Assembly (NCBI RefSeq): GCF_039555335.1
Contig: NC_092635.1
Coordinates: 68,298,058-68,362,057, forward strand
Reading direction: 5' to 3'
Length of the DNA: 64,000 nucleotides
DNA from: Amphiura filiformis
Taxonomy: Eukaryota; Echinodermata; Ophiuroidea; Amphilepidida; Amphiuridae
A model generated the notes under the pieces. The model made no database searches. It had not been told where the DNA came from and saw only the letters and a program-made list of their open reading frames with translations. This document shows, in pieces, positions 1-64,000 of the stretch; position 1 is the stretch's first letter, and the number at the start of each line of letters is the position of its first letter. A program made the translations under genes and the position numbers.

Positions 1-19
1 GTCCTCTTTTTTACAACAG

Positions 20-1251
20 CACGGAAGCAATGAGGCTTGGCTTGATGCCATCAAAACCTGCACCAGAAATATCCTCTCCATCTGGTATACAACAAAGTGC
101 ATTATCATGCGGGGCAACATCATCAACCTCCTGGTGGAAGAGACTGAAACGCCGTTTCAAGAAGAAACACAAATCAGTGCCAGTTATTCACAAAGATCTG
201 GCAGTGTGTGATCTGGACGAGGAGGCCTTGAAAGAGGTAAAATGTTAGCTATTTTATGCTCTTGATGGTTTACTTCAAACTTATACGCAATTACCATGAA
301 CATTGTAAACATCTGTTTCATTTAGCATGTTGTTTATCCAAAAGTAAAATTGTTATAATGACAATTGATCCATGTGCATCAGCATTAATTCCATGCTTCT
401 TGTTTGAAATTTCCAGAAATTCTTGGTTGAGTTGAAGAGAAGGAAGGCATTTCCAACTGTACTTACCTACAGGATCCCCTTCTTGAAGGCTTTCCGCCCG
501 AAACCTGAGCCAGAGAACAAGGTGAGCTGGGAACCCGCATGATCTTGAATTCTGCACTAATTGACAGATGAGATTTTGGAAAAGGGAATACTTAACGAAA
601 AAGGTCAACAATAAAGACCTAAAAAGTATTTAATATCAGGGCAGGCAGTATCCGAGGGAGAGAGGGTAAGACTTTTCCCAGGGGAGTGGGGAGGGGGTGG
701 CGGGGGCAGCAGTTAATTCTATCTTTGGCCATGTCACTAATGCGGCCCTCGATCCGACTATGAATGTGGCCCGTGAATCATTTTTTCACCCAAAATGATC
801 AAATAATCAAAAGTTAGCAATTTAACCTCTGTTGTATACGCGGCTCTTCAACTGTCTGAACTAGCCTGATAACATAAAATCCTGTTAATTTTAACACAAA
901 CTCAAATCAAAAGCCCCGACCATTTTGTGTCAAATAGAATCAATTACATGTTTTTATACACGAGAAATTTAATTCCTGTTCGTTGTTCATCTTTTTGCAG
1001 TATTCGCCCATGGAGATACCGAGAAAGTGTTTGAAAGACACTTTAATGGACTCAATCCATGGGATTATAGTGGCTCCCCTTCCTTTCTGGATACCACCTC
1101 AAGTCTAATGACTACTGAAGGCTGCATGAACACTACTTCTTCAAGAGAAGAATATGATTTCCTTCAAATGTTACAAAACACAGGGCAGCAACGAAGTATT
1201 GTGTTCTCCTGTGGAAAAATTTATTACAAGAAACAAAAATTTGAACAATAA
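20..1251 (+). pseudogene. Copy A of the arrayed five-exon gene, exons 3-5 only, exon 5 frameshifted
   Basis: Exons 1-2 lie left of the window. Exon 3 is 20-236 (acceptor acaacag, donor gtaaaa), exon 4 is 417-521 (acceptor tttccag, donor gtgagc) and exon 5 is 1001-1251 (acceptor tttttgcag). Exons 3 and 4 are open. Exon 5 lacks one base at 1019-1021 (ATACCGAG where intact copies have ATACCTGAG or ATACCCGAG). The frame therefore changes after MEIP and ends early at a TAA near 1107, giving a tail that finishes PFWIPPQV. The normal TAA would be 1249-1251, followed by AATAAA at 1264-1269. Copy G has the same deletion, so it is probably a real shared variant. Product unknown, as for copy B. Confidence 0.7.
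680..707 (+). other. G-quadruplex-prone tract in intron 4 (unit A)
   Basis: Four runs of at least four G occur within about 28 bases on the coding strand of intron 4 (GGGG, GGGG, GGGGG, GGGGG with short loops). The tract recurs in every unit with changed run lengths, for example 5845-5868, 11019-11040, 16227-16251, 21399-21422, 26557-26586 and 31734-31760. Unit F has a single run of 15 G. G-quadruplex folding is inference from the sequence. Confidence 0.6.
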
Positions 1252-1269
1252 TGAAATTACAAAAATAAA

Positions 1270-1733
1270 GCAGCGCGCACGCGGGCACTAACCAGGAGGG
1301 TTTTTGATTTGGTTTCTTTTCCTTGGGCTGGGTACACGCGATTAATGAAAGGCGGGCTTATACAAGTAGACCACAATGCTTCAATGCTGATGATCATAAT
1401 CATGGAATTAATGCAATGATTTTTAAAAGTCATTTTAAAATTTAAAATTACCCGTGATTGTTCAATATCCGCAAATTATTTGATGCATATTTCCATGATC
1501 ATGACAATTATAAATATTATGTTAATAATGTTCTTGGCAAAAATATCTTTGTATATCAAGTATAAAATACATCAAAAATGGCAAGAATTATGAAATAATG
1601 ATTAAAAAGTGCAATATTTGTGAACAATCATGATTTGTTGTCATCGTGTGTTTTTTTAGTGAAACGTCTATATTCATGATATTATTTAGCTTAGTAACCG
1701 ATGCGTATAGGGCCTAATTAGAAGGAAGGTAGG

Positions 1734-1767
<34 letters not shown>

Positions 1768-1780
1768 AAGAAAAGAAAAG

Positions 1781-1811
<31 letters not shown>

Positions 1812-1865
1812 GAAAAGAAAAGAAAAGAAAAGAAAAGAAAAGAAAAGAAAGAAAGAAAGAAAGAA

Positions 1866-1905
<40 letters not shown>

Positions 1906-3700
1906 AAAAGAAAGAAAGAAAGAAAGAAAGAAATGGGCATCCGTGTGCTGGAAAAAAAACACTGATTTTATTACCAGCCATTTACCTTGGTGGTGTGGAA
2001 TCTACAGGGTCAAAAAATTTCTTAAAACCCCATTGTGCATGATCTTCAGCCTTTCTCAACATATCTTGACCAATAGAAGTGAAATTATTCAAGTTTAAGT
2101 ATTGATGCCGACTAAAATTAATGCAGCATGTGCGTTGCTAACCATGTGCTATCTACTGAAGATAGCAAGATATGATAATCAGGCAGGGCCTAATATTTTG
2201 ATTCTCAGCCTTTCAGATGTTTTTAATTGAGTCACAGAACACATGTTAAAGTTGAAACAAACATTACTATATCCAGACCTATTGTCAAGTAGGCAAAGCG
2301 ATAAGTTGGACTTACCCATGAAACACAGCTTCCTTTTTAAAGGCTTTTCTTGTTTGCGGCGATTTCTTGTAAATAGTCAAAAATGCTTGAGGATTATTCC
2401 TGTAACTTCATCATGATGCCAGATGTTCACATACATGGTCATATCTGAACAAAAACAAAATTGAAATCAGACAGATTACTGCAACTGCATAGGCCTAACC
2501 GAACTCAGGCTCAGCCATGTCTCAGAGTCAATAACTAGCGCCTAGCCTACTCGACAAAACCCCAATTTTTCAGTTTAGGCTTAGAGGCCTTAATATCTTG
2601 TGCAAGAAAAATGATCTTGACTAGCTGCTGATTAATAATTAGGCCTACATTTACTTTAGCATGGTAAAGTTCCAGTAATAAGACTTTTTCAAGTAAGCTT
2701 AAACTTTCAAAATTCAATCTAAAGCCATTTTTGAGCATATTTCCAAATCCCTATATATCTAGCCTCCCCCCACCCCCAGGTAATGCAAATTAGCAAAAAA
2801 CTTACCCCAAAACAGATAAAACTGGTTATATACTATTCCACAATTTGAATTTTATCTTGCTCGGTGATCTAAATATAACGCATCGCCATACAGTGTTTCT
2901 AGAGTGTCTGTCATACATGTCAAATACAGGTTCCACGCCACCAAATAGAGTTCCTATTCATTTATGTGTTAAAAGGTACTCTGGAGGAATTGGTCGATTT
3001 ATCATTGTTAAACCTACCTGGTTCATTCAAATCACCATTTTACCTAATGTTTTATGACATCTTCTACCATATAACCAACAAATATATAGGGTAGGTAAGC
3101 AGCACGATTTTTCGCATTGACGCGTCGAAAACTATGTAGGCCTACATCCTGTCAATCTTACAGCACACTGATTCTATAATGTGGTGACATCATCTGGTGA
3201 AGAAGAACAAAATACGTGCCCCAAATTTCAGAATTGTAACAAATGTAATCTTTTATGCTTAGATATTGAGAAAACCATCCACAAAGTACAACTATCACAA
3301 AAAATAGGCACATCAGCCTTCTTTTCCAATTTTTCCCCATTAAATCAACCCTGGTATGGTTCTCACAATAAAAACACTGATTGTTTTACAAGCTATTTAT
3401 ACCTTGGTGGTGTGGAATCTTAAAGGCATCCAGAAGTTGGAAACACAACATTAGTTTATGGATTGTCCATTATTGGGCATCCTGAAAACCGGGCTTCTGA
3501 AAAGCTATGACCATTCCTATAAGCGGGTCTTTCCTGCCATCGGATGAATATCGATATTCGCAATTTCAAAATCATATGATACCCTTCTTGTCCTCACGTT
3601 CAGACCGTCTGTCTGTGCAATTGCGGCCAATTTGATTCTTCTTTGTTTTATGTTTGTGGTGCAGTATGCTGCATGGCATGATAATTAGCGACTGGTAATC
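1270..3700. other. Inter-gene spacer of the unit (unit A to B shown)
   Basis: Non-coding spacer between the poly(A) signal of one gene copy and the promoter block of the next. It holds, in order, an AT-rich stretch, the GA tract, a variable C tract (about 2765-2780) and several TAGGCCTA palindromes. It also holds two diverged copies of a roughly 50-bp sequence around CCTTGGTGGTGTGGAATCT (1959-2005 and 3373-3421). Short open frames here, on either strand, have no splice or codon support. The same layout recurs in all spacers; unit G-H also contains a MITE. Confidence 0.6.
1731..1933. repeat. (GAAAA)n(GAAA)n polypurine tract, unit A
   Basis: About 200 bases of pure A/G on the + strand. A (GAAAA)n block is followed by a (GAAA)n block with occasional GAAAAA interruptions. 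It lies downstream of the gene's poly(A) signal. A long homopurine-homopyrimidine tract of this kind can form triplex DNA; that is inference. Confidence 0.95.
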
Positions 3701-3908
3701 CAGTAAATAGACGCGTAAATCGACGCACATTGACAAACAAAACCCAACTCGCGCTCGCGTAAATACCCGCGCGCACTGCGCAGCAACTCCCATAGTGATG
3801 TACGCACGTTTCCCTAATAAAAGCCATCACTTTGCGTTTGCTTGCCTTTATGGTAACAATACTAAGCATATTCTCCAAGATATTTAAAGATTAATTCGTC
3901 TATAGAAA
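3700..3908 (+). promoter_or_regulatory. Probable promoter and 5' leader of copy B
   Basis: A short CpG-rich block stands out from AT-rich surroundings just upstream of the exon 1 ATG. It contains GACGCGTAAATCGACGCAC, CTCGCGCTCGCG and CGCGCGCACTGCGCAGC, the last resembling an NRF-1-type GCGCA palindrome. No clear TATA box at a standard place. Equivalent blocks precede exon 1 at about 8875-9082, 14095-14304, 19255-19460, 24412-24620, 29586-29794 and 35048-35256, so each copy keeps its own promoter. Units C and E lack one C in the CCCGCGCG run. The role is inferred from position and composition. Confidence 0.45.
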
Positions 3909-6418
3909 ATGGATACAAGGATCCAAGCTCCATTAATTGGAAGCTGTCGTGTATGCAAAAAGTTACACAGTTCTGTTAAGGTGAGTTTATGCAGTTTCAT
4001 TGAGGAAATTTTTTTTTTAAAACTTAATTACCAGAACTATTCCGAAAGAGTTAGGCCTATATTTTGACAAACCATGAACGGGTGGGCTACAAAATATTTT
4101 CACAGGCCTGTACCATTTACATCGTCATTGTTGGATGTGTGTGCGGGAGGGTATGACTGAGAAGTCGGATGATTGTGTGATGTGTAGGCCTATATATCAA
4201 TGTGTGGGGTGTATTTTTCTATTTACAATTGAAATAACTTTTACCTCTTACTTTTAAATTTCAGAATAATGATAAAGAGCCAACATCTATAGTGCTCTTT
4301 GAAGATGAAGAGCCAAAACCGATTGCGCTCGTTAACGCTGAAGAGCCAACATCAATAGCGCTCTTTGACGCGGATGAAGAGCCAACATCAATAGCGCTCT
4401 TTCCAACTTTGCCTGTGTATTCCACCTCAACAGAGCTGGTTGTTGGAGATTGTGACCATCCAGTCTACCGCGAGCTATATGCGGAGAAACACTGGTCAGA
4501 GGTTCCTGTGGAAACTCAGTGCAAGTACTACGCCGATAAACTAGCCGATTTTAGACGCAAGACAGGACAGAAACAACGTGGTCCTGTATTTGACAAGTGG
4601 GATATCATCGAGCATGTACGATGCAACTCCGTGCGTATCAGGAAGCGGGAGCATGAAGTTGTCAGAGCTTCATATGTGTACCCTGAATCCCCCTGGATGA
4701 TACACGATGATCCCCAAGGGTAAGTTTATGTCATCTATCTCAATTCCATTTAGATATTTATACAGGACATGTATACTCAAACGCATAAATGTCATAATTG
4801 CCTTCGTTTAAGAAAATCAGAACATTAGGCCTAATTGGTGGCGACCTGAGTCTCATTCCGGTTTTTTTTCTCACAGGGGTAGCTGACTACGCCACTATTG
4901 CGGGCCTCGACGATGTCCAATGTGGTCTGCGAAACATTGTCCTTTAGGAAATTCGCACTATATGAAGTGTGCGCTCAAAATGCATCGCCTTTTGAAGTTA
5001 AAGGCGGATCCTCAATTGAGCATTGGAAATTGTTTGCATAGAAATTAAAACCATGACAATTATTAAAGACCACACAATTCAAATTTACAAATAACCGTTC
5101 TTTACAGTAAGCTACGTCAGATGAGGCCCTGTCATTATGTTACAGCCGTAATGATTAATTATTATTGTCCTCTTTTTTACAACAGCACGGAAGCAATGAG
5201 GCTTGGCTTGATGCCATCAAAACCTGCACCAGAAATATCCTCTCCATCTGGTATACAACAAAGTGCATTATCATGCGGGGCAACATCATCAACCTCCTGG
5301 TGGAAGAGACTGAAACGCCGTTTCAAGAAGAAACACAAATCAGTGCCAGTTATTCACAAAGATCTGGCAGTGTGTGATCTGGACGAGGAGGCCTTGAAAG
5401 AGGTAAAATGTTAGCTATTTTATGCTCTTGATGGTTTACTTCAAACTTATACGCAATTACCATGAACATTGTAAACATCTGTTTCATTTAGCATGTTGTT
5501 TATCCAAAAGTAAAATTGTTATAATGACAATTGATCCATGTGCATCAGCATTAATTCCATGCTTCTTGTTTGAAATTTCCAGAAATTCTTGGTTGAGTTG
5601 AAGAGAAGGAAGGCATTTCCAACTGTACTTACCTACAGGATCCCCTTCTTGAAGGCTTTCCGCCCGAAACCTGAGCCAGAGAACAAGGTGAGCTGGGAAC
5701 CCGCATGATCTTGAATTCTGCACTAATTGACAGATGAGATTTTGGAAAAGGGAATACTTAACGAAAAAGGTCAACAATAAAGACCTAAAAAGTATTTAAT
5801 ATCAGGGCAGGCAGTATCCGAGGGAGAGAGGGTAAGACTTTTCCCAGGGGGGGGAGGGGTGGCGGGGGCAGCAGTTAATTCTATCTTTGGCCATGTCACT
5901 AATGCGGCCCTCGATCCGACTATGAATGTGGCCCGTGAATCATTTTTTCACCCAAAATGATCAAATAATCAAAAGTTAGCAATTTAACCTCTGTTGTATA
6001 CGCGGCTCTTCAACTGTCTGAACTAGCCTGATAACATAAAAATCCTGTTAATTTTAACACAAACTCAAATCAAAAGCCCCGACCATTTTGTGTCAAATAG
6101 AATCAATTACATGTTTTTATACACGAGAAATTTAATTCCTGTTCGTTGTTCATCTTTTTGCAGTATTCGCCCATGGAGATACCTGAGAAAGTGTTTGAAA
6201 GACACTTTAATGGACTCAATCCATGGGATTATAGTGGCTCCCCCCCTTCCTTTCTGGATACCACCTCAAGTCTAATGACTACTGAAGGCTGCATGAACAC
6301 TACTTCTTCAAGAGAAGAATATGATTTCCTTCAAATGTTACAAAACACAGGGCAGCAACGAAGTATTGTGTTCTCCTGTGGAAAAATTTATTACAAGAAA
6401 CAAAAATTTGAACAATAA
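3909..6418 (+). CDS. Copy B of the arrayed gene: intact five-exon gene, unknown 367-residue protein
   Basis: Exons: 3909-3980, 4265-4719, 5186-5402, 5583-5687, 6164-6418. All introns are GT-AG and the phases (0, 2, 0, 0) join into one frame ending at TAA 6416-6418. AATAAA follows at 6431-6436. The ATG has a good context (aaaATGG) and an in-frame TAG two codons upstream. Seen in the protein: a CRVC pair at residues 13-16; four EPTSIALF-type repeats at about 29-70; a charged region at about 85-175 with many Arg, Lys, His and Trp; a basic patch KRLKRRFKKKHK at 216-227 that resembles a nuclear signal; and a Ser/Thr-rich C-terminus. Exon 5 has seven C where most copies have four, adding one Pro in frame. 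There is no signal peptide or membrane segment. I do not recognise the family; nuclear location is inference. Confidence 0.75.
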
Positions 6419-6430
6419 TGAAATTACAAA

Positions 6431-6436
6431 AATAAA
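6431..6436 (+). promoter_or_regulatory. Poly(A) signal AATAAA of copy B
   Basis: Canonical AATAAA 12 bases after the stop codon. Equivalent signals lie at 1264-1269 (A), 11603-11608 (C), 21981-21986 (E) and 32318-32327 (G, two overlapping). Copy F has lost it to an A run. Confidence 0.65.
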
Positions 6437-6898
6437 GCAGCGCGCGCGGGCACTAACCGGGAGGGTTTTTGATTTGGTTTCTTTTCCTTGGGCTGGGTAC
6501 ACGCGATTAATGAAAGGCGGGCTTATACAAGTAGACCACAATGCTTCAATGCTGATGATCATAATCATGGAATTAATGCAATGATTTTTAAAAGTCATTT
6601 TAAAATTTAAAATTACCCGTGATTGTTCAATATCCGCAAATTATTTGATGCATATTTCCATGATCATGACAATTATAAATATTATGTTAATAATGTTCTT
6701 GGCAAAAATATCTTTGTATATCAAGTATAAAATACATCAAAAATGGCAAGAATTATGAAATAATGATTAAAAAGTGCAATATTTGTGAACAATCATAATT
6801 TGTTGTCATCGTGTGTTTTTTTTAGTGAAACGTCTATATTCATGATATTATTTAGCTTAGTAACCGATGCGTATAGGGCCTAATTAGAAGGAAGGTAG

Positions 6899-7024
6899 GA
6901 AAAAAAAAGAAAAAGAAAAGAAAAGAAAAGAAAAGAAAAGAAAAGAAAGAAAAGAAAAGAAAAGAAAAGAAAAGAAAAGAAAAGAAAAGAAAGAAAAGAA
7001 AAGAAAAGAAAAGAAAGAAAAGAA

Positions 7025-7100
<76 letters not shown>

Positions 7101-7102
7101 AA
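6899..7102. repeat. (GAAAA)n(GAAA)n polypurine tract, unit B
   Basis: Same position as in unit A. Here the GAAA block (about 7024-7102) is uninterrupted. Confidence 0.95.
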
Positions 7103-9082
7103 TGGGCATCCGTGTGCTGGGGAAAAAAACACTGATTTTATTACCAGCCATTTACCTTGGTGGTGTGGAATCTACAGGGTCAAAAATTTTCTTAAAACCC
7201 CATTGTGCATGATCTTCAGCCTTTCTCAACATATCTTGACCAATAGAAGTGAAATTATTCAAGTTTAAGTATTGATGCCGACTAAAATTAATGCAGCATG
7301 TGCGTTGCTAACCATGTGCTATCTACTGAAGATAGCAAGATATGATAATCAGGCAGGGCCTAATATTTTGATTCTCAGCCTTTCAGATGTTTTAATTGAG
7401 TCACAGAACACATGTTAAAGTTGAAACAAACATTACTATATCCAGACCTATTGTCAAGTAGGCAAAGCGATAAGTTGGACTTACCCATGAAACACAGCTT
7501 CCTTTTTAAAGGCTTTTCTTGTTTGCGGCGATTTCTTGTAAATAGTCAAAAATGCTTGAGGATTATTCCTGTAACTTCATCATGATGCCAGATGTTCACA
7601 TACATGGTCATATCTGAACAAAAACAAAATTGAAATCAGACAGATTACTGCAACTGCATAGGCCTAACCGAACTCAGGCTCAGCCATGTCTCAGAGTCAA
7701 TAACTAGCGCCTAGCCTACTCGACAAAACCCCAATTTTTCAGTTTAGGCTTAGAGGCCTTAATATCTTGTGCAAGAAAAATGATCTTGACTAGCTGCTGA
7801 TTAATAATTAGGCCTACATTTACTTTAGCATGGTAAAGTTCCAGTAATAAGACTTTTTCAAGTAAGCTTAAACTTTCAAAATTCAATCTAAAGCCATTTT
7901 TGAGCATATTTCCAAATCCCTATATATCTAACCCCCCCCCACCCCCCCCCTATGTAATGCAAATTAGCAAAAAACTTACCCCAAAACAGATAAAACTGGT
8001 TATATACTATTCCACAATTTGAATTTTATCTTGCTCGGTGATCTAAATATAACGCATCGCCATACAGTGTTTCTAGAGTGTCTGTCATACATGTCAAATA
8101 CAGGTTCCACGCCACCAAATAGAGTTCCTATTCATTTATGTGTTAAAAGGTACTCTGGAGGAATTGGTCGATTTATCATTGTTAAACCTCCCTGGTTCAT
8201 TCAAATCACCATTTTACCTAATGTTTTATGACATCTTCTACCATATAACCAACAAATATATAGGGTAGGTAAGCAGCACGATTTTTCGCATTGACGCGTC
8301 GAAAACTATGTAGGCCTACATCCTGTCAATCTTACAGCACACTGATTCTATAATGTGGTGACATCATCTGGTGAAGAAGAACAAAATACGTGCCCCAAAT
8401 TTCAGAATTGTAACAAATGTAATCTTTTTATGCTTAGATATTGAGAAAACCATCCACAAAGTACAACTATCACAAAAAATAGGCACATCAGCCTTCTTTT
8501 CCAATTTTTCCCCATTAAATCAACCCTGGTATGGTTCTCACAATAAAAACACTGATTGTTTTACAAGCTATTTATACCTTGGTGGTGTGGAATCTTAAAG
8601 GCATCCAGAAGTTGGAAACACAACATTAGTTTATGGATTGTCCATTATTGGGCATCCTGAAAACCGGGCTTCTGAAAAGCTATGACCATTCCTATAAGCG
8701 GGTCTTTCCTGCCATCGGATGAATATCGATATTCGCAATTTCAAAATCATATGATACCCTTCTTGTCCTCACGTTCAGACCGTCTGTCTGTGCAATTGCG
8801 GCCAATTTGATTCTTCTTTGTTTTATGTTTGTGGTGCAGTATGCTGCATGGCATGATAATTAGCGACTGGTAATCCAGTAAATAGACGCGTAAATCGACG
8901 CACATTGACAAACAAAACCCAACTCGCGCTCGCGTAAATACCGCGCGCACTGCGCAGCAACTCCCATAGTGATGTACGCACGTTTCCCTAATAAAAGCCA
9001 TCACTTTGCGTTTGCTTGCCTTTATGGTAACAATACTAAGCATATTCTCCAAGATATTTAAAGATTAATTCGTCTATAGAAA

Positions 9083-11589
9083 ATGGATACAAGGATCCAA
9101 GCTCCATTAATTGGAAGCTGTCGTGTATGCAAAAAGTTACACAGTTCTGTTAAGGTGAGTTTATGCAGTTTCATTGAGGAAATTTTTTTTTAAACTTAAT
9201 TACCAGAACTATTCCGAAAGAGTTAGGCCTATATTTTGACAAACCATGAACGGGTGGGCTACAAAATATTTTCACAGGCCTGTACCATTTACATCGTCAT
9301 TGTTGGATGTGTGTGCGGGAGGGTATGACTGAGAAGTCGGATGATTGTGTGATGTGTAGGCCTATATATCAATGTGTGGGGTGTATTTTTCTATTTACAA
9401 TTGAAATAACTTTTACCTCTTACTTTTAAATTTCAGAATAATGATAAAGAGCCAACATCTATAGTGCTCTTTGAAGATGAAGAGCCAAAACCGATTGCGC
9501 TCGTTAACGCTGAAGAGCCAACATCAATAGCGCTCTTTGACGCGGATGAAGAGCCAACATCAATAGCGCTCTTTCCAACTTTGCCTGTGTATTCCACCTC
9601 AACAGAGCTGGTTGTTGGAGATTGTGACCATCCAGTCTACCGCGAGCTATATGCGGAGAAACACTGGTCAGAGGTTCCTGTGGAAACTCAGTGCAAGTAC
9701 TACGCCGATAAACTAGCCGATTTTAGACGCAAGACAGGACAGAAACAACGTGGTCCTGTATTTGACAAGTGGGATATCATCGAGCATGTACGATGCAACT
9801 CCGTGCGTATCAGGAAGCGGGAGCATGAAGTTGTCAGAGCTTCATATGTGTACCCTGAATCCCCTGGATGATACACGATGATCCCCAAGGGTAAGTTTAT
9901 GTCATCTATCTCAATTCCATTTAGATATTTATACAGGACATGTATACTCAAACGCATAAATGTCATAATTGCCTTCGTTTAAGAAAATCAGAACATTAGG
10001 CCTAATTGGTGGCGACCTGAGTCTCATTCCGGTTTTTTTTTTCTCACAGGGGTAGCTGACTACGCCACTATTGCGGGCCTCGACGATGTCCAATGTGGTC
10101 TGCGAAACATTGTCCTTTAGGAAATTCGCACTATATGAAGTGTGCGCTCAAAATGCATCGCCTTTTGAAGTTAAAGGCGGATCCTCAATTGAGCATTGGA
10201 AATTGTTTGCATAGAAATTAAAACCATGACAATTATTAAAGACCACACAATTCAAATTTACAAATAACCGTTCTTTACAGTAAGCTACGTCAGATGAGGC
10301 CCTGTCATTATGTTACAGCCGTAATGATTAATTATTATTGTCCTCTTTTTTACAACAGCACGGAAGCAATGAGGCTTGGCTTGATGCCATCAAAACCTGC
10401 ACCAGAAATATCCTCTCCATCTGGTATACAACAAAGTGCATTATCATGCGGGGCAACATCATCAACCTCCTGGTGGAAGAGACTGAAACGCCGTTTCAAG
10501 AAGAAACACAAATCAGTGCCAGTTATTCACAAAGATCTGGCAGTGTGTGATCTGGACGAGGAGGCCTTGAAAGAGGTCAAATGTTAGCTATTTTATGCTC
10601 TTGATGGTTTACTTCAAACTTATACGCAATTACCATGAACATTGTAAACATCTGTTTCATTTAGCATGTTGTTTATCCAAAAGTAAAATTGTTATAATGA
10701 CAATTGATCCATGTGCATCAGCATTAATTCCATGCTTCTTGTTTGAAATTTCCAGAAATTCTTGGTTGAGTTGAAGAGAAGGAAGGCATTTCCAACTGTA
10801 CTTACCTACAGGATCCCCTTCTTGAAGGCTTGCCGACCGAAACCTGAGCCAGAGAACAAAGTGAGCTGGGAACCCGCATGATCTTGAATTCTGCACTAAT
10901 TGACAGATGAGATTTTGGAAAGGGAATACTTAACGAAAAAGGTCAACAATAAAGACCTAAAAAGTATTTAATATCAGGGCAGGCAGTATCCGAGGAGAGA
11001 GGGTAAGACTTTTCCCAGGGGAGGGGGAGGGGTGGCGGGGCAGCAGTTAATTCTATCTTTGGCCATGTCACTAATGCGGCCCTCGATCCGACTATGAATG
11101 TGGCCCGTGAATCATTTTTTTTTTTTTTTTGATCAAATAATCAAAAGTTAGCAATTTAACCTCTGTTGTATACGCGGCTCTTCAACTGTCTGAACTAGCC
11201 TGATAACATAAAAATCCTGTTAATTTTAACACAAACTCAAATCAAAAGCCCCGACCATTTTGTGTCAAATAGAATCAATTACATGTTTTTATACACGAGA
11301 AATTTAATTCCTGTTCGTTGTTCATCTTTTTGCAGTATTCGCCCATGGAGATACCCGAGAAAGTGTTTGAAAGACACTTTAATGGACTCAATCCATGGGA
11401 TTATAGTGGCTCCCCCCTTCCTTTCTGGATACCACCTCAAGTCTAATGACTACTGAAGGCTGCATGAACACTACTTCTTCAAGAGAAGAATATGATTTCC
11501 TTCAAATGTTACAAAACACAGGGCAGCAACGAAGTATTGTGTTCTCCTGTGGAAAAATTTATTACAAGAAACAAAAATTTGAACAATAA
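9083..11589 (+). pseudogene. Copy C of the arrayed gene, frameshifted in exons 2 and 5
   Basis: Exons correspond to 9083-9154, 9437-9890, 10359-10575, 10756-10860 and 11336-11589. Exon 1 is intact. Exon 2 lacks one C in the run before TGG (about 9859-9863), so the frame ends at ...YPESPG. Exon 3 has donor GTCAAA instead of GTAAAA. Exon 4 has a Phe-to-Cys change, and its last codon is AAA before the donor. Exon 5 has six C instead of four near 11412-11417. This +2 shift ends at TAA 11444-11446 with a ...PFWIPPQV tail. Homopolymer-length lesions could be consensus errors, so the pseudogene call is moderate. Copy G shares the exon 2 lesion. Confidence 0.65.
11115..11130. other. Sixteen-T run replacing unique intron 4 sequence in copy C
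   Basis: Other units have six T followed by cacccaaaat at this place. Unit C has 16 T over exactly the same length, so ten mixed bases appear overwritten by T. Compare 15567-15581 in unit D. A consensus artefact is a likely explanation. Confidence 0.7.
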
Positions 11590-12072
11590 TGAAATTACAA
11601 AAAATAAAGCAGCGCGCGCACGCGGGCACTAACCGGGAGGGTTTTTGATTTGGTTTCTTTTCCTTGGGCTGGGTACACGCGATTAATGAAAGGCGGGCTT
11701 ATACAAGTAGACCACAATGCTTCAATGCTGATGATCATAATCATGGAATTAATGCAATGATTTTTAAAAGTCATTTTAAAATTTAAAATTACCCGTGATT
11801 GTTCAATATCCGCAAATTATTTGATGCATATTTCCATGATCATGACAATTATAAATATTATGTTAATAATGTTCTTGGCAAAAATATCTTTGTATATCAA
11901 GTATAAAATACATCAAAATGGCAAGAATTATGAAATAATGATTAAAAAGTGCAATATTTGTGAACAATCATAATTTGTTGTCATCGTGTGTTTTTTTTAG
12001 TGAAACGTCTATATTCATGATATTATTTAGCTTAGTAACCGATGCGTATAGGGCCTAATTAGAAGGAAGGTA

Positions 12073-12086
12073 GGAAAAAGAAAAAG

Positions 12087-12117
<31 letters not shown>

Positions 12118-12275
12118 GAAAAGAAAAGAAAAGAAAAGAAAAGAAAAGAAAAGAAAAGAAAAGAAAAGAAAAGAAAAGAAAAGAAAAGAAAAGAAAAAAG
12201 AAAGAAAAAGAAAGAAAAAGAAAGAAAAAGAAAGAAAGAAAGAAAAAGAAAGAAAGAAAGAAAGAAAGAAAGAAA
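12073..12275. repeat. (GAAAA)n(GAAA)n polypurine tract, unit C
   Basis: The long regular GAAAA block is followed by an alternating GAAA/GAAAAA section near 12196-12250, a pattern not seen in units B or E. Confidence 0.95.
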
Positions 12276-13939
12276 TGGGCATCCGTGTGCTGGGGAAAAA
12301 AACACTGATTTTATTACCAGCCATTTACCTTGGTGGTGTGGAATCTACAGGGTCAAAAATTTTTCTTAAAACCCCATTGTGCATGATCTTCAGCCTTTCT
12401 CAACATATCTTGACCAATAGAAGTGAAATTATTCAAGTTTAAGTATTGATGCCGACTAAAATTAATGCAGCATGTGCGTTGCTAACCATGTGCTATCTAC
12501 TGAAGATAGCAAGATATGATAATCAGGCAGGGCCTAATATTTTGATTCTCAGCCTTTCAGATGTTTTTAATTGAGTCACAGAACACATGTTAAAGTTGAA
12601 ACAAACATTACTACATCCAGACCTATTGTCAAGTAGGCAAAGCGATAAGTTGGACTTACCCATGAAACACAGCTTCCTTTAAAGGCTTTTCTTGTTTGCG
12701 GCGATTTCTTGTAAATAGTCAAAAATGCTTGAGGGATTATTCCTGTAACTTCATCATGATGCCAGATGTTCACATACATGGTCATATCTGAACAAAAACA
12801 AAATTGAAATCAGACAGATTACTGCAACTGCATAGGCCTAACCGAACTCAGGCTCAGCCATGTCTCAGAGTCAATAACTAGCGCCTAGCCTACTCGACAA
12901 AACCCCAATTTTTCAGTTTAGGCTTAGAGGCCTTAATATCTTGTGCAAGAAAAATGATCTTGACTAGCTGCTGATTAATAATTAGGCCTACATTTACTTT
13001 AGCATGGTAAGTTCCAGTAATAAGACTTTTCAAGTAAGCTTAAACTTTCAAAATTCAATCTAAAGCCATTTTGAGCATATTTCCAAATCCCTATATATCT
13101 AACCCCCCCCCTCACCCCACCCCTATGTAATGCAAATTAGCAAAAAACTTACCCCAAAACAGATAAAACTGGTTATATACTATTCCACAATTTGAATTTT
13201 ATCTTGCTCGGTGATCTAAATATAACGCATCGCCATACAGTGTTTCTAGAGTGTCTGTCATACATGTCAAATACAGGTTCCACGCCACCAAATAGAGTTC
13301 CTATTCATTTATGTGTTAAAAGGTACTCTGGAGGAATTGGTCGATTTATCATTGTTAAACCTCCCTGGTTCATTCAAATCACCATTTTACCTAATGTTTT
13401 ATGACATCTTCTACCATATAACCAACAAATATAGGGTAGGTAAGCAGCACGATTTTTCGCATTGACGCGTCGAAAACTATGTAGCCTACATCCTGTCAAT
13501 CTTACAGCACACTGATTCTATAATGTGGTGACATCATCTGGTGAAGAAGAACAAAATACGTGCCCCAAATTTCAGAATTGTAACAAATGTAATCTTTTTA
13601 TGCTTAGATATTGAAAACCATCCACAAAGTACAACTATCACAAAAAATAGGCACATCAGCCTTCTTTTCCAATTTTTCCCCATTAAATCAACCCTGGTAT
13701 GGTTCTCACAATAAAAACACTGATTGTTTTACAAGCTATTTATACCTTGGTGGTGTGGAATCTTAAAGGCATCCAGAAGTTGGAAACACAACATTAGTTT
13801 ATGGATTGTCCATTATTGGGCATCCTGAAAACCGGGCTTCTGAAAAGCTATGACCATTCCTATAAGCGGGTCTTTCCTGCCATCGGATGAATATCGATAT
13901 TCGCAATTTCAAAATCATATGATACCCTTCTTGTCCTCA

Positions 13940-14047
13940 CGTTCAGACCGTCTGTCTGTGCAATTGGCCAATTTGATTCTTCTTTGTTTTATGTTTGTTC
14001 AGACCGTCTGTCTGCAATTGCGACCAATTTGATTCTTCTTCATTTAT
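13940..14047. repeat. Local tandem duplication upstream of copy D
   Basis: A segment beginning cagaccgtctgtctg and ending near tttatgtttg occurs twice in tandem with small differences, where other units have it once. It explains part of the longer B-to-D spacing of 5222 bp before copy D. Confidence 0.8.
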
Positions 14048-14304
14048 GTTTGTGGTGCAGTATGCTGCATGGCATGATAATTAGCGACTGGTAATCCAGT
14101 AAATAGACGCGTAAATCGACGCACATTGACAAACAAAACCCAACTCGCGCTCGCGTAAATACCCGCGCGCACTGCGCAGCAACTCCCATAGTGATGTACG
14201 CACGTTTCCCTAATAAAAGCCATCACTTTGCGTTTGCTTGCCTTTATGGTAACAATACTAAGCATATTCTCCAAGATATTTAAAGATTAATTCGTCTATA
14301 GAAA

Positions 14305-16848
14305 ATGGATACAAGGATCCAAGCTCCATTAATTGGAAGCTGTCGTGTATGCAAAAAGTTACACAGTTCTGTTAAGGTGAGTTTATGCAGTTTCATTGAG
14401 GAAATTTTTTTTTTAAACTTAATTACCAGAACTATTCCGAAAGAGTTAGGCCTATATTTTGACAAACCATGAACGGGTGGGCTACAAAATATTTTCACAG
14501 GCCTGTACCATTTACATCGTCATTGTTGGATGTGTGTGCGGGAGGGTATGACTGAGAAGTCGGATGATTGTGTGATGTGTAGGCCTATATATCAATGTGT
14601 GGGTGTATTTTTTTATTTACAATTGAAATAACTTTTACCTCTTACTTTTAAATTTCAGAATAATGATAAAGAGCCAACATCTATAGTGCTTTTTGAAGAT
14701 GAAGAGCCAAAACCGATTGCGCTCGTTAACGCTGAAGAGCCAACATCAATAGCGCTCTTTGACGCGGATGAAGAGCCAACATCAATAGCGCTCTTTCCAA
14801 CTTTGCCTGTGTATTCCACCTCAACAGAGCTGGTTGTTGGAGATTGTGACCATCCAGTCTACCGCGAGCTATATGCGGAGAAACACTGGTCAGAGGTTCC
14901 TGTGGAAACTCAGTGCAAGTACTACGCCGATAAACTAGCCGATTTTAGACGCAAGACAGGACAGAAACAACGTGGTCCTGTATTTGACAAGTGGGATATC
15001 ATCGAGCATGTACGATGCAACTCCGTGCGTATCAGGAAGCGGGAGCATGAAGTTGTCAGAGCTTCATATGTGTACCCTGAATCCCCCTGGATGATACACG
15101 ATGATCCCCAAGGGTAAGTTTATGTCATCTATCTCAATTCCATTTAGATATTTATACAGGACATGTATACTCAAACGCATAAATGTCATAATTGCCTTCG
15201 TTTAAGAAAATCAGAACATTAGGCCTAATTGGTGGCGACCTGAGTCTCATTCCGGTTTTTTTCTCACAGGGGGTAGCTGGCTACGCCACTATTGCGGGCC
15301 TCGACGATGTCCAATGTGGTCTGCGAAACATTGTCCTTTAGGAAAATCGCACTATATGAAGTGTGCGCTCAAAATGCATCGCCTTTTGAAGTTAAAGGCG
15401 GATCCTCAATTGAGCATTGGAAATTGTTTGCATAGAAATTAAAACCATGACAATTATTAAAGACCACACAATTCAAATTTACAAATAACCGTTCTTTACA
15501 GTAAGCTACGTCAGATGAGGCCCTGTCATTATGTTACAGCCGTAATGATTAATTATTATTGTCCTCTTTTTTTTTTTTTTTGGAAGCAATGAGGCTTGGC
15601 TTGATGCCATCAAAACCTGCACCAGAAATATCCTCTCCATCTGGTATACAACAAAGTGCATTATCATGCGGGGCAACATCATCAACCTCCTGGTGGAAGA
15701 GACTGAAACGCCGTTTCAAGAAGAAACACAAATCAGTGCCAGTTATTCACAAAGATCTGGCAGTGTGTGATCTGGACGAGGAGGCCTTGAAAGAGGTAAA
15801 ATGCTATTTTAACTTGATGGTTTTCAAACTTATGCAATTACCATGAACATTGTAAACATCTGTTTCATTTAGCATGTTGTTTATCCAAAAGTAAAATTGT
15901 TATAATGACAATTGATCCATGTGCATCAACATTAATTCCATGCTTCTTGTTTGAAATTTCCAGAAATTCTTGGTTGAGTTGAAGAGAAGGAAGGCATTTC
16001 CAACTGTACTTACCTACAGGATCCCTTTCTTGAAGGCTTTCCGCCCGAAACCTGAGCCAGAGAACAAGGTGAGCTGGGAACCCGCATGATCTTGAATTCT
16101 GCACTAATTGACAGATGAGATTTTGGAAAAGGGAATAATTAAAGAAAAAGGTCAACAATAAAGACCTAAAAAGTATTTAATATCAGGGCAGGCAGTATCC
16201 GAGGAAGAGAGGGTAAGACTTTTCCCAGGGGAGGGGGGAGGGGTGGCGGGGCAGCAGTTAATTCTATCTTTGGCCATGTCACTAATGCGGCCCTCGATCC
16301 GACTATGAATGTGGCCCGTGAATCATTTTTTTCACCCAAAATGATCAAATAATCAAAAGTTAGCAATTTAACCTCTGTTGTATACGCGGCTCTTCAACTG
16401 TCTGAACTAGCCTGATAACATAAAAATCCTGTTAATTTTAACACAAACTCAAATCAAAAGCCCCGACCATTTTGTGTCAAATAGAATCAATTACATGTTT
16501 TTTATACACGATAAATATAATTCCTGTTCGTTGTTCATCTTTTTGCAGTATTCGCCCATGGAGATACCCGAGCAAGTGTTTGAAAGACACTTTAATGGAC
16601 TCAATCCATGGGATTATAGTGGCTCTCCTTCCTTTCTGGATACCACCTCAAGTCTAATAACTACTGAAGGCTGCAATACCAGAACACTCCTTCCTCAAGA
16701 GAAGAATATGATTTCCTTAAAATGTTACAAAACACAGGGCAGCAACGAAGTATTGTGTTCTCCTGTGGAAAAATTGATTACAAGAAACAAAAATTTGAAC
16801 AATAATGAAATTACAAAAATAAAGCAGCGCACGCGGGCACTAACCTAA
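14305..16848 (+). pseudogene. Copy D of the arrayed gene, exon 3 acceptor lost and exon 5 frame changed
   Basis: Exons 1 (14305-14376) and 2 (14659-15113) are intact. Exon 3 (about 15579-15795) has lost its acceptor: tttacaacagcac is replaced by a T run up to ggaagcaatg. Exon 4 (15964-16068) is open with a silent ATCCCC/ATCCCT change. Exon 5 begins at 16549 and gains a net five bases near 16673-16695. It then follows another frame to a stop at 16846-16848, giving a different lysine- and asparagine-rich tail. This copy also has more substitutions than its neighbours in intron 3 and is the most diverged unit. The T run may be a consensus error. Confidence 0.65.
15567..15581. other. Fifteen-T run over the exon 3 acceptor of copy D
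   Basis: Replaces ttttttacaacagcac of other units at nearly the same length (15 versus 16 bases), removing the AG. Same pattern as 11115-11130 in copy C. Confidence 0.7.
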
Positions 16849-17287
16849 CCGGGAGGTTTTTGATTTGGTTTCTTTTCCTTGGGCTGGGTACACGCGATTA
16901 ATGAAAGGCGGGCTTATACAAGTAGACCACAATGCTTCAATGCTGATGATCATAATCATGGAATTAATGCAATGATTTGTAAAAGTCATTTTAAAATTTA
17001 AAATTACCCGTGATTGTTCAATATCCGCAAATTATTTGATGCATATTTCCATGATCATGACAATTATAAATATTATGTTAATAATGTTCTTGGCAAAAAT
17101 ATCTTTGTATATCAAGTATAAAATACATCAAAATGGCAAGAATAATGAAATAATGAGATTAAAAAGTGCAATATTTGTGAACAATCATAATTTGTTGTCA
17201 TCGTGTGTTTTTTAGTGAAACGTCTATATTCATGATATTATTTAGCTTAGTAACCGATGCGTATAGGGCCTAATTAGAAGGAAGGTA

Positions 17288-17319
17288 GGAAAAAAAAAAG
17301 AAAAGAAAAGAAAAGAAAG

Positions 17320-17355
<36 letters not shown>

Positions 17356-17394
17356 GAAAAGAAAAGAAAAGAAAAGAAAGAAAGAAAAAAGAAA

Positions 17395-17458
<64 letters not shown>

Positions 17459-17478
17459 AAAAGAAAGAAAGAAAGAAA
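17288..17478. repeat. (GAAAA)n(GAAA)n polypurine tract, unit D
   Basis: Contains several A-rich interruptions (runs of five to nine A) within the GAAAA block, matching the general divergence of this unit. Confidence 0.95.
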
Positions 17479-19460
17479 TGGGCATCCGTGTGCTGGAAAA
17501 AAAAACACTGATTTTATTACCAGCCATTTACCTTGGTGGTGTGGAATCTACAGGGTCAAAAAATTTTCTTAAAACCCCATTGTGCATGATCTTCAGCCTT
17601 TCTCAACATATCTTGACCAATAGAAGTGAAATTATTCAAGTTTAAGTATTGATGCCGACTAAAATTAATGCAGCATGTGCGTTGTTAACCATGTGCTATC
17701 TACTGAAGATAGCAAGATATGATAATCAGGCAGGGCCTAATATTTTGATTCTCAGCCTTTCAGATGTTTTTAATTGAGTCACAGAACACATGTTAAAGTT
17801 GAAACAAACATTACTATATCCAGACCTATTGTCAAGTAGGCAAAGCGATAAGTTGGACTTACCCATGAAACACAGCTTCCCTTTTTAAAGGCTTTTCTTG
17901 TTTGCGTCGCTTTCTTGTAAATAGTAAAAAATGCTTGAGGGATTATTCCTGTAACTTCATCATGATGCCAGATGTTCACACACATGGTCATATCTGAACA
18001 AAAACAAAATTGAAATCAGACAGATTACTGCAACTGCATAGGCCTAACCGAACTCAGGCTCAGCCATGTCTCAGAGTCAATAACTAGCGCCTAGCCTACT
18101 CGACAAAACCCCAATTTTTCAGTTTAGGCTTAGAGGCCTTAATATCTTGTGCAAGAAAAATGATCTTGACTAGCTGCTGATTAATAATTAGGCCTACATT
18201 TACTTTAGCATGGTAAAGTTCCAGTAATAAGACTTTTTCAAGTAAGCTTAAACTTTCAAAATTCAATCTAAAGCCATTTTTGAGCATATTTCCAAATCCC
18301 TATATATCTAACCCACCCCCCCACCCCCACCCCCATGTAATGCAAATTAGCAAAAAACTTACCCCAAAACAGATAAAACTGGTTATATACTATTCCACAA
18401 TTTGAATTTTATCTTGCTCGGTGATCTAAATATAACGCATCGCCAGACAGTGTTTCTAGAATGTCTGTCATACATGTCAAATACAGGTTCCACGCAACCA
18501 ATTAGAGTTCCTATTCATTTATGTGTTAAAAGGTACTCTGGAGGAATTGGTCGATTTATCATTGTTAAACCTCCTGGTTCATTCAAATCACCATTTTACC
18601 TAATGTTTTATGACATCTTCTACCATATAACCAACAAATATAGGGTAGGTAAGCAGCACGATTTTTCGCATTGACGCGTCGAAAACTATGTAGGCCTACA
18701 TCCTGTCAATCTTACAGCACACTGATTCTATAATGTGGTGACATCATCTGGTGAAGAAGAACAAAATACGTGCCCCAAATTTCAGAATTGTAACAAATGT
18801 AATCTTTTATGCTTAGATATTGAGAAAACCATCCACAAAGTACAACTATCACAAAAAATAGGCACATCAGCCTTCTTTTCCAATTTTTCCCATTAAATCA
18901 ACCCTGGTATGGTTCTCACAATAAAAACACTGATTGTTTTACAAGCTATTTATACCTTGGTGGTGTGGAATCTTAAAGGCATCCAGAAGTTGGAAACACA
19001 ACATTAGTTTATGGATTGTCCATTATTGGGCATCCTGAAAACCGGGCTTCTGAAAAGCTATGACCATTCCTATAAGCGGGTCTTTCCTGCCATCGGATGA
19101 ATATCGATATTCGCAATTTCAAAATCATATGATACCCTTCTTGTCCTCACGTTCAGACCGTCTGTCTGTGCAATTGCGGCCAATTTGATTCTTCTTTGTT
19201 TTATGTTTGTGGTGCAGTATGCTGCATGGCATGATAATTAGCGACTGGTAATCCAGTAAATAGACGCGTAAATCGACGCACATTGACAAACAAAACCCAA
19301 CTCGCGCTCGCGTAAATACCGCGCGCACTGCGCAGCAACTCCCATAGTGATGTACGCACGTTTCCCTAATAAAAGCCATCACTTTGCGTTTGCTTGCCTT
19401 TATGGTAACAATACTAAGCATATTCTCCAAGATATTTAAAGATTAATTCGTCTATAGAAA

Positions 19461-21968
19461 ATGGATACAAGGATCCAAGCTCCATTAATTGGAAGCTGTA
19501 GTGAATGAAAAAAGTTACACAGTTCTGTTAAGGTGAGTTTATGCAGTTTCATTGAGGAAATTTTTTTTTTTTAAACTTAATTACCAGAACTATTCCGAAA
19601 GAGTTAGGCCTATATTTTGACAAACCATGAACGGGTGGGCTACAAAATATTTTCACAGGCCTGTACCATTTACATCGTCATTGTTGGATGTGTGTGCGGG
19701 AGGGTAATGTGTGATTGAGAAGTCGGATGATTGTGTGATGTAGGCCTATATATCAATGTGTGGGGTGTATTTTTCTATTTACAATTGAAATAACTTTTAC
19801 CTCTTACTTTTAAATTTCAGAATAATGATAAAGAGCCAACATCTATAGTGCTTTTTGAAGATGAAGAGCCAAAACCGATTGCGCTCGTTAACGCTGAAGA
19901 GCCAACATCAATAGCGCTCTTTGACGCGGATGAAGAGCCAACATCAATAGCGCTCTTTCCAACTTTGCCTGTGTATTCCACCTCAACAGAGCTGGTTGTT
20001 GGAGATTGTGACCATCCAGTCTACCGCGAGCTATATGCGGAGAAACACTGGTCAGAGGTTCCTGTGGAAACTCAGTGCAAGTACTACGCCGATAAACTAG
20101 CCGATTTTAGACGCAAGACAGGACAGAAACAACGTGGTCCTGTATTTGACAAGTGGGATATCATCGAGCATGTACGATGCAACTCCGTGCGTATCAGGAA
20201 GCGGGAGCATGAAGTTGTCAGAGCTTCATATGTGTACCCTGAATCCCCCTGGATGATACACGATGATCCCCAAGGGTAAGTTTATGTCATCTATCTCAAT
20301 TCCATTTAGATATTTATACAGGACATGTATACTCAAACGCATAAATGTCATAATTGCCTTCGTTTAAGAAAATCAGAACATTAGGCCTAATTGGTGGCGA
20401 CCTGAGTCTCATTCCGGTTTTTTTCTCACAGGGGGTAGCTGACTACGCCACTATTGCGGGCCTCGACGATGTCCAATGTGGTCTGCGAAACATTGTCCTT
20501 TAGGAAATTCGCACTATATGAAGTGTGCGCTCAAAATGCATCGCCTTTTGAAGTTAAAGGCGGATCCTCAATTGAGCATTGGAAATTGTTTGCATAGAAA
20601 TTAAAACCATGACAATTATTAAAGACCACACAATTCAAATTTACAAATAACCGTTCTTTACAGTAAGCTACGTCAGATGAGGCCCTGTCATTATGTTACA
20701 GCCGTAATGATTAATTATTATTGTCCTTTTTTTACAACAGCACGGAAGCAATGAGGCTTGGCTTGATGCCATCAAAACCTGCACCAGAAATATCCTCTCC
20801 ATCTGGTATACAACAAAGTGCATTATCATGCGGGGCAACATCATCAACCTCCTGGTGGAAGAGACTGAAACGCCGTTTCAAGAAGAAACACAAATCAGTG
20901 CCAGTTATTCACAAAGATCTGGCAGTGTGTGATCTGGACGAGGAGGCCTTGAAAGAGGTAAAATGTTAGCTATTTTATGCTCTTGATGGTTTACTTCAAA
21001 CTTATACGCAATTACCATGAACATTGTAAACATCTGTTTCATTTAGCATGTTGTTTATCCAAAAGTAAAATTGTTATAATGACAATTGATCCATGTGCAT
21101 CAGCATTAATTCCATGCTTCTTGTTTGAAATTTCCAGAAATTCTTGGTTGAGTTGAAGAGAAGGAAGGCATTTCCAACTGTACTTACCTACAGGATCCCT
21201 TCTTGAAGGCTTTCCGCCCGAAACCTGAGCCAGAGAACAAGGTGAGCTGGGAACCCGCATGATCTTGAATTCTGCACTAATTGACAGATGAGATTTTGGA
21301 AAGGGAATACTTAACGAAAAAGGTCAACAATAAAGACCTAAAAAGTATTTAATATCAGGGCAGGCAGTATCCGAGGGAGAGAGGGTAAGACTTTTCCCAG
21401 GGAGGGGGAGGGGTGGCGGGGGCAGCAGTTAATTCTATCTTTGGCCATGTCACTAATGCGGCCCTCGATCCGACTATGAATGTGGCCCGTGAATCATTTT
21501 TTCACCCAAAATGATCAAATAATCAAAAGTTAGCAATTTAACCTCTGTTGTATACGCGGCTCTTCAACTGTCTGAACTAGCCTGATAACATAAAAATCCT
21601 GTTAATTTTAACACAAACTCAAATCAAAAGCCCCGACCATTTTGTGTCAAATAGAATCAATTACATGTTTTTATACACGAGAAATTTAATTCCTGTTCGT
21701 TGTTCATCTTTTGCAGTATTCGCCCATGGAGATACCTGAGAAAGTGTTTGAAAGACACTTTAATGGACTCAATCCATGGGATTATAGTGGCTCCCCTTCC
21801 TTTCTGGATACCACCTCAAGTCTAATGACTACTGAAGGCTGCATGAACACTACTTCTTCAAGAGAAGAATATGATTTCCTTCAAATGTTACAAAACACAG
21901 GGCAGCAACGAAGTATTGTGTTCTCCTGTGGAAAAATTTATTACAAGAAACAAAAATTTGAACAATAA
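19461..21968 (+). pseudogene. Copy E of the arrayed gene, nonsense in exon 1 and frameshift in exon 4
   Basis: Exons correspond to 19461-19532, 19821-20275, 20741-20957, 21138-21241 and 21717-21968. In exon 1 three substitutions change the CRVC codons, and codon 16 becomes TGA (19506-19508). Exon 4 is 104 rather than 105 bases because one C is missing in the ATCCCC run. Exons 2, 3 and 5 are open, and exon 5 ends at the standard TAA followed by AATAAA at 21981-21986. The nonsense codon comes from substitutions, not homopolymer length, so this copy is a firmer pseudogene than most. Confidence 0.75.
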
Positions 21969-22448
21969 TGAAATTACAAAAATAAAGCAGCAGCGCGCAC
22001 GCGGGCACTAACCGGGAGGGTTTTTGATTTGGTTTCTTTTCCTTGGGCTGGGTACACGCGATTAATGAAAGGCGGGCTTATACAAGTAGACCACAATGCT
22101 TCAATGCTGATGATCATAATCATGGAATTAATGCAATGATTTTAAAAGTCATTTTAAAATTTAAAATTACCCGTGATTGTTCAATATCCGCAAATTATTT
22201 GATGCATATTTCCATGATCATGACAATTATAAATATTATGTTAATAATGTTCTTGGCAAAAATATCTTTGTATATCAAGTATAAAATACATCAAAATGGC
22301 AAGAATTATGAAATAATGATTAAAAAGTGCAATATTTGTGAACAATCATAATTTGTTGTCATCGTGTGTTTTTTAGTGAAACGTCTATATTCATGATATT
22401 ATTTAGCTTAGTAACCGATGCGTATAGGGCCTAATTAGAAGGAAGGTA

Positions 22449-22450
22449 GG

Positions 22451-22481
<31 letters not shown>

Positions 22482-22569
22482 GAAAAAGAAAAGAAAAAGA
22501 AAAGAAAAGAAAAGAAAAGAAAAGAAAAGAAAAGAAAAAAAGAAAAGAAAAGAAAAGAAAAGAAAAGAA

Positions 22570-22637
<68 letters not shown>

Positions 22638-22639
22638 AA
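22449..22639. repeat. (GAAAA)n(GAAA)n polypurine tract, unit E
   Basis: GAAAA block with a few GAAAAA units, then a clean GAAA block from about 22571. Confidence 0.95.
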
Positions 22640-24620
22640 TGGGCATCCGTGTGCTGGGAAAAAAAACACTGATTTTATTACCAGCCATTTACCTTGGTGG
22701 TGTGGAATCTACAGGGTCAAAAATTTTCTTAAAACCCCATTGTGCATGATCTTCAGCCTTTCTCAACATATCTTGACCAATAGAAGTGAAATTATTCAAG
22801 TTTAAGTATTGATGCCGAGTAAAATTAATGCAGCATGTGCGTTGCTAACCATGTGCTATCTACTGAAGATAGCAAGATATGATAATCAGGCAGGGCCTAA
22901 TATTTTGATTCTCAGCCTTTCAGATGTTTTTAATTGAGTCACAGAACACATGTTAAAGTTGAAACAAACATTACTACATCCAGACCTATTGTCAAGTAGG
23001 CAAAGCGATAAGTTGGACTTACCCATGAAACACAGCTTCCTTTTTAAAGGCTTTTCTTGTTTGCGGCGATTTCTTGTAAATAGTCAAAAATGCTTGAGGA
23101 TTATTCCTGTAACTTCATCATGATGCCAGATGTTCACATACATGGTCATATCTGAACAAAAACAAAATTGAAATCAGACAGATTACTGCAACTGCATAGG
23201 CCTAACTGAACTCAGGCTCAGCCATGTCTCAGAGTCAATAACTAGCGCCTAGCCTACTCGACAAAACCCCAATTTTTCAGTTTAGGCTTAGAGGCCTTAA
23301 TATCTTGTGCAAGAAAAATGATCTTGACTAGCTGCTGATTAATAATTAGGCCTACATTTACTTTAGCATGGTAAAGTTCCAGTAATAAGACTTTTTCAAG
23401 TAAGCTTAAACTTTCAAAATTCAATCTAAAGCCATTTTTGAGCATATTTCCAAATCCCTATATATCTAACCCCCCCCCTCACCCCACCCCATGTAATGCA
23501 AATTAGCAAAAAACTTACCCCAAAACAGATAAAACTGGTTATATACTATTCCACAATTTGAATTTTATCTTGCTCGGTGATCTAAATATAACGCATCGCC
23601 ATACAGTGTTTCTAGAGTGTCTGTCATACATGTCAAATACAGGTTCCACGCCACCAAATAGAGTTCCTATTCATTTATGTGTTAAAAGGTACTCTGGAGG
23701 AATTGGTCGATTTATCATTGTTAAACCTCCCTGGTTCATTCAAATCACCATTTTACCTAATGTTTTATGACATCTTCTACCATATAACCAACAAATATTG
23801 GGTAGGTAAGCAGCACGATTTTTCGCATTGACGCGTCGAAAACTATGTAGGCCTACATCCTGTCAATCTTACAGCGCACTGATTCTATAATGTGGTGACA
23901 TCATCTGGTGAAGAAGAACAAAATACGTGCCCCAAATTTCAGAATTGTAACAAATGTAATCTTTTTATGCTTAGATATTGAGAAAACCATCCACAAAGTA
24001 CAACTATCACAAAAAATAGGCACATCAGCCTTCTTTTCCAATTTTTCCCCATTAAATCAACCCTGGTATGGTTCTCACAATAAAAACACTGATTGTTTTA
24101 CAAGCTATTTATACCTTGGTGGTGTGGAATCTTAAAGGCATCCAGAAGTTGGAAACACAACATTAGTTTATGGATTGTCCATTATTGGGCATCCTGAAAA
24201 CCGGGCTTCTGAAAAGCTATGACCATTCCTATAAGCGGGTCTTTCCTGCCATCGGATGAATATCGATATTCGCAATTTCAAAATCATATGATACCCTTCT
24301 TGTCCTCACGTTCAGACCGTCTGTCTGTGCAATTGCGGCCAATTTGATTCTTCTTTGTTTTATGTTTGTGGTGCAGTATGCTGCATGGCATGATAATTAG
24401 CGACTGGTAATCCAGTAAATAGACGCGTAAATCGACGCACATTGACAAACAAAACCCAACTCGCGCTCGCGTAAATACCCGCGCGCACTGCGCAGCAACT
24501 CCCATAGTGATGTACGCACGTTTCCCTAATAAAAGCCATCACTTTGCGTTTGCTTGCCTTTATGGTAACAATACTAAGCATATTCTCCAAGATATTTAAA
24601 GATTAATTCGTCTATAGAAA

Positions 24621-27132
24621 ATGGATACAAGGATCCAAGCTCCATTAATTGGAAGCTGTCGTGTATGCAAAAAGTTACACAGTTCTGTTAAGGTGAGTTT
24701 ATGCAGTTTCATTGAGGAAATTTTTTTTTAAACTTAATTACCAGAACTATTCCGAAAGAGTTAGGCCTATATTTTGACAAACCATGAACGGGTGGGCTAC
24801 AAAATATTTTCACAGGCCTGTACCATTTACATCGTCATTGTTGGATGTGTGTGCGGGAGGGTATGACTGAGAAGTCGGATGATTGTGTGATGTGTAGGCC
24901 TATATATCAATGTGTGGGGTGTATTTTTCTATTTACAATTGAAATAACTTTTACCTCTTACTTTTAAATTTCAGAATAATGATAAAGAGCCAACATCTAT
25001 AGTGCTCTTTGAAGATGAAGAGCCAAAACCGATTGCGCTCGTTAACGCTGAAGAGCCAACATCAATAGCGCTCTTTGACGCGGATGAAGAGCCAACATCA
25101 ATAGCGCTCTTTCCAACTTTGCCTGTGTATTCCACCTCAACAGAGCTGGTTGTTGGAGATTGTGACCATCCAGTCTACCGCGAGCTATATGCGGAGAAAC
25201 ACTGGTCAGAGGTTCCTGTGGAAACTCAGTGCAAGTACTACGCCGATAAACTAGCCGATTTTAGACGCAAGACAGGACAGAAACAACGTGGTCCTGTATT
25301 TGACAAGTGGGATATCATCGAGCATGTACGATGCAACTCCGTGCGTATCAGGAAGCGGGAGCATGAAGTTGTCAGAGCTTCATATGTGTACCCTGAATCC
25401 CCCTGGATGATACACGATGATCCCCAAGGGTAAGTTTATGTCATCTATCTCAATTCCATTTAGATATTTATACAGGACATGTATACTCAAACGCATAAAT
25501 GTCATAATTGCCTTCGTTTAAGAAAATCAGAACATTAGGCCTAATTGGTGGCGACCTGAGCCTCATTCCGGTTTTTTTTCTCACAGGGGTAGCTGACTAC
25601 GCCACTATTGCGGGCCTCGACGATGTCCAATGTGGTCTGCGAAACATTGTCCTTTAGGAAATTCGCACTATATGAAGTGTGCGCTCAAAATGCATCGCCT
25701 TTTGAAGTTAAAGGCGGATCCTCAATTGAGCATTGGAAATTGTTTGCATAGAAATTAAAACCATGACAATTATTAAAGACCACACAATTCAAATTTACAA
25801 ATAACCGTTCTTTACAGTAAGCTACGTCAGATGAGGCCCTGTCATTATGTTACAGCCGTAATGATTAATTATTATTGTCCTCTTTTTTACAACAGCACGG
25901 AAGCAATGAGGCTTGGCTTGATGCCATCAAAACCTGCACCAGAAATATCCTCTCCATCTGGTATACAACAAAGTGCATTATCATGCGGGGCAACATCATC
26001 AACCTCCTGGTGGAAGAGACTGAAACGCCGTTTCAAGAAGAAACACAAATCAGTGCCAGTTATTCACAAAGATCTGGCAGTGTGTGATCTGGACGAGGAG
26101 GCCTTGAAAGAGGTCAAATGTTAGCTATTTTATGCTCTTGATGGTTTACTTCAAACTTATACGCAATTACCATGAACATTGTAAACATCTGTTTCATTTA
26201 GCATGTTGTTTATCCAAAAGTAAAATTGTTATAATGACAATTGATCCATGTGCATCAGCATTAATTCCATGCTTCTTGTTTGAAATTTCCAGAAATTCTT
26301 GGTTGAGTTGAAGAGAAGGAAGGCATTTCCAACTGTACTTACCTACAGGATCCCCTTCTTGAAGGCTTTCCGCCCGAAACCTGAGCCAGAGAACAAGGTG
26401 AGCTGGGAACCCGCATGATCTTGAATTCTGCACTAATTGACAGATGAGATTTTGGAAAAGGGAATACTTAACGAAAAAGGTCAACAATAAAGACCTAAAA
26501 AGTATTTAATATCAGGGCAGGCAGTATCCGAGGGAGAGAGGGTAAGACTTTTCCCAGGGGAGGGGGGGGGGGGGGGTGGCGGGGGCAGCAGTTAATTCTA
26601 TCTTTGGCCATGTCACTAATGCGGCCCTCGATCCGACTATGAATGTGGCCCGTGAATCATTTTTTCACCCAAAATGATCAAATAATCAAAAGTTAGCAAT
26701 TTAACCTCTGTTGTATACGCGGCTCTTCAACTGTCTGAACTAGCCTGATAACATAAAAATCCTGTTAATTTTAACACAAACTCAAATCAAAAGCCCCGAC
26801 CATTTTGTGTCAAATAGAATTAATTACATGTTTTTATACACGAGAAATTTAATTCCTGTTCGTTGTTCATCTTTTTGCAGTATTCGCCCATGGAGATACC
26901 CGAGAAAGTGTTTGAAAGACACTTTAATGGACTCAATCCATGGGATTATAGTGGCTCCCCTTCCTTTCTGGATACCACCTCAAGTCTAATGACTACTGAA
27001 GGCTGCATGAACACTACTTCTTCAAGAGAAGAATATGATTTCCTTCAAATGTTACAAAACACAGGGCAGCAACGAAGTATTGTGTTCTCCTGTGGAAAAA
27101 TTTATTACAAGAAACAAAAATTTGAACAATAA
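24621..27132 (+). CDS. Copy F of the arrayed gene: second fully open copy, unknown 366-residue protein
   Basis: Exons: 24621-24692, 24975-25429, 25896-26112, 26293-26397, 26881-27132. All five are open and in phase, giving the standard 366-residue form: exon-encoded segments 1-24, 25-176, 177-248, 249-283 and 284-366. Visible features match copy B apart from the extra Pro. Two points could weaken expression. The exon 3 donor is GTCAAA rather than GTAAAA (shared with copy C). The AATAAA found 12-17 bases after the stop in other copies is replaced by a run of A (27142-27151). An A-run consensus error could explain the second point. Function unknown. Confidence 0.7.
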
Positions 27133-27617
27133 TGAAATTACAAAAAAAAAAAGCAGCGCGCGCACGCGGGCACTAACCGGGAGGGTTTTTGATTTGGTTT
27201 CTTTTCCTTGGGCTGGGTACACGCGATTAATGAAAGGCGGGCTTATACAAGTAGACCACAATGCTTCAATGCTGATGATCATAATCATGGAATTAATGCA
27301 ATGATTTTTAAAAGTCATTTTAAAATTTAAAATTACCCGTGATTGTTCAATATCCGCAAATTATTTGATGCATATTTCCATGATCATGACAATTATAAAT
27401 ATTATGTTAATAATGTTCTTGGCAAAAATATCTTTGTATATCAAGTATAAAATACATCAAAAATGGCAAGAATTATGAAATAATGATTAAAAAGTGCAAT
27501 ATTTGTGAACAATCATGATTTGTTGTCATCGTGTGTTTTTTTAGTGAAACGTCTATATTCATGATATTATTTAGCTTAGTAACCGATGCGTATAGGGCCT
27601 AATTAGAAGGAAGGTAG

Positions 27618-27740
27618 GAAAAAGAAAAAGAAAAGAAAAGAAAAAAAGAAAAGAAAAGAAAAGAAAAGAAAAGAAAAGAAAAGAAAAGAAAAAAAGAAAA
27701 GAAAAGAAAAGAAAAGAAAAGAAAGAAAGAAAGAAAGAAA

Positions 27741-27804
<64 letters not shown>

Positions 27805-27806
27805 AA
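27618..27806. repeat. (GAAAA)n(GAAA)n polypurine tract, unit F
   Basis: GAAAA block to about 27720, then GAAA with one GAAAAA interruption. Confidence 0.95.
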
Positions 27807-29794
27807 TGGGCATCCGTGTGCTGGGGAAAAAAACACTGATTTTATTACCAGCCATTTACCTTGGTGGTGTGGAATCTACAGGGTCAAAAATTTTTCTTAA
27901 AACCCCATTGTGCATGATCTTCAGCCTTTCTCAACATATCTTGACCAATAGAAGTGAAATTATTCAAGTTTAAGTATTGATGCCGACTAAAATTAATGCA
28001 GCATGTGCGTTGCTAACCATGTGCTATCTACTGAAGATAGCAAGATATGATAATCAGGCAGGGCCTAATATTTTGATTCTCAGCCTTTCAGATGTTTTTA
28101 ATTGAGTCACAGAACACATGTTAAAGTTGAAACAAACATTACTACATCCAGACCTATTGTCAAGTAGGCAAAGCGATAAGTTGGACTTACCCATGAAACA
28201 CAGCTTCCTTTTTAAAGGCTTTTCTTGTTTGCGGCGATTTCTTGTAAATAGTCAAAAATGCTTGAGGATTATTCCTGTAACTTCATCATGATGCCAGATG
28301 TTCACATACATGGTCATATCTGAACAAAACAAAATTGAAATCAGACAGATTACTGCAACTGCATAGGCCTAACTGAACTCAGGCTCAGCCATGTCTCAGA
28401 GTCAATAACTAGCGCCTAGCCTACTCGACAAAACCCCAATTTTTCAGTTTAGGCTTAGAGGCCTTAATATCTTGTGCAAGAAAAATGATCTTGACTAGCT
28501 GCTGATTAATAATTAGGCCTACATTTACTTTAGCATGGTAAAGTTCCAGTAATAAGACTTTTTCAAGTAAGCTTAAACTTTCAAAATTCAATCTAAAGCC
28601 ATTTTTGAGCATATTTCCAAATCCCTATATATCTAACCCCCCCCCCTCTCACCCCAACCCCTATGTAATGCAAATTAGCAAAAAACTTACCCCAAAACAG
28701 ATAAAACTGGTTATATAATATTCCACAATTTGAATTTTATCTTGCTCGGTGATCTAAATATAACGCATCGCCATACAGTGTTTCTAGAGTGTCTGTCATA
28801 CATGTCAAATACAGGTTCCACGCCACCAAATAGAGTTCCTATTCATTTATGTGTTAAAAGGTACTCTGGAGGAATTGGTCGATTTATCATTGTTAAACCT
28901 CCCTGGTTCATTCAAATCACCATTTTACCTAATGTTTTATGACATCTTCTACCATATAACCAACAAATATATAGGGTAGGTAAGCAGCACGATTTTTCGC
29001 ATTGACGCGTCGAAAACTATGTAGGCCTACATCCTGTCAATCTTACAGCACACTGATTCTATAATGTGGTGACATCATCTGGTGAAGAAGAACAAAATAC
29101 GTGCCCCAAATTTCAGAATTGTAACAAATGTAATCTTTTTATGCTTAGATATTGAGAAAACCATCCACAAAGTACAACTATCACAAAAAATAGGCACATC
29201 AGCCTTCTTTTCCAATTTTTCCCCATTAAATCAACCCTGGTATGGTTCTCACAATAAAAACACTGATTGTTTTACAAGCTATTTATACCTTGGTGGTGTG
29301 GAATCTTAAAGGCATCCAGAAGTTGGAAACACAACATTAGTTTATGGATTGTCCATTATTGGGCATCCTGAAAACCGGGCTTCTGAAAAGCTATGACCAT
29401 TCCTATAAGCGGGTCTTTCCTGCCATCGGATGAATATCGATATTCGCAATTTCAAAATCATATGATACCCTTCTTGTCCTCACGTTCAGACCGTCTGTCT
29501 GTGCAATTGCGGCCAATTTGATTCTTCTTTGTTTTATGTTTGTGGTGCAGTATGCTGCATGGCATGATAATTAGCGACTGGTAATCCAGTAAATAGACGC
29601 GTAAATCGACGCACATTGACAAACAAAACCCAACTCGCGCTCGCGTAAATACCCGCGCGCACTGCGCAGCAACTCCCATAGTGATGTACGCACGTTTCCC
29701 TAATAAAAGCCATCACTTTGCGTTTGCTTGCCTTTATGGTAACAATACTAAGCATATTCTCCAAGATATTTAAAGATTAATTCGTCTATAGAAA

Positions 29795-32304
29795 ATGGAT
29801 ACAAGGATCCAAGCTCCATTAATTGGAAGCTGTCGTGTATGCAAAAAAGTTACACAGTTCTGTTAAGGTGAGTTTATGCAGTTTCATTGAGGAAATTTTT
29901 TTTTAAACTTAATTACCAGAACTATTCCGAAAGAGTTAGGCCTATATTTTGACAAACCATGAACGGGTGGGCTACAAAATATTTTCACAGGCCTGTACCA
30001 TTTACATCGTCATTGTTGGATGTGTGTGCGGGAGGGTATGACTGAGAAGTCGGATGATTGTGTGATGTGTAGGCCTATATATCAATGTGTGGGGTGTATT
30101 TTTCTATTTACAATTGAAATAACTTTTACCTCTTACTTTTAAATTTCAGAATAATGATAAAGAGCCAACATCTATAGTGCTCTTTGAAGATGAAGAGCCA
30201 AAACCGATTGCGCTCGTTAACGCTGAAGAGCCAACATCAATAGCGCTCTTTGACGCGGATGAAGAGCCAACATCAATAGCGCTCTTTCCAACTTTGCCTG
30301 TGTATTCCACCTCAACAGAGCTGGTTGTTGGAGATTGTGACCATCCAGTCTACCGCGAGCTATATGCGGAGAAACACTGGTCAGAGGTTCCTGTGGAAAC
30401 TCAGTGCAAGTACTACGCCGATAAACTAGCCGATTTTAGACGCAAGACAGGACAGAAACAACGTGGTCCTGTATTTGACAAGTGGGATATCATCGAGCAT
30501 GTACGATGCAACTCCGTGCGTATCAGGAAGCGGGAGCATGAAGTTGTCAGAGCTTCATATGTGTACCCTGAATCCCCTGGATGATACACGATGATCCCCA
30601 AGGGTAAGTTTATGTCATCTATCTCAATTCCATTTAGATATTTATACAGGACATGTATACTCAAACGCATAAATGTCATAATTGCCTTCGTTTAAGAAAA
30701 TCAGAACATTAGGCCTAATTGGTGGCGACCTGAGTCTCATTCCGGTTTTTTTTTTTCTTACATTGGGTAGCTGACTACGCCACTATTGCGGGCCTCGACG
30801 ATGTCCAATGTGGTCTGCGAAACATTGTCCTTTAGGAAATTCGCACTATATGAAGTGTGCGCTCAAAATGCATCGCCTTTTGAAGTTAAAGGCGGATCCT
30901 CAATTGAGCATTGGAAATTGTTTGCATAGAAATTAAAACCATGACAATTATTAAAGACCACACAATTCAAATTTACAAATAACCGTTCTTTACAGTAAGC
31001 TACGTCAGATGAGGCCCTGTCATTATGTTACAGCCGTAATGATTAATTATTATTGTCCTCTTTTTACAACAGCACGGAAGCAATGAGGCTTGGCTTGATG
31101 CCATCAAAACCTGCACCAGAAATATCCTCTCCATCTGGTATACAACAAAGTGCATTATCATGCGGGGCAACATCATCAACCTCCTGGTGGAAGAGACTGA
31201 AACGCCGTTTCAAGAAGAAACACAAATCAGTGCCAGTTATTCACAAAGATCTGGCAGTGTGTGATCTGGACGAGGAGGCCTTGAAGAGGTAAAATGTTAG
31301 CTATTTTATGCTCTTGATGGTTTACTTCAAACTTATACGCAATTACCATGAACATTGTAAACATCTGTTTCATTTAGCATGTTGTTTATCCAAAAGTAAA
31401 ATTGTTATAATGACAATTGATCCATGTGCATCAGCATTAATTCCATGCTTCTTGTTTGAAATTTCCAGAAATTCTTGGTTGAGTTGAAGAGAAGGAAGGC
31501 ATTTCCAACTGTACTTACCTACAGGATCCCCTTCTTGAAGGCTTTCCGCCCGAAACCTGAGCCAGAGAACAAGGTGAGCTGGGAACCCGCATGATCTTGA
31601 ATTCTGCACTAATTGACAGATGAGATTTTGGAAAAGGGAATACTTAACGAAAAAGGTCAACAATAAAGACCTAAAAAGTATTTAATATCAGGGCAGGCAG
31701 TATCCGAGGGAGAGAGGGTAAGACTTTTCCCAGGGGAGGGGGGAGGGGGTGGCGGGGGCAGCAGTTAATTCTATCTTTGGCCATGTCACTAATGCGGCCC
31801 TCGATCCGACTATGAATGTGGCCCGTGAATCATTTTTTCACCCAAAATGATCAAATAATCAAAAGTTAGCAATTTAACCTCTGTTGTATACGCGGCTCTT
31901 CAACTGTCTGAACTAGCCTGATAACATAAAAATCCTGTTAATTTTAACACAAACTCAAATCAAAAGCCCCGACCATTTTGTGTCAAATAGAATCAATTAC
32001 ATGTTTTTATACACGAGAAATTTAATTCCTGTTCGTTGTTCATCTTTTTGCAGTATTCGCCCATGGAGATACCGAGAAAGTGTTTGAAAGACACTTTAAT
32101 GGACTCAATCCATGGGATTATAGTGGCTCCCCTTCCTTTCTGGATACCACCTCAAGTCTAATGACTACTGAAGGCTGCATGAACACTACTTCTTCAAGAG
32201 AAGAATATGATTTCCTTCAAATGTTACAAAACACAGGGCAGCAACGAAGTATTGTGTTCTCCTGTGGAAAAATTTATTACAAGAAACAAAAATTTGAACA
32301 ATAA
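29795..32304 (+). pseudogene. Copy G of the arrayed gene, frameshifted in exons 1, 2, 3 and 5
   Basis: Exons correspond to 29795-29867, 30150-30603, 31073-31288, 31469-31573 and 32054-32304. Exon 1 has six A instead of five after TGC and so runs to TAA before its donor. Exon 2 lacks one C, as in copy C. Exon 3 lacks one A before the donor (TTGAAGAG). Exon 5 lacks one base in ATACCGAG, as in copy A. Only exon 4 is unaltered. Four separate lesions make this the most broken copy, though all are single-base indels and most are in homopolymers. Confidence 0.7.
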
Positions 32305-32790
32305 TGAAATTACAAAAAATAAATAAAGCAGCGCGCACGCGGGCACTAACCAGGAGGGTTTTTGATTTGGTTTCTTTTCCTTGGGCTGGGTACACGCGAT
32401 TAATGAAAGGCGGGCTTATACAAGTAGACCACAATGCTTCAATGCTGATGATCATAATCATGGAATTAATGCAATGATTTTTAAAAGTCATTTTAAAATT
32501 TAAAAATTACCCGTGATTGTTCAATATCCGCAAATTATTTGATGCATATTTCCATGATCATGACAATTATAAATATTATGTTAATAATGTTCTTGGCAAA
32601 AATATCTTTGTATATCAAGTATAAAATACATCAAAAATGGCAAGAATTATGAAATAATGATTAAAAAGTGCAATATTTGTGAACAATCATAATTTGTTGT
32701 CATCGTGTGTTTTTTTTAGTGAAACGTCTATATTCATGATATTATTTAGCTTAGTAACCGATGCGTATAGGGCCTAATTAGAAGGAAGGT

Positions 32791-32932
32791 AGAAAAAAAA
32801 AGAAAAAAGAAAAGAAAAGAAAAAAAGAAAAAAAGAAAAGAAAAGAAAAGAAAAGAAAAGAAAAGAAAAGAAAAGAAAAGAAAAGAAAGAAAAGAAAAGA
32901 AAAGAAAAGAAAGAAAGAAAGAAAGAAAGAAA

Positions 32933-32984
<52 letters not shown>

Positions 32985-33007
32985 AAAGAAAGAAAGAAAG
33001 AAAGAAA
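32791..33007. repeat. (GAAAA)n(GAAA)n polypurine tract, unit G
   Basis: The longest tract of the seven, with several five- to seven-A interruptions at its left end. Confidence 0.95.
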
Positions 33008-33961
33008 TGGGCATCCGTGTGCTGGGGAAAAAAACACTGATTTTATTACCAGCCATTTACCTTGGTGGTGTGGAATCTACAGGGTCAAAAAATTTTCTTA
33101 AAACCCCATTGTGCATGATCTTCAGCCTTTCTCAACATATCTTGACCAATAGAAGTGAAATTATTCAAGTTTAAGTATTGATGCCGACTAAAATTAATGC
33201 AGCATGTGCGTTGCTAACCATGTGCTATCTACTGAAGATAGCAAGATATGATAATCAGGCAGGGCCTAATATTTTGATTCTCAGCCTTTCAGATGTTTTT
33301 AATTGAGTCACAGAACACATGTTAAAGTTGAAACAAACATTACTACATCCAGACCTATTGTCAAGTAGGCAAAGCGATAAGTTGGACTTACCCATGAAAC
33401 ACAGCTTCCTTTTTAAAGGCTTTTCTTGTTTGCGGCGATTTCTTGTAAATAGTCAAAAATGCTTGAGGGATTATTCCTGTAACTTCATCATGATGCCAGA
33501 TGTTCACATACATGGTCATATCTGAACAAAAACAAAATTGAAATCAGACAGATTACTGCAACTGCATAGGCCTAACCGAACTCAGGCTCAGCCATGTCTC
33601 AGAGTCAATAACTAGCGCCTAGCCTACTCGACAAAACCCCAATTTTTCAGTTTAGGCTTAGAGGCCTTAATATCTTGTGCAAGAAAAATGATCTTGACTA
33701 GCTGCTGATTAATAATTAGGCCTACATTTACTTTAGCATGGTAAAGTTCCAGTAATAAGACTTTTTCAAGTAAGCTTAAACTTTCAAAATTCAATCTAAA
33801 GCCATTTTTGAGCATATTTCCAAATCCCTATATATCTAACCCCCCCCCCCTCTCACCCCACCCCCTATGTAATGCAAATTAGCAAAAAACTTACCCCAAA
33901 ACAGATAAAACTGGTTATATACTATTCCACAATTTGAATTTTATCTTGCTCGGTGATCTAA

Positions 33962-34216
33962 GGGACCGATCGTTATTTACGGCAGGGGGGGAATGGGTGT
34001 TTTGGCATAAATATCGACAAAAAATTTCGCGTTCCCCCCTCGCATCCGCTCAAAATTTTCGCGTTCCCCTTGTTTTCCCAATTTTCTCCATTTAAAATTT
34101 AACAATCCCCCTCCTGGTTCAACTAAAAATTTCAGGTTCCCCCTCAAGACCACAAAAAATTTCGTGTTCCCCTAAATTTACCCATTCCCCCCCTGCCATA
34201 AATAACGATCGCTCCC
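33962..34216. mobile_element. 255-bp MITE with 3-bp TAA target duplication (PIF/Harbinger-like)
   Basis: Present only in the spacer before copy H. The ends are inverted repeats of about 30 bp: GGGACCGATCGTTATTTA at the left and its counterpart ending ...CGATCGCTCCC at the right, with two differences. The interior is rich in C runs. TAA lies on both sides (33959-33961 and 34217-34219), and the other seven units have the single uninterrupted sequence, which proves the boundaries. A 3-bp TAA/TTA duplication is typical of PIF/Harbinger elements; the family call is inference. No coding capacity. Confidence 0.9.
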
Positions 34217-35615
34217 TAAATATAACGCATCGCCATACAGTGTTTCTAGAGTGTCTGTCATACATGTCAAATACAGGTTCCACGCCACCAAATAGAGTTC
34301 CTATTCATTTATGTGTTAAAAGGTACTCTGGAGGAATTGGTCGATTTATCATTGTTAAACCTCCCTGGTTCATTCAAATCACCATTTTACCTAATGTTTT
34401 ATGACATCTTCTACCATATAACCAACAAATATATAGGGTAGGTAAGCAGCACGATTTTTCGCATTGACGCGTCGAAAACTATGTAGGCCTACATCCTGTC
34501 AATCTTACAGCACACTGATTCTATAATGTGGTGACATCATCTGGTGAAGAAGAACAAAATACGTGCCCCAAATTTCAGAATTGTAACAAATGTAATCTTT
34601 TTATGCTTAGATATTGAGAAAACCATCCACAAAGTACAACTATCACAAAAAATAGGCACATCAGCCTTCTTTTCCAATTTTTCCCCATTAAATCAACCCT
34701 GGTATGGTTCTCACAATAAAAACACTGATTGTTTTACAAGCTATTTATACCTTGGTGGTGTGGAATCTTAAAGGCATCCAGAAGTTGGAAACACAACATT
34801 AGTTTATGGATTGTCCATTATTGGGCATCCTGAAAACCGGGCTTCTGAAAAGCTATGACCATTCCTATAAGCGGGTCTTTCCTGCCATCGGATGAATATC
34901 GATATTCGCAATTTCAAAATCATATGATACCCTTCTTGTCCTCACGTTCAGACCGTCTGTCTGTGCAATTGCGGCCAATTTGATTCTTCTTTGTTTTATG
35001 TTTGTGGTGCAGTATGCTGCATGGCATGATAATTAGCGACTGGTAATCCAGTAAATAGACGCGTAAATCGACGCACATTGACAAACAAAACCCAACTCGC
35101 GCTCGCGTAAATACCCGCGCGCACAGCGCAGCAACTCCCATAGTGATGTACGCACGTTTCCCTAATAAAAGCCATCACTTTGCGTTTGCTTGCCTTTATG
35201 GTAACAATACTAAGCATATTCTCCAAGATATTTAAAGATTAATTCGTCTATAGAAAATGGATACAAGGATCCAAGCTCCATTAATTGGAAGCTGTCGTGT
35301 ATGCAAAAAGTTACACAGTTCTGTTAAGGTGAGTTTATGCAGTTTCATTGAGGAAATTTTTTTTTTTTAAACTTAATTACCAGAACTATTCCGAAAGAGT
35401 TAGGCCTATATTTTGACAAACCATGAACGGGTGGGCTACAAAATATTTTCACAGGCCTGTACCATTTACATCGTCATTGTTGGATGTGTGTGCGGGAGGG
35501 TATGACTGAGAAGTCGGATGATTGTGTGATGTGTAGGCCTATATATCAATGTGTGGGGTGTATTTTTCTATTTACAATTGAAATAACTTTTACCTCTTAC
35601 TTTTAAATTTCAGAA

Positions 35616-37428
35616 TCTTACTATAAACTAGCGGTCACCCGTCTTTCGCGGTTCGTAAATATTTACAAATGCATCACCACCCTCCGAGTTTTTATTGTGA
35701 ACAATTTTACCAACTCCCTAATTATCACCGATTGATCAGTCGTTTCATTTAATTCATTTTAATTAACTTCTTCTTTGTTGCCCCCCCCCCCCGTGTTGTC
35801 CCCCTATCCCCGGTCAATATTCTCCCGTCCTTTCCACTCTTCCCTCTTTAGCTCACATCCCGCCTCTTCTCCCTCTTATCCGCTCTGTGTCTTATCTGTC
35901 CCTAGTATCATGGTTTTAGTAGTTCGGCTTAAAAAATAGTGAAATTTTCAATTTTTAAGTCAGTATAAGTACCGTAGGTCCTATGCTCAAAGTTTGATGG
36001 TCACCCATGCATCGCGGATTGTTCACTCATTATGATTTTCCCGTGTTTATTATTCCCACTTGCTTTATGCAGCGTGTTGATACGCGATGTCGTGAGATGA
36101 CGCGTGTTTTTTGTTTGACGCGGCGTGTTGATACGCGAAGACGCAAGATTTTTTTTGTTTGACGCGGTGTATTTGTTAGGCGGACATAGTAACTGATGCT
36201 CACTATTTTGAGGTCCCTGGATATTTTTTAATGTATTTTTGCTCATTTTTAGACTTTAATCACTGAGATTGAAAAAAATGAGGTGAATATGCAGCGTAAC
36301 TCGGTGAATGATAAGGTTTGCAAAAGTGAAATTTGCAGTTGCATCAGCACCGTTCGAGTTTTTATCACGAAAAGTTTTGCAACTCGGTAATTTGTTATAG
36401 ATAGGGAAATGTTGTATCTATGTATGTATGTATCTATCTAATAGTCTGACGATCGCCGTGAGGCGTGAAACTACTAGTTACTAAATGCTGAATATTATTT
36501 AGCCAAAATTGTTTTATTATGTATCTATCTATGTATGCCTATAAAGGTTCCGTCAGTTTCGATCCAAATGTCGCCAAATTCATACGGGAGATCGATGAAT
36601 ATACGGGGACGTGTTTAAACTTTATTTGGTTGAAAACGGTCAAGAATTGGCTGCAAAAACAGTGAAAATATGGGTAAAAACGGGTTTTTTGTTATGAAAA
36701 TCGGTCAGCCTAAGCTACGCGTCACTGCAGCTGGCCGGCAGCGCGTCGGCGCCTCGTGCGTAATGCGCACTATGTGAATGGGCGCGTAAACGGCGCAGAG
36801 CCACACGACTGCGAGCCAGAGACCAGTGGACATGATATTGATAATACGGAAAGAAGGAAAAATAAAGGACAAAAAGGACGGGTCACGGGATTATGATAAC
36901 GGGTGAACACGTCCGCAGACACGCTATGAGAGGACGTAATAAATACGGGAAAAAGATGTTTGTTGTATAAACAACATGAAGCGGTACTATAAAGAAAAAT
37001 AAAATTAAAATGAGGACAAAAAAGTACGAGTAATAGGCCAACGGGTTAAAGTAACTAAATGAAACGGGAACGAAACAAAGAAGGAAAGAAACTAATCAGG
37101 AAATGTAAGAAAAAAGAAGCTAAAATAATGAGAACAGAATTAAATAAAAAACATGGAAACGGGAAATCACAAGCAGCAAATAAACAAAGAAGCTAAAGCC
37201 GGAAAGGACAGACTTAGAAAATAATGAGAACGAGGTTAAATAAATAAATAACATGGAAACGGAATATCACAAGCTAAGCAAAAGAAACTAAAAAAGAAAG
37301 TGTAAGAAGAGAGAGGTTTAGAAAAATAAAATACCTTTTCAATGATTCTACCTGTTCAGTAATTATTCCTGTTATGGTGAACGCTCCCATCTAGCGGGGA
37401 CCCGCGCGAAGCGCGGGTATCCCGCTAG
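35616..37428 (+). mobile_element. Non-autonomous Helitron, 1813 bp, inserted in exon 2 of copy H
   Basis: Starts TCTTACTATAAAC and ends CTAG. Near the 3' end is the hairpin CCCGCGCGAAGCGCGGG, followed by TATCCCG and the terminal CTAG. It sits exactly between A and T of the target (cagaa / taatgat) with no target duplication. All four are Helitron hallmarks, and the seven empty copies of the same site fix both ends. The interior is AT-rich and includes a short TATC/TATG repeat near 36410-36445. It has no long open frame, so it would depend on a rolling-circle transposase elsewhere. Confidence 0.9.
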
Positions 37429-38474
37429 TAATGATAAAGAGCCAACATCTATAGTGCTCTTTGAAGATGAAGAGCCAAAACCGATTGCGCTCGTTAACGC
37501 TGAAGAGCCAACATCAATAGCGCTCTTTCCAACTTTGCCTGTGTATTCCACCTCAACAGAGCTGGTTGTTGGAGATTGTGACCATCCAGTCTACCGCGAG
37601 CTATATGCGGAGAAACACTGGTCAGAGGTTCCTGTGGAAACTCAGTGCAAGTACTACGCCGATAAACTAGCCGATTTTAGACGCAAGACAGGACAGAAAC
37701 AACGTGGTCCTGTATTTGACAAGTGGGATATCATCGAGCATGTACGATGCAACTCCGTTCGTGTCAGGAAGCGGGAGCATGAAGTTGTCAGAGCTTCATA
37801 TGTGTACCCTGAATCCCCCTGGATGATACACGATGATCCCCAAGGGTAAGTTTATGTCATCTATCTCAATTCCATTTAGATATTTATACAGGACATGTAT
37901 ACTCAAACGCATAAATGTCATAATTGCCTTCGTTTAAGAAAATCAGAACATTAGGCCTAATTGGTGGCGACCTGAGTCTCATTCCGGTTTTTTTCTCACA
38001 GGGGGTAGCTGACTACGCCACTATTGCGGGCCTCGACGATGTCCAATGTGGTCTGCGAAACATTGTCCTTTAGGAAATTCGCACTATATGAAGTGTGCGC
38101 TCAAAATGCATCGCCTTTTGAAGTTAAAGGCGGATTCTCAATTGAGCATTGGAAATTGTTTGCATAGAATTAAAACCATGACAATTATTAAAGACCACAC
38201 AATTCAAATTTACAAATAACCGTTCTTTACAGTAAGCTACGTCAGATGAGGCCCTGTCATTATGTTACAGCCGTAATGATTAATTATTATTGTCCTCTTT
38301 TTACAACAGCACGGAAGCAATGAGGCTTGGCTTGATGCCATCAAAACCTGCACCAGAAATATCCTCTCCATCTGGTATACAACAAAGTGCATTATCATGC
38401 GGGGCAACATCACCAACCTCCTGGTGGAAGAGACTGAAACGCCGTTTCAAGAAGAAACACAAATCAGTGCCAGT

Positions 38475-38482
38475 TAGGCCTA
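38475..38482. other. Newly created TAGGCCTA site in exon 3 of copy H
   Basis: Seven other units read CAGTTATTCAC here. Copy H reads CAGTTAGGCCTATTCAC, a six-base gain that turns TA into TAGGCCTA. The palindrome is abundant in this window, about six per unit. Confidence 0.9.
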
Positions 38483-38964
38483 TTCACAAAGATCTGGCAG
38501 TGTGTGATCTGGACGAGGAGGCCTTGAAAGAGGTAAAATGTTAGCTATTTTATGCTCTTGATGGTTTACTTCAAACTTATACGCAATTACCATGAACATT
38601 GTAAACATCTGTTTCATTTAGCATGTTGTTCTTCCAAAAGTAAAATTGTTATAATGACAATTGATCCATGTGCATCAGCATTAATTCCATGCTTCTTGTT
38701 TGAAATTTCCAGAAATTCTTGGTTGAGTTGAAGAGAAGGAAGGCATTTCCAACTGTACTTACCTACAGGATCCCCTTCTTGAAGGCTTTCCGCCCGAAAC
38801 CTGAGCCAGAGAACAAGGTGAGCTGGGAACCCGCATGATCTTGAATTCTGCACTAATTGACAGATGAGATTTTGGAAAAGGGAATACTTAACGAAAAAGG
38901 TCAACAATAAAGACCTAAAAATTATTTAATATCAGGGCAGGCAGTATCCGAGGGAGAGAGGGTA

Positions 38965-38980
38965 AGACTTTCCCTAAACC
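38965..38980. other. Right edge of the tandem array
   Basis: Sequence follows the unit consensus through gagagggtaagactt, then changes to single-copy DNA at tccctaaacc. Other units have ttttcccagggg here, so the shared TCCC may be microhomology at the breakpoint. Confidence 0.85.
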
Positions 38981-39017
38981 ATAACCCCGTACGCAAGTTA
39001 GCTATGCGGACCCGTGC

Positions 39018-39065
39018 AATTCAATTCTGAGCATTCATTTCAATTCCAATTCAATTCCAATTCCA
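39018..39065. repeat. AATTC/AATTCC low-complexity repeat
   Basis: Irregular repeats of caattc and caattcc next to the array edge. A longer tract of the same type is at 40441-40685. Confidence 0.75.
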
Positions 39066-39102
39066 ATACAGTTGCAGTTTGTGTGTTAATTGACCAAAGG
39101 CA

Positions 39103-39327
39103 CACTGCAACAACTGTGTCTAGAGATTGAACAATTTTTGTCCTCGATTTGTAAACGCATGTAAAATTTAAACACAAATGTCAAACTTCAAAACATCAAG
39201 TGTTTAATATCTAAACACAAGGCATCAAATTACTAAACATGTTTAGCATTTAGACATGTTTACAAATTGAGGACAAGATGATGGTGTCTAGAATTGTGTT
39301 TAATATCTAGACACTGTTTTTGCAGTG
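39103..39327. mobile_element. 225-bp foldback MITE with CACTGC ends
   Basis: Inverted ends CACTGCAACAACTGTGTC and GACACTGTTTTTGCAGTG surround a second inner palindrome (TTGTCCTC...GAGGACAA). The target duplication is not clear. Not assigned to a superfamily. Confidence 0.65.
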
Positions 39328-39594
39328 CATGTTTTAAATTTTACTACCAATTTTATCATTTTATAATAGCTCAAAACAAAGTCAAAATCAAGTACACTAC
39401 TTGTCACAAAAGTATTTCAACAGAAGATACTTTACTGTTATGTTAACTCACTTTTCACATTCAAACAATGCGAGTGATCCTTGACCTCTGGGTCCTATTT
39501 TATGAAACTTTGGAACTTTTTAGTTCTTCGGTGACTGACTTCCTAATATTTGTCTAACTTCTTGTCCACCATGCATATTATTTTCTAAACTTAA

Positions 39595-40042
39595 ATGAGG
39601 ATTTCGTGATCTTAGCATCCTCTAATGACATTTTTCAGTGGCTATCCACGAAAAAAGCTTATTCCCAAAATTTGATTTTGCGTTTGCGAGTTTTGCATGT
39701 TTACGTGTATTACACTGCTCCATAGCCCACTGTTGTAATTTTGTAATCTACCTAATTTGTTGATAAATGTTGTGGTTCATTTCAAGAGAACGCAATGTTG
39801 TATTTCTATTTGGCACAAACAGGCTTTTCAATTACAATCAAAACAAATGGGTACATGGGTACCCATTATTTTGATACAGCCTGTACAAGAATTATATTCA
39901 AATTTGACGATTATTTGCTAAAGGAATTAATCTGCAAGAATTTTTGGTACATAAACATTATGTAGCCAGAGGTTTCCAGTGGTATAAAAATCTCAACTTT
40001 ATTTTGAGAAAAGTGGGGGATGAGGCTGTGGATCACGCCCTT
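39595..40042. mobile_element. TTAA-flanked MITE family P2, copy 1 (interrupted)
   Basis: Shares long stretches with 52406-52712, including cacgaaaaaagcttattcc and ggtacataaacattatgtag. It is flanked by TTAA on both sides. This copy contains about 150 extra bases near 39735-39890. The ends (GGATTTCGTGATC and GATCACG) are partly decayed. A TTAA target suggests the piggyBac type; that is inference. Confidence 0.65.
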
Positions 40043-40440
40043 TTAAGGTGTGTGGTACGATCGATAATGGGACCCTGTCCCCACACTGACCTCAAGGATG
40101 TCAAAAATCAAGGTTTTGATACTATTAGATAGTCCCTACTTGTCTCCTGCTCCTCTTAAGATTTTCACCTAAAATCCTTGTACTTTTGAAAAAGTGTGAA
40201 AAAAGCTGTCAAAGATATAAGCATTTTCTTTTATGGTTTTCTCACAATTTGTTCAAATGTACAATGACTTTGAGCATAAAAATTAGAAGTTTGAGAAAAA
40301 TAGGGGCGTTGTGATTAGTGCCAAAAGTTTTTAATATGTGTCTCTTGTGTGATTAGACCTGGAAGTGTATCAGAATTCAGAACGGGGGAAGGGCACTTTT
40401 TACAGGTGGAATGATCTGGAATCACAGACATCTGCTTGTG

Positions 40441-40685
40441 AATTGAAATGCTGAATTGAAATCAAAGCTGAATTTCATTTCAATTCCACTTCATTCTTCA
40501 TCACTCAACATGATTTCAATTCCAATCCAATTCAATTCTTCATTGCTCATGATGATTTCAATTCCAATCCAATTCAATTCATGCCCAAGCCCAGTCATTT
40601 CGATTCCAATTCAATTCCGATGCATTGAAATGAAAATCGCCCAAAATTCATTTCAATTCAATTCGATTTCAATGCATTGAATTAA
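40441..40685. repeat. AATTC/ATTTCAATTCC low-complexity tract
   Basis: Repeated atttcaattcc and caattcaattc words, without strict period. Short open frames through it are by-products. Confidence 0.8.
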
Positions 40686-41310
40686 CATTACTGCTGATAC
40701 TGGTGTTGATGAAATAGTTACCTACTGCTGATATTGGTTTTGATGAAATAGTTACCTACTGCTGATATTGGTGTTGATGAAATAGTTACATACTGCTGAT
40801 ATTGGTGTTGATGAAATAGTTACCTACTGCTGATATTGGTGTTGATGAAATAGTCATCTACTGCTGATATTGGTTTTGATGGAATAGTTACCTACTGCTG
40901 ATATTGGTGTTGATGAAATAGTCATCTAGTGCTGATATTGGTGTTGATGAAATAGTTACCTACTGCTGATATTGGTGTTGATGAAATAGTTACCTACTGC
41001 TGATATTGGTGTTGATGAAATAGTTACCTACTGCTGATATTGGTGTTGATGAAATAGTTACCTACTGCTGATATTGGTGTTGATGAAATAGTTACCTAGT
41101 GCTGATATTGGTTTTGATGGAATAGTTACATACTGCTGATATTGGTGTTGATGAAATAGTTACCTAGTGCTGATATTGGTTTTGATGGAATAGTTACCTA
41201 CTGCTGATATTGGTGTTGATGAAATAGTTACCTAGTGCTGATATTGGTTTTGATGGAATAGTCATCTAGTGCTGATATTGGTGTTGATGAAATAGTTACC
41301 TAGTGCTGAT
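40686..41310. repeat. 34-bp minisatellite, main block
   Basis: About 18 copies of a 34-bp unit, tgctgatattggtgttgatg followed by aaatagttacctac, with variants (ttttgatgg, catctag). It continues in degenerate form at 41744-42110 after two transposon insertions. Confidence 0.95.
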
Positions 41311-41506
41311 GTGATGTGATCTGAGAAAGCCCTTCACATGTCGCATTATCCTATTTTGTTTTATAAAATTAATAAAGCCTAAAAAATATTTTTTTATATA
41401 TTTTTTATATTTTTCAGTCCTTCTTTTGTTTAGAACTTTTGAGTTTTTGTCTACAAAACTCACAAATTAAAATGTCTCCGTGTGAAGGGTTTCACAGATC
41501 ACATCA
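41311..41506. mobile_element. ~195-bp MITE inserted in the minisatellite
   Basis: Inverted ends GTGATGTGATCTGAGAAA and its complement ending ...CAGATCACATCA, with CCCTTCACATG-like sequence just inside both. The minisatellite phase resumes after it (gctgat / attgg). Exact ends and target duplication are not resolved. Confidence 0.65.
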
Positions 41507-41514
41507 CACATTGG

Positions 41515-41735
41515 CAGCGGCGGCACTACGGGGACAAGGGGGAAAATTCCCCCAATATTTTTCTCTCCCCACCCCCCGCCGTTTACCCCCACCCCACCCA
41601 GCTTTAAGGCAAAAAACAAAACAAATTGCAACAATTTCCACTTTTTGTGGCAATTTTGTGCAAATTTGGTTAATTTTATTCCCCCTTCCAAATTCACCCC
41701 ATGCCCCCGAAAACGAATTACTGGTGCCGCCACTA
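41515..41735. mobile_element. 221-bp hAT-like MITE inserted in the minisatellite
   Basis: Starts CAGCGGCGGCACTA and ends GTGCCGCCACTA as imperfect inverted repeats. The flanks are cacattgg and catattgg, an 8-bp duplication with one mismatch, as expected for hAT. The interior is C-rich. Confidence 0.75.
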
Positions 41736-41743
41736 CATATTGG

Positions 41744-42110
41744 TAGTGATAAAATAGCTATCTACTGCTGATATTGGTGTTGATGAAGTAGTCATATATT
41801 GCAGACATAAGTGTTCATGAAGTAGTCATATACATCTAGGCCTACTGGCTACTGCTGAAGTACTGATATTGGTATTGAAAAAATAGTTATCATCTACTGA
41901 TATTGGTGCTAATGAAGTAGTCTTCTACTGCTGACATTGGTATTGATGGAATAGTTACTCTTCTGGTGATATTGGTGTTGATAAAGTCACCTACTTCTGA
42001 TATTGGCATTGATGAAATAGTCATGTACTGCTAATAATGATGTTGATGAAGAAGTCATCTTTTGCTGATATTGATGAAATAATTAAAGGTGCTGATGAAG
42101 TAGGAATCCC
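41744..42110. repeat. 34-bp minisatellite, degenerate right block
   Basis: Continues the same unit with many substitutions and length changes until about 42110. Confidence 0.8.
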
Positions 42111-42508
42111 GGTAGGAATCTGGACTCCTGGCAGTGTTTTAATCATCGGGTTCATCACGATATTCTACTGATGATAACGGTGTGATGTAGACTCGCTTGC
42201 CAGTCTCGTGTACGCCGTTTGTACACTGATGTGTGATGAGCTGTATTTTATCAAAACGGATATCAGCAAAGATAACTATTTGATCAATACATAGGCCTAT
42301 ACCAGCAGGTATAGGCCTACCTTATTCAATGTCAATATCGGCCTAGTAGCTCCTTTAGCAGTACTAATATCAGCTATAGATAAATATTTGTTGTGGGAAG
42401 CTTTATTCCCCCTTTATTCACTAACATCTTCATTCGATTTCAAAATAAAATTTGACATAGACAAAAAGTATTGCATAAATAACACATGTTCTCTACCGAA
42501 GCTCATAG

Positions 42509-42581
42509 GCCTCGTTGGCGCAGTCGGCAGCGCGTCAGTCTCATAATCTGAAGGTCGTGAGTTCGAGCCTCACACGGGGCA
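42509..42581 (+). tRNA. tRNA-Met (CAT), elongator type
   Basis: A 73-base cloverleaf without intron. The acceptor stem GCCTCGT pairs with ACGGGGC, with discriminator A. The anticodon loop CTCATAA gives CAT, and the T arm is GTGAG TTCGAGC CTCAC. The sequence closely follows metazoan elongator tRNA-Met. The internal promoter boxes are present (GGCGCAGTCGG and GTTCGAGCC). The genome also encodes CCA right after the discriminator (42582-42584), unusual for a nuclear eukaryotic tRNA gene and possibly chance. Confidence 0.95.
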
Positions 42582-42589
42582 CCAGATTA

Positions 42590-42594
42590 TTTTT
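42590..42594 (+). terminator. Pol III terminator of tRNA-Met
   Basis: Run of five T, nine bases after the tRNA 3' end. Confidence 0.75.
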
Positions 42595-42699
42595 CTTCCC
42601 TACGTACTTTTTTCTTTTTTTCTTTTATTATTATTATTTCTATTCTAATCAGAAAACTTCCGGAATATAATGATTTTTTCCTCATCCCTGTGTTTCTTT

Positions 42700-43255
42700 T
42701 CTGTTCTGCAATCTTCATGTCTTTTTGATATCAAATAATTTTCATTTTTTGAAATTCACGATATAATACAAATTTTATGACAAATTATTAAAATTTGATT
42801 TTTTTTAAATTTTTGATATATAACAGTCCTCGAAATAAATTTTATAAATCTAATGATATATTCTTAAAGTGTATGTAGCTGGGAGGAAAAGCCGACGATC
42901 AATTGAAAAGTTTGACCTTTTATATTGAAGATATGGATTTCTTTTCCCAAAAGACCTTTTTTTTTTGGTGTTTTGGGAAACAAATCCATATCTTCAATAC
43001 TGAAAGGTCAAAATTTTAAATTGATCGTCGGCTTTTCATCCCACCTACATACACTTTAAGTACTTCAAGTACTGTTAAATATCAAAAATATCAATTTTTA
43101 ATGATTTGCCATAAAATGTGTATTACATTGCGAATTTCAAAAAATCAAAATTATTGGATATCAGAAGGACATTCTTCGTATTCAGAATGCAATTCGATAT
43201 GTCTGATGTGCTCCAATGTCCCACAATAAATACTGTCCAAACGTCACCCCTTCCC
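42700..43255. mobile_element. Foldback element family P1, copy 1 (left end truncated)
   Basis: A near-perfect hairpin centred at about 42965 (agatatggatttc...aaatccatatct; gccgacgatcaattgaaaa and complement). It is the inverted counterpart of 45703-46354. The right end is complete: ...CAAACGTCACCCCTTCCC followed by TTAA. The left arm stops early near 42700. Confidence 0.85.
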
Positions 43256-43740
43256 TTAATGTTGAGTCTAATAATGCAGAAGCAGTGGTCCTATTTTACA
43301 TTATGCTCAATTTATTTCATACCAAAATACTTTAAAAAAAGGATTTTCTATCTTGGAACCCATAGTTTAATTGCAAGAACATACACCAAACATGTCAAAG
43401 GGATGTCCCCTGCCCCATCCCCCTATTATGATGTGATCCCGGGAGTTCTTAGTGGAAAAGAGAGTATAGGATGTTCAGCAAGTTTTGGAGTGCATCCGTC
43501 ATTTAGTTTAGATTCGGGCTGCATTTTAAGCTATGTTTTAATTTATTGATGGCTTTCGTTTTCATGAATATATGGTTTAAAAAGGAAGTTTTTTTAGCAT
43601 TTCTCAACTTATCTGTAAAAATATTAATCATGTTAATCCAGAACTAACTGTCCTCCTGGAACACCGTAATATAACCCTAACCTAAACTCTACCCACAACC
43701 CCAAGCCAACATCTCAATTTTGCTATTAGTAGTCATGGAA

Positions 43741-43838
43741 ATACTTCGCCATTTTATTTGTACGTAACTCGATGGAGGGAGGGGGGTAAAAAGTTACGTA
43801 CGATTTGTACGTAAGTGAAAATGGCGAAAATTATGGAC
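43741..43838. repeat. Short foldback sequence
   Basis: Inverted repeats TTCGCCATTTT...TTTGTACGTAACT and AGTTACGTAC...AAAATGGCGAA around a G-rich loop. Looks like a small MITE; target duplication not seen. Confidence 0.6.
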
Positions 43839-44239
43839 GGCCCCTTATGTGGGGCCAGTTTGTAGCGTTGAGGCGAGTTTGTACCTGGGCCAAGTCGTCT
43901 TGAATCTATTCCAGCATGCCAAGCCTATTTCTGTTTTCATTTCTTCCATGGTCTTTCTCTATCTTTAAAACAGCACCACTTTTAATTGAGGGGGCTTTTT
44001 TTCTACATGCCCTCCAAAAGGACCATGATGTTTTTTTCAAACATAATCAGACTTTTTGACCTTCTCCCAGGGAAATGCCTTTCCGGCATCGCTCTCACCC
44101 TCCTGCCCCTCCTCTCCTAATGAATGGACTTTTGTTTATCAGACGTAAAACTTTTAGTTCCCTTAGAAAAAATACTTTATACAGACAAATATCTGGTGTT
44201 GCAGTCTACTAATTACCGGTATATGCAAGCTGGAGTAAT

Positions 44240-44395
44240 GGGCCATTCCTGTTGAAATCCATACCCACACAGGGGTTGTGAATTACAAATGGAGTCATCC
44301 TTTCAGGTAACCCCACTTAAAATTTACACTCCCTGTGTAGAAGATTAAGGTCATGTCTTCTATAGAGGGTGTATGGATTTCAACTGGAATAGCCC
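44240..44395. mobile_element. MITE family M1, copy 1
   Basis: Ends GGGCCATTCCTGTTGAAATC and the complement ...TTTCAACTGGAATAGCCC form about 25-bp inverted repeats. The interior has ggaagatt / aatcttccac type sequence shared with 49622-49832, 53789-53936 and partial copies at 50741-50880 and 59590-59720. Confidence 0.8.
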
Positions 44396-44399
44396 AATA

Positions 44400-45690
44400 T
44401 TCCCATTGAGACAGAATGAAAATATATACAAGTGAAGTAGGTTGGCAATATTCTCCAAAATATGCCTTTTATTTCATTAAAATTGTCAGGTGTGCTGAAA
44501 CTGTCAACTTCATTTCATATTCAAGAACAAGAATGCTATTGACTTATACGACATAAACAGATGACCATCATCTAATACTGATTAAAAATATAAATAAATG
44601 ACAATTTTGAGTGAATTTTGTTTTTCATTACTGTCATCTGTTATTTTGAAGTAACAAATATGTAAAAAAAATTGCCCAATGACACATATGGGCTCCTTTT
44701 AAGGGTACATTTGATGTACAAATATAGAGCGAGCTGCTCTGAAAATCCCAACAAGAATTACAGGTTTGTGCCCTTATTTGCTGCTAGAAATTTTACGAGA
44801 TGGTATTTTTATATTGTACTTAAAAATCCAGTTATGTCAAGGGAGTCCATATGTGCCATTAGGCGAATCATTACAGTATGTTATTATACATTCCAGCTAC
44901 GGTGACACCTTGTGATGTCACAAATTCCATTCACTGTCAGAGGAGGTTTGTGTGTGTGTGAATGTAATGGAGCAAATAAATCTGCAATCAATACAGCCTT
45001 GATTTGCTAGGAATTTAACAGAGCACCCGTCTCATCAAACCATCTAATCATTCTAATTTTGCTCCTCTTCGAAAGTGACAGAGGTGTCATCGAAACTGGA
45101 ACAGATGATATATTTATGGTCATTTATAATTACACATTTAAGTTTTTGCATTTCCTAAATGCCAATGTTACATAAAAAGGAATACAAAATTACACCTGAA
45201 AGTTCATGAATATGTTTCTATTATCAAAAGGCATTTATTAATATGTACTGAATTCAAGAGGTAGGCCTATTAAGTTCCTCCCTGACTAGTTCACATTCCA
45301 TTGTCCTTATGACTGAATTTTGTCTTTTAAATAAATTAACCAACATTTGTCTTAATTTTTACAGAATAAAACAGTTTTTGACAATTGATGGTTAACATTT
45401 TGCTTTGTCACCTGTCAACAACATGTTTTAGTTTGTGGCAAAACAATTGAATACCTACGTGGAAGAAGGGCCCAACTCCATCATTTTACAAAGAGTTAGA
45501 CCCAGCATTTTTATTGCTAACAGACCGTTCTTCCTTGTGTGCGGAATAACTCAAATCCACTCTCAAAACAGTCTTCCATGTACACTTAATTATTCCGTTT
45601 CCATGGAATAAATTCCCAACTCCATGGAGTTTGGAATTTCTTCATATTGGGAATATTAAAGAGATGGAGATGGGCCCTTCATCCTCTTAG
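44400..45690. other. AT-rich intergenic stretch, nothing recognised
   Basis: No splice-supported coding exon, RNA gene or clear repeat seen on either strand. One TAGGCCTA palindrome near 45262. Confidence 0.5.
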
Positions 45691-45702
45691 GTATTTAATT
45701 AA

Positions 45703-46354
45703 GGGTGGGGTATGAGCGTTTGGACAGTATTTATTGTGGGACATTAGAGCACATCAGACATATCGAATTGCACGTTCTGAATCGAAGAATGTCATTCTGA
45801 TATCAAATAATTTTGATTTTTGAAATTGCAATTTAATACACATTTTATGGCAAATCATTAAAATTGATATTTTTGATATTTAACAGTACTTGAAGTAAAC
45901 TTTATAAATCTGATGATTTATACTTAAAGTGTATGTGGTGGGATGAAAAGCCGACGATCAATTGAAAATTTTGACCTTTAGTATTGAAGATATGGATTTT
46001 TTCCCAAAACACCAACAAAAATTAGGTCTTTTGGGAAAAAAATCCATATCTTCAATATGAAAGGTCAAAATTTTCAATTGACCGTCGGCTTTTCCTCCCT
46101 GCTACATACACTTTAAGAATATATCATTAGATTTATATAATTTACCGAGGACTGTTATATATCAAAAATTTGAAAAATATCAAATTTTATAATTTGTCAT
46201 AAAATTTGTATTATATTGTGATTTTCAAAAATGCAAATTATTTGATATCAGAAAGACATGCTTCGTATTCAGAATGCAATTCGATAGGTCCGAGGTGCTC
46301 TCATGTCCCACAAAAAATACTGTAGAAACGCAATAAACGCTCATTTTAGATCCC
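45703..46354. mobile_element. Foldback element family P1, copy 2 (complete, 652 bp)
   Basis: Flanked by TTAA on both sides (45699-45702 and 46355-46358). The ends are GGG...CCC, with inverted repeats running nearly the full length (GAGCGTTT..., TGTGGGACATTAGAGCAC and complement). Opposite in orientation to copy 1. The TTAA target resembles piggyBac-type insertion, but the GGG...CCC termini are reversed relative to the usual CCC...GGG, so the family is uncertain. Confidence 0.85.
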
Positions 46355-46717
46355 TTAAAAAGAGGTTCAACTAAATCCTGTATCATATGTGACATGATCA
46401 AGGGGAATGAGTCACATGTAGGCAATTTTCAATTAGAGAAGTTTTTACATCATTTTCTGGCAGTTTACGAATGCTACATTTTGATGCAAACCCCATGAAC
46501 ATCGGACGTTTGGTTACCGAGTTACAAGCAATTTATCATAATTTGGCTGAAAACAATACAAAACAAAAGAATATGAACACTGTTTTTGCCAATATCTCAA
46601 AAACAATATTAGCGACATCCGATTCACTCCCCATGATCATGGCACATATTTGTACTGAGTTTATTTGTTATGAATTGAGCATAACGTGTGTATACAACCA
46701 TATGTGATAATCTAATC

Positions 46718-46915
46718 CAGGGACCGCCTTTTGAGGAGAGTGAGAGCAGTCACTCTCCACTGCTATCCTCAAATCTGATATATGAGTGATTTTTAGCTCT
46801 CCTTAGTTGGCCATTCTCTCCTTACATTCCATTGTAAATGCTCTAAACAGCTCTCCTTTGAAGCTCCAGAAGAGCTAATTAATGCTCTCCTGCAAATTCC
46901 AAAAGACAGTCCCTG
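46718..46915. mobile_element. 198-bp MITE with CAGGGAC ends
   Basis: Inverted ends CAGGGACCGCCTTTTG and CAAAAGACAGTCCCTG. The flanks CTAATC (46712-46717 and 46916-46921) form a 6-bp target duplication. The interior has repeated ctctcc words. Confidence 0.75.
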
Positions 46916-47021
46916 CTAATCCACTCAGCAGACCAAAGATGGACAGTTTGAAAATCTTACTCGGTACATAAGCTTACTGATGTTGAAATCCCCAAGACTC
47001 TGACTGCAAAGTAAAGTATTT

Positions 47022-49142
47022 TTTATAAGTGTTTCTTCATATTTTTTTTTAATAGTTTTTGCTTCTTATTTTTTTATTGTCAACTTTGGTCTGATTGGAT
47101 CAGATTGTGATATCATATGTGATCTGCTCCCACAATGAGCATAAAGTCCCCTGCCTGGCTGCTGAATTGATGTTCTTTGTTTGACATGCACCTGTATGAC
47201 AGAAAGTACATGCTACTGGCTTGTACAGATGTGCAGCAAACAACGAATATCAACTCAGCAGGCAGGTTGTCTCAAAACTACCAAATTGCGAATTTATTCT
47301 CATTTTGTGGGAGAAGGACTGGATGACTTCTTGGACTGGATGACCTCTTGCATGTACAACAAGAGTTCTTATGAGTCATGTACAGCAGAGTTGCACATAT
47401 ACATCATGCATTCATGATCACAGGGTGTAGCAAACTCTGTACAATTTTGATACAGCCTATACGATGGTCCAGATTCTGCCATGTTTGCATGGCGAGTGGA
47501 AAATAGTGTACCGCCACATTATTTCACCATATGGCAAAATTTAAAATAAAATTGTGTGCATGTTTGGGATATGCTGGAAATGCATTCCACTGCTTATTCC
47601 TATTCACCATGCTAACCCTCTGTATAAGTCAAGCTTTAACATGCAGATTATCACTTGAGTTTGGGCTTCCTGTGAAAATGTGTAACAATCCAATATGGCC
47701 AGCCTATCTGGACTCTCCTTGTCTAGTCTCTTTGGTTACGAATAATGTAATACCGTAAAGATTTGCCTAATGGTGCACATGGACTCCTATAATGAAAGAC
47801 AAAGATAAGAAGACTAGTTTTGCGTCTGGCGTCACTGTCAATCAAATTCTCTCGATCCTTGATTGGCTAATAAGCGTATAAGGAAGGTCGATTCATCTGG
47901 CTGGTGCCGATCGGAGAAAAGGAATAGCAGTGAATGGCGAAAAATACGATACTCTTACAAGGCAAAAAGCAACTTTTCTAGGCATTGTGGACATGGTGCC
48001 TTTGCCAAAAAAAGTTTCCTACTATTAAGACCTAACTTTTGAGATGGTTTGTATGTTAAAAGGTGCAAAATTAACAATAACTTTATAAGTGTTTCTTCAT
48101 ATGTTTTTTTAATAGTTTTTGCTTCTTATTTTTTTATTGTCAACTTTGGTCTGATTGGATCAGATTGTGATATCATATGTGATCTGCTCCCACAATGAGC
48201 ATAAAGTCCCTGCCTGGCTGCTGAATTGATGTTCTTTGTTTGACATGCACCTGTATGACAGAAAGTACATGCTACTGGCTTGTACAGATGTGCAGCAAAC
48301 AACGAATATCAACTCAGCAGGCAGGTGGTCTCGAAACTACCAAATTGCAAATTTATGCTCATTTTGTGGGAGAAGGACTGGATGACCTCTTGGACTGGAT
48401 GACCTCTTGCATGTACAACAAGAGTTCTTATGAGTCATGTACAGCAGAGTTGCACATATACATCATGCATTCATGATCACAGGGTGTAGCAAACTCTGTA
48501 CAATTTTGATACAGCCTATACGATGGTCCAGATTCTGCCATGTTTGCATGGCGAGTGGAAAATAGTGTACCGCCACATTATTTCACCATATGGCAAAATT
48601 TGATATAAAATTGTGTGCATGTTTGGGATATGCTGGAAATGCATTCCACTGCTTATTCCTATTCACCATGCTAACCCTCTGTATAAGTCAAGCTTTAACA
48701 TGCAGATTATCACTTGAGTTTGGGCTTCCTGTGAAAAATGTGTAACAATCCAATATGGCCAGCCTATCTGGACTCTCCTTGTCTAATCTCTTTGGTTACG
48801 AATAATGTAATACCGTAAAGATTTGCCTAATGGTGCACATGGACTCCTATAATGAAAGACAAAGATAAGAAGACTAGTTTGCGTCTGGCGTCACTGTCAA
48901 TCAAATTCTCTCACGATCCTTGATTGGCTAATAGCGGCGTATAAGGAAGGTCGATTCATCTGGCTGGTGCCGATCGGAGAAAAGGAATAGCAGTGAATGG
49001 CGAAAAATACGTACTCTTACAAGGCAAAAAGCAACTTTTCTAGGCATTGTGGACATGGTGCCTTTGCCAAAAAAAGTTTCCTACTATTAAGACCTAACTT
49101 TTGAGATGGTTTGTATGTTAAAAGGTGCAAAATTAACAATAA
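47022..49142. repeat. 1.06-kb tandem duplication (two copies)
   Basis: Copy 1 is about 47022-48081 and copy 2 about 48082-49142. They are nearly identical with a few small indels. Neither holds a supported gene; the matching short frames at 47181 and 48240 are carried along by the duplication. The right boundary falls inside a MITE of family M2. Confidence 0.9.
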
Positions 49143-49274
49143 AGGCGCCCGGTTTTACCGCCGTGTTCAGCAACTCATATCATCACGACACTTGTAAACA
49201 AACCGTGCTCGGAGTTTGATTGACAGATGACGTCAGACGCAAACTAGTCTTTTTATGTTTGTCTATCATTATAG
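48847..49274. mobile_element. MITE family M2, complete copy
   Basis: Left end CTATAATGAAAGACAAAGAT followed by AAGACTAGTTTGCGTCTGG. The right end is the complement, ...CAGACGCAAACTAGTCTT...ATTATAG. A second left end is at about 47787, inside the first copy of the 1.06-kb duplication, without a partner. A related short copy is at 59721-59877. Confidence 0.8.
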
Positions 49275-49621
49275 CCTCAGGGTAAATTTCATGTACAAAT
49301 AGAGAACTCAGTTCTCTGAAAATTCCTCAAGAATTTAAAAATGTTTGTGCCCTTATTTAGTTTGTGGCCAAAATTCTAGTTATGTTAAGGGAGCCTATAT
49401 GCACAATTAGGCCAATCTTTACGGTATTACTATTAGTGACATTTTCACATTGTGTTGTTGACAGTTGAAATTAAAAATATAATAGTACTAACATAAAATT
49501 GCAATCAATTGACAATAAATGAATTCATTATAAAGTTAGCCCACATTTGTAGTAAACATACTGATGCAAGGCAAGCCAAAGTATAAAATAATTCATCTGC
49601 AACCAATACTAACCATTAATT

Positions 49622-49832
49622 GGGCCATTCCATTTAAAATCCACCACCCCAGTGGAAGATTGTGGAAATATCTTCCACAGAGGGAGCATGAACTTCATAT
49701 GGAATGAACACATTAGGCAACTCCATTTGAATTGCATACCCCCTCTGAAAAAGATTGAGCCTGTCATTTCCTCATGGAAGATATTTCCAAAATCTTCCAC
49801 AGGGTTAGTGTGGATTTTAAATGGAATAGCCC
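49622..49832. mobile_element. MITE family M1, copy 2
   Basis: GGGCCATTCCATTTAAAATC and complement ...TTTAAATGGAATAGCCC as ends. AATT on both sides could be the target duplication. Confidence 0.8.
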
Positions 49833-49925
49833 AATTTCAAATTGAATAACAGAAAAGCAACAACTGAACTAAGAATATAAGTTTTTGTTAAAAAATTTGC
49901 AGAATCAACACCTTACTTGTAGATA

Positions 49926-50600
49926 CAAGGTGTATCAAAATGATTGGTACCGACGACTTTTCATTTTTGCAGATTTTTTTTACTATGTTTTGTACCAGTT
50001 TGGGGTTAATTGTTTACATATTAGAAATGATAGTAGGTTTATCTTCTCTACGAATTTTAGATCTTAAAGATAGCACATTCGGTTCAGAAGTTACATGATT
50101 CTAAAGGAAAGTAGGTGTTTTACACTTTTCATCGTAACGCTGGATCCTTAGCGCACCATTTTCAAGCTGTTGCGCTCTATTTTATTACAAATACCTGTCG
50201 AGAATGATATTTATGTTGAAGATCTTGGAAATGTTTTATTTTTTCCTTGCATATTTCTTCATTCACGATATGCTCTAATCAATATTTATTGGTTGATAGT
50301 AATGTCAAAGCCGTAATACCTTATTAACTTGAATTAAGAGCACGTATGCAATAAACATTTCAAGCAGTGACCATATTCATCTTGTTGTGTATAAGTAAAA
50401 CCATGATTACGCCGATCTTCATTTAATTGACAATAGCTCCCAGATGCATCAACCTTTCATCGTCAGATTATTAGATCAATAAGTTAACATATGCCCTTTC
50501 TATTTATAGTACAAAAACAATATTAATTAGCAATCTTATATTTTTGATATATTTTTGAAAATGTCACATGTCTCGGTACCAATCATTTTGATACACCCTG
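49926..50600. mobile_element. 675-bp Tc1/mariner-like non-autonomous element
   Basis: Ends CAAGGTGTATCAAAATGATT and the complement ...AATCATTTTGATACACCCTG, with near-perfect 28-bp inverted repeats. TA is on both sides (49924-49925 and 50601-50602), the usual target for this superfamily. The interior is AT-rich without a transposase frame. Confidence 0.8.
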
Positions 50601-50740
50601 TAGTTCTGTTGTTCTTTCTATTCCAATTTTAGAATTAACTACGATATCAAATCAAAACTGTTTGTCTTATTCTTAAATAAAAACAGTCCAATTCATTAAT
50701 AACTTATATAACAGATTAAAATTGCCACACATACTCCTAT

Positions 50741-50880
50741 TTTGTTGGAAATATCTTCCACTGGGGAAGTATGAATTTCAAATGAAATGAACACATTAGA
50801 CAGCTCCATTTGAATTTCATACACCCTTTGAGAAAGATTTCACCCCCAATCATCCACAGAGGGAGGGTGAGTTTTAAATA
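50741..50880. mobile_element. MITE family M1, partial copy
   Basis: Interior of M1 (ggaaatatcttccac, gaacacattag, ccatttgaatttcatac) without the GGGC ends. Confidence 0.6.
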
Positions 50881-51550
50881 AGCACTGGCATTAATCCACG
50901 CGTATATGCGTGTGCATAGGACCTTGTGCAAAAATAATATGCGATGGACGGTTAGCAGTATGCTTATTGGTAAAAGGAAATCGGCAAAACATAATACCAA
51001 TTCAAAACTAGGGGTCATTTGGTGAGATATTTGGCAGCAAATAAAGGAGGGTCATTGGGTGAGTAAGCCCCAAAAAGTGGTCTTTTTGCAAGACTGGGTC
51101 AAAATATTGACAAATTTTTGATACAATATTTTCAAAAAGTCATTAAAATTGGAAAATTTGAAGAAAAAGAATAAAATTTTGTGAATTTTAGATACAAAAC
51201 AGGGGGCATTTGATGAGAGATTTTCAAAAAAAATTTCAGAATTTTTGAAAAGGTCTCTTTGGTGACAGTAAAACAAAAAAGAAGGTAATTGGACCTTCGA
51301 GCTTGATTTCAAGAACTGAAGCATTTAGGAAGACATAAATAAGTGGTATATAGCACTCAAATACCATCTTTAAGTGTTATTACCCCATTTTTAGTAAACT
51401 TTTGATGTCTCAATGTTAGTACTTCAGACATTCAATGCAAATTGCATATAATTCACTTATCCGGATTTTTCGCTTATCCGGCCAATGCTTGGTCCCATCA
51501 TCATTTTCAGATAAGAGAGGTTGGACTGTACAGTACTTGTTGGTTGAGGA
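50881..51550. other. Intergenic stretch downstream of CLP1, nothing recognised
   Basis: T/A-rich; contains loosely repeated gggtcatttggtgag words near 51010-51060 and 51200-51260. No gene support on either strand. Confidence 0.45.
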
Positions 51551-51557
51551 TCACTTA

Positions 51558-51563
51558 TTTATT
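51558..51563 (-). promoter_or_regulatory. Candidate poly(A) signal of CLP1
   Basis: AATAAA on the minus strand, about 133 bases past the CLP1 stop codon. First such signal after the stop seen by eye. Confidence 0.45.
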
Positions 51564-51695
51564 TATATCAACCTCTTATTGGAACCCAGAACTTCAAAGA
51601 CCATTAATTACACTACCCTAGTACTCTTTCTTCAAAACATGAATGGCAACCTGTACAGGTATAAAAAATAAATACTACAGTAAAACCCCCAAAGA

Positions 51696-54600
51696 CTATT
51701 TGATGTCCATGAACTGTACATCGCTTAACAACAAGTATCTCCTTGGTAGAGGCCTTGGTGCTGGTGATAACACTGTGAACTGACGTCTCTCCATGTCTAC
51801 ATTCGTTCTGTTAAGAAAATCAAAATAACACAAAAATATTTTGATTGTCAACACATGCAAGACATCTTTGACACCATATTTCACATGACATATATAGAGA
51901 ATTTAGGGCATGGTGGTGCATTGATTTTGACTCATAATAGTGGGGAAGCTGAAGGTTGTGGTTTGAATCACTACAGTGCTAATGTGTTGTGCATCTGATT
52001 TGATGATTCACTTCACTTGCTTCACCCCACCCTGGTGTAATAGGGAGCTGTTTGGAAATAATTGCAATCTAAGTGGTGAAAGGAGCAGCAGCAGTGAAAT
52101 TGTTGTAAGTGTACTTATACCTTTATGGTGAAGTCAAAATTCAAGTCATGTTAGATCTCAATTATAAATCTTATTTAAGTTATTACACAGTAGATTGTAC
52201 AAAGCTGTCGATTCTTGAATTTGTGGGGAAAACACTCAGTGTAGGAGAGAAATTGGGAGAATTTGCAAAGGGACATTAAAATTCAGATTCTGAATATAGA
52301 TAACCCACAAAATTGTGAGGCATCAATAGCAGGAAATCACAAACCTGGCTCCCACAACTTATGAAATTCTGTGCATGCCACTATCAATCCATGGTTCAAG
52401 CTTAAAGGAGTATTTCGTGATCCTGGCATCCTCTTTTTATGACATTTTTCAGTAGATATCCACGAAAAAAGCTTATTCCCAAAATTTTAGTTGATTCCGA
52501 TTTTGCGTTTGCGAGTTATGCTTGAATTAGTGTATTACACTGCTCCATAGGCCACGAAATTCAAATTTGGCGATATTTTTGCTTAACGAATTAATCTGCA
52601 AGACATTTTTGGTACATAAACATTATGTAGCCAGTGGTATCCAGTGGTATAAAAATCTCAACTTTTTTTGAGAAAAGTGTGGGGATGAGGCTGTGGATCA
52701 CGAAATGCCCTTTTAATACAAGCATGACATAGATAATGGCCCATTACCCATATCTACTACATATTTGATATTATTTTAAAGATATTTAGTACTAAATTCA
52801 ATTAAAACTATCTGGCACTTAACAATTAAGTCACACACATGAAGAATAACTTGGAAGCTTACTGAAGTAAAGTTTGGGTCGATCCTTCATGTAATTATTT
52901 CTTGTAAGCCAATCCTAACCCTAATATCAACTCTAATTTTGTGCAAAATTACATGAAGGAGTAACCAAATTTGCCAAAACTATGAAGCACAATATTTTTG
53001 TGGTGCAATATTTTTGCGATTGAAAAGAACCCATTTTTACAGGATGTAGTTGTCACAAAATTGATTCATTTTCTTGACGGCCCATTGGAAAAAGAACATT
53101 TACAAGCATGACCATTTGCACTAATCCATGTTAAATCGAGAAATCTGCAAAAATGTTTATACACACGACCATTTCATGTTTGACAGTAGAAGTAGAGGCA
53201 ACTTACATACATACAAATCCTGCTACATTGGTATTGATGAGGTCATCTCGTCTGTCTTTAGCAAGGCTCACGCTAAGCAGGTGATGGGCTAATTCAAGAC
53301 CTGTACATTAATAAGTGAACAAATGATCTTGTAAAAAGCAAACTAGCAAACTGAATCAGAAAAAGTTGCACATGTTTCTTTACAAAATTAACTCATATAT
53401 TTCAAATCAAAAACATAATAATAATTTAGCTCATTACAGTAGGTCGGAGGGAAATCATCATTGTGTTTGCATCAAATATTGAGACAAATAAAGCTGACAC
53501 ACAAGAGGAATGTGAAAGGAGATCCCAAGGCTTGGTATACAACTGCAAGACCTACAGAAATTTAAATGCGATTATAGTATTCCTTGACTGAATGCAATGA
53601 AGGGGTGACAACAAATATTTTACATCTGCTGGGAGTGGTTACTTACTTGGTTGTACAGGCACTAGTTTAGTTTGGTTGTCTTCTGGCGTCATACCAAGAG
53701 GTAAACAAGAGTTGGGAACAGCAGGGGCTGTGAAGAGAAAAGTAACAACAATTGTCATAAATGTGAATGGAAAATGAATCTGCAAATTGGGCTATCTTAA
53801 TCTCCCACACATGAAGTGTGAATTTCAAATGGGAGTCATCCATTCAGGGAACCCGATATGAAATCCGTACTACCTGCGTGGAAGATGAAGGTCATGTCTT
53901 CCATAGGGGGTGTATGGAATTCAACTGGAATAGCCCAAAACTTACATGTCAAAAACAGAGTAATGTAGTTATTGAGACAGCAGTTACACAAATCAATGCA
54001 CCCATGCACACCAAGATGTTGATGCAATAAGTTTGATGTATCCTTGGTGTAAAATATTCAACTTCGACAGGGGGAGGGGTACTCAGTACAAATGACCATA
54101 CGGGGACATACTGCAAACATGAGTAGCATTTTTGGCCTTTTCGTATATCAATGACCCCTTTTTCTAGGCCAATTTTGGTATATGGATGGGTGTTTTTTTC
54201 TTCAAAATTTTATCAATTTTTTTGGAAAATAGCCCAATTTTGCCTCAATCTAGCCAAGATTATGGAAATTTTCGACAAAAGTTTCAAGGAAAATGTGTAA
54301 AAACTAACACATTTTGGGCAAAATTCAGCCAAAAAAAAAAAAACTTTTAGTATATCAATGGGTCCAAATTTCTTGAAAAATTGGTATATTGATGGGTCCA
54401 ATTTTAAATTCTTAGCAGCGTACCCCTACCCAGTGTCCGAATTAAGAAAATAAAAGGGGTTGTCCCACGGACAACCAGGTTGTAATTTCTGGTTGTCCAC
54501 CAAAGTTTTTGGTTGTCCATAAGCTGCCACAATCTGAAACAACTACATGTGACCAATAAAGTGGAGTGAGTGTAGTCAATTTATGAACAATTACTCTTAA

Positions 54601-57600
54601 GGGCAGAGTAATGGGAGAGAACATGGACCTTTTCGAGCATCATTATTTCTGAATTGTATCTCCAAAGTATATAAAACTATACATTTTTGGAAAGGAAATG
54701 AGTCAAGGAATCCCATGGTGATGTCAGATTTTTTCAAAAATCTTGAGTTTTTGATAAAATCACAAAAATCACTTTTTTACCCCAATTTTTTTTTGACAAC
54801 TTGAGAAAAACTTCCTTAGACTTTGATGTACTCTAAACGATAATGCAAAAAGTTTACCTTTTGCTTGCATATTTTTCGAGTTATCTTGTCACAAAAATCG
54901 TGCAATATTGTCAAAAGTGAACTACATGTATGAGAAATCGACGTTTTTGTAAAAAAATGTCAAAATTATGCACAAAATGTCCTTATATTTTAAAACGGCA
55001 AGACTTTCACGCTTGTAAAAGCTGTACCTGGTGCATGTTCTTAATATGCATCTTTTTGCAACAATGAATTTATAATGTCTGCTTTTAGTGCGCCAAAATT
55101 CAAAATAATTAAAAAATCTAAGTGGCATTTTGACTGCAAATTTGTGTTTTGTTTACACCGCATTTGCCGGCGTTAAAACATACCGAATGCGCCTTGACTG
55201 CGTTGGACATACAGCGTAGAGTTCTTTGCGGCGTCACGTGAATCGCAGCGTAATCACAATATTTCGATTCGCGCATTTCTGACTCATTATTTCCGGCCAA
55301 TTTACTAAGCTGTCTTGAGCCATGTGACTTTTTAGAGTTGAAAAGAGTGAAATAAATCAAGCAAAAATACGTGTAATTATTAACAAGTTGTATTTTATCA
55401 GTTTCAAGTGAAAGAATACATCTTAGTGTTGATAAATATCAAGAAATCTCAAATTCGGGCGTGGACGAATGTGTCTTCCATTACTCTGGCCTTAAATATT
55501 TAACATTTCATCAGTTGTGTCAGGTTTGAGCAAACTAATCGGTTGTCCGGTGCATGTTTTGGTTGTCCCGGGCGAACGGACAACCAAAATTTCGAACACT
55601 GCCCCTACCAAAACCCAACTTGCAGTTTTACACAAATGATAAACCGGAAGTTCATTCTTTCACAAAATGTACTGTCTCATGTGTCTGTGTGTTACACATG
55701 TTCACCTGGATCAAAGTTTCTGTTTAGCATTAAGAATGTTTATGCTGTTTGTTTTTGTTCCCATTTAGGCTTGGTCTTTATCAGTAATAGCAATTTTCAA
55801 AACAATCCTTTAGAATTATGTCCAATGCTAGACAGACACCCAGGTTACATAGAAACAGTGTTCGAAATAAGCACTTATCCTCTTGTCCTCTTGTCCAAAA
55901 ATCACCGGGGACAACCATATCGAACTATGTACTTATCCCCTGGATAACCACTATTTAGCACTCAAAAACATGACATATATTTTGGGGACAAGCAAAATGT
56001 TTTGAGGACAAGCAAAATTCATGCTTCAGTTGTCCTCGGGACAACCTCCATATTTTCCTTATTTCGGACACTGCATAGAAACCATGTGTATATTGCAAAT
56101 TGAATCTGGGCATGTGCATGAAACAATTAACAGTGCAGGTATAAGCCCAATCGCCATTGTAACTTCCGGTTTTTGAGAGCAGTTTTGGGACACTTTAACC
56201 TCTGACATATCGGGAAAATTGCAGTCATTATTATTAATTAATTTATTATTGTCATACTGAATATCATTAAAAATACTTGAATATTTTATTTATTCAAGAA
56301 ATAATGTTTTTGGGGTTTGTTTTCATTCTTGTAAAAAATTTTAGATTATATTTTGTATGCACAAAAACCAATTTTTCTGCATTTTCCCAATAGGTCAGAG
56401 GGCAAAGTGTCCCAAAACTGCAAAAACTGTCCCACAATGCATTGCAAACTTCCAATGCCAATTTGGCTTATTGGAATAAAGGAAAGAAAAAGCATATTAT
56501 TGACCAACTTACCACCAATTTTAAAGATATCTACGTCTGCAAAGCGGACTTGAAATGAGTGAGGATACAGTTTATTCCTGAAACCATAGAAATATTCACG
56601 TATTCTTTCGTCTCTGGCTGTCCTACGGAAATTCTGTGACCTCTCAACGACCTGCAAAGAAAAACAAAGAAAATATGAGACATAGAAAGATTAAAATATT
56701 CAACTGCACTCACCAGGTTATATAGAGAAAACATGATTTAGACATTGGGCCTACCTCATTGGGCCTACCTCATTGGGCCTAGATCATCAAAATATGTGCT
56801 ATAAATTATAGCACATAATGAAAGGATGGAACAAAATGAAACTATAGATAGAAGATCATTTGGCCTGATCACAGAGATCTGTATAGAGATCGATTAGACT
56901 TCAAGATTTCAAGATATATCATGCATCAAAACTTTATTAGTGCCTAAAACTATCATTATTACATAAATTCAACATGTATTACTACTAATGGTCTCAAGAT
57001 TTGTAGTGAGTTTAGGGATCCATTTCACTAAACTTTTAACCCTTTGTAACTCAAGTAACCATTCGTAAAGTTACAAATACTCAATACTAGACGTAACTTT
57101 ACAAAGGATCCCTGTAGTAAATCCCTATTACTTACGAAGGGTACAGTTTCTAAGTTTAGTGAAATGGAACTTACGACTTAAGTTACAAACGATTTTGAGA
57201 CTTACAAAGCTTCGTAAAGTTAAGTGAAATGGACCCCAGATGAAGTCACACCCTGAATATAATCAATATCTTTATGAAGCCATGCCCTGAATATGCCCAG
57301 AATATACTCAATATTTTCTTGAGTTAGACTTACCCCTCCAGATTTTGGTTGTAACACTACTTTGACAAATGATGGCATATCTCGTACTAATTCATTATAT
57401 AATCTTTCCTGGTCCAATACAATAATCACATCCACTGAAAGAAAATTATCAATTACAATGTTAGGTTACAGGTTATGCCACTAGGTAGATTTTGGTTGTA
57501 ACACTACTTTGACAAATGATGGCATATCTCGTACTAATTCATTATATAATCTTTCCTGGTCCAATACAATAATCACATCGACTGAAAGAAAATCAGGAAA

Positions 57601-60600
57601 TACAATGTTAGGTTGCAGGTTACACCACTGGATAGGGGAATCTGTGATTGGTTAAGATGATGCACAGAAACATCCTAAAATCTGTATCAAAATGTTCAGA
57701 GATCTGGTTGTGTGATGTGATTATGATTGCATGCCCCTAGCATCCCAGACAAACAAGTACCTAGACCAGTGACTTTGCTTCACATAGTGAAGTCAACACT
57801 GCATAGCAACAATTTTGACAAGGACGCAACCCGACGCAAAGAAGCAGACATGTTCGCGTCTATGGAACATGTTACATTTGACGCAGGGGGTAACGGCGCA
57901 GCAATCATGCAAACAAACGCGTCAGACACGTATGCGATATGTCTCCGCGCCTAGTAACCCCGTCAATATCACCTTGGATACGGGGCTTCACCTCCCGCTG
58001 TGGTAAGGAATGGGCAGTCATAGGTCTAGGTGATGTCTATGCCTAGCATGATGTACATGCATAACTTGGCTGTACATGCCTAGTAAGAAATCCTGTTGTA
58101 CATGCAAAAGGTCAAACAGTCATACACACATGTTACATTCGACATACTGCAAGCATACTGTGTGCATGTTTTATTACTGCATATTTTGTATGAATATTCA
58201 CATAAACACCTGCTCTATTTCACCTCTCTCACACATGGAACTTTGTAAAAAAATCAGAGATAATCAAATTCTTGACTTGTGATTGATCACTTTTTAAAAG
58301 TTAGCTAGCTAATAATATAATTCTATAGTACACCTTTTATCTAATTGAGTGAGAGTTCCACTTGACTGAGAGGGGTGTTAGGTTTCACCCCACAGTGTCG
58401 ATACCCACCCAGTGTTATAAATATAAACTTAATACTCCGTTGGTGAGCGACGGGCGATTGGTATTTCCCGAACGCAAGAAAAGGAGGCCTATCTGATTGG
58501 CTAGAAATCGATCGCTTGATCGCTCAGTGGTGTAGTACAAACTCAAAATGGAGACATGTATTCAATTCGATTGAAATTGATATTCTATTGTTGACGCAGA
58601 TAAAGAAAGTCGATAATGTACATTGTATTATAGATACAGCACCTGGATCTTACACGGGTGCCTTTATATAATTCATTTCTCAAACAGTTGAATATATCAC
58701 AATTTTTACTTTTGATTTCAAAATCTTTACTTATAAAATGCAGTAAAATATATCCACAACAAACAGCAAGGCCCCGCTAATTAGTGTATTGCTTTTCGAG
58801 TTAGTGTATTGGAAACAAAACCTGTGTTTTACCTGACAACAAATCAAATTTTCTATAATGGCAACACCGTATGTGGTACTGATCATGCGCAAATCGAAGA
58901 ATAGAAACTCTGTGGCAGGCTCTGTGGTATCACATATCATGTAAATGGTATGCTTAGCCTGAGTCGCTTTTGAAAAACGAGAGGATTCGCCATACTATCA
59001 CGGTAATTTTTGACACGAAGATATAGGGATGATGACGCTGTGCCCCATGGAGCGTGTGTTGATGCCTCAACACCCCTCTCACTCAGCGGAACTGTGTGTG
59101 ATGCTTCAACACCCCTCTTACAGGCTTATCATGTAAATAAATAATAGAACATTTGAGCAATTTTGACCTCTGCATGAACTGTGACAGTCCGCATCTCAAA
59201 TTGCTCAATGCCGACAGAGGACCAGTGAACTTGAGAAGCAAAATCAAGCAAAAGCAAAATTTCAGAAGCCAAAACAAGGTAAAAATGGCTACAGGCTAGA
59301 GTAAAATCCAAACTCACCTTCAAATGCCTTTGCAGCATGTTTGATGCACTCATACCCATCTCCTTTGACCCATCCACATGTATTGATGACGCAGCCACTC
59401 ACATCACCTGAAATGATTACAAAATGGTTATTTAGCATACATAAAATGGTTCTGACATGAAACATCTTTTTTCACTTCAAATGAGAGTATGTATTGTTAA
59501 ATGGAACTCTTTGTCATCTTGTGATGAAACACACACACTCACACTTGTAAAATGGGACAACCTGGTTACTACTACGGCAGGTGTATTGTTAATCTTCCAC
59601 AGAGGGAGTGCAGGTTTCAAAAGGAGTTACCCATTCAGGTAACCCCATTTGAAATTCACACTCCCTGTGTGGAAGATTAAGGTCATGTTTTCCATAGGAG
59701 TGTACAGATTTCAAATGCAATATAATCCGAGACTGAATTAAAAAGACTAGTTTGCATATGACGTCTTGTCAACCAGACCAAAAATGCTGTACTGGACAGG
59801 TTAGCAACCAATCATGCTGCGCCTTTGCCCTGATGTCAGACGCAAACTAGTCTTTTTAATTCGGTCTTCAATTATAGCCCATTGTGAACATTGTGTGAAA
59901 GTTTACAATGAATCTGCTGCTGTTCTTTACATATCCAACATAATGATGCACTCAGCAGTCAAGTTAGCTCAATCCTTAAGGCGTTCGACTATGGTGCGAG
60001 AGGTTGCTCTCGTGGAAAATTGAGTTAGCTTGAAATTCCCCTGGACAAGGAACTTACTGCTAATTGTCTTGTTGTAACCCGTACGAAACTCGGGGAGCTG
60101 ATCCTGGTTGCGATGGTTATTTGTGGAATGTCTAGGGTGTGCGCTTTTGAAGCAGCAAAGTCCCTGATTTGTTGTTAAATGGTTTATTGAATGATGTGGG
60201 CCGTAGTGGTCAGCGACAACCTGTAAAGTGTGCTGAGGCTTGTGGATCATCGTCTAGGCGTTGTGCCTGTGCGTTTTGTTTTTTTTAGCTTTCAAGGCTT
60301 TCACAAACATTTCTGGTTTGTTCTTCCAAGACCCTGTAAAATCTAACCCAACCTGACCCAGTTTAGTTTAAGTACTAAGTACCTGGTGGAGTGAATCATG
60401 ATCAGATGCTGTAAATTTTTTTCTAAACTGATTTGAGTTTTCAAAGTTCACATTTTGAAGAAACTAGAATTTTATAGAATCAAGCACAACACTATCTGCA
60501 ATGGCTGCCAAGTGTCATATTTTAAGACTGTGTCTGATATACACTGCAGTAATTGTCAAATGCCTACAGGGCAGCTATTGAAGAAAATGTCTTCTTGTCC

Positions 60601-63541
60601 TCAACCATCTACTTACTTTTTTGATCGTTCTTGCATTTCTGATTGAATACCTCCGCCAATCTTGATGTCAAGATTTTATATAATTTGAGATTGTCACCGG
60701 GCGTATTAGCACCGAAATGATACACCAATGGAGCTAACAAGGCAAATCCTTCTTCTACATCAGCTGGTCTCTCTACTTGAAGTAAACCTACTGTACTTGG
60801 TACTGAGATGGAGCCCTGTAAATAAAAAATAACATTATAAATCAAGATTTTATACAACTTGAGATTATAGGCACCAGGCATATTAGCACCAAAGTGGTAG
60901 ACTAATGTAGCTTGTTCACTCATGCACTAGACCATACAAAACAATACAGCACAAGGTGACTACAAGCCCATGCAGTCATGGCTTACTAACACTGAAATGG
61001 TCAAGCTGGGAGATTCATAGCGCCCTCAGCGCTTGTTGATCGAAAGACAGCCTAGGCTATTAGAAATTGGCACTCCATTCGTGGTGGCTGTTGTAGTGGA
61101 CCAAATAATAATAAAGTATCCATAAAACATGCATATGTCCGCACTTGACAGGGTGATTCTTTGTTGGATTATTTAATCCTATTTGTGACCTCTTCTCATA
61201 ATTTATTACTTTCTTTTTCTCACAAGTCTGAAAACATAGAGCACTACCACTGACAAACTCAAATAAGCTTACTATAAAGCTTATCACGTGCGTACATGTT
61301 GACGCAAATTCAAGAAAGTAGAAAACTTGGAAGTATGACTATAATATAAATATCTCCTTAAATTGCTGTATTTTGCGAACTAAAACAAGAATACTTTAAT
61401 AAATACGAATATGAGAGTAGGCCTATGATACATGTGAATTAATTTAGATGCCAAGACAAACTGATCGTAAAAGTCACCGCGGACGCTTGCAAAAGTTATG
61501 AATGAATGCTATACAATGGTTTATACTACATGTAGTTGTCCATATCCAACTTAGTTTCGTCAGCACAGACATTGACTGTTATCACACTGACATTTCTTTA
61601 AAACGGAATACTACTCTTCACTAAGTTGAACAATATGTACTCCTGAAACATGTAGCGGAAGATTGTGATGGTCCTGGAGTAAGTTTATCCCCACAGTGTG
61701 CTAAGAGATTCGGGACCCAACATGACACAGCACACTGCACGCGAGTTTTGTTGTCGCACCCATTGAATTTGTGTGGAACGGCACTCGCTATCAGGGAACT
61801 GTATGTAACCATTCCCCACCGTCGCACGATAGACACCCATGATAAAAGAAGCGAAGGTGGGGTGTTCCTCACTAGGTTTATACTCATCACATGTATATCG
61901 CCATGGTCAGGTCATGTATGTAGGCCTATATGCATGTGTGTCGTGGGTCGACCTGGTTAAAAATCGTGGGCGTTTGCTGGCCGAATGTGGCAACCCAAAA
62001 TTTACGGTCGACCCGGGAGAAACCGATTTACGATAACTTAGGTGGTCTATCGTGTGCGATACGCTATTTTGGGTCGACCTGGGATTTTTTTCTCCCAGCT
62101 TGACCCAAAACGCCTTACTAACCTTGGTGTTGTACTTCGCACCCAAGGGGTATGTGGTTCAAAAACAACTTTTCTGTATTTTGATAGGCTCTTAATCTGC
62201 GGGCCTTATAACATCACAGATTAATATCAAAATATTTTATTTTGAAAATTGTCTATGACATCTCACCAGAAGCATCAAACTATTAATTCAAGTCCTTTAC
62301 TTTATCTACTTTCTTCAACACGTAAAATATAGACCGGACAGGTCGACTGATAGCACTATTAGCGTGGGTCTACTTTTTGTCTTAGGGGAAAAAGCCTAAC
62401 ATATCCCGCCTATTCCTTCCTTCATCTTAGACAAAAAACCAGAAAGGCAGTGTAGAGTTAAGGATGCAAGGAATCAACGATACATCAACGATACATGGAT
62501 CCTTCTATCCAAAGGCAATTTGACTGAATTACCCTGTCATTGCATATCCTGGACAACCCATAGCTTACGTCGCATGGGAATATGTATTGTACAGTCAGCT
62601 GGTCGCGTGTGTGGGATGCTAACAGCCTGTTAACACCTGCATATTATTTTGTGGGATAGAATTCAGTCAAACTAACATTACCCATATATACTATATCACA
62701 CTTGGTTATTGTTCAAGTTGATGATGATAATAACTAAATTTTCAGAACTTTAAGGTGGTACTACACCCCTGGCCAATGTTGTGCCTATTTTAGCATTTTT
62801 CTAAAAAACTATAGCGCATTGGTGACAAATAAGATATGTATATTATAGGGGCAAGGAGTACAACTACTGCACTGAAATTTTTTATTTCAGCACAGACAAC
62901 AATTGTGGAGTTACAGTCAAAAATGAGGGAAAACCTATATATGATCAATAAACTACTTGTCTTGAGTCACTGAAATTCCAGTGTAGTAACTAGATTCCTT
63001 GCCCCTATAATATACATAACTTTTGTTACCAGTGTTTTATTAGTTCTTGAGAAAATGCAAAAATAGTCACAAATTTATCAAGGGGTGTAGTACCACCTTA
63101 ACATTCCTGGTTGGATCCGATTGTACCACATAGGCATTAATTCCTACCTGCCCAACATCAATGTCCACAAATGTCGGTCTGCGTCCGACCCTCACTCCAT
63201 AAGTAAGAAGTATTTTGCATAGGGTACTTTTGCCTACATCTGTAGGACCTACAACCATCACCTGAAAATAATGGCAACAAACTTTAATTAGGTGGGGGAC
63301 AAATATGACAGCTTTAGTACTCATTACTTTCTAGAAGAGTGTCTCCCCTTACCCCAACCAAGGACCATATTAAGTTTTTTTCATATTATTTAACTTAATT
63401 ATCACCTCAGTATTGTGCTTACCCTTGGACCTCTAGTTCCTTCACTCTCGGCTTGTTGTCTCATTTGCTCCAAGGCTGCATGTGTGTTGAGGTATGTAAT
63501 CATTGGTGTCTCCTTAGAGACATAGGCTACCTCTGTCTTGC
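51696..63541 (-). CDS. CLP1: CLP1, polynucleotide 5'-hydroxyl kinase (nine 3' exons, N-terminus outside window)
   Basis: Minus-strand exons: 63541-63423, 63261-63148, 60815-60617, 59407-59318, 57434-57334, 56651-56513, 53727-53647, 53300-53207, 51807-51696 (stop 51698-51696). All have AG/GT borders and join in frame to 349 residues. The human protein is about 425, so roughly the first 75-80 residues lie beyond 64000. Seen: GPTDVGKST (P-loop), VDIDVGQ (Walker B), [31 protein letters not shown], the lid segment [12 protein letters not shown], and the C-terminal [12 protein letters not shown]...VQFMDIK. CLP1 phosphorylates RNA 5'-OH ends and is part of cleavage factor II and the tRNA-splicing endonuclease complex in the nucleus (established knowledge). 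All catalytic motifs are intact. Introns hold many transposons. Confidence 0.95.
52406..52712. mobile_element. TTAA-flanked MITE family P2, copy 2 (complete)
   Basis: Ends AGGAGTATTTCGTGATCC and the complement GGATCACGAAATGCCCTT, with TTAA at both flanks (52402-52405 and 52713-52716). In the last intron of CLP1. Confidence 0.8.
53789..53936. mobile_element. MITE family M1, copy 3
   Basis: Right end ...TTCAACTGGAATAGCCC is intact; the left end GGGCTATC is decayed after eight bases. In a CLP1 intron. Confidence 0.75.
54070..55609. mobile_element. Small element with GGGGTAC/GTACCCC ends, split by a hAT-like element
   Basis: Left end near GGGAGGGGTACTC and right end GTACCCCTACC. About 360 bp without the inserted 1171-bp element. 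Ends are short, so the boundary is approximate. Confidence 0.5.
54431..55601. mobile_element. 1171-bp non-autonomous hAT-like element
   Basis: Begins CAGTGTCCGAATTAAG and ends AATTTCGAACACTG. Perfect 8-bp target duplication CCCCTACC on both sides. Just inside each end are repeated ggttgtcc / ggacaacc words. No transposase frame. It lies in a CLP1 intron. Confidence 0.9.
55856..56073. mobile_element. 218-bp hAT-like MITE of the same end type
   Basis: CAGTGTTCGAAATAAG at the left and CTTATTTCGGACACTG at the right. Perfect 8-bp target duplication CATAGAAA (55848-55855 and 56074-56081). Like the longer element it carries ttgtcc / ggacaac words inside the ends, so it is probably a deletion relative. 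Confidence 0.92.
57015..57237. mobile_element. 223-bp foldback MITE
   Basis: GGGATCCATTTCACTAAACTT-type end (first 20 bases read) and complement ...AAGTTAAGTGAAATGGACCCC-type end. Inner repeats of cttacgaa / ttcgtaa and gtaactttac type. Located in a CLP1 intron about 100 bp from an exon. Confidence 0.7.
57340..57633 (-). repeat. 147-bp tandem duplication covering most of a CLP1 exon
   Basis: Units 57340-57486 and 57487-57633. The first holds most of the working exon (57334-57434). The second, upstream in the transcript, is a pseudo-exon at 57581-57487 with acceptor CAG and [16 protein letters not shown] intact. It has no donor and reads a TAG right after ...QPKST. Very few differences, so it is recent. 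Confidence 0.9.
58354..59093. mobile_element. ~740-bp element with AGTTCC...GAGAGGGGTGTT ends
   Basis: Left AGTTCCACTTGACTGAGAGG and right complement ...CTCTCACTCAGCGGAACT, each followed by ggtgtt / aacacc. A third partial copy of the right-end words occurs at 59099-59121. In a CLP1 intron; non-coding. Confidence 0.65.
59590..59720. mobile_element. MITE family M1, partial copy
   Basis: Contains aatcttccacagagggagtg and ggaagattaaggtcatg of M1 but neither GGGC end; it abuts the M2-type element that follows. Confidence 0.65.
59721..59877. mobile_element. MITE family M2, short copy
   Basis: Ends TATAATCCGAGACTGAATTA and its complement, each followed inward by AAAAAGACTAGTTTGC. Shares the ACTAGTTTGCGTC core with 48847-49274. 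Confidence 0.75.
59960..60290 (+). mobile_element. tRNA-derived SINE
   Basis: The head TTAGCTCAATCCTTAAGGCG fits a tRNA A box, followed by TTCGACTATGGTGCGAGAGG and a degraded B-box region. The body has CCCCTGGACAAGGAACTTA, which resembles the conserved centre of deuterostome (Deu-type) SINEs. The tail is a T run near 60279-60287. It lies in a CLP1 intron, antisense to the gene. Family assignment is from memory of such SINEs and is tentative. Confidence 0.55.
60842..60922 (-). pseudogene. Second CLP1 pseudo-exon (partial duplication)
   Basis: Repeats part of the exon at 60815-60617, offset about 174 bp upstream in the transcript. On the minus strand it reads [19 protein letters not shown], matching [20 protein letters not shown] of the true exon with several changes and one extra codon. 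It has no donor and runs straight into the true exon's polypyrimidine tract. Older than the 57487 duplicate, judging by divergence. Confidence 0.85.
60930..62740. other. CLP1 intron, mostly unassigned
   Basis: No exon or clear mobile element identified. Contains TAGGCCTA sites near 61421 and 61919 and repeated gggtcgacctgg words near 61946 and 62071, with a small hairpin at 62071-62107. Confidence 0.5.
62754..63097. mobile_element. 344-bp TTAA-flanked MITE (family P3)
   Basis: Ends GGTGGTACTACACCCC and GGGGTGTAGTACCACC, perfect inverted repeats. TTAA on both sides (62750-62753 and 63098-63101). The inner halves are also partly inverted (gtatattataggggcaagga and complement). It ends only about 50 bp from the 3' side of the P-loop exon of CLP1. 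Confidence 0.9.
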
Positions 63542-63869
63542 CTTTTAAGTGTGATGCCGTCAAGGAAGATGACAAGTACTACGACTTAAATACTTAAGGT
63601 ATATTCTACTAACAATAGTATAAAAAGTGAACAGAATATCCATACTGTTCTATCAGCAATATCATGCTTCAGTTTAGTCTTGCTACAAGTCCTCAGGCTT
63701 TCAGTAGATGATGCATTTTTTTTTTCTATCAGTCGATCATTTTAATCATGGAATTCATTGGCCTAAATAGATCATAGGTATCAATACAAGTATAGAACAT
63801 ATTACAACACTCTTACTTGATGCCTTGAATGATGGCTAGCTTCAGCTTCAAAGGCCCCTCCTCTCACTT

Positions 63870-64000
63870 CAAACTCAATCACTTCTTATTATTGACTCAC
63901 TCACTACTTGTTTGACTCACTCACACTTCTTATTATTGACTCACTCACTACTTGTTTGACTCACTCACACTTCTTATTATTGACTCACTCACACTTGTTT
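63870..64000. repeat. ~44-bp tandem repeat at the window edge
   Basis: Repeats of ttcttattattgactcactc followed by actacttgtttgactcactcacac-type sequence, shown in three incomplete copies. It continues beyond the window, in the CLP1 intron upstream of the first exon seen. Confidence 0.85.

Follow-up and report, generated by a model that had tools for sequence, protein, structure and literature searches.

What kind of locus is formed when a complete intron-bearing gene is repeated many times over, and how many of its copies can be counted as working genes? This question is raised by the window analyzed here, namely the whole 64,000-nucleotide stretch of DNA from the brittle star Amphiura filiformis. 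Self-BLAST with the unit at 5166-10338 as the query confirmed the head-to-tail array reported in a preliminary description of this DNA: a unit of approximately 5.17 kb is repeated on the plus strand across positions 1 to 38,974. The array contains six whole gene copies (B to G), a copy cut by the left edge of the window (A), and, at the right end, a copy that is truncated (H). The ATG codons of copies B to H are located at 3909, 9083, 14305, 19461, 24621, 29795, and 35257, giving successive distances of 5174, 5222, 5156, 5160, 5174, and 5462 bp. The query matches the four other units that align as one piece at 97.7-99.1%, and pairwise substitution identity among six units is 98.6-99.7% when the GAAA tract is left out. 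This GAAA/GAAAA tract (6900-7102, plus strand) occurs once per unit and measures 187-215 bp in seven instances. At its right edge, about 38,974, the array gives way to DNA without a match to the unit. The left edge lies beyond the window; continuation in that direction, as originally proposed, is very likely because base 1 falls within intron 2 of copy A.

The gene is best described from copy B, all parts of which lie on the plus strand. Exon 1 (3909-3980) supplies the ATG start and 24 codons. Exon 2 (4265-4719) encodes four 11-residue acidic/hydrophobic repeats, corresponding to a 33-bp repeat at 4271-4402, and exon 3 (5186-5402) contains the basic stretch KRLKRRFKKKHK. Exon 4 (5583-5687) comprises 35 codons, and exon 5 (6164-6418) ends at a TAA stop with AATAAA downstream at about 6431. 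The gene is preceded by an upstream block (3701-3908) that carries TAATAAAA about 94 bp 5' of the ATG. The four junctions first proposed (3980/4265, 4719/5186, 5402/5583, 5687/6164) are exact in this copy, with intron phases of 0, 2, 0, and 0. The intron 2 acceptor is ambiguous, as an in-frame alternative at 5108 adds 26 codons to exon 3. The longest spliced open reading frame in the region is 393 codons, whereas 200 dinucleotide shuffles reached 125 at the median and 233 at most; splice-site thresholds were chosen so that copy B's own sites pass and were applied identically to the shuffles. The five-exon structure is therefore far beyond chance. On the minus strand of the same region, the best spliced frame has 122 codons, a length that 113 of the 200 shuffles also attain.

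A candidate gene on the opposite strand was also considered. Two minus-strand stretches in the unit between copies B and C (7613-7485 and 7281-7152) were seen by eye to permit an in-frame splice. Two consecutive stop codons interrupt the frame of the first stretch, and only the part after them is usable. The joined peptide from that part has no Pfam match and a PDB match only at E 1.4. Given these weak matches and the lack of a minus-strand spliced frame above chance, the candidate was set aside.

The preliminary description held that every unit assembles into a frame of 366 codons, which is wrong: among the six whole copies, only B (367 codons) and F (366 codons) are open. The other four are damaged by frameshifts, a stop, or the loss of an acceptor. 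Copy C (9083-11591) has frameshifts in exons 2 and 5 and uses GTCAAA as its intron 3 donor. Copy D (14305-16807) has a T run in place of the exon 3 acceptor, and a 5-base insertion shifts its exon 5. In copy E (19461-21970), a TGC codon of exon 1 has become TGA as one of three clustered changes, and exon 4 has lost one base, while copy G (29795-32306) has one-base changes in exons 1, 2, 3, and 5. Copy F (24621-27134), despite its open frame, is not counted as intact because its intron 3 donor is GTCAAA rather than GTAAAA and no AATAAA was found within 40 bases 3' of its stop. At the edges, copy A (20-1253), cut by the window, is in view for exons 3-5 only, with a one-base loss in exon 5, and copy H (35257-38817) retains exons 1-4, with exon 2 split by a transposon and exon 5 absent. 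Copy B is thus the only copy in view that is intact in all features tested (reading frame, splice sites, and poly(A) signal). Five of the nine exon frameshifts fall in runs of at least four equal bases and eight in runs of at least three. In runs of at least four, homopolymer indels occur at 0.097 per run per copy in exons and 0.091 outside (P 0.83), an equality that fits sequencing error or neutral change.

Relationships between the units are mosaic. Seven clean informative sites yield 14 incompatible pairs out of 21 by the four-gamete criterion, and adjacent units are not consistently the most similar pairs. Such incompatible patterns among units 98.6-99.7% identical suggest exchange between them, in line with one of the two causes originally offered for the amplification. 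The other, a demand for dosage, is unsupported, because only copy B is intact in view and substitutions per kb per copy do not differ between exons (3.33) and non-exons (4.17; Fisher P 0.37).

Certain comparisons nevertheless hint that selection may act on the copies, although their P values are rough because an event present in several units entered the count separately for each of them. Across six aligned units, the 208-bp upstream block has zero substitutions against an expectation of about 5.2 (P 0.005); it also has two indel events in these units, and one base differs in copy H. Non-homopolymer indels are rarer in exons, with 2 inside and 26 outside (P 0.043). Six of the 12 exon substitutions readable in frame are synonymous (P 0.054 under an assumed 25%), as are four in a narrower set of five from exons 2 and 4, with exons 1 and 5 left out (P 0.016). 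Total exon indels are likewise fewer than those outside (P 0.002), but the deficit vanishes for homopolymer indels once runs are counted. The zone of low substitution, which begins at the upstream block and runs as far as exon 3, is poor evidence for coding constraint, since introns 1 and 2 fall inside it.

A transposon and an inverted-repeat element lie near the right-hand end of the array. Canonical Helitrons are marked by a 5' TC, a 3' CTRR, a 3' hairpin, and insertion between A and T, as described in PMC8969392. The insert in copy H (35616-37427, plus strand, 1,812 bp) has each of these marks: it begins with TC, ends in CTAG, has a 3' hairpin, and lies between A and T, just after the first two bases of exon 2. 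It is apparently a Helitron that lacks a recognizable protein. Upstream of this copy is a 255-bp inverted-repeat element (33962-34216) with 37-bp ends that differ by two mismatches and an apparent TAA target duplication; its boundaries and ends were read by eye. No second copy of either element was found in the 25-kb right flank, where there are just two matches of 15-18 bases. The right-hand neighbor is a CLP1-like gene. Among ten open reading frames searched, three of the four CLP1-like ones match the P-loop domain of CLP1 (Pfam CLP1_P) above the cut-off (best E 3.4e-18), and one has a sub-threshold match to the Clp1 C-terminal domain of Pfam (18.1 bits, cut-off 27.9). The right flank is also enriched in TAGGCCTA (6 observed, 0.18 expected), a sequence that we take to be linked with echinoderms; a literature search on it brought no support for this link.

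The encoded protein found no family in the collections searched. In Pfam, the full-length copy B protein matched no more than a RING fragment below threshold (E 0.077, 13.3 bits, cut-off 27.3), and searches with two parts of the protein did not improve on this. Against PDB sequences, five matches up to E 10 were returned, the best at E 1.2. Scanning with a piece of exon 2 gave 3 pattern matches in viral contigs and 31 in those of prokaryotes, with no relatives among them. The initial statement that no family comes to mind thus stands for Pfam, PDB sequences, and, for exon 2 only, viral and prokaryote contigs, while the label "undescribed" exceeds that scope. Four peptides of the protein were not found in literature text, a weak test because sequences are rarely printed in papers, and among the listed matches on echinoderm tandem arrays, no title or abstract opening pointed to this five-exon gene. 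AlphaFold models of exon 2 (pLDDT 35) and its last 92 residues (pLDDT 46) are unreliable and mutually discordant, one offering strands and the other a third helix.

On composition, the protein of about 367 residues may be an intracellular, possibly nuclear adaptor. This reading draws on the four acidic/hydrophobic repeats, the strongly basic stretch, and an N-terminus that by eye has no obvious hydrophobic leader; residues 25-75 have a net charge of -10, and residues 177-247 one of +6. Certain proteins, for example RNF4, bear SUMO-interacting motifs in series. The four repeats resemble these in having short aliphatic cores beside acidic residues. The strict core is hXhh or hhXh with I, V, or L, according to PMC8616421. 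It is present in one of the four repeats (IALV), and in all four if F is permitted at the last place. The other three repeats end in F. No RING or other ligase domain scores above the Pfam cut-off, in contrast to proteins such as RNF4.

Two echinoid gene clusters offer the closest parallels. The SpTransformer (Sp185/333) genes of the purple sea urchin form immune gene clusters, some members being near-identical, with tandem simple repeats adjoining each gene, repeats in a coding exon, and 4.3 kb segmental duplications (PMC10887614). They have two exons, the second a mosaic of elements, and are surrounded by GA dinucleotide repeats, whereas the present gene is split into five exons, is accompanied by GAAA/GAAAA tracts, and lacks an obvious leader. 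The intron-bearing hbox12/pmar1/micro1 genes, whose copy number varied between 6 and 22 in seven individuals, are thought to have duplicated as intact units, with some pairs arranged head to tail (PMC5370098). In contrast to the present array of five-exon genes in a single orientation, they have two exons separated by a single intron, encode a homeodomain, and are often divergent; no homeodomain was matched above the Pfam cut-off in the copy B protein.

These features are probably best explained by a multicopy locus of one ordinary intron-bearing gene, shaped by unit duplication, unequal crossing over, exchange, and decay of its terminal copy. The gene, which carries a promoter and a poly(A) signal of its own, would have been duplicated along with some 2.6 kb of flanking sequence to form the 5.17-kb unit. 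The unit may then have spread through unequal crossing over, with units shuffled by exchange or gene conversion, and copy H would be decaying through transposon insertion and truncation. Such an array would be young, and selection copy by copy would not be measurable from these units. It is unlikely that the locus is instead a maintained dosage array in which most units are intact and co-transcribed and the frameshifts are long-read consensus errors. The concentration of frameshifts in homopolymer runs, their equal per-run rate within and outside exons, the substitution-free upstream block, and the copy-number variation of the echinoid hbox12/pmar1/micro1 cluster are all compatible with such maintenance, which would resemble that of multicopy embryonic or immune gene clusters in echinoids. 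However, the lost acceptor and 5-base insertion of copy D, the substitution stop of copy E, the donor and poly(A) changes of copy F, and the Helitron and truncation of copy H are not simple homopolymer errors.

Other readings fare less well. We consider it very unlikely that the array is a functional, high-copy echinoderm array of a lineage-restricted, recently amplified family, with a fold unlike known families and tandem motifs of SUMO-binding or acidic-activator type. Allelic differences in marine invertebrates span the 0.3-1.4% substitutions that separate the units, which would fit an assembly that had expanded or haplotype-stitched one to three true units. Such an artefact is highly improbable given that the units differ by private variants and in tract length, that the edge copy has its own Helitron and inverted-repeat element, and that the sequence past the end of the array does not match the unit. 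Stellate and TSPY are models for selfish or sex-linked ampliconic genes, which multiply through drive or on a chromosome that does not recombine, and the young, near-identical, intron-bearing units with their simple-repeat tract recall them; with an ordinary CLP1-like gene as neighbor, this origin is most improbable.

The locus is hence a fairly ordinary young gene array in which most copies look damaged or misread. In long tandem arrays of this kind, finding one or two copies with an open frame does not reveal the number of working genes, because homopolymer indels strike exons and introns alike. Of the echinoderm clusters compared here, hbox12/pmar1 is linked to embryonic patterning and SpTransformer to immunity. 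The Amphiura array would add a further whole-gene cluster, built around an unclassified protein, that would be worth attention in transcriptomes.

Copies of the gene lie head to tail from base 1 to approximately 38,974, as delineated by self-comparison with unit 5166-10338 as the query, and the DNA to the right is unrelated to them. Six gene copies are whole (B to G), while A is cut by the left edge of the window and H is truncated at the right edge of the array. The distances from ATG to ATG are 5174, 5222, 5156, 5160, 5174 and 5462 bp; the last takes in a 255-bp inverted-repeat element (33962-34216, boundaries set by eye) whose ends are 37 bp long, with what looks like a duplicated TAA target. 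All seven inter-gene stretches contain a GAAA/GAAAA tract, 187-215 bp in length. The tandem array is real and young, and the gene that it repeats is unclassified.

The gene model is based on copy B, in which exons at 3909-3980, 4265-4719, 5186-5402, 5583-5687 and 6164-6418 (plus strand, stop included) form a spliced open reading frame (ORF) of 367 codons. All four junctions match those of the preliminary description exactly. A dynamic programming search for the longest spliced ORF, allowing up to four introns and with simple rules for donors and acceptors that were adjusted to admit the sites of copy B, returned 393 codons in this region; the exons are those listed above, except that exon 3 is extended by use of an acceptor at 5108. 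Either 5108 or 5186 may be the intron 2 acceptor. Under identical rules, dinucleotide shuffles gave a median of 125 and a maximum of 233 codons, with none of 200 reaching 367. The best minus-strand chain, at 122 codons, is at chance level (reached by 113 of 200 shuffles). By eye, two exon-like minus-strand stretches (7485-7613 and 7152-7281) could be spliced in frame; the former holds two stop codons, and the latter ends in a stop followed by AATAAA, with about 50 bp from its end repeated in two pieces 1.42 kb away. A gene composed of these stretches was rejected, as it has no family match and the whole-strand ORF is not above chance.

A 366-codon frame had been proposed for each of eight units. 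When every copy was translated as found, the frame was open in two of the six whole copies, B (367 codons) and F. Exons 2 and 5 are frameshifted in copy C; in D, a T run replaces the exon 3 acceptor and exon 5 carries a five-base insertion; E has an exon 1 stop within a cluster of three changes and an exon 4 one base short; and G has four one-base changes. The cut copy A also has an exon 5 one base short. With the rules set on B, the search gave 271, 209, 344, 312, 190 and 307 codons for C to H, respectively, though several of these chains differ from that of B and the one in E starts inside intron 1. The result for F probably follows from the donor of its intron 3, which scores below threshold: F and C have GTCAAA there, the other six copies GTAAAA. 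In the 40 bases after its stop, F also lacks the AATAAA that copies A-E and G have. Copy B alone therefore has its ORF, splice sites and poly(A) signal all intact.

Copy H has no exon 5 and is interrupted at the start of exon 2 by a 1,812-bp insert (35616-37427), the empty site being taken from copies B and C. This insert begins with TC, ends with CTAG, has a 3' hairpin and lies between A and T. These are the canonical Helitron marks given in PMC8969392, and by them the insert is a canonical-type Helitron.

The nine exon frameshifts (in A, C, D, E and G) fall in runs of at least four equal bases in five cases and runs of three in three; the insertion in D is in none. Indels and substitutions were counted in six aligned units, each beginning at exon 3 of a gene and finishing with exon 2 of the following one, and with unit G excluded; because variants common to several units were counted once per unit, all P values are approximate. 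Homopolymer indels were scored outside the GAAA tract, the 208 bp upstream of the ATG and the 3'-terminal 19 bases of intron 2; per run and copy they number 0.097 in exons (7 events in 12 runs) versus 0.091 in the other sequence (53 events in 97 runs; P 0.83). Such equality is predicted by sequencing error and equally by neutral drift. Other indels numbered 2 in exons versus 26 outside (P 0.043), and substitutions 22 per 1,101 exon bases versus 90 per 3,593 other bases (P 0.37). Six of the 12 exon substitutions readable in frame are synonymous (P 0.054 under an assumed 25%): 0/3 in exon 1, 1/1 in exon 2, 3/4 in exon 4 and 2/4 in exon 5 before the insertion in D, leaving out three bases gone with the acceptor of D and its changes after the frameshift. 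The upstream 208 bp (3701-3908 in B) contain no substitutions versus 5.2 expected (P 0.005), and two indel events.

Excluding the GAAA tract, the units share 98.6-99.7% substitution identity, D being the most divergent. The closest units are not consistently neighbours (B-E 99.69%, A-B 99.67%). Among seven clean sites of nine informative ones, 14 of 21 pairs are incompatible by the four-gamete test; this is consistent with exchange between units, and recurrent error at these sites is a possible alternative source of the pattern. The GAAA tract may promote misalignment between units.

The protein of copy B has no relative in Pfam or PDB sequences, nor its exon 2 piece among viral and prokaryote contigs, so the earlier statement that no family is evident holds in these collections. 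It may well be catalogued already as an uncharacterised protein. Residues 25-75 (net charge -10) comprise four repeats with cores IVLF, IALV, IALF and IALF, each two residues past EP and three followed by acidic residues. Residues 177-247 (net charge +6) contain KRLKRRFKKKHK. AlphaFold models from single sequences were unreliable. The repeats might be SUMO-interacting motifs, the consensus for which, as given in PMC8616421, is strictly matched by one repeat of four. Acidic activation repeats are an equal alternative, and both readings have a low probability.

The right flank contains a tRNA-Met gene, is enriched in TAGGCCTA, and carries a CLP1-like gene (an mRNA 3'-end-processing factor) in pieces on the minus strand (56349-63330), with Pfam CLP1_P in four ORFs, three of them above the cut-off. 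Spliceosomal introns and the TAGGCCTA enrichment suggest that the DNA is from an echinoderm. A 147-bp segment of the CLP1-like gene is tandemly duplicated at 94% (57340-57629), including exon sequence for 30 residues; either an exon is duplicated or the assembly is in error here. Also present are a tandem repeat at 40689-41310 (34 bp, 18.3 copies, 92% matches) and a direct duplication at approximately 47019-49087 (offset about 1.06 kb), the two parts of which have the same 17-bp repeats (47316 and 48375) and near-identical ORF translations.

Two echinoid multicopy loci provide comparisons. According to PMC10887614, SpTransformer clusters show simple repeats near every gene, coding repeats and segmental duplication, all as in this array; however, those genes have two exons and GA repeats, in contrast to five exons and GAAA/GAAAA tracts here. 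For the hbox12/pmar1/micro1 genes, of which individuals carry 6 to 22 copies, duplication of entire units is likewise presumed (PMC5370098); these genes, however, consist of two exons and encode a homeodomain, whereas the present gene has five exons and no Pfam relative. It fits neither definition. The array resembles both loci in that its copy number probably varies through unequal exchange.
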